Below, one piece after another: positions 1-30,802 of a DNA stretch of 30,802 bases (the first letter of the stretch is position 1; each line of letters begins with the position of its first letter). The notes beneath the pieces are model-generated. The model worked only from the letters and a program-made list of their open reading frames with translations. It searched no databases and was not told the origin of the DNA. This stretch comes from a virus. Made by a program: the position numbers and the translations under genes. Location of the stretch: positions 1 through 30,802 of IMG/VR virus record IMGVR_UViG_3300009365_000169; one strand, 5' to 3'.

Positions 1-378
1 TACTTTTTGAACCGCATCTGGTGTAAACCGAACCAATCCTTGAAGCGTTCTGCCAGTGATCCGAAGATCAGTAATCCAGCCTGCCGCTTCTCGATCTGCT
101 TGGTGTCCATAATTAAATTGCAGTTCTTTTGTTTTTACTCCGAGAACATTACCTTTGAAATTATTAATAAAATCTTGCAATGTTTTCTTCGTGATTTCGA
201 AAGATTTAAAAGAGCCTTTCCAGTTGCCAACACGAATTATATCAATCCATGATTCAGCATCATCTTGAAGCTTCAAAGATTCAGAGCCAAATAAATTACG
301 CGGTTGCGAAGCATCTGAGTCAAGGAATGCTTGACCGCCGATGTTCCGAAAGCGTGTAATTGTTTTCAGGTCTTTCAT
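1..378 (-). CDS. Mu gpI-like phage head protease/scaffold (partial)
   Basis: The gene starts at ATG 378 and runs off the left edge after 126 codons, so only the N-terminus is present. The visible protein has the pattern of the Mu I-protein family: a strand with WIDIIRVGNW, then FEITKKTLQDFINNF, a short GV segment, QFNYGHQADREAAGW and a strand LRITGRTLQGLVRFTP. In that family the enzyme is the maturation protease that cuts the scaffold (and itself) during capsid assembly. The H of YGHQ fits the conserved histidine position of the family. It follows the portal-MuF gene by 52 bp, which is the Mu-like head order (portal, F, protease/scaffold, capsid). A possible promoter (TGGACA, 18 bp, TAAAAT) lies in the gap. 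No SD is seen. The family call is by pattern recognition. Confidence 0.75.
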   Translation of the reverse strand, partial: MKDLKTITRFRNIGGQAFLDSDASQPRNLFGSESLKLQDDAESWIDIIRVGNWKGSFKSFEITKKTLQDFINNFKGNVLGVKTKELQFNYGHQADREAAGWITDLRITGRTLQGLVRFTPDAVQKV

Positions 379-430
379 CTTTTTAAATCTGTTATCTTTA
401 TTTTAAGCGGAAAGCCCCAATATTGTCCAG

Positions 431-2638
431 TTATTTTTTATTTTTATTTATCTGCTTTTTTGCAGGTGAATCTTTGACGTTTGTCGGAGTACTCGGCTGT
501 TTTGTTTTAAAAGGATCAGGTGAAATATTTTTCATGACTGATTCTGGTGGTGGATTCAGGTTCGGTTTTTCTTCCTGATCTTTTCGAACTGCGACAATTC
601 TGGACCGACAAAAAGCATGCACTGGCGGTTGTGGAAGTTGGTTTCTTTTCCTTGTGACACGCCCATCAAGAGATAAGCATACATTTGAAGTTCGATCATC
701 AAGTATTGAAGAATACTGATAACCCCAGATAAGATTTCCAAACTGATCATAAGATGTTCCGATTCCTGAGTTTATCTGTCCATTTGTTGAGATTGACGAA
801 AACAACCCAATCTGTCGATCAGCTGTTGAAGCGATTGAAGCACCGACTGCCGAAGCAACCCCTGATTTACTTGCACCCTTTTTAAGTGATTCAGTCGATA
901 CAAGTTTTGCTTCATTGTGTAAATCCTGAAAATGTTTATCGACAAAAGCATCAGACTGAACCTTTGAAACAGCACGAGCAGATGCAGGTGTTTTGACCCG
1001 ACCTTTTGCATTCAGTTCAGATGCCGCTTCTGTTTTTCCGAACTCAAAATCAGTATTCAATGCAGTCCGAAGATTCTTTTTCAGTTCGGCTTTTTCTGTG
1101 TTCATCTCTGGACTTATCGCAGGGAATTTGCCATCTTCAATAAATTTTTCAGAGTTCTTTTTAAGTTCTTTCTGTAATTTCTTTGAGGTTTTTGAAGAAA
1201 GAGCGATTTTGACCGCCTCTGATCTGTCCATAAACTTTCGCATTTTTTTGACATCAATCTTTTCTTCGGCAAGTGTAAGTTTTCGAAAAGGGATAAAATC
1301 ATCAGCTAACTTTTTTTTTTGATCAGATTTTTCAATCTTCTTTTTTTCTTTGTCGATTTGTTCCTTTTCTTCATCTTTATCCACTTCTCTTTTTTTCTTC
1401 TCTGGATTCTCAACCTCTGGTTTTTTCTCCGTTGGAGTATTCCGAACACGCTCCACATCCTCTTCCATTTCAGGCAGATCAAGGATTCTTCGTAAAGCTT
1501 TTTCAGTCTGATCATCTGGTGTCACGAATCCTTTTTGTGCCAACTTATTTACAGAATCCGTCAAAAGAGCAATATTTTCTTGCTCAATTCCAGATACTTC
1601 GATCAAAGGGTATTGTTCAACACCATCAAAATTAAAATCAACGAGTTCACGGACAAGTTGCCTGTTCACATTTTCAAGGATCATTTCAGCATGTGCAGTC
1701 ACAGCTTTCAGGAATAATTCTTGATCAGCTTTTCCCTGAGATAAAGCACCCTTGTTTACTCCGAGTTCAAGGAACTGTGCAAGAACTGATTTCGTGATCT
1801 GTCTGTCGTGGTGTCTGATCGCTCCATCAAAATCAAAAGCTGAACCTGCTGTTTCAAACCTGAATTCCCAACCGAAAGGTTCGATCATGTATTGTTTCTC
1901 ATTCGCTCTGAGTTCTTTCAAGGATTTTTCAACCTCGCTTTTTTCAGATGTTTGAATCGGAGTATTTTCTGTTCGCCTTGCGACTGGAATACCGACCCCT
2001 GTTCTTTCTGCTCCAAGAGCCTGAATTTTGTACATGTTTTCCTTGAAATACCAGTGTTTATACGCAGAACGAAGTAAACTTATTCCTTGATAATTATCTC
2101 CCTCTTGATCAATGGTGATCCTGAATACTTTTGCGGATGGTATCTTTACGATCGCTGAATCTTTCCCGCGAAGATCATTTAAAATCTGCTGTTCGATTCC
2201 AGGATTATCAGCATCTCCACCATCTTTCTTATCAGTCAACCAACTTTGAACTGATTTCGGAAGTCGTGGTGCAATTTTCCTGAAAAGAATTTTATCATCC
2301 ATTTTCATATAAACCTTTTCAAAACACATGAATCCAAAGTCAAAAGCCACGAGCATGTGCCTGAGAAAGTTTTTCCAAACGAGATGCTCAAATAAAGCGA
2401 ACTCGACAAACTCTGCGATTTCGATATCTCTTGCATCCTCTGACGCAGGTGTCACAAAATAAGTTCCATTTATAATTGGAAGTTTGACCGCTTGAAGTAT
2501 CGCCTTGACGGATGCATCACCTTTTCGCATTTCATCAAAAGCATCGACTGACTGAGGAAATTCAAGCAAGGTATTATAATCTTCGGAAATAATACCTGAA
2601 AAAATTTCTGTACCCGATGATCCAATTGCCTTTGTCAT
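431..2638 (-). CDS. Fused phage portal (Mu gp29-like, DUF935) and MuF minor head protein
   Basis: 735 aa. Residues about 20-400 resemble Mu gp29-type portal proteins (DUF935), with KIPSAKVFRITIDQEG followed by an SLLRSAYKHWYFKENMYK-type segment and an ERTGVGIP segment. The portal forms the dodecameric DNA gate of the capsid. A strongly charged Lys/Glu linker (about 400-470) joins it to a C-terminal part. That part ends in a MuF/SPP1 gp7-like signature near residues 640-690: ILDDRTSNVC, LDGRV, then PPVHAFCRSR. In Mu and most relatives portal and F protein are separate genes, so this is a fusion. A run of ten A (1311-1320) in the linker region is a possible slippage site; both alternative frames stop at once. 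It lies downstream of terL and a tRNA, and upstream of the protease. Confidence 0.85.
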   Translation of the reverse strand: MTKAIGSSGTEIFSGIISEDYNTLLEFPQSVDAFDEMRKGDASVKAILQAVKLPIINGTYFVTPASEDARDIEIAEFVEFALFEHLVWKNFLRHMLVAFDFGFMCFEKVYMKMDDKILFRKIAPRLPKSVQSWLTDKKDGGDADNPGIEQQILNDLRGKDSAIVKIPSAKVFRITIDQEGDNYQGISLLRSAYKHWYFKENMYKIQALGAERTGVGIPVARRTENTPIQTSEKSEVEKSLKELRANEKQYMIEPFGWEFRFETAGSAFDFDGAIRHHDRQITKSVLAQFLELGVNKGALSQGKADQELFLKAVTAHAEMILENVNRQLVRELVDFNFDGVEQYPLIEVSGIEQENIALLTDSVNKLAQKGFVTPDDQTEKALRRILDLPEMEEDVERVRNTPTEKKPEVENPEKKKREVDKDEEKEQIDKEKKKIEKSDQKKKLADDFIPFRKLTLAEEKIDVKKMRKFMDRSEAVKIALSSKTSKKLQKELKKNSEKFIEDGKFPAISPEMNTEKAELKKNLRTALNTDFEFGKTEAASELNAKGRVKTPASARAVSKVQSDAFVDKHFQDLHNEAKLVSTESLKKGASKSGVASAVGASIASTADRQIGLFSSISTNGQINSGIGTSYDQFGNLIWGYQYSSILDDRTSNVCLSLDGRVTRKRNQLPQPPVHAFCRSRIVAVRKDQEEKPNLNPPPESVMKNISPDPFKTKQPSTPTNVKDSPAKKQINKNKK

Positions 2639-2698
2639 TTTTTTCTGAATAAAAAATCAATCAAATTATGGTACAAAATTGACACAATCGCAAACGAT

Positions 2699-2917
2699 TC
2701 ATTTTTTGAATGCACAAATCACAAAAAGATCATCTTCATTTGCGAAGCTTTCAACAGGAATTCCACCAAAAGCTTCACATTTATCTCGTTCAATGATCAG
2801 GCGATAATCAGGATTTTCAACTTGAATCAGTCTTGTATCAATCTCTTGAAGTGAAAGCAAAATGTATATGAGCAAAAATATTTCTCCCCAAGTTGCCAGT
2901 CGCTTCAATATTTTCAT
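2699..2917 (-). CDS. Small membrane-anchored protein of unknown function
   Basis: 72 aa. A short basic start (MKILKRL) is followed by one hydrophobic segment (about residues 8-24, with IFLLIYILLSL), then a soluble tail of about 45 residues containing two Cys (near KCEAFGG and VICAF). It may be an N-in/C-out anchored protein; the two Cys could form a disulfide outside the cytoplasm. I do not recognise the family. It sits between the tRNA and the portal gene and has its own good promoter 7 bp upstream, so it is probably expressed independently of the head operon and from a nearly leaderless mRNA. Confidence 0.6.
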   Translation of the reverse strand: MKILKRLATWGEIFLLIYILLSLQEIDTRLIQVENPDYRLIIERDKCEAFGGIPVESFANEDDLFVICAFKK

Positions 2918-2924
2918 TACTTAT

Positions 2925-2953
2925 ATCATATTTTTTCGTTCCCCTTTTGTAAA
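2925..2953 (-). promoter_or_regulatory. Sigma70-like promoter for the 2699-2917 gene
   Basis: Reading the minus strand: TTTACA (2948-2953), 17 bp, TATGAT (2925-2930). The -10 ends 7 bp before ATG 2917, so the transcript should start at or next to the start codon. It lacks the TTCAAAG spacer block found in most other promoters here. Confidence 0.6.
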
Positions 2954-2968
2954 ACATTTTATTTTACA

Positions 2969-3042
2969 TGGTATCGGCACGCAGAATCGAACTGCGAACT
3001 TCGGAGAGAAAGTCCGACGTCTTACCATTTGACCATGCCGAC
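2969..3042 (-). tRNA. tRNA-Glu (anticodon UUC)
   Basis: 74 nt including an encoded CCA. A 7-bp acceptor stem (GTCGGCA with TGCCGAT, one G-U), a short D arm (GTC/GAC with an AAATGGTAA loop), a 5-bp anticodon stem (TCGGA/TCCGA) and a T arm (CGCAG/CTGCG with loop TTCGATT) all pair. The anticodon loop is CTTTCTC; the anticodon TTC is at 3008-3010 and would read GAA (Glu). Base 37, next to the anticodon, is U, whereas almost all tRNAs have a purine there. The 5' end of the tRNA directly abuts the stop codon of the terminase gene (3043-3045), so it is probably cut from the head-gene transcript. Confidence 0.85.
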
Positions 3043-4617
3043 TTAAAACTTCTTTGCCATAATCCCACCTGTGATCATTGATTCCTCAGTTTCTTCATTT
3101 TTATAAAAACCGCCACCTTCTTTACACATTTGCATGGCATACGAAAATGCATCCACCCTGTTATCAGGTGTATTCATTTCTTCGGAGAAATCAAACAACT
3201 CATGAAGCAGATCATCACATTCTTGATCATCAGGAAAAAGTACAACTCCAAACTCAATATCTGCTGAATGCCTTTGAAGCCTTCGGACTTTATCAGTATC
3301 AGGATTTAATGGATCAGTGGAAAGTCCATACATCTGGAAAATTTCTCGGAATGCTTCCTGAACTCCATTTGATTCACAGCCGACTCTTTGCGGTTTGTAT
3401 TTTTTTACGATCTGATCAAGATGCTTCGCAAAATCTTTCATGCTCCATCTCCCTGCAGTACAATTCATCACGCAATAATAATTCTTTTCAACACCATGTT
3501 TGACCGAAAACCTTGTAATTGTCACGATCGCTCGTTCATCAGATGTTTCCTTTTTGGAAATGGCTGGATCGATTGCAGTATAAGTCACACCACGCATTTT
3601 GTGACCGTCTTTTTGAAGCCACCAATTTCCATCTTCACCTTGCGAGATATTATTCTTTGAGAATCTCCCTCTTCCTTCATCAAACCAGATTTCCTTCACG
3701 ATTCCCTCACCATCGGACATCGGCTGATTCATGAATTCCTGATTAAACCTTGAAGTTCCAAGCCTGCGTAAAGCTTCAACAGATTTAATATGCTTCTTTT
3801 TATTCTGTACGTTCTTATTCCTCAAAAATGCTTGCTCACGTGTTTGCGTATATCTGGATTCCCAGACAAGTTGACCATTCATGATCAGTTCAACTTTGTG
3901 GAGTTTCCATTCAGGATCATTTTTTGCCAGATTCATCAGGTGTGCGACTGATCCATACTTCGAAATAAAATTACACAGGAATAAAAAATCACAATCGACT
4001 GACGCACCTGTTGTTGTTTCTTCAATGAAGCTGATAACTTTCTGAGTCGTGACCTTTGATTTTTTTGTTTTATCATTTTCGATATCATCAAAAATATAAA
4101 GATCAGGTCTGAATTGATCCTCAAGTTCCCCACGAGTTGAAAGTGCAGTGGATAAAGCACGAAAAAAAACTCCATTCTCAGCTTTGAACTCAAGTAATTG
4201 TTTTGGCTTTGATTGCTTATTCCTCATGCTTGACAAGTCCTCATAATACAACTGATCAAAATCCTGAATAATCTTTTGATTTACCTGTAATTCATTCGCA
4301 ATCGCACGAGCGTTTTTTGCCGCTTTTCTCAGATCAGAACCAACCCAGCCGATATTCATTTTCTTCTTATATACGATGCACCAAACAACGAAAGCACGAG
4401 CGATCGCTGTTTTCGCTGACTCTCGGAACATTACCCATAAAAGATATTTCTGGTGTTCAAACTTTGCATCCTCAAACATTTCCAGATGAAAATCTGGAGT
4501 CCGATGTGTGATATATTTCGCAAAGTAATAAAAGAAAAAGAACCTGAAATTATCCTCACAAACGTACACTCTCACATCTTGCCTTTGTAATAATTCAGCT
4601 TGTCTTTTACTTATCAT
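3043..4617 (-). CDS. terL: Terminase large subunit (packaging ATPase/nuclease)
   Basis: 524 aa, the usual size of TerL. The ATPase half has a deviant Walker A at residues 63-70 (MFRESAKT) and a Walker B at 173-180 (LYIFDDIE). The nuclease half has the RNase H-like acidic residues expected for TerL: D350 in TAIDPA, E415 in VGCESNG and D489 in NRVDAFSY. The protein pumps DNA into the prohead through the portal and cuts the concatemer. It is preceded by the putative small subunit (11 bp gap) and followed without a gap by a tRNA gene. The start ATG 4617 has an A-rich upstream region (AAAAATAAATCGA) and no SD. Confidence 0.93.
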   Translation of the reverse strand: MISKRQAELLQRQDVRVYVCEDNFRFFFFYYFAKYITHRTPDFHLEMFEDAKFEHQKYLLWVMFRESAKTAIARAFVVWCIVYKKKMNIGWVGSDLRKAAKNARAIANELQVNQKIIQDFDQLYYEDLSSMRNKQSKPKQLLEFKAENGVFFRALSTALSTRGELEDQFRPDLYIFDDIENDKTKKSKVTTQKVISFIEETTTGASVDCDFLFLCNFISKYGSVAHLMNLAKNDPEWKLHKVELIMNGQLVWESRYTQTREQAFLRNKNVQNKKKHIKSVEALRRLGTSRFNQEFMNQPMSDGEGIVKEIWFDEGRGRFSKNNISQGEDGNWWLQKDGHKMRGVTYTAIDPAISKKETSDERAIVTITRFSVKHGVEKNYYCVMNCTAGRWSMKDFAKHLDQIVKKYKPQRVGCESNGVQEAFREIFQMYGLSTDPLNPDTDKVRRLQRHSADIEFGVVLFPDDQECDDLLHELFDFSEEMNTPDNRVDAFSYAMQMCKEGGGFYKNEETEESMITGGIMAKKF

Positions 4618-4628
4618 TCGATTTATTT

Positions 4629-5108
4629 TTACTTATCATCTTGATTCAGATCAAACACCTCATCAATCTCACCTTGTTCATCTTCACTGATTGTCGCAAT
4701 CTTGTGCTGAGAAAAGGATTTATTGATCTCCGTCGGTTTCCCCAAACAAAGCCTGAAAAACTTTGCGACATCGATCTTGTCTTTTGCATTACTTAACTTC
4801 TGATCATTTATTACTTGCCTTGCGAAATCATTTATAATTTTTACTTCGGCATTTGAAGCATTCCGCAGAGCAAGTGTCATTTTCTTTTCAAGGTCACGCT
4901 TGAAGTTTGCTTCGGCTTTCTCTGCCTGTTCCTTTTTGATCTTTGCTTTTTTGTCTTTCCACCCCAGAGTTATCTTCTCCAACGCTCCACCAAATTTACT
5001 TGCGTTTTCCTTAAAACCTTTTGCTCTTAAAAACGGTGCAACTTCAAGCCATTCTCCCTCAAGGAACTCAATCCAGAGTGCGTGTTCGTCATGTCTTTGT
5101 TCAGGCAT
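4629..5108 (-). CDS. Putative terminase small subunit
   Basis: 159 aa, charged and helical. It has an N-terminal WIEFLEGEWLEVAPFLRAKGF segment that could form a helix-turn-helix-like DNA-binding unit, a Lys/Glu-rich central helix likely to oligomerise (about residues 50-80), and an acidic tail. The call rests mainly on position directly upstream of terL, size and organisation; sequence similarity to a known TerS family is not obvious to me. TerS recognises the packaging site and stimulates TerL. It could instead be another packaging-linked protein. Confidence 0.55.
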   Translation of the reverse strand: MPEQRHDEHALWIEFLEGEWLEVAPFLRAKGFKENASKFGGALEKITLGWKDKKAKIKKEQAEKAEANFKRDLEKKMTLALRNASNAEVKIINDFARQVINDQKLSNAKDKIDVAKFFRLCLGKPTEINKSFSQHKIATISEDEQGEIDEVFDLNQDDK

Positions 5109-5110
5109 TT

Positions 5111-5290
5111 TTAAATTGATTTATTATTTTTTAAATATCCGATAAAAGTATTTTGTTCTGTTTTTTTTAATTCACATAATCCTTCTCTGTCAATATACAC
5201 TTTGGAATGTACTTTTGACGTAAAGTTCATACCGTGAATAATTACAGTTCTGATTCTCTTATCTTTGAATACGAAAGTTGACTCCATCAT
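5111..5290 (-). CDS. Small protein, unknown function
   Basis: 59 aa from ATG 5290 (a second ATG follows at once). The preceding gene stops at 5292-5294, one base before this ATG (TAA A ATG), which fixes the start; a longer reading upstream would only run through that gene. Rich in beta-type residues (TVIIHGMNFTSKV, YIDREGLCEL). No recognisable domain. Probably translated by reinitiation, as there is no SD. Confidence 0.55.
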   Translation of the reverse strand: MMESTFVFKDKRIRTVIIHGMNFTSKVHSKVYIDREGLCELKKTEQNTFIGYLKNNKSI

Positions 5291-5291
5291 T

Positions 5292-5492
5292 TTAAAATAC
5301 TTTATTGAAAAAGCTTTTAATGCTCTCTTCAAACTGTTTCGAATCGACCATTACCCCTTCTCCATTTTCTTTTTCAATCCAAACGAAATTGATATTCCTT
5401 CCTTGGTAAATATTATATGCACCCGCTTGGATATTACTTCCAGTCAAGGTTTCATCTGTAAACAGATCGAATTCCTGTTTTTCTTCTTTCAT
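5292..5492 (-). CDS. Small acidic protein, unknown function
   Basis: 66 aa starting MKEEKQEFDL at ATG 5492, one base after the stop of the upstream Cys-rich gene (TAA C ATG). The open frame extends further upstream, but there it overlaps that gene and looks non-coding. Contains a probable beta-rich centre (YNIYQGRNINFVWI) and a helical C-terminus. Family unknown. Confidence 0.55.
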   Translation of the reverse strand: MKEEKQEFDLFTDETLTGSNIQAGAYNIYQGRNINFVWIEKENGEGVMVDSKQFEESIKSFFNKVF

Positions 5493-5493
5493 G

Positions 5494-5664
5494 TTAAAAG
5501 TTTGGATGGCGTTTTTTATACTCTTTCCGCCATTTGAGGTATGATTCAATGTCTTCTTGATCCTCTTCATTGAACTCTTGGTATTCATGACCGCAGTGTT
5601 CACAAGGCACAAGATGATCAGCTTTTACTTCCTTGCAAAGACAACAATTAATTCTTGCTCTCAT
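5494..5664 (-). CDS. Small zinc-ribbon-like protein
   Basis: 56 aa from ATG 5664, whose ATGA overlaps the stop of the upstream gene. Two Cys pairs (CCLC near residue 7 and CEHCGH near 24) make a four-Cys zinc knuckle. The rest is an acidic helix (EEDQEDIESYLKW). Such mini zinc ribbons are common in phage early operons and usually mediate protein or nucleic acid contacts, but its role is unknown. Coupled to both neighbours. Confidence 0.6.
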   Translation of the reverse strand: MRARINCCLCKEVKADHLVPCEHCGHEYQEFNEEDQEDIESYLKWRKEYKKRHPNF

Positions 5665-6023
5665 TTCAGTAAACTTATTATTTTTTGGCAAGCACTCTCA
5701 TTGAACATTCCGAAATGTGTTTCACTTCTTTTTGTTCCGATCATATCTGCAAGCCTGTGGTATGCATCCTTTTTTACTCTGAAAGGAACTTGCCATTCTC
5801 CACAAAGGAACTCTTTAATAAATAAACTCTTTGCTTCTTTCCTGAGATTGCGAAGCTCTTTTTTCGCCAAAGTTCCAAGTGCTTCTTTTGTGTTTTTGTG
5901 ACACCCGACATACGCATCACAATTCTTACAGAACCAGATCATATAAGATTTTCCATAATTACGCCCATAAATCACTTTATTCTCAACCCATTCAGCATTC
6001 CTTTCACAATAATTACATTTCAT
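5661..6023 (-). CDS. Zinc-finger protein, DUF3268-like
   Basis: 120 aa. Cys/His positions C3, C6, C32, C35, C41 and H42 flank a YGRNYGKSYMIWFCKNC segment; the combination of a YG-K-x-Y/W motif, CxxC and a GCHKNTKEALGT stretch is characteristic of the DUF3268 zinc-finger family found in phages. The C-terminal half is helical and basic. Molecular role not known. It begins in an ATGA overlap with the 45-aa gene upstream and ends in an ATGA overlap with the next one. Confidence 0.65.
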   Translation of the reverse strand: MKCNYCERNAEWVENKVIYGRNYGKSYMIWFCKNCDAYVGCHKNTKEALGTLAKKELRNLRKEAKSLFIKEFLCGEWQVPFRVKKDAYHRLADMIGTKRSETHFGMFNESACQKIISLLK

Positions 6024-6157
6024 GACAAAAGTTTTACCCTGACAAAAGAATTGAATTTATCACAAATCTCTCTGTGACTCTTTTTTATCCTTCCGCTTGA
6101 AAACCGATAATCCCTGCTGACAACCTGCTTGCATTTCGGACACTCATAATCTTTCAT
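6020..6157 (-). CDS. 45-aa zinc-knuckle protein
   Basis: A short gene (MKDYECPKCKQ to VRVKLLS). It has a CPKC pair near the N-terminus and an SHREIC (H..C) pair about 20 residues later, so a CCHC knuckle is possible. Its TGA (6020-6022) overlaps the next start (ATGA), the same coupling used throughout this operon, which supports it being real despite its size. Function unknown. Confidence 0.6.
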   Translation of the reverse strand: MKDYECPKCKQVVSRDYRFSSGRIKKSHREICDKFNSFVRVKLLS

Positions 6158-6189
6158 CAGGATTATTTTAAATCATTTTGATTATTTTT

Positions 6190-6405
6190 TCAATCTTTTT
6201 TATGAAGTAAATACTCTTTAATGTAATTTGAAATCTTTTTTCGATCTGTATCGCCATCAAGCATTGCGACAACAGCCTCAAGATCATCTTGCATATCTTT
6301 CTTGCAATCCGCATAACCTGCTTCTCGTTCATTTGTGATGATTTGCTCCATGATAAGTTTTATAAAAGTATCGAATTGAGCATTGAGAAACTTTCTTGTT
6401 GTCAT
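6190..6405 (-). CDS. Small helical protein, unknown function
   Basis: 71 aa, mostly helical and acidic/basic mixed. It contains the string DLEAVVAMLDGDTDRKKIS; the neighbouring 6425-6769 protein has a similar MYIVAMFDPNNQRKLS in the same context, so the two may be distant duplicates. No catalytic motif. The upstream gene stops 20 bp before. No SD. Confidence 0.5.
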   Translation of the reverse strand: MTTRKFLNAQFDTFIKLIMEQIITNEREAGYADCKKDMQDDLEAVVAMLDGDTDRKKISNYIKEYLLHKKD

Positions 6406-6424
6406 GCCCCAGATGATACATGAT

Positions 6425-6769
6425 TTATTTGAGAGATTTCAAAAAATCAAGGTTTTCATTTTGATAAAGAATACCCTTTTCAAAATAATTATAAATCGGA
6501 TCTCCACCCCCTGATACATATCGATCAGACACAGCCTTTCTTGTTTCCTCTGAAATCATTCTGGAAAGCTTTCTTTGATTATTCGGATCGAACATTGCGA
6601 CAATATACATGAAATTATCTCTCACATTCCCAATTCCTTTCACATGTTCAGCTTTTTTGTCTGCTGAATATGGATCATTGTAATTTTTCCAGATCAGTTC
6701 TGCCGCAAGCTTCAATTCTCGAAACTGGCTTTCTGGTGGTGCTGTGTAATAAAGCTTTGCTTCGTTCAT
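6425..6769 (-). CDS. Small protein, unknown function (possible paralogue of 6190-6405)
   Basis: 114 aa from ATG 6769 (MNEAKLYYTAPPES), overlapping the upstream TGA as ATGA; the start two codons earlier would be TTG and is less likely. Mixed helical protein with NFMYIVAMFDPNNQRKLSRM in the middle and a Gly-rich turn (SGGGDPIYNYF). Family unknown. Confidence 0.55.
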   Translation of the reverse strand: MNEAKLYYTAPPESQFRELKLAAELIWKNYNDPYSADKKAEHVKGIGNVRDNFMYIVAMFDPNNQRKLSRMISEETRKAVSDRYVSGGGDPIYNYFEKGILYQNENLDFLKSLK

Positions 6770-6960
6770 TGACAAGTTGTTAGTTCTCTCAGGATTATTT
6801 TATGTGCTTCTTCGTAATCTTTCGCAGGAAATTCATTCGTTCTTCTCACGACAAACGGACTTTCGTCTGCATCTTCAAACGCAATGTCATTGAAATACCT
6901 TTTTACTTGAATTTTGTTGTTCGTATGGAGATATCCCCACCACATCAAATCATTTGTCAT
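6766..6960 (-). CDS. Small conserved phage protein with WWGYLHTN motif
   Basis: 64 aa. Reads MTNDLMWWGYLHTNNKIQ, then KRYF, an ESPFV segment and a C-terminal helix (EEAHKIILREL). I have the impression of a recurrent small phage protein (WWGY-H, KRYF, SPFV, EA helix) but cannot name a function. The start overlaps the upstream stop by 11 bp; ATG at the MWW position is an alternative. Confidence 0.6.
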   Translation of the reverse strand: MTNDLMWWGYLHTNNKIQVKRYFNDIAFEDADESPFVVRRTNEFPAKDYEEAHKIILRELTTCQ

Positions 6961-7318
6961 TTTTTCCAAAGTTATCTAATAATTTTGACCTTATATACAT
7001 CTCTGTTGCTTTATGCCCCTCTCTTTGGAGTCCATGAAGAATTATTGAAGTTTCCTTAAAGTGACATAACCCAAAAAACTCAGTCGCATACCTCACACAA
7101 AGATCATGTAAAATATCATACGCTCTGAAATAAAGATTATCCTTCCAGTGTTGACCGAACATTTCCTCTGGTGTCTTGTCTTTATCCTTTTTTCTGAGAT
7201 GCCACCCTGCATGATTTTTGTACCAAAAAAAATCAGTTTCCAGATCACACCCAGCTTTGTATAAGTCCTCAGAAAGAGAAATTGAAGTGAAGTGATCTGG
7301 ATCAGAATCTTTTATCAT
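6950..7318 (-). CDS. Hypothetical protein, 122 aa
   Basis: Soluble protein with several aromatic residues (FFWYKNHAGWHLRKKDKDK) and a helical C-terminal half (YDILHDLCVRYATEFFGL). No motif I can assign. It starts at ATG 7318 in an A-rich region (AAAACAACAAC), 9 bp after the previous stop, and overlaps the next gene by 11 bp. Confidence 0.55.
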   Translation of the reverse strand: MIKDSDPDHFTSISLSEDLYKAGCDLETDFFWYKNHAGWHLRKKDKDKTPEEMFGQHWKDNLYFRAYDILHDLCVRYATEFFGLCHFKETSIILHGLQREGHKATEMYIRSKLLDNFGKNDK

Positions 7319-7327
7319 GTTGTTGTT

Positions 7328-7549
7328 TTAAGTTTCCCTTGACTCTGGATTCTCTCGATAATACCGCATTGTATAAGACAAAGCTTTCAGAACCTTTTCA
7401 TGTGCAAGCATTACTTGGTGATTTACACTTTCAGGCGGTGGAGTGCTTCCATTCGGTCTTGAAAACCCCCTTGCCTTTTGAAGCATTGAATCAGCTTCAA
7501 CGAGAATATCATTTACAACATCAAGGACTTTTTCTGGTGGATGATTCAT
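7328..7549 (-). CDS. Small helical protein, unknown function
   Basis: 73 aa from ATG 7549 (MNHPPEKVLDVVNDIL). The frame is open 15 codons further up, but that part lies inside the preceding gene. Two helices separated by a Pro/Ser-rich loop (RPNGSTPPPESVNH). Could be a small coiled-coil or helical-hairpin protein. Family unknown. Confidence 0.5.
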   Translation of the reverse strand: MNHPPEKVLDVVNDILVEADSMLQKARGFSRPNGSTPPPESVNHQVMLAHEKVLKALSYTMRYYRENPESRET

Positions 7550-7559
7550 TTCAAAAGCT

Positions 7560-7757
7560 TTATTTCGAATTTGATCGTTTTTTGAGTGTCGCAACGTACT
7601 CGATCAGATCGTTTAATTTTTGTGCAAGTTCCTGAGTCGTGATTGTTCTTTCCCCGAAATCGTTCTCGGACTCCTTTGCTCTGAGTTCGATCAGTTGGAA
7701 TACGTCCTTTGGAAACTTCCGTTTTTTTTTATCAGGATTCCTTTTTTTATTAATCAT
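7560..7757 (-). CDS. Small basic helical protein
   Basis: 65 aa. A very basic N-terminus (MINKKRNPDKKKRKFP) is followed by two helices (DVFQLIELRAKESEND and TQELAQKLNDLIEYVATLKK). It might bind nucleic acid, or be a small regulator; this is inference from charge only. Overlaps the previous gene by 8 bp. Confidence 0.5.
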   Translation of the reverse strand: MINKKRNPDKKKRKFPKDVFQLIELRAKESENDFGERTITTQELAQKLNDLIEYVATLKKRSNSK

Positions 7758-7941
7758 CTTTCAATTCTTTAAGAATATTATTATATGCAAACTTTGCCCC
7801 CTCTGCGAATGTCATTTCACCTTTCTTTTCTGCGGTGTAATAATTTCCGTCTGCTCTGGCTTTCTTCTTAAATTCTCGCAAGTCCTCGTCAAGCCCCTGC
7901 ACCATACCTTCCAGAAAAACAATCAAGTGATCTCTTTTCAT
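7750..7941 (-). CDS. Small protein with C-terminal AYNNxLxxLKD motif
   Basis: 63 aa, helical. The C-terminus (EGAKFAYNNILKELKDD) resembles that of the next gene upstream (AEIRAYENVLSYLKDK), suggesting a tandem duplication. Begins in an ATGA overlap with that gene. Function unknown. Confidence 0.55.
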   Translation of the reverse strand: MKRDHLIVFLEGMVQGLDEDLREFKKKARADGNYYTAEKKGEMTFAEGAKFAYNNILKELKDD

Positions 7942-8219
7942 TTATCTTTTAAATAAGAAAGTACATTTTCGTATGCTCTGATTTCAGCATCATGGTGTCC
8001 ATGGAACTCTTCTTTTTTGCTCTCCTTTGCTTCTTTCTGAATTTCGATCCAGTCCTTGATATATTCCTCAAGCCCCCTCTTTTCTTGACTCATAAAAGCC
8101 CGCATCAAAGCAACAAGCAGAACAGCTTTTCCACGCTCTTTGTTTTTTCCTTTTGGAAACTGTTCCTCAAGAGTGTCAAGGACATGCTGAAAACCGATCC
8201 TCACTTCTTCTTTTTGCAT
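7938..8219 (-). CDS. Small protein, probable paralogue of 7750-7941
   Basis: 93 aa, helical and charged. The C-terminus (GHHDAEIRAYENVLSYLKDK) matches the 7750-7941 protein in the pattern A-x3-AY-x-N-x-L-x2-LKD. Starts at ATG 8219 inside the end of the previous gene and ends in an ATGA overlap. No known domain. Confidence 0.55.
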   Translation of the reverse strand: MQKEEVRIGFQHVLDTLEEQFPKGKNKERGKAVLLVALMRAFMSQEKRGLEEYIKDWIEIQKEAKESKKEEFHGHHDAEIRAYENVLSYLKDK

Positions 8220-8482
8220 TCACAGGGATTATCAGGTAAAAAGAACACTCGCTCATCAGGTGATGTGCCTGCAGGAAAAAAACCTCGTTCCTGAAAAAAT
8301 TCAATATATTCAGAAATTACATTCGGAAACTTTTTCGAAAAGCTTTCTGCCGCTTTTTTGATTTCAGCATTCCAGTACTTCTTGGCTTCGTCTTCTGCAA
8401 AGAAGTTTACGACGATCTGAAAAGTCGGAGTTTTCGCCACGACTGTTTGCGTTCTGGAAATACTGAGATATGCATAAATCAT
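8201..8482 (-). CDS. Hypothetical protein, 93 aa, expressed from a leaderless promoter
   Basis: I choose ATG 8482 (MIYAYLSISRTQ) because a promoter of the common TTCAAAG type ends 7 bp upstream of it, inside the end of the previous gene; the longer reading would start upstream of that -10 box. Alpha/beta protein with a central FFAEDEAKKYWNAEIKKA helix and a C-terminal Cys-Lys tail (NPCECKKKK). Family unknown. This appears to head the chain of small genes running down to 5.1 kb. Confidence 0.55.
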   Translation of the reverse strand: MIYAYLSISRTQTVVAKTPTFQIVVNFFAEDEAKKYWNAEIKKAAESFSKKFPNVISEYIEFFQERGFFPAGTSPDERVFFLPDNPCECKKKK

Positions 8483-8486
8483 CAAA

Positions 8487-8687
8487 TCAATGATAACAAC
8501 TTTGAACTGGGAAGTCAAATCTTTTTGACTTTTTCACCCGATATCCTTTTAAGTTCCTGTACCCAATTTGAGAAAGAATCGAAATGTGTTCCTGATCACA
8601 TAAATCAATCTTTCTGCCGTTTATGAATCCATTTTCACATTCGACATATTGAAACTTTCCATTAATCGTTACATAAAATCTTCGCAT
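8487..8687 (-). CDS. Small protein, unknown function
   Basis: 66 aa, basic, beta-rich N-terminus (RRFYVTINGKFQYVEC). Its last codons contain the -35 and spacer of the 8490-8518 promoter, so the coding sequence does double duty. The start ATG 8687 lies next to an inverted repeat (8690-8732). No recognised family. Confidence 0.5.
   Translation of the reverse strand: MRRFYVTINGKFQYVECENGFINGRKIDLCDQEHISILSQIGYRNLKGYRVKKSKRFDFPVQSCYH
8490..8518 (-). promoter_or_regulatory. TTCAAAG-type leaderless promoter for the 8201-8482 operon
   Basis: Minus strand: AAAAAGAT upstream, TTGACT (8513-8518), a 17-bp spacer containing TTCAAAGTTGT directly next to the -10, and TATCAT (8490-8495). The -10 ends 7 bp before ATG 8482. 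It shares its layout with the promoters at 10246, 14409, 16321, 19358, 27111 and 27306. Confidence 0.75.
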
Positions 8688-8689
8688 GA

Positions 8690-8732
8690 TATATAAAGTA
8701 AAAAAGTAAATACTTCTCTTTCACTTTATATA
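8690..8732. repeat. 10-bp perfect inverted repeat before the 8487-8687 gene
   Basis: TATATAAAGT (8690-8699) and ACTTTATATA (8723-8732) are perfect inverted repeats, 23 bp apart, with a smaller nested AAGTA/TACTT pair. It fills the 52-bp gap between two minus-strand genes and covers the place where a promoter for the 8687 gene would be, so it may be an operator or a weak terminator. No clear -35/-10 pair could be fixed. Confidence 0.55.
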
Positions 8733-8739
8733 ACGTACT

Positions 8740-9069
8740 TTATCCGTTTTTGTTGCAAGAAAACATTAAATTCAGTTTTTTCAATTCCCAATTCCAGTTT
8801 TTATTCGGATATTTTTCCAAATCTCTTTTGGTTGCTCTCTTCAAAGCGATGTACTGATTATACCTTTTATCTCTCGCTGATACATCGACGTTATGCTTCT
8901 CACAGCAAGGCACAATCGCCCATGTTTCTTGAATCTGTTTCCCTGCATAAATCCATGCGTGTTCCCATGTGATCCTTCCTCGGCATTGACCGAAGTGTGC
9001 ATGGATGCACTGTTCCATGAAAGAATCTTTTGCGATTTTTTTTCGAAGCTGTTCAGGAATTTTTTTCAT
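8740..9069 (-). CDS. HNH-family endonuclease
   Basis: 109 aa. The core is a C..C-type HNH variant: a Cys before GRITWEHAW, then AWAIVPCCEKHN-like residues (here TWAIVPCCEKHN), giving the paired histidines of the beta-beta-alpha-metal fold. Phage HNH proteins of this size often nick or cut DNA during packaging or as homing nucleases. Here it lies downstream of Mom-like and Zn-protein genes rather than next to the terminase, so a packaging role is unproven. Confidence 0.7.
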   Translation of the reverse strand: MKKIPEQLRKKIAKDSFMEQCIHAHFGQCRGRITWEHAWIYAGKQIQETWAIVPCCEKHNVDVSARDKRYNQYIALKRATKRDLEKYPNKNWNWELKKLNLMFSCNKNG

Positions 9070-9134
9070 ATTTCATGGAGCATCAGAGTCGGTATTACAC
9101 CGCTTTCTCTCTCTGGATTGAGAGTGTTTTAATT

Positions 9135-9305
9135 TTAAACTACTGATGCGTATTTTTTGGATAAGGTTTTCTTCTTTTCTCCATTTTTGTTTTCAGTTCT
9201 GGTGTCAAAGGCATGACATATCTGTGCTTCTCTGGTTTCTTTCTTTTTTTCAGTTTCTTCACTCCCTCTTTGGAAAGCCTTTTGTAAACATCTGTCGCAT
9301 GTCAC
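9135..9305 (-). CDS. Small Cys-containing basic protein (GTG start)
   Basis: 56 aa if read from GTG 9305, which overlaps the TGA of the Mom-like gene as GTGA; the longer reading from 9362 lies inside that gene. The protein starts TCDRCLQKAF (a CxxC pair), is very rich in Lys/Glu and has one more Cys-His near the centre (QICHAF). It may be a zinc-binding nucleic acid protein coupled to the Mom-like gene. Start codon and identity are moderately certain. Confidence 0.5.
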   Translation of the reverse strand: MTCDRCLQKAFQRGSEETEKKKETREAQICHAFDTRTENKNGEKKKTLSKKYASVV

Positions 9306-9727
9306 CACTTTCCATTGAAAAAGTATTCTGTGACCTTGCTTGAAGTTCCTGTATAAACCCAATTCCCTGCCTGATAAATTCCGCCTGTATGCCCTTGATA
9401 AGTATCAGCGAAAGAAGTGATCAGTTTTATTCCAGGACATTCTTTTTTTAAAAGGATAATCGCAATCTTTATCATTCTGCTGACAGGTGCTTTGTGTCTT
9501 TTCAGAGCCACTCGGACCAATTCACAAACCTGAAATCTACCAAGTGAGTACTGAATATGTGCTGTTGCAGATGCACCAACTCCGAAAAGAATAACACCGA
9601 TAAACTTTTTACTTTCCCATACTCCGATTTTTACCAACTTATTTACTGGTGTCTTTTTTGAATAATGCCAGTTTTCACAAGCAAATTTTGCTGCTTTATG
9701 TGAACAAAAATCAAGCTTCAAACTCAT
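9302..9727 (-). CDS. Mom-like DNA adenine-modification protein
   Basis: 141 aa with the pattern of the Mu Mom family: ACENWHYSKKTPVNKLVKIG at the N-terminus, a GVILFGVGA strand, ELVRVALKRHKAPVSRMI in the middle and ITSFADTYQGHTGGIYQAGN near the end. Mom is a GNAT-fold enzyme that converts adenines of phage DNA to a methylcarbamoyl form, which blocks host restriction enzymes. The gene starts in an ATGA overlap with a ParB-like gene, so both are made from one leaderless transcript. In Mu, mom translation is controlled by the zinc-finger protein Com encoded just upstream; here the upstream protein ends with a CPKC zinc pair. Confidence 0.85.
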   Translation of the reverse strand: MSLKLDFCSHKAAKFACENWHYSKKTPVNKLVKIGVWESKKFIGVILFGVGASATAHIQYSLGRFQVCELVRVALKRHKAPVSRMIKIAIILLKKECPGIKLITSFADTYQGHTGGIYQAGNWVYTGTSSKVTEYFFNGKW

Positions 9728-10239
9728 TGTGGAGTAAAGATTTCATTACATTTCGGACACTCAACCTGTTTTTTTTCATCAAGCCTTGTTTCATTTTCCT
9801 CTGGTTCAAACTCTTCAATCGCTTCCAATTCAATTCCCTCAATATCGATCAATTCATAAACATCAGATTCCAGTAATTCAAACTTGTCCATCCATTCCTC
9901 AAGTGCCTGCTGATTAAAATGTGCATACCTTGAATTAATAATCAGAACCTTTTTCACGGCTTCGGCTTCATCTTTCGCCTGAATCTCAACAACTGGAACT
10001 TTTTCGATTTCATAACCTTCTGCCTGCATGTTTTTTAAAACCTTGAGTCGGTGGTGTCCATCAAGAATTTTTTCCCCCCAAATAAAAAGAGGAACAAACA
10101 TTCCGAACTTAATAATTGATCTCCGAAGTTTTTGCTCTGCTTCTTCTGAAAATTCTTTCAAGTTATCAGGTTGAAACGCCTGCAAATCCTTAATGCTGAT
10201 CTGGTTTTTTGTCGTGACGGTTGCTTTGATTTTTTTCAC
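9724..10239 (-). CDS. ParB-like N-terminal domain protein with C-terminal zinc pair (GTG start)
   Basis: 171 aa from GTG 10239. A promoter -10 box ends exactly 6 bp upstream of this GTG; the ATG at 10266 would be inside the promoter, so I reject it. The ParB/sulfiredoxin-like fold is shown by ISIKDLQAF, LRRSIIKFGMFVPLFIW and the signature ILDGHHRLKVL (GHHR at 61-64). The C-terminus carries ECPKCNEIF. Such phage ParB-like proteins occur with DNA-modification genes; they may be CTP- or DNA-binding, or nucleases. It is translationally coupled to the Mom-like gene. Confidence 0.75.
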   Translation of the reverse strand: MKKIKATVTTKNQISIKDLQAFQPDNLKEFSEEAEQKLRRSIIKFGMFVPLFIWGEKILDGHHRLKVLKNMQAEGYEIEKVPVVEIQAKDEAEAVKKVLIINSRYAHFNQQALEEWMDKFELLESDVYELIDIEGIELEAIEEFEPEENETRLDEKKQVECPKCNEIFTPQ

Positions 10240-10381
10240 AAACGAAGTGTACCGACTTTGAAGCATCGGTCAAATCTTTCAGGTCAAAACGGTTTTCTGG
10301 TTCAGTGGATTCATTATACTTCCTGAACCTCTGTAATTCTTCCTGAGTTATTCCTTCGGAGTCGGTGGACAACCTTTCCAT
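10190..10381 (-). CDS. Hypothetical 63-aa protein
   Basis: Frame open from ATG 10381 with a plausible helical start (GITQEELQRFRKYNE), but it overlaps the upstream gene by 34 bp and the ParB-like gene by 50 bp. Its 3' part doubles as the promoter at 10246-10273. The overlaps are larger than elsewhere, so it may start later (TTG 10372 region) or be minor. Confidence 0.4.
   Translation of the reverse strand: MERLSTDSEGITQEELQRFRKYNESTEPENRFDLKDLTDASKSVHFVCEKNQSNRHDKKPDQH
10246..10273 (-). promoter_or_regulatory. TTCAAAG-type leaderless promoter for parB-like/mom-like operon
   Basis: Minus strand: AAAGAT, TTGACC (10268-10273), a 16-bp spacer with CTTCAAAGTCGG next to the -10, TACACT (10246-10251), then TCGTTT and a GTG start at 10239. 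It lies inside the coding end of the 10190-10381 gene. Confidence 0.7.
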
Positions 10382-10518
10382 TTTCCATTGATTATTCTTT
10401 CTTTGATCTTTTCTTGAATCGATTTCATAAGCCTTTCAGGATGTGGAACACGAAGCCGAAGAGTCGCAACATTCCTGTAAAGCTTCATCAATTCGCAATC
10501 TGATACATTTGTTTCCAT
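10348..10518 (-). CDS. Hypothetical 56-aa basic protein
   Basis: Starts METNVSDCELM at ATG 10518, one base after the stop of the upstream gene (TAA A ATG). Helical and basic (RLRVPHPERLMKSIQEKIKE) with a Pro-rich end. No domain recognised. Confidence 0.5.
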   Translation of the reverse strand: METNVSDCELMKLYRNVATLRLRVPHPERLMKSIQEKIKERIINGKWKGCPPTPKE

Positions 10519-10519
10519 T

Positions 10520-10813
10520 TTACTTGAATTTACGTTTTGAGCAAAATGCACCCTTTTGACAAACTGGAACTTTTGAATCATCAATCTTATCATCACATTC
10601 CACTTGTTTCAGAAGTTGACGAGTAAAACACTTAACGACTCGCCATAATTTGTATGCACAAGATTCTCTGTTTCTTTTTTGGAGTTCCATAATTACTCTG
10701 ATTCTTTCCCTTTGATAAACTGGATCAGTCGTATCAAGTTCTTGCAGAAAATGTTTTGAAATTTCTGAAACTGTATCAAATTTTAAGTTTTGGAACTGTC
10801 CTCGCTCATTCAT
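10520..10813 (-). CDS. Hypothetical 97-aa protein, Cys-rich C-terminus
   Basis: Helical N-terminal half (TVSEISKHFLQELDTTDP). The C-terminal half has Cys at CAYK, KCF, ECDD, VCQK and FCSK, enough for a zinc site. Starts in an ATGA overlap with the gene above. Function unknown; a nucleic-acid-binding role is only a guess. Confidence 0.5.
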   Translation of the reverse strand: MNERGQFQNLKFDTVSEISKHFLQELDTTDPVYQRERIRVIMELQKRNRESCAYKLWRVVKCFTRQLLKQVECDDKIDDSKVPVCQKGAFCSKRKFK

Positions 10814-11103
10814 CTTTTTCTGAAACGTAATAAATATAAATCCCTGTGAACACCCGACCCCCTGAACCTTGGCTTTGACCTCTGGAAAATACTGGACTTC
10901 CTTTCTCTGGTGCTTCGTGCTTTTATTTTTTTTTCACGCAAACACCGATTAATGTCTGCGATATTTCTTATATCTCGCCTGCGGAAATCGAAACATGATC
11001 TCTGGATTATTTTCATGTTTGATTTCCGTGACTCTTGTGGATTGCTTTTCATCATCGCAAATCCAGTCGAACACAACAAAAGTGACACAATTAAAATCTT
11101 CAT
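10810..11103 (-). CDS. Small basic protein with N-terminal signal-like segment
   Basis: 97 aa. Residues 1-16 (MKILIVSLLLCSTGFA) look like a signal peptide, with a possible cleavage after GFA or a membrane anchor; there is no proper lipobox. The rest is strikingly Arg/Lys-rich (FDFRRRDIRNIADINRCL, then REKKIKARSTRERKSS) which is unusual for an exported protein. Ends and starts in short overlaps with its neighbours. Family unknown. Confidence 0.5.
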   Translation of the reverse strand: MKILIVSLLLCSTGFAMMKSNPQESRKSNMKIIQRSCFDFRRRDIRNIADINRCLREKKIKARSTRERKSSIFQRSKPRFRGSGVHRDLYLLRFRKR

Positions 11104-11624
11104 TCTGTTAAAAGCTTTTTAAGTCGATCCTGTTCATTCCTGATCCAGTGATAACATTCTGCGTACCGAAGTTGGTCCTGTCCGATCCGAAGCTGAATCT
11201 TACTCATTCTTTCCTCAAGTAAAATCATTCGATCCTCGTCGGTTTCTGAACCTGCATACTTTACAAGGAATTCTTCACGGGATTCAATTTGTACATCCAT
11301 TGAAGCACGATCTGCCTGATATTTATCCATATCAGCATCAGTTTTCAGCTTTGCATCAATAAGCCTTTGCATTGCTTCACCTGTTTCAAGAACACCTGAA
11401 ACATGCTTGAAATAATCACACTTCGGACATGTTGCAAGTGTTCCACCCCCTCTGATTTCATTCTGGATTTTTGCACAGAACCCACTCGCCACTTCGAAAC
11501 AAAATCGCCTTCCCTCTGATAAGTTCCAAGCCTCAACAGCTGGACAAAGAGAGCGATCATTTTTTACATCAATACAATTTTCAAATTCCCAACAGGGAAC
11601 AAGTTGTTTGTTTTCGGCTGTCAT
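11100..11624 (-). CDS. Two-CW-domain-like Cys-rich protein with coiled coil
   Basis: 174 aa. The N-terminal 75 residues have the spacing of the two-CW domain: C11-W12-E, C17, CPA at 27-29, a Gly-Arg-Arg before C42, C50 and a final C66-x2-C69. The second CW pair is CF here. In bacteria this domain is found next to sensor and chemotaxis modules and its ligand is not established; it probably binds metal. Residues 80-174 form a long charged helix, likely a coiled coil. Being encoded by a phage without an attached sensor domain is unusual. It sits between a 77-aa gene (15-bp gap) and the signal-like protein gene (4-bp overlap). Confidence 0.65.
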   Translation of the reverse strand: MTAENKQLVPCWEFENCIDVKNDRSLCPAVEAWNLSEGRRFCFEVASGFCAKIQNEIRGGGTLATCPKCDYFKHVSGVLETGEAMQRLIDAKLKTDADMDKYQADRASMDVQIESREEFLVKYAGSETDEDRMILLEERMSKIQLRIGQDQLRYAECYHWIRNEQDRLKKLLTE

Positions 11625-11639
11625 TTTTACAATAAATTA

Positions 11640-11873
11640 TTAAGTATGGAGTAATGGCGTGATCAAGGCGGGATTCTTCGATTGCTTCAAATCTTCCTCT
11701 GTAATCGGTTGATCAAGCATTCCAAGAAGTCTTGATTTTTCATGCTCCATACATGCGTGTGCTTCATCAGAAAGGGTACTCCCAATATCTGACTGAGCAT
11801 CATTTATTGCTTGTATCTGTGCTTCGGTGGATTCCTCTTCACAGTTCAGGTATCGATTTATAAGGTTTTTCAT
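11640..11873 (-). CDS. Hypothetical 77-aa acidic protein
   Basis: Acidic helical protein (NCEEESTEAQIQAINDAQ) that starts in an ATGA overlap with the VRR-NUC gene and ends 15 bp before the two-CW gene. No motif assigned. Confidence 0.55.
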   Translation of the reverse strand: MKNLINRYLNCEEESTEAQIQAINDAQSDIGSTLSDEAHACMEHEKSRLLGMLDQPITEEDLKQSKNPALITPLLHT

Positions 11874-12268
11874 TTAAGATTTTTTTTAAGGAACTGACGA
11901 ACAAACATTATCGCATCATCACTGCCGAAGCATATTTTTGCATTGACTCCGAATACTTTATCAAGATCACTGATCCACTCTTTTTGCTCTTTGGAAATAC
12001 TTGACGGACTCACACCCAGATCACCATTTTTCTTGATAATGCAAGGTCTTTTCATTTCGATAAAAAGCAATCGTGCTTCATCACTTCGATCACTTTTGAT
12101 AAAAACAATGTAATCTGGAATGCCTTTTCTTACTCCGAGTGATCGATTTCGTGCGAGTGTTCTAACCGAAGTCGTGAAAGTTTCAAGTGGAAGATGTGAA
12201 AATTTCAGACTTCTTTCATCTAACCACTTTACAAATCTTTTACATTCACGGTCTTCGTGTCTTTTCAT
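11870..12268 (-). CDS. VRR-NUC-type nuclease
   Basis: 132 aa. PD-(D/E)XK nuclease core of the VRR-NUC type: GVRKGIPDYIVF (P51-D52), then LLFIEMKRP (E71, K73), followed by SSISKEQKEWISDL, which matches the Q-x3-W helix, and a C-terminal CFGSDDAI strand. Phage members are structure-specific nucleases thought to process recombination or replication intermediates. The start ATG is in a TAATG overlap with the upstream membrane protein gene. Confidence 0.8.
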   Translation of the reverse strand: MKRHEDRECKRFVKWLDERSLKFSHLPLETFTTSVRTLARNRSLGVRKGIPDYIVFIKSDRSDEARLLFIEMKRPCIIKKNGDLGVSPSSISKEQKEWISDLDKVFGVNAKICFGSDDAIMFVRQFLKKNLK

Positions 12269-12558
12269 TATTCCCTTTTATCTGCTTTTTGATTGTGCAT
12301 TTCAAGAGTCACAGCAAGCGTCGTAAGCTTTTCCATTATGCGATCAAATTTTCCAGTGATGCGTAAATCCTCAGCTTCATCTTTTTCTTCGTGTAATCTG
12401 AAATCCTGAACATGTTCAATCGTGTCCTTTTCCAAATCCTCAACCCTGTAATCCAAAACAATCCCCCACCGCACGAGTGCGATCGTTTGAAGAAACAATA
12501 CACCGATCAAAGCAATCGGAACTTTTTTATCAAGATGCCAAGAGTTATCTTCTGCCAT
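12268..12558 (-). CDS. Small membrane protein with coiled-coil tail
   Basis: 96 aa. One transmembrane helix at about residues 14-33 (VPIALIGVLFLQTIALVRWG) followed by a charged helix with heptad-like Leu/Ile spacing (VEDLEKDTIEHVQDF, KFDRIMEKLTTLAVTLEM). The topology (short N-terminus in, long tail) resembles small phage membrane proteins of unknown role. It has its own promoter, predicted to give a leaderless mRNA, and heads the operon to the VRR-NUC and two-CW genes. Confidence 0.6.
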   Translation of the reverse strand: MAEDNSWHLDKKVPIALIGVLFLQTIALVRWGIVLDYRVEDLEKDTIEHVQDFRLHEEKDEAEDLRITGKFDRIMEKLTTLAVTLEMHNQKADKRE

Positions 12559-12564
12559 GCTTGA

Positions 12565-12592
12565 ATTATGTCCGAAAACAGATTTTATTCAA
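12565..12592 (-). promoter_or_regulatory. Leaderless promoter for the 12268-12558 operon
   Basis: Minus strand: TTGAAT (12587-12592), 16 bp, CATAAT (12565-12570), then 6 bp to ATG 12558. The -35 overlaps the stop of the preceding gene. The TTCAAAG block is absent. Confidence 0.5.
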
Positions 12593-13188
12593 AGTAATTT
12601 TCCATCTTTTATGTCCTCACAAAAAGTTTGAAGGTTGAACCGCCTTATTTCGTTGTTCGGAATATTGAAGCAAGTCTTTGGAAGTTTTTTTGTTCCGCTT
12701 CCATGTGGAACAACCGTTCCTGCCTGAATAAGCCACTTTTCTTTGATCTCATGACGGAACAGCCAACCACAAATTTCAAAGATTTTTCTCTTTGGAAACA
12801 CTGAACAAAAAACATATAAATCAGGATTCCATTTTTTAAAGCATTCCTCATTCAGATTGTTCACCCAAGAAAACCCAGCCTTGAAGTTTCTTCTCATTGT
12901 TTTTACGTCGATCAGCTTTTTGGAAAGAAAAACATCCACTCCATTGTCATGGCAATCTCTTATCGTTGGTCTGTCAACTTTTATGATATCACAAAAACAA
13001 ACTTCCCCGATAAAGCCTGATCGAACAGAAAAGACGCTCGCTTTGTTTGTCACCTGATACATTTCACAATAAGAATTCGCAAGTTCAGTTCCATAACTGA
13101 TCTGATCCTCAGAAATAAGTATCTGGTGTTTCCATGTGGAACTCAAATCTTCGTCGTGTCTTTTCATCATTGCTTCTGAGAATGTCAT
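12589..13188 (-). CDS. PD-(D/E)XK-fold nuclease (putative)
   Basis: 199 aa from ATG 13188, one base after the stop of the upstream gene; the open frame continues 65 codons up but overlaps that gene. The nuclease core is E62 (GFIGEVCF), D85 in NGVDVFL and the D94-V-K96 pair in KKLIDVKTMRR, the arrangement of restriction-like nucleases. The following segment (WNPDLYVFCSVF) fits the next strand. Possible roles are recombination exonuclease or DNA degradation; it lies in a run with NinB- and Rad52-like genes. No specific family name. Confidence 0.65.
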   Translation of the reverse strand: MTFSEAMMKRHDEDLSSTWKHQILISEDQISYGTELANSYCEMYQVTNKASVFSVRSGFIGEVCFCDIIKVDRPTIRDCHDNGVDVFLSKKLIDVKTMRRNFKAGFSWVNNLNEECFKKWNPDLYVFCSVFPKRKIFEICGWLFRHEIKEKWLIQAGTVVPHGSGTKKLPKTCFNIPNNEIRRFNLQTFCEDIKDGKLL

Positions 13189-13189
13189 T

Positions 13190-13450
13190 TTATTTTGGAT
13201 CAAGATTTGATTTTTCGAACTTTCTGGAAATCTCATGAAAGAACTTCTGGATTCTTTCGATATCATCAGCGGTGATTGCCCTCGCTGGATCATCTTGTTT
13301 GTGCTGTCGTAAACACTGGCAAGCATTATCACCAACCCTTGTGAGATATGAAATCTCTTGAAGAATACAGGCATAATCGGCACATAATTCTGTATGAGAT
13401 TTCAGAGGTGGTTTCTGTTTTTTCAAATTGGAAAGCTTGCCAAAGATCAT
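13190..13450 (-). CDS. Hypothetical 86-aa protein
   Basis: Basic N-terminus (FGKLSNLKKQKPPLK) and a helical C-terminus (ITADDIERIQKFFHEISRKFEK); four Cys in the middle (CADYAC, ACQC). One base from the next gene. Function unknown; it belongs to the recombination operon by position. Confidence 0.5.
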   Translation of the reverse strand: MIFGKLSNLKKQKPPLKSHTELCADYACILQEISYLTRVGDNACQCLRQHKQDDPARAITADDIERIQKFFHEISRKFEKSNLDPK

Positions 13451-13459
13451 ATTGAAAAT

Positions 13460-13906
13460 TTAAATAATACCTTTTTCGACTTCATACTTCGTAAAATCAT
13501 ACTGATCTGGAAACTCATTCGGAAGTGGGATGTATTCGCCAAGTTCAGCACTCGCCCAATTACGAACCTTTGTCATTAAATCCTCAAACTCAGTCGTTTT
13601 CAAAGTTGTCGTTGTCTTTGTATTAAAGATCAGCTTGATCAATTCATGTGCTGTGACCTCATTGAAAGGGATGCAGTCGAAAAGCATTTTTCCGCTTTTG
13701 TTCAACCCCTGAACCAGATGAGGAACTGGAACTGCCCAATAATAATTATTTTGCTTCAATGATCTGGTTTTCCTGTGCCGCTTGATTTCAATTACAATTT
13801 CTGATCCTGAAAAGTGGAACAGATTCATGCTGAAAGCTGTCGCATCAAAGTGAAGCTTTCCTTTTTCATCAACTTTTCCATGAAATTTATTTTGTGCTTT
13901 ATTCAT
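13460..13906 (-). CDS. NinB/Orf-like recombination protein (putative)
   Basis: 148 aa. Contains the RSLKQNNYYWAVPVPHL motif, followed later by TTTTLKTTEFEDLMTKVRNWA and a final LGEYIPLPNEF, the pattern seen in phage NinB (lambda Orf-like) proteins. Those bind SSB and ssDNA and help load the recombinase, replacing RecFOR. Starts in an 8-bp overlap with the Rad52-like gene, which agrees with a shared recombination role. NinB homology is by motif only. Confidence 0.55.
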   Translation of the reverse strand: MNKAQNKFHGKVDEKGKLHFDATAFSMNLFHFSGSEIVIEIKRHRKTRSLKQNNYYWAVPVPHLVQGLNKSGKMLFDCIPFNEVTAHELIKLIFNTKTTTTLKTTEFEDLMTKVRNWASAELGEYIPLPNEFPDQYDFTKYEVEKGII

Positions 13907-14402
13907 TCAAAAATATTTCTGATCTTTCGACTTCACCGTTTCGGTGTTTTTCAACCAACTTATCAAGTAAAGCCTGCTGTTTTTCAGGTATAAAACATGA
14001 TCTCCCATACTGTTTTACGAAACAAAAAACCTTCGGATAATGCATCAGATCATCACCCAACCCCCAACGGTTCGCAGTCCTCTTCAAAGAATCTGAGATT
14101 CCACCTTTGAACCCTTCGATCTGTGTTTCGCCTGCTCCATCTTCTTTTGTGATCCACTGATCCTCAACCCTGATACTGATCTTACATAAAAACCCACCAT
14201 CGACTTTTGAAATGGTGTTCTGCCAACCTGCTGGACCGAAAGCCTTATCGAACCTTTCATGTACGGTGGACTTTTTCAGATAAGGAACGATCAGGCACAT
14301 TGATTTATCATTCGGCTTTGTCTGTGTTTTCCATTCGACTTCATCAGGAAACATTTTTTCCTGAATCTGCAAAATCCCTCTCTCAAACTGTTCTTTATTC
14401 AT
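13899..14402 (-). CDS. Rad52/Rad22-like single-strand annealing protein
   Basis: 167 aa. Typical Rad52-type core: VPYLKKSTVHERFDKAFGP, GWQNTI, a beta strand with GFLCKISI, VEDQWITKEDGAG, and the GGISDSLKRTANRWGLG helix. Phage members (Sak/DdrA relatives) form rings on ssDNA and anneal complementary strands for recombination-dependent replication. It is the first gene of an operon with the NinB-like and nuclease genes. A strong TTCAAAG promoter lies upstream with its -10 ending exactly 6 bp before ATG 14402, so the mRNA is predicted to be leaderless. Confidence 0.85.
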   Translation of the reverse strand: MNKEQFERGILQIQEKMFPDEVEWKTQTKPNDKSMCLIVPYLKKSTVHERFDKAFGPAGWQNTISKVDGGFLCKISIRVEDQWITKEDGAGETQIEGFKGGISDSLKRTANRWGLGDDLMHYPKVFCFVKQYGRSCFIPEKQQALLDKLVEKHRNGEVERSEIFLNE

Positions 14403-14408
14403 GATCTC

Positions 14409-14436
14409 ATGATAAGAACTTTGAAGAAAAAATCAA
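14409..14436 (-). promoter_or_regulatory. TTCAAAG-type leaderless promoter of the recombination operon
   Basis: Minus strand: AAAAAGAT, TTGATT (14431-14436), 16-bp spacer ending CTTCAAAGTTCT, TATCAT (14409-14414), then GAGATC and ATG 14402. One of the clearest members of the family. Confidence 0.8.
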
Positions 14437-14663
14437 ATCTTTTTCTGATCGAAAAGCTTCCAAAAGCAATCGACACAATAAGTTTCCTGACAAATATTAT
14501 CGTCACGAAAATTTGCCCCCTTATCAAAACGCTTCAATGCGATTTCCTGATTTTCTCCACAATTATGCCCACAAGCTGAACACCTTGCAAGTGCATACCT
14601 CGCACAAGAAAAGCCTTTCTTTATCGCTGTTGAACTGAGTTTTTTACGATAAGTGAAGTCCAT
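14433..14663 (-). CDS. 76-aa Cys-rich (zinc) protein
   Basis: Cys pattern FSCARYALARCSACGHNCG followed about 30 residues later by ICQETYCVDCFW, giving at least two CxxC pairs and possible binding of two zinc ions. The N-terminus is basic. Starts 20 bp inside the end of the upstream gene. Its 3' end overlaps the -35 of the recombination promoter. Function unknown; zinc proteins of this size often contact nucleic acid. Confidence 0.6.
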   Translation of the reverse strand: MDFTYRKKLSSTAIKKGFSCARYALARCSACGHNCGENQEIALKRFDKGANFRDDNICQETYCVDCFWKLFDQKKI

Positions 14664-14955
14664 TCTTTTTTTTTAAAGCGTATAAAAACATTTTCAAGGA
14701 ACTCTGAGCAAAATCAAACCTTGTGATATTTTCATCAAATTTCACATTGAAACGCTCCATGTCCTTTCCGATTTCCATCAGGCTTTCGATATTATCCTTT
14801 TCAAAAGCTTCATTCATTCTCTCAAGAAAGCAGGTGATACATCTGATCTCATTTGTACACCTCGCCTGCCTTGAAAGAAACAAAGAGTGAAGAACGAACC
14901 CGACAACAATCAAAACAAAGAAAGCCTGAATGATAATAATTTCGATATTATTCAT
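14644..14955 (-). CDS. Small membrane protein
   Basis: 103 aa from ATG 14955 (overlaps the upstream TAA by 8 bp). The N-terminal hydrophobic segment spans about residues 3-27 (IEIIIIQAFFVLIVVGFVL). The remaining ~75 residues are helical with Cys at RCTNEIRCITC. Three successive genes here include two membrane proteins (this and 14948-15229), which may work together. Role unknown. Confidence 0.55.
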   Translation of the reverse strand: MNNIEIIIIQAFFVLIVVGFVLHSLFLSRQARCTNEIRCITCFLERMNEAFEKDNIESLMEIGKDMERFNVKFDENITRFDFAQSSLKMFLYALKKKNGLHLS

Positions 14956-15229
14956 TTGTAAGTTTTGAGAGGTCTGCATCTTGGTCTGTTGTCGTACAGT
15001 CCACATGAATCTTGCCGTTTTTTACAAAAATCTTATCGACGACACCACCGATTGATTTACAATTCTCAACAGCCTTTTCAACTTCGATCCTTGGAAGTTC
15101 GATCTGCTGAACACGATCCACCAAATCCTGAATACGGAAATGGAACAAAAACAAAGCGATCAGGATTGCACCAAAAATCATCATATCAACAAACGTTGTT
15201 GACTTCCATACTGGACATTTTTCTGTCAT
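14948..15229 (-). CDS. Small membrane protein
   Basis: 93 aa. Transmembrane helix about residues 14-32 (VDMMIFGAILIALFLFHF), then a short heptad helix (IQDLVDRVQQIELPRIEVEK) and a C-terminal domain with two Cys (ENCKSIGG, HVDCTT). Layout (TM, coiled coil, small outer domain) resembles the 14644-14955 neighbour. Family unknown. Confidence 0.55.
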   Translation of the reverse strand: MTEKCPVWKSTTFVDMMIFGAILIALFLFHFRIQDLVDRVQQIELPRIEVEKAVENCKSIGGVVDKIFVKNGKIHVDCTTTDQDADLSKLTNE

Positions 15230-15254
15230 TTTATATGAATTAAAAAATAAAAAA

Positions 15255-15797
15255 TTAAGTTATCTTCAATCGTTCGATCTGCTCAAGGTGTGCACCCTTC
15301 ACCTCTTTTCCTGATTTCAGTTCCTCTTTTACTTTTGCTTTCTTCTCAGAAACTTTGACCCTCTCTTTTGTCATTTCCTCTTTGATCATATCAAGTGTAC
15401 TTTCAAGTTCTGCTTTATATTCATCAGTTAAGATCAGCTTTGCAGGATTCTTTACGAACTTTGCCTTAAATAATGGTGTTTCGACTTCTCGCTGATTAAA
15501 AATAATCATGGCTTGTTTCATCAGGAATTCCATTCTTTTTGCAAGAGCCTGCTTCGTTGCTTTCAGTTCAGCAAGCCTTGTGATTTCCTGATCGATTGCA
15601 TGTGCATCAGAAAGCATGCTGTTTCTGATATGAGCGATTGACTCAAACTTTTTTTCTCTCAGGTCTTTCAGGTTGTCGAACTGTGCGATCCATTCCCCGA
15701 CAACATCTGGATCAGCTTCATCAAGCATTAATCCCTGCTCGGCAAGATTCCGCATCTCAGCACTGATTTCGTAAATTGTTAGACTCAGTTTATTCAT
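15255..15797 (-). CDS. Siphovirus Gp157-like protein
   Basis: 180 aa, helical. Has the family pattern: an N-terminal LTIYEISAEMRNL segment, a long helical middle ending RMEFLMKQAM, then a beta-type core (LFKAKFVKNPAKLILTDEYK) and the C-terminal DK/KVKEELKSGKEVKGAHLEQ. Gp157-family proteins are encoded in the early regions of many siphophages beside recombination genes; one report links the founding member to phage resistance, and the biochemical role is not clear. Position, upstream of the Rad52 operon, fits. Confidence 0.75.
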   Translation of the reverse strand: MNKLSLTIYEISAEMRNLAEQGLMLDEADPDVVGEWIAQFDNLKDLREKKFESIAHIRNSMLSDAHAIDQEITRLAELKATKQALAKRMEFLMKQAMIIFNQREVETPLFKAKFVKNPAKLILTDEYKAELESTLDMIKEEMTKERVKVSEKKAKVKEELKSGKEVKGAHLEQIERLKIT

Positions 15798-15802
15798 TTT
15801 GC

Positions 15803-15982
15803 TTATAAATTACTTTTTACTCCAAAGGTGAAAGCATCGACTGTTTGGTATTTGATTTTGTGACCCTCTTTTCTTGATAAAACGTATTTTTTGAGTTCAG
15901 GAATATATGATTTTTCATCATAACCTTGCGACTCAAGTTTCTTGATTTGTGCCTGTACGATCTCTCTTGGAACTTTATACAT
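15803..15982 (-). CDS. Hypothetical 59-aa protein
   Basis: Starts MYKVPREIVQAQ at ATG 15982, which overlaps the stop of the upstream gene by 8 bp (ATGTATAA). A helical, basic small protein (KKLESQGYDEKSYIPELKKYV). Ends 6 bp before the Gp157-like start. No domain recognised. Confidence 0.5.
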   Translation of the reverse strand: MYKVPREIVQAQIKKLESQGYDEKSYIPELKKYVLSRKEGHKIKYQTVDAFTFGVKSNL

Positions 15983-16295
15983 AAAATCTGGATTTATGAA
16001 ATCTTGCGAACCTCTCAGAAAATTCATCAAATAAAAAAACACGATGCTCATTTGTTCGGATATTGAACATGTGAACATGCCAATCAGGATCGACTCGCTC
16101 AAGAGATAAGAACCTGTATGTATCTCGTCTTAACTTATCTGATACTGGACATGTGTAATCGCCTTTTTTATCTTTATAATATTCACCAAAAACAGCATCT
16201 TTCAGGCGTTGCAGTTGTTTATGGAACTGCCTTGACCATGCAAGTTGACTCTCAGAAGGTAAAGTACAATCGGCACTCTCAGATGCTTTCGGCAT
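15975..16295 (-). CDS. Hypothetical 106-aa protein
   Basis: First gene of the operon to the Gp157-like gene; its promoter (16321-16348) gives a short leader of roughly 18 nt. The middle is Arg/Tyr-rich (DKLRRDTYRFLSLERVDPDW) and the end is basic and aromatic (ERFARFHKSRFYV). Possibly a nucleic acid binding protein; no family recognised. Confidence 0.5.
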   Translation of the reverse strand: MPKASESADCTLPSESQLAWSRQFHKQLQRLKDAVFGEYYKDKKGDYTCPVSDKLRRDTYRFLSLERVDPDWHVHMFNIRTNEHRVFLFDEFSERFARFHKSRFYV

Positions 16296-16320
16296 TTCTC
16301 AAAAGATAAGAAGTGTAAAG

Positions 16321-16348
16321 ATAATAAGAAGTTTGAAAACAAAGTCAA
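16321..16348 (-). promoter_or_regulatory. TTCAAA-type promoter for the 15975-16295 operon
   Basis: Minus strand: AAAGAT, TTGACT (16343-16348), 16-bp spacer ending TTTTCAAACTTCT, TATTAT (16321-16326). The start codon is 25 bp beyond the -10, so unlike its relatives this one leaves a short leader. Confidence 0.75.
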
Positions 16349-16359
16349 ATCTTTCTTGC

Positions 16360-16509
16360 TCAGTTTTTCTTGATCAAGAATCTGTTCGGCACAATCATTC
16401 TCACTTCAAAAAGATCTGTAATGTCCTTGTGGACTTGGTTCGCAGAGGTCACTTGAAACTTTTTCCCAAGCTTTGACTCAACGTACTTTTTCAGCTTTTC
16501 ATTTTCCAT
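16360..16509 (-). CDS. 49-aa basic protein
   Basis: Reads MENEKLKKYVESKLGKKFQ to RFLIKKN. Mixed charged, with a possible beta strand at the end (LFEVRMIVPNRFLI). It sits in the 12-bp-spaced series after the HNH gene. Its last codons include a 14-bp perfect palindrome (TTCTTGATCAAGAA, 16367-16380). Unknown function. Confidence 0.5.
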   Translation of the reverse strand: MENEKLKKYVESKLGKKFQVTSANQVHKDITDLFEVRMIVPNRFLIKKN

Positions 16510-16521
16510 GTTGTATAAAAA

Positions 16522-16875
16522 TTAAGAATTATGTAAATACCTGTGACATCTCCTGCAAAGTTCAATAAAATCAAGAGGTTTTGAGTAATCTTCATGGTGA
16601 CATTCTGTCGGAAATTCATAACAAATTTCGCAGATATTTCTTTTTTTTATCTTTCCTGTTTTGATTGCATAAGAGCAAGCCCCTTGTGCTTTTGACTTTT
16701 TCTTGAACTCCCCTTTGTCCTTTCTTTTTTGGTATGACTTTTTTCTGTACTCCCTTATTTTATCTGCATATTTTTTTTCATATTCCCTGTAATAATCTTT
16801 TCGCTTTTTTGTGTTCCTTTGTCTTTTTGCAAGCACTTTTACCTTTTCAGGATTTGCTCTTCTCCATGCCCTCAT
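16522..16875 (-). CDS. HNH endonuclease, free-standing
   Basis: 117 aa from ATG 16875 (MRAWRRANPEKVK). The start shared by such proteins and the hairpin at 16907-16933 both argue against the 168-aa reading further upstream. A long very basic helix (residues 5-65) precedes the nuclease: C82-x2-C85, then H93-H94 in TECHHEDY, then C107-x2-C110-H111. This matches HNH enzymes often found as mobile nucleases in phages. It is the first minus-strand gene left of the control region, so it may be regulated apart from the rest. Confidence 0.75.
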   Translation of the reverse strand: MRAWRRANPEKVKVLAKRQRNTKKRKDYYREYEKKYADKIREYRKKSYQKRKDKGEFKKKSKAQGACSYAIKTGKIKKRNICEICYEFPTECHHEDYSKPLDFIELCRRCHRYLHNS

Positions 16876-16906
16876 GTATTCATTCTTTTCAGTTTTCACA
16901 AAAAAC

Positions 16907-16935
16907 AATCCCGCCTTTTCATAAGGTGGGATTTT
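16907..16935. terminator. Hairpin with T-runs on both sides (possible bidirectional terminator)
   Basis: AATCCCGCC (16907-16915) pairs with GGTGGGATT (16925-16933) over a 9-base loop. A G-T pair forms only on the plus strand. On the minus strand the hairpin is followed by GTTTTTTG, on the plus strand by TTTTAC. It lies just before the plus-strand cassette. It could stop minus-strand transcripts from the regulator genes before the HNH gene, or act as a leader attenuator for the plus-strand genes. Confidence 0.5.
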
Positions 16936-16954
16936 ACTTCTTAATTTTAAAACC

Positions 16955-17197
16955 ATGAAAACTTTTATCATCAGAATCAAAGAACAGAAAGTCCCAGTAC
17001 TCGCAGAAAATGAAGAAACTGCGATCAAAAACGCTCAACAGATTTATGATGTTGATATCGCAAATCGACATGCTGAGTGGGAAGAAATCATAAGAGAAGA
17101 GCCAAGGGAAGAAAAAATGTTTTGTAAGTCCTGTGGAGTGATTTTGAATCCATTCTGCCTTGGAAGTGGTTTCTGCCAAGAGGACTGTAAAGTTTGA
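16955..17197 (+). CDS. 80-aa protein with C-terminal zinc motif
   Basis: One of four plus-strand genes. N-terminus IIRIKEQKVPVLAENEETAIKN has the look of a small beta-alpha domain. The C-terminus carries C-x2-C and C-x6-C-x3-C: KMFCKSCGVILNPFCLGSGFCQEDC, a likely zinc ribbon. The start follows CTTCTTAATTTTAAAACC, almost the same leader as the next gene. Function unknown; opposite orientation suggests a separately controlled (early or lysogeny-like) unit. Confidence 0.6.
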   Translation: MKTFIIRIKEQKVPVLAENEETAIKNAQQIYDVDIANRHAEWEEIIREEPREEKMFCKSCGVILNPFCLGSGFCQEDCKV

Positions 17198-17241
17198 AGA
17201 GGAAACTGAACTTATTAATTCACTTTCTTAATTTTTACACC

Positions 17242-17445
17242 ATGAAAACCAAATGTTTTACTTACTGCGGAACAGAAATTACAAAGATTGATATGATCGA
17301 TCTTGAGAAAGATGAAGCTGATTATTGGCGAGCAGGTGACAACAGAGTATTCAAAGGGTATTTTTCACAAATCAGAGCCGACGGTGGACAGAAAGACATA
17401 ATCAGGTTCGCAAGGGAATGTGAAGCAAAGATTTATAACGAATAA
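17242..17445 (+). CDS. 67-aa protein of the plus-strand cassette
   Basis: Starts MKTKCFTYCGTEI at ATG 17242; the frame runs further up, but the start is fixed by the repeated leader element (ACTTTCTTAATTTTTACACC before ATGAAAAC). Mixed alpha/beta with acidic centre (DLEKDEADYWRAGD). The plus-strand gene upstream ends 44 bp earlier, the next starts 2 bp after. Function unknown. Confidence 0.55.
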   Translation: MKTKCFTYCGTEITKIDMIDLEKDEADYWRAGDNRVFKGYFSQIRADGGQKDIIRFARECEAKIYNE

Positions 17446-17447
17446 AA

Positions 17448-17636
17448 ATGATTGATTCCTTGATTATCGCTTTCGAAAAAAGTGTCGAAAAAAATGGAGA
17501 TATTCCATTGACCACCTCTCACATGCTGAACCTGCTGAAAAAGACAAAAGAGCATCAGGATCGTGAAACAAGACATGATGAACTTGAAGACCTGCGAGCA
17601 GAATATGATGCAGAAAGTTATGGCTGTCGTGACTGA
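17448..17636 (+). CDS. 62-aa acidic protein of the plus-strand cassette
   Basis: ATG follows the previous stop by two bases (TAA AA ATG). Helical, acidic C-terminal half (DRETRHDELEDLRAEYDAES). It converges on the HTH gene and the two stop regions overlap by 19 bp. The last codons contain the repeat GTGACTGAACCC. Family unknown. Confidence 0.55.
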   Translation: MIDSLIIAFEKSVEKNGDIPLTTSHMLNLLKKTKEHQDRETRHDELEDLRAEYDAESYGCRD

Positions 17637-17866
17637 ACCCTTTTTTTTGCACGATCAGAATCAAAGAACTCTGTCGCTTCAAAAGGTTTCTTTTCGATAC
17701 GCTTGATCAATTCATTAAAAATCAAAAGAGTTTCTTTATACGGAACTCGATTGTTTTTTCTCCACTCGAAAATTGTTGCACTTGATTTCAGGTTCAATTC
17801 TCGTGCAAGGATTGATGGAGTAAATCGATGCTCTTGCATCCATTCGTTTAAGTCACGTTTGCCCAT
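17618..17866 (-). CDS. Helix-turn-helix regulator (repressor-like)
   Basis: 82 aa. Residues about 1-60 form an XRE-like HTH: LNEWMQEHRFTPSILARELNLKSSATIFEWRKNNRVPYKETLLIF, with the recognition helix at the SSATIFEW stretch. Small phage repressors and Cro proteins have this size and layout. It starts 19 bp inside the end of the wHTH gene, so the two regulators are co-translated. It is a candidate binder of the TTCAAAG spacer element or of the 17-nt repeats, but that is inference. Confidence 0.65.
   Translation of the reverse strand: MGKRDLNEWMQEHRFTPSILARELNLKSSATIFEWRKNNRVPYKETLLIFNELIKRIEKKPFEATEFFDSDRAKKRVQSRQP
17629..17645. repeat. 17-bp repeat, copy 1 (with copy 2 at 18164-18180)
   Basis: GTGACTGAACCCTTTTT here and at 18164-18180, in the same orientation 535 bp apart. 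The flanks are also similar (CTGTCGTGACT versus CGTTGTGACT). Copy 1 spans the stop of the plus-strand 17448 gene and of the HTH gene; copy 2 is inside the wHTH gene. May be a duplicated operator. Confidence 0.5.
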
Positions 17867-18216
17867 TTCAATATTAAGTAAATTCCAGTGATGAAAAGAA
17901 TTGCAATCAGGCTGTATTTATAATTTGTGACAATTATTTCAAGCTTTCTCAGGTGATAAAGTTGCTTCGTTGGCTTTGGAACTTTTTTTCTGTTTATCTC
18001 TTTCAAAGCCTTTCGCCTGTTCTCAACTGTTTCAATTAAGTAATACCTTGCCTGTCCATTCTTATTTATTCGCTCCGTTTGAATCCTGATCTTTCGCCTG
18101 TGCTTCAAAGTCGAAATAACAGCCGAAGGATTCTTTGCACCAAACCCAAGCATTTCAGGCGTTGTGACTGAACCCTTTTTGAAAAGTGTTTGTAAAATTC
18201 TTGTTTGACAATCCAT
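17848..18216 (-). CDS. Winged-helix-like DNA-binding protein with C-terminal membrane segment
   Basis: 122 aa from ATG 18216 (MDCQTRILQTLF). Residues 1-65 look like a winged helix: ILQTLFKKGSVTTPEMLGFGAKNPSAVISTLKHRRKIRIQTER, followed by a wing strand ARYYLIET. The C-terminus has a hydrophobic helix (about residues 100-117, SLIAILFITGIYLIL), so it may be membrane tethered. Such a tethered regulator could sense something at the membrane. A promoter with the TTTCAAA block lies upstream, the -10 ending 11 bp before ATG. It is the first gene of a two-regulator operon. Confidence 0.6.
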   Translation of the reverse strand: MDCQTRILQTLFKKGSVTTPEMLGFGAKNPSAVISTLKHRRKIRIQTERINKNGQARYYLIETVENRRKALKEINRKKVPKPTKQLYHLRKLEIIVTNYKYSLIAILFITGIYLILKWANVT

Positions 18217-18227
18217 TTCACTTCGGA

Positions 18228-18256
18228 ACATTACAGAGTTTGAAAGAAAAAGCAAA
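18228..18256 (-). promoter_or_regulatory. Weaker TTCAAA-type promoter for the regulator genes
   Basis: Minus strand: TTTGCT (18251-18256), 17 bp containing CTTTCAAACTCTG, TAATGT (18228-18233). The spacer block and the A-run upstream match the other family members; the -35 and -10 boxes are weaker. Confidence 0.5.
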
Positions 18257-18302
18257 ACTTTTTTCGTTCAACTTCATTCTGTTTTTTGTCAACGGATTTT
18301 TG

Positions 18303-18331
18303 TTGACTTCTCATTCTGGAAAAATTACATT
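18303..18331 (+). promoter_or_regulatory. Plus-strand promoter for the candidate RNA
   Basis: TTGACT (18303-18308), 17 bp, TACATT (18326-18331). The predicted start, about 18338, coincides with the first base of the GCAACGCC stem of the RNA described below. Confidence 0.5.
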
Positions 18332-18337
18332 GACTTC

Positions 18338-18424
18338 GCAACGCCTTTTTGTGAAACTCAACTCAAAAGAACTTCGATTCACATTGTTTGAGCTTCGTGG
18401 GTGTTGCACGGAGTTCTTTTTTTT
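18338..18424 (+). ncRNA. Candidate small RNA with predicted pseudoknot and terminator
   Basis: Two helices interleave. Helix A: GCAACGCC (18338-18345) with GGTGTTGC (18400-18407). Helix B: AAAAGAACTTCG (18365-18376) with CGGAGTTCTTTT (18409-18420). A third pair, TGTGAA with TTCACA, fits inside. Each main helix contains one G-U pair that is lost on the minus strand, which points to plus-strand RNA. Helix B runs into eight T (18417-18424), so it is also an intrinsic terminator. Together with a promoter whose start site falls on helix A, this forms a complete transcription unit of about 87 nt. No known RNA family is recognised. Confidence 0.55.
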
Positions 18425-18454
18425 ATTTATGATTTATGGTTCGTTGGCTTTAAT

Positions 18455-18593
18455 CTCTCCAAGATACTGGATGAATTGAAGCTGACAAAGCGTGAATCAA
18501 TACGCTTTCCAAGAGAGTTCGACTGAAACAGAGCTGATCGCTGGCTGTTTCGACTGAACTGCGTGACCATCATATCACGGGACAAACCAGCGA
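18455..18593. other. Structured element with hairpins and a second potential pseudoknot
   Basis: This part of the 640-bp gene-free region (18257-18894) holds: a 7-bp hairpin (AAAGCGT 18487-18493 / ACGCTTT 18502-18508); a 7+4-bp stem (GAAACAG 18525-18531 / CTGTTTC 18545-18551, and GTTC / GAAC); a 5-bp hairpin (CGTGA 18562-18566 / TCACG 18575-18579); and TCGCTGG (18538-18544), inside the loop of the long stem, which can pair with CCAGCGA (18587-18593). TTCGACTGAA occurs twice. All pairs are Watson-Crick, so the strand cannot be told. It could be RNA or a DNA element such as an origin. An open frame across it on the minus strand does not look like protein. Confidence 0.45.
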
Positions 18594-18608
18594 CAGGCGG
18601 ACACCAAA

Positions 18609-18636
18609 CGGATACCTTCCTTGAAACGACCGTCAA
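18609..18636 (-). promoter_or_regulatory. Possible TTCAA-type promoter reading into the structured element
   Basis: Minus strand: TTGACG (18631-18636), 16 bp with GTTTCAAGG, TATCCG (18609-18614). The -10 is poor. A start near 18602 would lie just before the CGCTGG-containing structure. Confidence 0.3.
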
Positions 18637-18729
18637 GATTTACTTGATCAAGATTGCTCTTTTACATTTCACCTTTTGAAAGAAAGCACAGATTCGTCAA
18701 ATTGCGAAGTCATGCTTTTTGAAGGTGCC

Positions 18730-18762
18730 AAAAAAAAAGAAAAAAAAATTTAAAAAAAATTT
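18730..18762. other. A-tract block, possible unwinding element
   Basis: Nine A, G, nine A, TTT, eight A, TTT in a row, the most A/T-rich stretch in the window. With the stem-loops just to its left and diverging transcription around it, it could be part of a replication origin; no iteron set with even spacing is visible, so this is a guess. The rest of 18640-18894 shows only a CTTGATCAAG palindrome (18643-18652). Confidence 0.3.
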
Positions 18763-18894
18763 ACTCTTTGTTTTCCAAGAGGACAAAAGCCCAGTGCGTT
18801 TCCAGCCGTTTTCCTCTTTGAAATAACCATTAATTGCCAGTTCTTTTTTTTTTAAAACAATCTTCTTCGGTTGTTATCTTAACCACCCTTTAAA

Positions 18895-19062
18895 ATGATA
18901 ACTTATCAGTTAAGAACCTCAGAACAAAGTGATCCGATTGACTTCGACGATGTTCTGAAATTAAGCAAGTTCCTGATTTCACACTTTCAACAGAACCCAG
19001 AATGTGACCACATCTTGATCAGGCACAAAGATAATACTCTGAACTTTGAGAAGAAAAGATGA
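18895..19062 (+). CDS. 55-aa acidic protein, plus strand
   Basis: Reads MITYQLRTSEQSD to LNFEKKR. A beta-strand start, a helix (DDVLKLSKFLISHFQQN) and a final HILIRHKDNTL strand make a compact small fold. The gene is just upstream of and convergent with 19064-19351, with one base between the stops. It follows a T-rich leader (TTATCTTAACCACCC). No family recognised, but composition and position are gene-like. Confidence 0.5.
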   Translation: MITYQLRTSEQSDPIDFDDVLKLSKFLISHFQQNPECDHILIRHKDNTLNFEKKR

Positions 19063-19063
19063 A

Positions 19064-19351
19064 TCAATAAGTACACTCACCATCGAACTTATTCACAACA
19101 TGAGAAATTCCTTTCAAATACCCCTGCATGTATGCAATCTCTTCCCCAGCGTTTTCATAATCTGTTTCATAACAATAACATTCCAGATAATGCCATGCAT
19201 CTTGCTCTGTTTCTGAATCCTCAGAAAAAGAATCATATTCACCGACTGAATCAAGTTCCCCATCATTAAGCATCTTAATAAGCTTTTTAACGCACTTTTT
19301 ATGCTGATCGTCATACAATGAATTCAGTTTCTTTTTTTCAGCTTTATTCAT
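19064..19351 (-). CDS. 95-aa acidic protein, last gene of the rightward block
   Basis: Strongly acidic centre (GEYDSFSEDSETEQDAWHY) with Cys/Tyr (LECYCYETDYEN) and a helix with GEEIAYMQGYLKGISHVV, a pattern reminiscent of the small-gene cluster at 7.7-8.2 kb. Acidic small phage proteins can mimic DNA, but I have no specific match. It has its own leaderless promoter and lies downstream of the lysis genes. Confidence 0.55.
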   Translation of the reverse strand: MNKAEKKKLNSLYDDQHKKCVKKLIKMLNDGELDSVGEYDSFSEDSETEQDAWHYLECYCYETDYENAGEEIAYMQGYLKGISHVVNKFDGECTY

Positions 19352-19357
19352 GTAAAA

Positions 19358-19386
19358 TGTATACTGGACATTGAAAGAAAGGTCAA
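19358..19386 (-). promoter_or_regulatory. TTCAA-type leaderless promoter for 19064-19351
   Basis: Minus strand: AAAAGAT, TTGACC (19381-19386), 17 bp with CTTTCAATGTCC, TATACA (19358-19363), then TTTTAC and ATG 19351. The -35 shares bases with the stop codon of the 28-aa peptide gene. Confidence 0.7.
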
Positions 19387-19469
19387 ATCTTTTCAGAAAA
19401 AAAGATCAGCCAAATCCAAGCTGAAATAATGCTCACAAGCCATACTCGGATGAAAATTTGCTCTCTCAT
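19383..19469 (-). CDS. 28-aa single-span membrane peptide
   Basis: MREQIFIRVWLVSIIS and then AWIWLIFFSEKI: essentially one transmembrane helix with charged ends. Its ATG overlaps the stop of the previous peptide (ATGA). With holin, endolysin and the 23-aa peptide it forms a four-gene lysis block. Tiny coupled membrane peptides in this position could be accessory lysis proteins (antiholin- or spanin-like in role), but no lipobox is present. Not proven to be translated. Confidence 0.45.
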   Translation of the reverse strand: MREQIFIRVWLVSIISAWIWLIFFSEKI

Positions 19470-19537
19470 AAGGACATGGAAAAAAACAAGATAAGAATGA
19501 TACAGAGCCAAAAGTATAAAAAGTGTTCTTCTTTCAT
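19466..19537 (-). CDS. 23-aa membrane peptide
   Basis: MKEEHFLYFWLCIILILFF and SMSL: a short acidic head followed by a hydrophobic helix. Starts one base after the endolysin stop (TAA A ATG) and ends in an ATGA overlap. The exact packing between endolysin and the 28-aa frame is the main support. Possible accessory lysis peptide. Confidence 0.45.
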   Translation of the reverse strand: MKEEHFLYFWLCIILILFFSMSL

Positions 19538-19538
19538 T

Positions 19539-19988
19539 TTAATAAAGTTCCAGATGCCCCTTATCTTTAAAGTTTTTAAATCTGTTGCCCCAGAACAGCC
19601 CCTCACGTTCTGCAAGCCTGCCGAAAATATGAAATCCAACAAAACAAGTCCAGTCGGCTTTTCCTGTTGACCGCCTGATCATTACAAAATCAAGAGCAGA
19701 AGATAATCCATGTTCATTTGCCTGATGCCGTGATTTCAGGATCACACCATCTTTATATGTGACATGCGGAATTCTGCCATGCTTTGAATCATATTTCTGA
19801 AAAATCTTTCCATCTTTTTCATACCGACTTTTCCAAAATAAACGTCGCTGTTCATCATCTGATCTGAGTACGCAGGTCAATCGCACTTTCCAAATCTTAT
19901 GTGCCCATTTTCTTTTGAAGAAAGCACGTTTTGTCCTGACGTACTTTTTTTGCAGTTCGATTTCTGCAAAATCAATTTTGTTTGTCAT
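19539..19988 (-). CDS. Endolysin, M15-type peptidase
   Basis: 149 aa with the fold pattern of peptidase M15 (VanY/L-alanyl-D-glutamate type): R42 in LRS and Q47 of the substrate strand, then H93 and D100 in NEHGLSSALDF (H-x6-D), and H145 with E147 in GHLEL at the very end. These are the zinc ligands and the catalytic acid. The enzyme cuts peptidoglycan cross-bridges or stems to release phage. No signal peptide, so it depends on the holin next door (15 bp upstream). No separate cell-wall-binding domain. Confidence 0.8.
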   Translation of the reverse strand: MTNKIDFAEIELQKKYVRTKRAFFKRKWAHKIWKVRLTCVLRSDDEQRRLFWKSRYEKDGKIFQKYDSKHGRIPHVTYKDGVILKSRHQANEHGLSSALDFVMIRRSTGKADWTCFVGFHIFGRLAEREGLFWGNRFKNFKDKGHLELY

Positions 19989-20003
19989 GGTTTATTTCAA
20001 CAG

Positions 20004-20270
20004 TTATTTTTTGTCTTTCACTGCTGACTTTTCCCTTGTTATGGATTTTATCACTCCGATTGTTCCTGATGCTGCAAGTCCGATCATGAATCCGTGAGTT
20101 GCACCCACTGCGATTGAAAAGTTCGGCTGTGAGAAATCGACAAGAACAACATAAATCGCTCCGACAAATCCTGCGAGGACTGGAAGAATCTGACGAGGAA
20201 ATCCATAAAACTTGAAAAGCTGGACAAACGCCACTACAACTGCCGCAACCTGTGCTTGCTCAACAAACAT
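20004..20270 (-). CDS. Holin (putative)
   Basis: 88 aa with two to three hydrophobic helices at about residues 6-22, 27-45 and 52-76, and a short charged C-terminus (REKSAVKDKK), the form of class I holins. Directly precedes the endolysin. It permeabilises the inner membrane at a fixed time so the endolysin can reach the wall. A strong promoter lies about 30 bp upstream, so lysis genes can be expressed apart from the tail operon. Confidence 0.7.
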   Translation of the reverse strand: MFVEQAQVAAVVVAFVQLFKFYGFPRQILPVLAGFVGAIYVVLVDFSQPNFSIAVGATHGFMIGLAASGTIGVIKSITREKSAVKDKK

Positions 20271-20299
20271 GTAATTTTGAATTAAGAAATATCGATCTG

Positions 20300-20328
20300 A
20301 TTTTAAATGTCTGGAACTTTTAAGTCAA
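20300..20328 (-). promoter_or_regulatory. Lysis-operon promoter
   Basis: Minus strand: TTGACT (20323-20328), 17 bp, TAAAAT (20300-20305). Near-consensus, without the TTCAAAG block. It would give a leader of about 25 nt before the holin ATG 20270. Confidence 0.65.
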
Positions 20329-20378
20329 TATGTGCAAAACATGTATAAAAAATCTGAAAAACTTTACATGTTATCTTT

Positions 20379-20405
20379 CAGTTGTTCGAATTTTTCGAAT
20401 AACTG
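20379..20405. repeat. 12-bp inverted repeat
   Basis: CAGTTGTTCGAA and TTCGAATAACTG around TTT. One G-T pair. There is no T-run after it on the minus strand, so it is not a standard terminator; it may be an operator or an RNA processing site in the gap between the tail and lysis operons. Confidence 0.5.
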
Positions 20406-20411
20406 TAAATA

Positions 20412-20477
20412 TCTGGTTGACTCAACTGGTTGACTCAACCAGACTCAACCAGACTCAACCAGACTCAACCAGACTCA
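20412..20477. repeat. 10-bp tandem repeats between tail and lysis genes
   Basis: Four exact copies of ACTCAACCAG (20433-20472) plus a partial fifth, preceded by two copies of TGGTTGACTCAAC in which TTGACTCAA is palindromic. The array starts at the stop codon of the baseplate gene. On the minus-strand RNA it could form alternative hairpins (CTGGTTGA with TCAACCAG). Confidence 0.75.
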
Positions 20478-21572
20478 GCTTGAAGCAATCAAATCACTGA
20501 TACTTTCTCCAATATTTGCACTTTGTTCAGCCAGTTCAAGCTTGATCTTGTTTTCTGTATATGCAGTCGCCACCACGAGCATATTATCAATTACAGAAGT
20601 TGACCCTTTTAAAAGATTCTGAACTTTTACCGTATGCCCCGGTTCAATCGTTTCAATATCGTAATTGTCATTTATGGTCAAAACTCCTTTGATCCTTTTA
20701 TCCTTAAAATCAGCGATCTTTGCATCTGCGATCTGCTGTGCAGAAGTTGCATCGGTTGTATCAGTTTCGACGAAATACCTTTCATTAAGTCCGAAATCTG
20801 ATTCACTTGTCGCATCATCTTGTGTGACTGTTCCTGTGGTATATTCCACCGTGACATCATTTATTACTGATTCCTGAGTATGTGAAAGCCTTAATTCTTC
20901 AACATCTTTCCCGATCGTGAAAGCATGTGTTGCGGTTGTTGGCTTGTCCTTAAAAATAAAATCTCCACCCTTATCGATAAAGAAAAATCTGTCACCCCCT
21001 GCGAGTTCCAGAGTTTTTTCGCATGCCTGATTCCAGAAAAGCTTTCGGAAGGTATAAGTGACATTCGTTCCGACTGAGTCATTTTGTCCACCTGTCCTGA
21101 TTCCAGCCTGTGCGTCTGTTCCGATCCATTCTGGAGTTCCTGAATATGCACTCTGAAATTCTGTAATAATATCAGACATGATCGCTGATGGATCGACTGT
21201 CGATTGAGTGACATCAAACGAAGCACCGTCTTTGTAAAGTGATCTGGAAAAAAGCGAAGCCAGCCCCAAAACTGAAAGGAAACAGCCTTGACCTCTTCCC
21301 AAAACATAAGGTTGGTATTGAGAAATAAAGCCTGAATAAATCAAACGACCTGTTGGATTATCATCATCAATTTCATATACCCTGATAAAATTGAATAAAT
21401 CGATATATGAAGGCAGATCATCAAAATCCACCTGCAGATCAAGAACCAGTTCCCCTTGCCCTGCATTGATCTTTTGAGCAAACGCAACTTTGTTTTTACG
21501 AATATTCGGTGGAATTGTCGCAATAAAATTTGTGTCCTGATCGTACACTTTTATATTGAATGTTTTCGCCAT
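20475..21572 (-). CDS. Tail/baseplate protein, gp37-like (putative tail-associated protein)
   Basis: 365 aa. The beginning (KTFNIKVYDQDTNFIATIPPN, then FAQKINAGQGELVLDL) followed by NFIRVYEIDDDNPTGRLIYSGFI is the pattern of siphovirus gp37-like baseplate proteins. The rest is beta-rich with Asp/Thr. It is the last structural gene of the tail module, after distal tail protein and fibre genes, where tail-tip or hub proteins lie. It may bind a receptor or close the baseplate. Confidence 0.65.
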   Translation of the reverse strand: MAKTFNIKVYDQDTNFIATIPPNIRKNKVAFAQKINAGQGELVLDLQVDFDDLPSYIDLFNFIRVYEIDDDNPTGRLIYSGFISQYQPYVLGRGQGCFLSVLGLASLFSRSLYKDGASFDVTQSTVDPSAIMSDIITEFQSAYSGTPEWIGTDAQAGIRTGGQNDSVGTNVTYTFRKLFWNQACEKTLELAGGDRFFFIDKGGDFIFKDKPTTATHAFTIGKDVEELRLSHTQESVINDVTVEYTTGTVTQDDATSESDFGLNERYFVETDTTDATSAQQIADAKIADFKDKRIKGVLTINDNYDIETIEPGHTVKVQNLLKGSTSVIDNMLVVATAYTENKIKLELAEQSANIGESISDLIASS

Positions 21573-21583
21573 CTTTCATTTTA

Positions 21584-23149
21584 TTAAAGTAATGGACTTT
21601 CATTTACAAGAATCGCACCTGCTCCGCCTGCACCGCCATCTGTTCCAACTCCTGAACTTCCATCACCTGCACCGCCTGCTCCACCACCCACTGTATAAGT
21701 TGGTGAAGTGAAAGTTGTTGAGCCTTTTACGATAAAAATTCCTGTTCCGCCACCCCCACCGCCACCGCCACTGTGTGCACATGGTGAACTTGTTGAGTTC
21801 CCTGCTGTTCCTGCGTTTCCTGTTAAATTGATCGTACAGTTATTCAGAGTCAAATCACCTTGAATGATCATCAAGAATCCACCACCACCTTTTCCACCTT
21901 GACCTGCTGTTCCTGATCCGATTCCCATTCCACCTGCACCACCTGCACCTGAAAGAATACCCATCATAACATGGAAATCTTTCACGCCTGCTCCACCATG
22001 CAATGATCCTTGAATCCATCTTTCTGGATTTGCATCAGTCTGAAATTGCCAAGTACCTTTTGACGGCTGTCCATTCTGATATCCGCCACCACCTGATCCA
22101 CCACCAGTCGCTGCAAGAATTCCTGGAACATTAAGAGTTCCACCTGCTGCACCTGAAAATGGTGAATTTCCACCCGACTTAAATTCAGAAAGCCCGATTG
22201 AAGCCCCACTTATTGCCCCCCCTGATCCTGATCCGTCAACAGTTCCTTCAAGTGTCACGTTTCCTGTCACCAAGAATACGAGTGTTCCGTCTGTATTCCA
22301 GTCAAGAGTTGCACCTGCCGAAAGACTTATTGAGGAATATTGTTTTATTACGTTTGCATCAACAGAAGTTGTTCCTGACGGAATTGATAAAGCACCGTCT
22401 GATCCATCTCCATAAAAAAGCCCAAGCCCAAGAGCATTATCAACGTAAAATTTATTCGCAAAAGATTTATTATCAACAGGTGAAGCAGTCGTTGTCGAAC
22501 GAGCAGAATCATCAGCGAAAGTTTTTACACCTGCAATCGCTTCATTCCCTGTATCATGGACAACTTCATCATCTTCTGCTTTATCAGTAAAAAGTGCGGC
22601 AACAGCAAGCTGTAATCCTTCAATCGCTGACATCTCGACATTCAAAACCACATAATCATCAGCATCAAACGAAATCGGAGTCGTACCTTTGTGACCCCTT
22701 CCGCCTGTTGCGACATACGCAATATCAGCGGAATTATCAACATACTTACAATTCACGATTTCAAAAGAAGTCACATCTCCATTTCCATCTCTTTTTTCAA
22801 GAGTCAATGCACACCGCCCGACATTCCATTCATCAGAATTTTCCCAAGTATTATCTGATCCACCTTTTAGTCTTGTTGTGACCAGATCATTTGTATTCAC
22901 AGTCACGATAAAAGCCACTGATCCATCAGTAATATTTTCAATCGAATCACCGACTGCAACTCCTGTCGCTCCGATCCCTGTTGAGTTCAGAGTTGTTGAA
23001 GTACCACCCGATGTGGCTGTTCCATTATTTCCTGTGGGAAATTCAAGCCCCTCTGCGGATTTCAGAGTTAAGGTCAAGGAACTCGCATTGATATTTGCAT
23101 CAAGCTGACCTTCTGCATTATTCGTTGCCAAAAATTGAGGATGTGCCAT
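21584..23149 (-). CDS. Glycine-rich tail fibre protein
   Basis: 521 aa. N-terminal 150 residues are a beta-rich structural domain (LTLTLKSAEGLEFP and IVTVNTNDLVTTRLKGGS). A FANKFYVDNALG-type stretch leads to a middle beta-helix-like part and a C-terminal third with long Gly runs (GGGSGGGGYQNG, GAGGAGGMG, SGGGGGGGGTG, VGGGAGGAG), similar to Gly-rich adhesins at fibre tips. Likely contacts the cell surface. The length of the Gly runs suggests variability by repeat slippage. Confidence 0.65.
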   Translation of the reverse strand: MAHPQFLATNNAEGQLDANINASSLTLTLKSAEGLEFPTGNNGTATSGGTSTTLNSTGIGATGVAVGDSIENITDGSVAFIVTVNTNDLVTTRLKGGSDNTWENSDEWNVGRCALTLEKRDGNGDVTSFEIVNCKYVDNSADIAYVATGGRGHKGTTPISFDADDYVVLNVEMSAIEGLQLAVAALFTDKAEDDEVVHDTGNEAIAGVKTFADDSARSTTTASPVDNKSFANKFYVDNALGLGLFYGDGSDGALSIPSGTTSVDANVIKQYSSISLSAGATLDWNTDGTLVFLVTGNVTLEGTVDGSGSGGAISGASIGLSEFKSGGNSPFSGAAGGTLNVPGILAATGGGSGGGGYQNGQPSKGTWQFQTDANPERWIQGSLHGGAGVKDFHVMMGILSGAGGAGGMGIGSGTAGQGGKGGGGFLMIIQGDLTLNNCTINLTGNAGTAGNSTSSPCAHSGGGGGGGGTGIFIVKGSTTFTSPTYTVGGGAGGAGDGSSGVGTDGGAGGAGAILVNESPLL

Positions 23150-23159
23150 GGTATTTTAA

Positions 23160-24005
23160 TTACAAGTAAAACTTTTTATACTTCAACGTCAATTCGTATT
23201 GTATCGATGTTCCTGTTGAAGTGATCGTATAATTATTTGATCCTGTGTCCAAGTGAGGGAATGTTCCATCATATTCCTGAACAGAGCCATTTATAAGAAC
23301 TTGTTTATTCTCCGAGTCAAATTTTATCACTTGACCTGCGGAAATGGAAGTCGTGATTTCAAGTTCCTGAGAAGTTGTATTATTTGAAAGGTTTATCGCA
23401 GTTATTCCAGATGCCGCATTCACCACCATAATGAAAATCGGTTGTGCTTCCGCAGTTCCCTCATTATCTTCATTTTCTGTGAACACGAGAGCCGAAGTAC
23501 TGAACCCTGCAGAAGTAAAAGCCACATCTTGACCGAACGGAACAAGGCATTCAAAAGTTATCTGGAATGGACAAGCTGTGATATCAAAATGCTCATCTCT
23601 CTGTACATCGATATCTGTTGCAGTCGCAATAAACCTTCGATAAGTTCCATCTGCTCGCTTGATATCAAGATTTCCACTTTCCTCTTGAATGCTTTTTTTG
23701 GTCAAATCGATCAGATCATCAAGTGCTGTTTGAGTTGCCGCAATAAACATTCCTGTCAATGTGACCCTTTTAAAATCCCAGAAGTTTGACGAAATAATTC
23801 TCCCATGTGCACGAGGACTTTTTACAGTCAAAAAATCCCGAACAGGTGATCGCTCAATATTTACACTTGAAACACAGATATTATCGTTCTGCATTCCATA
23901 AGTACTGAATACGATATCTTCTGTTGATCCCACACCAGCTTCATCAGCGAGAGTGTTTCCATTATATCGCTTTTCATTATACAGAGCCGATTCATTATAA
24001 GCCAT
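23160..24005 (-). CDS. Distal tail protein (Dit-like)
   Basis: 281 aa. The first ~180 residues show the siphovirus tail fold: NIERSPVRDFLTVKSPR near residue 50, RVTLTGMFIA and DDLIDLTKKSIQEESGNLDIKRADG, which are hallmarks of the Dit family, then an FECLVPFG segment. Dit forms the hexameric ring joining the tail tube to the baseplate. The C-terminal domain is a beta-sandwich ending in YELTLKYKKFYL. It directly follows the tape measure gene, the expected order. Confidence 0.75.
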   Translation of the reverse strand: MAYNESALYNEKRYNGNTLADEAGVGSTEDIVFSTYGMQNDNICVSSVNIERSPVRDFLTVKSPRAHGRIISSNFWDFKRVTLTGMFIAATQTALDDLIDLTKKSIQEESGNLDIKRADGTYRRFIATATDIDVQRDEHFDITACPFQITFECLVPFGQDVAFTSAGFSTSALVFTENEDNEGTAEAQPIFIMVVNAASGITAINLSNNTTSQELEITTSISAGQVIKFDSENKQVLINGSVQEYDGTFPHLDTGSNNYTITSTGTSIQYELTLKYKKFYL

Positions 24006-24007
24006 TT

Positions 24008-26608
24008 TTATACAGAAAATAAGTTTTGCTTTTGGATCGATCTCGTGATCGATAAGGCGATCGAATCCGCAAGATTGCTCCGTGATTCTTCATCTTCAAA
24101 GTTTCCCGAAACAGTAATATTATTATTTACAGTCGGAGAAATTGCACTCTGAGTTTGAACTGGAACTGGTGCAACTGCAGGCTGTGGAGCGACCGCTTCT
24201 CTTCCACCCACTCCGATCGAAGCACCTGCCTTTGCCGCACTTCTTAATGCTGATTTTAATTCTGAAAGCTTTTGTTTTATCTTATCGATCGCTTTCTGTG
24301 TTTTGTCTTGGAGGACTGCGAACCCTGTTTGCATTCCACCTGCCATAACTTTAAATGATTCAAGAACTTCTTGGAACTTTTTTTGTTTCTCAGAAAAAAT
24401 TGCTTTCTCTTTTTCAAGTGCCTGTTCCTGAATAACGATGCTTTGCTCAATCTGCATTTTTTGCTCATTGAACTGTGCAGTCAAAACCTCTTTTCTGTTT
24501 TTCTGATCCTCAATGAATCTTTCAAAGTCTGTCAATTGTGACCTTCGTCGTGCTTCTGATACTTCATCTTCCAGATCAGTTCGACCCTTCAAAAATTCAG
24601 AAAGTGCATCCTGTTCCTGAGATAATTCTTTACGAAGCTTTTTCACATTATCTGTTGCTGTTCCCTCTGAAAGCAAGTCGTCGATCTGCTTCTGTAAATC
24701 AGAAATCTTTTTTTCTTGCTCAATAACAGCTGTTCCCAATTCATCATCAATCCCTTGCAGATTGTTTTTATATTCTTTATTCAGATCGACAAGATCCGCT
24801 TTCAAGCCTTTGATCTTTGCTCGCATTTTTGCCACTTCACTTTCATGTTTTGTTCTGAGTTTTTCAAGTGATTCAACCGCTTCCATTTCAAGAGTACGGA
24901 AACTTGCAGTCACACCCTTGACTGACTTTTCAAGTTTCTCCATTTCTTTCTTTTCTTTCTCTGTTGACGTGCCTGTTGAAGTGAAAGTCCTTGTCGGTGT
25001 CCTCGCTGAGTCCTTGAAAGCCTGATCAATCGCTTTCTTTTCTGCGATCGCCTTTGCCGAAACAGACTTATTTGTTTTTCCAAAAATATCATCTCGGACA
25101 CGCTTGAAGTTTCCACTGATTCCATCCGCAAGAGTTTCCCAGTCCTTTGCGATCTGATCCCCACCGACTTCAAATGTCCTGATCACATCCCGACCCTCAC
25201 GCTGAATATCTTTCAAACCTCTTTTGAATCCCTGTGTAATTCCGTCTGGATCAGTGAACGCCTTAACAAAAAGAGTATTAATTGCGACAAAAAGCCTTCC
25301 GATTCCTGTCGCAAATCGAACGATCGAAGCGGCTACTGTTCCGAGAGTTTTCCCCACAAAAGCAATCACCTTCACAAGTCCAGATGCGATTTCGATCACT
25401 GTCGCAAGAACTTTCCCAAAAGTCTGTGCGGCACTTGAAGCACCATCTGTTTGTGAGGTCAATTCATTCATCGCCTTCACAAGCGATGGAATGACTTCAT
25501 TTCCCATACTGATCATCGTTGCTTCAACATTGTTTTTGAGTATCTGAAATTGTGACTGAAAAGTGGAAATCTGTTTTAAAACCGCTTCACTTAAAGCGTC
25601 TGTTCCTGATTTCATATCACCAAGAGCATCCGTCACAGCTTTATACTGTGCACCAAGTAAAGCCTGAACTGCGGCGAGTGCTTCACCTGATCCGATTGCA
25701 CGAGCGAATAATTGTTCATTTCCTTCCGAAGCATCTTCAAGTGCTTTCAATGCTGAAACATAACCACCTGATTGCTCAATCAGTTCTGGAAAAGTTTTTA
25801 CTCCGAGTTTATTGAATAAATCAATCGCATCTTTTGTCGGTTTCCCAAGAGATATCAAAGATGCTTTTATTGCATTCTGTGAAATCGAAGCTGATTTATT
25901 TACCTGAGTTAATGCAGCGGTTGTCGCTTGTAATTCCTGCAGAGAAATCCCTGCTTCAACAGCGAGAGGTGCGACAAGCCCAAAAGACTGAGCAAGCTGT
26001 GAAACTGTCGTGATCCCATTCTTTACTGTTTTGAAAAGAATGTTCGCCATCTGTTCAGCGTTCAAACCTGAGTTCCTGAAATTGTTCATCGCAAGCGTCA
26101 TCAAGGTTGTCGCTTCCTCAGTCGTTCCCAACCCAGCAACAGCCAAGCGAGTTGAAGATTCAAGCACCGCAAGAGCCTGTGCAGTATCTGTAATCCCTGC
26201 TGATAAAATGGCGTATGCCGAAGCACCCAGATCATCAGCGGATTTCGGTAAAGTTTTTGTCAACTTCAAAATACCTTGTCGCATATCATTGATCGCATCT
26301 GTTGAATCACCTGAAAGCAAAGTCGAAATATCAGATAATCTTTGTTCGAACTGTGCGGACTTCTGAATAACACTCGCAAACCCTGCACCAATTGCAGCGA
26401 ACCCGACAAAGCCTGCAAGTGTTGATCCAAAACCTTCCGTTGTTCTTTTCAGTCTTTTTTCTGCTGTGTTCAATTCATTCATCTTTCGCTTTGTCTGTCC
26501 AGATGATTTCGCAACTCTTTTCAGGTTTTTGTCAACTTTCTTCAAAGCACGGTCTGTTTGATTCACAGCTTTGACTCTGAGTTCCAAATCTTCTCGTGCA
26601 GTTGCCAT
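24008..26608 (-). CDS. Tail tape measure protein
   Basis: 866 aa. Residues 80-330 carry the TP901-type tape measure core (GDSTDAINDMRQGILKLTK, KSADDLGASAYAILSAGI, AIGSGEALAAVQALLGAQ). A hydrophobic stretch at about 395-440 (VIEIASGLVKVIAFVGKTLG) is followed by a long coiled coil (about 560-760) and an Ala/Pro-rich C-terminus. The protein sets tail length and helps DNA pass the membrane. It begins right after the frameshifted chaperone, as in other siphophages, and ends 2 bp from Dit. Confidence 0.9.
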   Translation of the reverse strand: MATAREDLELRVKAVNQTDRALKKVDKNLKRVAKSSGQTKRKMNELNTAEKRLKRTTEGFGSTLAGFVGFAAIGAGFASVIQKSAQFEQRLSDISTLLSGDSTDAINDMRQGILKLTKTLPKSADDLGASAYAILSAGITDTAQALAVLESSTRLAVAGLGTTEEATTLMTLAMNNFRNSGLNAEQMANILFKTVKNGITTVSQLAQSFGLVAPLAVEAGISLQELQATTAALTQVNKSASISQNAIKASLISLGKPTKDAIDLFNKLGVKTFPELIEQSGGYVSALKALEDASEGNEQLFARAIGSGEALAAVQALLGAQYKAVTDALGDMKSGTDALSEAVLKQISTFQSQFQILKNNVEATMISMGNEVIPSLVKAMNELTSQTDGASSAAQTFGKVLATVIEIASGLVKVIAFVGKTLGTVAASIVRFATGIGRLFVAINTLFVKAFTDPDGITQGFKRGLKDIQREGRDVIRTFEVGGDQIAKDWETLADGISGNFKRVRDDIFGKTNKSVSAKAIAEKKAIDQAFKDSARTPTRTFTSTGTSTEKEKKEMEKLEKSVKGVTASFRTLEMEAVESLEKLRTKHESEVAKMRAKIKGLKADLVDLNKEYKNNLQGIDDELGTAVIEQEKKISDLQKQIDDLLSEGTATDNVKKLRKELSQEQDALSEFLKGRTDLEDEVSEARRRSQLTDFERFIEDQKNRKEVLTAQFNEQKMQIEQSIVIQEQALEKEKAIFSEKQKKFQEVLESFKVMAGGMQTGFAVLQDKTQKAIDKIKQKLSELKSALRSAAKAGASIGVGGREAVAPQPAVAPVPVQTQSAISPTVNNNITVSGNFEDEESRSNLADSIALSITRSIQKQNLFSV

Positions 26609-26610
26609 GA

Positions 26611-26823
26611 TTATTTTTTATTAAGATTTTCACTTTTAATATTACCGATCTCAATAAACTTCGCAATAATTTCAGTGTCTGTGTCCATATACTGATCATG
26701 AGTCCATCCGAAAGTTTCACAAAATTGGTACGCATTCCATTCATCTGGTAATGCGTTTTTTCCTTGAAAACCGTTTTTCATCATAAACTTGATCGATCGT
26801 CTTTCCTCGGTGCTTAATCGACT
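26611..26823 (-). CDS. Tail assembly chaperone, -1 frameshift extension (GT-like)
   Basis: Nine A (26823-26831) near the end of the 26814-27104 gene allow a -1 slip. In that frame the reading continues without a stop: SRLSTEERRSIKFMMKNGF, then LPDEWNAYQFCETFGWTHDQ, YMDTDTEIIAKFIEIGNI, ending at the TAA 26611-26613, two bases before the tape measure ATG. The fused protein would be 165 aa. In lambda (G and GT) and relatives a similar slip just before the tape measure gene makes the long chaperone that binds the tape measure protein. WNAYQFCETFGW and the position fit. No ribosome binding site lies in front of this frame. Confidence 0.75.
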   Translation of the reverse strand, partial: SRLSTEERRSIKFMMKNGFQGKNALPDEWNAYQFCETFGWTHDQYMDTDTEIIAKFIEIGNIKSENLNKK

Positions 26824-27104
26824 TTTTTTTTCTGAGAATAAATATCATTACATTTCCCATACAGGAATACGAAATCTTTTTCATCCAGATCATCAAGTTC
26901 TTGATCTGTGAATCCTGAAATCATTTTGATCAAGTTATCCTGATTATTTTTTTCTGCTGTCATCAAGCTTGATGCAGAAACTTCTCCACTGTTATCACGT
27001 TGAAGCCCTTCGAACCCTTTCAGTTCGTACTCACGAACTTCACGATGTTTCAAAGACTCTCGAAGTTCAACCTCTTTTTTGGATTCTGGAAGTGTAATTT
27101 TCAT
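26814..27104 (-). CDS. Tail assembly chaperone (G-like)
   Basis: 96 aa, helical and acidic (KKEVELRESLKHREVREYELKG; DQELDDLDEKDFVFLYG). Ends QKKKVD, in the A-run used for frameshifting. Such proteins coat the tape measure during tail assembly and are absent from the virion. A leaderless promoter lies 6 bp upstream of ATG, so the whole chaperone-tape measure-baseplate operon starts here. Confidence 0.75.
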   Translation of the reverse strand: MKITLPESKKEVELRESLKHREVREYELKGFEGLQRDNSGEVSASSLMTAEKNNQDNLIKMISGFTDQELDDLDEKDFVFLYGKCNDIYSQKKKVD

Positions 27105-27110
27105 AAAAAA

Positions 27111-27139
27111 AGGATACAGACTTTGAAACCCGTGTCCAA
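27111..27139 (-). promoter_or_regulatory. TTCAAAG-type leaderless promoter of the tail operon
   Basis: Minus strand: AAAAAAGA, TTGGAC (27134-27139), 17 bp with TTTCAAAGTCTG, TATCCT (27111-27116), then TTTTTT and ATG 27104. Four phased AGGTACA-like repeats lie just upstream (27164-27213). Confidence 0.7.
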
Positions 27140-27163
27140 TCTTTTTTATAAAAGCTGTGCATT

Positions 27164-27213
27164 TGTACCTGAAACCTGTACATTTGTACCTGCTGTGTAC
27201 CTCTTTTATACCT
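27164..27213. repeat. Four helically phased TRTACCT repeats upstream of the tail promoter
   Basis: TGTACCT at 27164, 27185 and 27196 and TATACCT at 27207 (plus strand), i.e. offsets of 21, 11 and 11 bp, all on one face of the helix. Two of them are part of CATTTGTACCTG, and one is in the palindrome GTACATTTGTAC. This looks like a multi-site activator or repressor region for the promoter at 27111-27139. Confidence 0.6.
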
Positions 27214-27228
27214 GTTTATTATCACATA

Positions 27229-27266
27229 CGGAAAAAACACCCCTGAATAATATGGTGTCTTTTCCG
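27229..27266 (-). terminator. Intrinsic terminator in the leader of the tail operon
   Basis: CGGAAAAGACACC and GGTGTTTTTTCCG (minus strand) can pair over 13 bp with one G-U, which exists only on the minus strand. The six T inside the 3' arm serve as the U-run. It ends the transcript from the promoter at 27306-27333. Confidence 0.65.
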
Positions 27267-27299
27267 CAAAACAATACCGAAATATGAAGGAACTTCGGT
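27229..27299 (-). ncRNA. Candidate ~70-nt small RNA
   Basis: The strong promoter at 27306-27333 should start near 27299. The RNA would begin with a hairpin (ACCGAA with TTCGGT, 8 bp counting the flanks) and end at the terminator 27229-27266. It holds no convincing reading frame, and the tail operon has its own promoter further down. So it is either a free sRNA or a leader that is terminated unless an antiterminator acts. No known family recognised. Confidence 0.5.
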
Positions 27300-27305
27300 A
27301 TAAGA

Positions 27306-27333
27306 ATCATAAGAACTTTGAAAAGCAAGTCAA
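27306..27333 (-). promoter_or_regulatory. TTCAAAG-type promoter for the small RNA/leader
   Basis: Minus strand: AAAAAGAT, TTGACT (27328-27333), 16 bp ending TTTTCAAAGTTCT, TATGAT (27306-27311). Best match to the family. Confidence 0.8.
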
Positions 27334-27343
27334 ATCTTTTTAC

Positions 27344-27376
27344 AAAAAAAGCCCCCTGATACTCAAGTGACTTTTT
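27344..27376 (-). terminator. Intrinsic terminator after the tail tube gene
   Basis: Minus strand: AAAAAGTC pairs with GGCTTTTT and CTTGA with TCAGG inside, over a GTA loop, followed by T7. G-U pairs exist only on the minus strand. It lies 27 bp beyond the stop of the 27403-28398 gene. Confidence 0.75.
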
Positions 27377-27402
27377 ATGTTAACCCAAAATGAAAATCGA
27401 TT

Positions 27403-28398
27403 TTAATATACTGCGTTTGCTTCTGCATTGATAAGAGTTCCATTTATCATCGCAGATGTTGTTGTATTATATTGACCTCTCAGTTCAACCGTCTGCATGA
27501 CCTTATCATCAAGAGGTCTTGGATCACTCCATATCGGGAATACCAATTCATCAAGTTGAAGGTCAATCTGGAAAGCTGTTGAAGTCGCTCCGATATCTGT
27601 TCCTGAAACAAGGGAAAGTAATAAAGCCTGAACAGTGTTTGCAGTGAATAAGTCGTAATAAGTTGAGTTTTCAAAAAGCAAAACTGCTTCGCCTGTGACG
27701 GAAAGCTGTTTATTTACAATCTGGTTCGGTGCGACTGATCCGAAAGCAAAATGAGGTTCAGTGTTTCTTTCGATTGTGAGTGTCAAAGATTCAAGTGGAA
27801 CTGTTGAAGCACCCCCAAGCCCTGCGACTGTTGCAGCGAATTTTGCTGTTGCTTCCGCTGAAACGAAATCAGTTTCTGCGACAAAACTCGGTGCTTCGGT
27901 TGTCGCTTCTGGTTTTCTTCCGACAAAAGTTGCTTCATAAGTGACGTATTCACCTGCGACAACTCGGACTTCAAGCCTTGATAATTTCGAAGCGAGTACA
28001 ACATGAGATGCAGCACCTGCACGGACATCATCATCAAGAACGATTGAATAAGTCGGATTTTGATTCGTATTTAAAACTGAAAAAGTATGAGTATTTGCAC
28101 CTGCTTCTGGATCGTCAACCGAAGTGGCGAGTGTTCCAAATGCTCCATATAAAAGCTGACCAAACATTGCATCTCCGACAATTCCTTCGATTGTCACCTC
28201 TGAATGATGTGTTCCGATTCTGCTTGACCTGACATCTTCAACTCTTCCGTATGCCTGCTCATTGAAAACAGTTCCTTTTATTTCGTTTATTTCGAAGTTC
28301 AGAACAGGAATGTGAACAATCTGAGTCGATTTTGTACCCTCAGCAGATTCTTCACGACCGATGCCGACTTGTGTCTTTCGACCAATTTCTGCAGCCAT
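27403..28398 (-). CDS. Major tail (tube) protein
   Basis: 331 aa, beta-rich: IVHIPVLNFEINEIKGTVF, an EVTIEGIVGDAMFGQLLYGAFG stretch, KLSRLEVRVVAGEYVTYEATFVG, LESLTLTIERN, and a C-terminal VMQTVELRGQYNTTT strand. This matches phage tail tube proteins, which stack as hexamers around the tape measure. It lies just before the chaperone and tape measure genes, the usual place, and a terminator right after it allows more of this protein than of the next genes. The length is about twice that of small tube proteins, so an added Ig-like or duplicated tube domain is possible. Confidence 0.75.
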   Translation of the reverse strand: MAAEIGRKTQVGIGREESAEGTKSTQIVHIPVLNFEINEIKGTVFNEQAYGRVEDVRSSRIGTHHSEVTIEGIVGDAMFGQLLYGAFGTLATSVDDPEAGANTHTFSVLNTNQNPTYSIVLDDDVRAGAASHVVLASKLSRLEVRVVAGEYVTYEATFVGRKPEATTEAPSFVAETDFVSAEATAKFAATVAGLGGASTVPLESLTLTIERNTEPHFAFGSVAPNQIVNKQLSVTGEAVLLFENSTYYDLFTANTVQALLLSLVSGTDIGATSTAFQIDLQLDELVFPIWSDPRPLDDKVMQTVELRGQYNTTTSAMINGTLINAEANAVY

Positions 28399-28399
28399 A

Positions 28400-28549
28400 T
28401 TATTTTAAATTAAGTTTTACAAACTTTTCCTCAGCTTCTTTTTTACTTGAAGCTAAAACAGTCACACCATCTGCAAAACAGTATTCTTTCTCTGCCTGCT
28501 TTGGAGTGGCTTTTTTTGGTGATGATTCTGATTCATTATTTTTCATCAT
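28400..28549 (-). CDS. 49-aa protein before the tail tube gene
   Basis: Starts MMKNNESESSPKKATP at ATG 28549 and ends one base before the tail tube ATG (TAA T ATG). The second half, EYCFADGVTVLASSKKEAEEKF, is a beta-hairpin plus helix with the look of small proteins found next to tail tube genes. The Ser/Lys/Pro start is unstructured. Function unknown. Confidence 0.6.
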   Translation of the reverse strand: MMKNNESESSPKKATPKQAEKEYCFADGVTVLASSKKEAEEKFVKLNLK

Positions 28550-28570
28550 TCAAAGGATATTACATTTTAA

Positions 28571-28600
28571 ATTATAAAACAAACGATTTATTTATTCCAA
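28571..28600 (-). promoter_or_regulatory. Possible promoter for the tail tube operon
   Basis: Minus strand: TTGGAA (28595-28600), 18 bp, perfect TATAAT (28571-28576). Lies between the fibre-like gene and the 49-aa gene. It would give a leader of about 15 nt. Confidence 0.45.
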
Positions 28601-28605
28601 GTTTT

Positions 28606-30802
28606 TTACGGTACAACGTCAATTTCAAGTGACGGATCGAAGTACATTGTATCTGCATCGATCACATACCCGACAATCTGAACCTGATCACCTGCTCCGA
28701 CTGGTGCTGTTTGAGTCACTGCACCTGTTGTCGTATGAAGATAAACCAAGTTTGAAACTCCATCTCCAAGCGTAAAGTTGAACAATGTATCTTGCCTGAT
28801 TATTCCTTGAAGTAAAACTTTCAAGCCTGCACCTGTTCCAGCTTCAAGAGCCATTGCTGTACAAGGTGCTGTAGTCGAAGCATCTGCATCAGCTTCATCA
28901 TAATTTCCATCAGTCGAAATCACAAGGCAAGCACCGATTCCTGTTGCATTCGCATCGACTGTTGCAAGCCGTGTCAATCCCTCAGATTCATTATCATCAC
29001 CTTTCGCAAGCTGATAATTTCCATGAGTAATATTGTCCATTCCTTCAACTCCGATCCAGACTGTATCTGTTCCTGAATCTGTGATTGTTCCATCAACAAT
29101 TCCACCGATGAAAATGTTATCGACTGCACCCGATGCAATCCTGATCGCATCATCAAAGAAGTTTCCAACAACAATGTTTCGATCACTTCCACTTGCGATA
29201 ATATCGATATCATCAAGATGATTCCCGACAATTACTCCATTATCCCCTGAGTGGTCAAGGATTCCACCCGGCAACATATAATTATTCCCGAACACGATCT
29301 CATTTCCAGTGTTTTCCGTTGCACTTGAAGTCCATGAAGAATTCGTGATGATCGACTTATTTTTATCAGTTGTTTCTCCACCACCAATCCGATGTGCGGC
29401 AATCACCATGATCCCTTCATCTGTTCCGTCTGCTTCAAGAACTGGATTATCAGAAGTTGATTCACCCCGAACTCCGATCACTGGTGAAGCCCCGACTGGA
29501 ATTCTGTATGATCCATCAACTGTTAGGAATGCATATATTGAATCTGCACTTGTCGTATCAAGTAATGGAGTTGTTGCAGCGAATGATCCATCAAAAAATA
29601 TCCCTGTTACTCTCGATCCAGCCCTTGCCCTGACAACATCGTTTACAAAAGTACTCGTTCCATTTACTGTCGAATTTATCAAATAATCACCGTCCCCGAG
29701 TCCACCGATTGCGTGATCCCTGTTCACATCAATTTTTGAGTTGGAAATTTTTAAAAGTGAATTATTAAATCCATTTATCCCACATTGATCACAAGTCGAA
29801 TTATGATCAATATACATTTTATCAATAAACATATTCATTCCTGCAGGCTTCAAGTTTCCTGTTGTCAAAACAAATTGAAGTTCAGAAGTATTTCCATCTC
29901 CAAATAAATGAAGCTGAACATTTCCAAGGAATTGAACATCAGAAGACAATGTCCAAGTCACCCCACCTTTTACATAAATCTGAGTCGCACTTGCGAATGT
30001 GATATCTGTTCCGTCTGTGACTGATCCGATCACTGCAATCGCAACCTTCGAATCATCAACAGCACCTTTTACTGTCGTATAACTACACCCTGCCGCACAA
30101 ACGTTGACCCATTCTCTCGGATCATCTCCACCGCCACCGCCTGCCTGTGCTTGCCAAGTGACTTTATTTGTTCCTGAATCATAAGCGAGAACGTCGTTGT
30201 CTGTTGACGGATAACCTTCTGATCCGAAATAATTTACAACCGCTGTTCCATCGAATCCCTCAAATACACCCTGAATAACTGTCGAATTATCTCCATCAGT
30301 ATCGATCGCAATTTCACCTGCCGCATCAAGAATATTTGAAGTCGCAGAAGGAATTTCAAGAGAGGTTGCCGCACCCATATCGACAACTCCATTTCCAGTG
30401 AAGCCTGTGAAAGTCGGTGCAGTCGCATAAGCAAGAATTCCTGTTCCTGTTTCATCAGTAATTACAGATGCGAGTTGAGCAGAAGTTGTATTTGCAAAAT
30501 CATTTAAAGAGTTTCCAGTCAAGGCGATCGTTCCAGATGCATCCTGAAAAGTTGCGGTTCGTGCCGCAGTCGCTGAATCAGTCAAAGTCGTTGTGACTCC
30601 ACCCCCTGCATCTGAGTCAAGAACGATCTGATTTGAATCCGCTGTCAAATTAAGTGAAGTTCCAGTTGCGACTCCGATCTGTGGAGTCGTGAGAGTCGGA
30701 CTTGTCGTATAAGCAACAAGCCCTGTTCCAGATTCATCAGAAAGAACGCCTGCGAGTTGAGCAGATGAAGTCGCAGAAAAATCTCCCAAAGTATTCCCTG
30801 TT
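28606..30802 (-). CDS. Beta-helix fibre/decoration protein (partial, 5' end outside)
   Basis: The frame is open to the right edge. The apparent start at 30789 is a TTG inside the repeat TGNTLGDFSAT, so the true start is beyond the window; at least 732 codons are present. The N-terminal part has repeats of the kind LTGNSLNDFANTTSAQLA / ITDETGTGILAY. A central Asn/Ile/Gly-rich section (NNSLLKISNSKIDVN, NIVVGNFFDDAIRI, GNEIVFGNNYML) is a right-handed beta-helix. The last 90 residues (KVLLQGIIRQDTLF, AGDQVQIVGYVIDADTMYF) form a separate beta domain common at the ends of phage fibre or capsid-decoration proteins. Position before the tail tube suggests a head-tail side fibre or decoration. Confidence 0.65.
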   Translation of the reverse strand, partial: TGNTLGDFSATSSAQLAGVLSDESGTGLVAYTTSPTLTTPQIGVATGTSLNLTADSNQIVLDSDAGGGVTTTLTDSATAARTATFQDASGTIALTGNSLNDFANTTSAQLASVITDETGTGILAYATAPTFTGFTGNGVVDMGAATSLEIPSATSNILDAAGEIAIDTDGDNSTVIQGVFEGFDGTAVVNYFGSEGYPSTDNDVLAYDSGTNKVTWQAQAGGGGGDDPREWVNVCAAGCSYTTVKGAVDDSKVAIAVIGSVTDGTDITFASATQIYVKGGVTWTLSSDVQFLGNVQLHLFGDGNTSELQFVLTTGNLKPAGMNMFIDKMYIDHNSTCDQCGINGFNNSLLKISNSKIDVNRDHAIGGLGDGDYLINSTVNGTSTFVNDVVRARAGSRVTGIFFDGSFAATTPLLDTTSADSIYAFLTVDGSYRIPVGASPVIGVRGESTSDNPVLEADGTDEGIMVIAAHRIGGGETTDKNKSIITNSSWTSSATENTGNEIVFGNNYMLPGGILDHSGDNGVIVGNHLDDIDIIASGSDRNIVVGNFFDDAIRIASGAVDNIFIGGIVDGTITDSGTDTVWIGVEGMDNITHGNYQLAKGDDNESEGLTRLATVDANATGIGACLVISTDGNYDEADADASTTAPCTAMALEAGTGAGLKVLLQGIIRQDTLFNFTLGDGVSNLVYLHTTTGAVTQTAPVGAGDQVQIVGYVIDADTMYFDPSLEIDVVP

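Follow-up and report, generated by a model that had tools for sequence, protein, structure and literature searches.

What reads the promoter sequence that this phage uses again and again? The window, which is the whole 30,802-nt stretch analysed here, is a 30.8-kb virus record of an uncultivated siphovirus whose genome may be incomplete, and one long promoter sequence is reused in it at seven places. The genes within the window include those for a portal, terminase, tail tube, tape measure, Dit and M15 peptidase, together with Rad52/Erf-like annealing, NinB-like, Gp157-like, ParB-like and Mom-like proteins; a tRNA-Glu is also encoded. Another sample yielded the contig L010, which is the same phage (99.9% over 2.8 kb) and adds approximately 6.75 kb through the head genes. 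There is no Shine-Dalgarno site upstream of any of the 33 ORFs of the window and L010.

A preliminary description of the window had placed seven strong sites on the minus strand, at 8490, 10246, 14409, 16321, 19358, 27111 and 27306, and all seven are present. They align as AAAGATTTGAC-N6-TTCAA(A/T)(G/C)T(T/C)-N2-TANNN(T/A), with N7 as the first gap at 8490 and N3 as the second at 19358. Deviations from the AAAGATTTGAC patch across the seven sites amount to one T to G and one C to T change. The first gap, previously given as 5-7 bases, measures 7 nt at one site and 6 nt at the other six. The TTCAA part of the spacer block was correctly described but its TYCT ending was not: the block reads TTCAA(A/T)(G/C)TYNN, and CT comes next in only three of the seven. 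The -35 hexamer is near consensus in six sites and the spacer is 16-17 bp; the -35 region is GATTGGAC at 27111 and GATTTGAT at 14409. The -10 boxes are imperfect in every site (TATCCT, TACACT and TATACA are among them). AAAGAT, which lies upstream of and runs into the -35, is invariant in all seven, and both AAAGA and the spacer TTCAAAGT are more invariant than the -10. Conservation therefore reaches upstream of the -35, beyond the spacer, and the element is composite.

We scored the element with a matrix that allows flexible gaps. The seven sites score 34-40 bits, or 28-36 bits when each is removed from the training set in turn, whereas the maximum score in 150 first-order Markov genomes averages 12.9 bits and is 23.0 at its highest. 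The best other score in the window is 18.2 bits, within the terminase gene on the plus strand; no site in the 6.75-kb L010 extension exceeds this value. Consistent with this, GATTTGAC-N6-TTCAAAG with up to two mismatches occurs seven times on the minus strand and never on the plus strand, whereas dinucleotide shuffles average 0.4 over both strands. The block TTCAAAGT alone is found six times on the minus strand (five of these at the sites) and five times on the plus strand. The block by itself is common, and only in combination with AAAGATTTGAC and the -10 does it become special. The question had been raised whether a matrix scan would find the block as often away from gene starts; the coupled matrix is silent away from the starts of transcription units, and the seven sites all lie on the coding strand.

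Two weaker members had also been proposed, at 18228 and 18609, and the statistics do not support them. There is a degenerate copy at 18228..18261 (minus strand, AAAGTTTTGCT-ttttct-TTCAAACTC-tg-TAATGT), just before an operon of two putative regulators. This is the best other minus-strand match in the window, and its 16.5 bits are equalled or exceeded by the best site in 10% of random genomes; the 18609 sequence, at about 5 bits, is indistinguishable from background. Because these scores are low in comparison with random genomes, neither belongs to the statistical set. An autoregulatory role for the borderline 18228 copy is plausible, although not statistically secure.

The units behind the seven strong sites are the recombination, ParB/Mom, small-gene, tail and small-RNA units, as previously listed. 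All seven putative composite promoter/operators are on the minus strand. Promoter 1 (27306..27339; AAAGATTTGAC-ttgctt-TTCAAAGTT-ct-TATGAT; 39.4 bits) is predicted to drive a two-hairpin RNA. Promoter 2 (27111..27144), which carries the GATTGGAC variant, lies at the predicted leaderless start of a tail-assembly chaperone-like gene (26814-27104), which is followed by the tape measure, Dit and other tail genes. Immediately ahead of promoter 2 there are two 21-bp tandem direct repeats (27151..27192, minus strand) with a CAGGTACAAATGYACAG core and an inner dyad, GTAC-N4-GTAC, where 0.05 would be expected by chance; they are possibly the site of a second regulator. Promoter 3 (19358..19392; TTCAATGTC-cag-TATACA; 34.1 bits) precedes a 95-aa acidic protein (19064-19351), again with a predicted leaderless start. 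Promoter 4 (16321..16354; TTCAAACTT) is followed by a leader of about 20 nt, a 106-aa gene (15975-16295) and a Gp157-like gene. Promoter 5 (14409..14442) is at the predicted leaderless start of the Rad52/Erf-like annealing protein (13899-14402), with a NinB-like gene in the same unit, and promoter 6 (10246..10279) at the putative leaderless GTG (about 10239) of the ParB-like protein, which is followed by the Mom-like DNA modification protein (9302-9727). Promoter 7 (8490..8524; 39.3 bits) has the 7-nt gap and a 17-bp spacer and appears to start a small gene (8201-8482) at a leaderless ATG (about 8482).

At five of the seven sites the -10 box is 6-7 nt before the ATG or GTG, which predicts leaderless mRNAs. 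The promoters at 2925, 12565 and 20300 that had been reported to lack the block are indeed promoter-like and free of it, and there is a further one at 6413. Those at 6413 and 12565 are of the leaderless kind, so neither a promoter nor leaderless initiation requires the block.

There is an imperfect dyad, TTTGA-N8-TCAAA, across both patches, centred near -27. The spacing between its half-site centres is 13 bp everywhere except at 8490, where one extra base makes it 14 bp. Measured from the start codon, the dyad is centred at -26.5 to -28 in the five leaderless promoters. The dyad is weak, with 5-bp arms, asymmetric outer flanks and a p value of 0.04-0.06 given the -35 letters, and it is only suggestive because the -35 already dictates part of the left arm. 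A reading of the dyad as an RNA hairpin was rejected, since shuffled sequences fold as well as the single strands do and the transcript begins only downstream of the element.

We know of no base-specific contacts of sigma70 at these conserved letters. They are more conserved than the -10 and lie outside the known sigma70 base contacts, which implies another reader, and a protein probably binds the element. The reading that we prefer, and which may well be right, is an operator that is specific to the phage, overlaps sigma70-type promoters and is most likely bound by a phage repressor. Seven transcription units would start at sigma70-type promoters with a superimposed phage-specific site, AAAGATTTGAC-N6-TTCAAAGTY, whose two conserved patches flank or overlap the -35. 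The DNA-binding protein on this site would be encoded by the phage, would probably be a dimer or a monomer with two domains, and would block host RNA polymerase, so that the recombination, ParB/Mom, tail, small-RNA and small-gene units would be held down or timed together. A protein lying over about -37 to -15 would exclude polymerase, which makes repression the first choice over activation, if a tentative one. No integrase or CI-like repressor was recognised among the phage genes, so a classical role in lysogeny is without support.

Similar multi-copy promoter arrangements are already known in other phages. The closest precedent is the ESAS (extended start-associated sequences) found in Cluster K mycobacteriophages (PMC3203893; PMC11373665); the present element would by analogy work alike, without being a member of that family. 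Adephagia has seven ESAS copies of 46-47 bp, in which SigA-like hexamers occur together with an imperfect inverted repeat (PMC11373665). ESAS carry 15-17-bp repeats and 17-18-bp spacers, usually adjoin a 13-bp SAS before the start codon and have been proposed as operator or promoter, and their reader is not known (PMC3203893; PMC11373665). In both systems a long, conserved intergenic sequence with the -35 and -10 within it recurs in front of scattered genes in a single phage, and the promoter is overlapped by an imperfect inverted repeat. In the present phage the conserved sequence likewise contains sigma70-like hexamers, in seven copies with spacers of 16-17 bp. The two differ in that the arms here are 5 bp (TTTGA-N8-TCAAA) in comparison with 15-17 bp, the sequence and the phage are unrelated, and the starts here are predicted to be leaderless. 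The SAS GGGATAGGAGCCC, which in ESAS units lies near the start codon, has no match here at up to two mismatches.

The operators and stoperators of L5-type repressors in Cluster A mycobacteriophages are also dispersed in many copies with one orientation relative to transcription; the stoperator is a 13-bp asymmetric site bound by a monomer and is found away from promoters as well (PMC9283540). The single orientation is shared by the present sites but, in contrast with stoperators, all of them are on promoters. A repeated site that overlaps promoter core elements, as in phage-repressor multi-site operators in general, is present here too. The L5-type stoperator consensus is GGTGGMTGTCAAG, and it has no match at up to two mismatches. 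In T4, letters are also conserved beyond the sigma70 core and repeated over the genome. T4 middle promoters have a MotA box (TGCTT core) centred at -30 that replaces the -35, with an excellent -10, and the early 'uber' promoters have excellent core elements, TGn and additional consensus regions (PMC2988021). Neither class has been described with a TTTGA-N8-TCAAA dyad.

These precedents bear on how the element might act. An activator, a phage protein that sits beside sigma region 4 and switches the promoters on together in the course of infection, as MotA does at T4 middle promoters, is possible but doubtful. The poor -10 boxes at several sites (TATCCT, TACACT, TATACA) would be expected if polymerase needed help, the site is common to early- and late-looking units, and the 27111 promoter combines a weak -35 with the tandem repeats upstream. 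Against this, proteins that act by occlusion typically bind where the dyad is centred, at about -27. Promoters of MerR-type activators have a long spacer, unlike the 16-17 bp found here. The near-consensus -35 that is kept in six of the seven sites also differs from the arrangement in which a MotA box takes its place and the -10 is excellent (PMC2988021). A rather unlikely alternative is that no special protein is involved and that a strong promoter, optimised for host RNA polymerase, has been copied to several units. T4 early promoters have extra consensus without a dedicated regulator (PMC2988021), and an A-rich run (A-tract or UP-like, AAAGA) lies ahead of every site. However, the core elements of the T4 early promoters are excellent whereas here the -10 is poorer than the block, and the same phage has the block-free promoter-like sequences described above. 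Additionally, we know of no sequence-specific polymerase contact with TTCAAAGT at -23 to -16.

It is very improbable that the element is an ordinary promoter of the host, or of an alternative host sigma factor, even though all the starts lack Shine-Dalgarno sites and the rules of the host may be unusual. The exact element has nine matches in IMG/VR, with a single copy per stretch, and 29 single-copy matches in the 257 Gb of GTDB, with never more than one per fetched stretch. The matches in both databases are near the chance rate and show little sign of a following -10; a second IMG/VR pattern that includes the -10 gave three single-copy matches. In 380 Patescibacteria genomes there are 27 matches in comparison with about 20 for a reversed control, again a number at chance level. 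These scattered single copies in IMG/VR and GTDB suggest that no sequenced host has the element as a standard promoter, and among the sequences searched the exact element is specific to this phage. The refuting case named earlier, host promoters with the same spacer block, was therefore not borne out. Taken together with the matrix scan, this leaves standing the proposal that the block is a phage-specific element read by a protein; the part of it that invoked a special sigma factor found no candidate gene among the phage proteins scanned.

The preferred reading calls for a phage repressor, and the leading candidate, put forward with considerable reserve, is a Cro/YdaS-like HTH protein of 82 aa (17618..17866, minus strand). 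It matches the NCBIfam family carph-isopro at an E value of 0.0026, below the cut-off, and its single-sequence AlphaFold model is a low-confidence four-helix fold (pLDDT 60) with which a Foldseek search was uninformative; neither a family nor a fold match was confident. The HTH protein shares its operon with a winged-helix-like protein (17848..18216, minus strand; HTH_39, E value 0.03), for which the single-sequence AlphaFold model is also of low confidence. This second protein has a hydrophobic C-terminus, probably a membrane helix, which makes it less likely to be an operator-binding repressor. The degraded copy of the element at 18228 precedes both genes, and the operon may thereby be autoregulated.

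Relatives were sought by terminase, tail-tube, portal and Rad52 searches, which recovered L010 and distant phages (terminase about 21-34% identity, portal about 30%). No distant relative recovered has repeated copies of the motif, and the relatives tested revealed no comparable promoter block in several copies either. The terminase has many relatives of 22-25% identity in Patescibacteria genomes (37 of the 380), and Shine-Dalgarno sites are mostly missing from these loci, as they are from the nearer viral relatives. A Patescibacteria host is only a guess, because these terminases are closer to each other than to that of the window and their E-values are not comparable with those from the larger phage database. 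There is a slim chance that the phage belongs to a lineage without Shine-Dalgarno signals, possibly of Patescibacteria, in which one composite operator is fused to the leaderless promoters of replication/recombination and tail genes alike, and a single phage protein would set the whole lytic programme at initiation. To our knowledge, no global regulon of this sort has been described before for phages of that group. The element is short and testable, would define a regulon linked to leaderless transcription in a phage without cultured relatives, and is a ready signature for finding its kin. Given the parallel with ESAS, solving either reader would inform the other.

Finally, the putative small RNA of about 75 nt (27226..27300, minus strand) begins where promoter 1 is predicted to initiate transcription. 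It has no match in Rfam. There are two perfect hairpins in it, the second containing a U-run in the manner of a terminator, and its predicted folding energy is -31 kcal/mol (z -7.3).

The putative 75-nt RNA on the minus strand at 27226-27300 folds into two hairpins with strong structure, the second of which contains a U-run, and its 5' end is the predicted start site of the promoter at 27306-27339. An Rfam search with this RNA returned no match. It is a candidate phage small RNA. Directly upstream of the tail-operon promoter, at 27151-27192, are two tandem repeats of 21 bp that contain GTAC-N4-GTAC dyads and resemble the sites of a second regulator.

The minus-strand protein encoded at 17848-18216 has a winged-helix-like DNA-binding domain and a hydrophobic helix at its C-terminal end, and is possibly a membrane-anchored DNA-binding protein. 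Three neighbouring plus-strand ORFs (16955-17636), gene-like in sequence within an otherwise minus-strand genome, converge on the minus-strand regulator operon; the first has a zinc-ribbon-like motif.

Within the approximately 800 bp from 18255 to 19064, which hold no convincing gene, RNA structure is moderate at 18380-18602 (z -1.9). This stretch may be an origin or a non-coding RNA.

The 39 curated genes of the window end in TAA (25) or TGA (14) and never in TAG, in contrast with the relatives, which use TAG stops. TAG is also absent as a stop from the longer ORFs of L010, a second contig of the same phage. Finally, the intergenic region at 20412-20473 has 10-bp tandem repeats (GACTCAACCA) preceded by copies of CTGGTTGACTCAA, and inverted repeats can form there.
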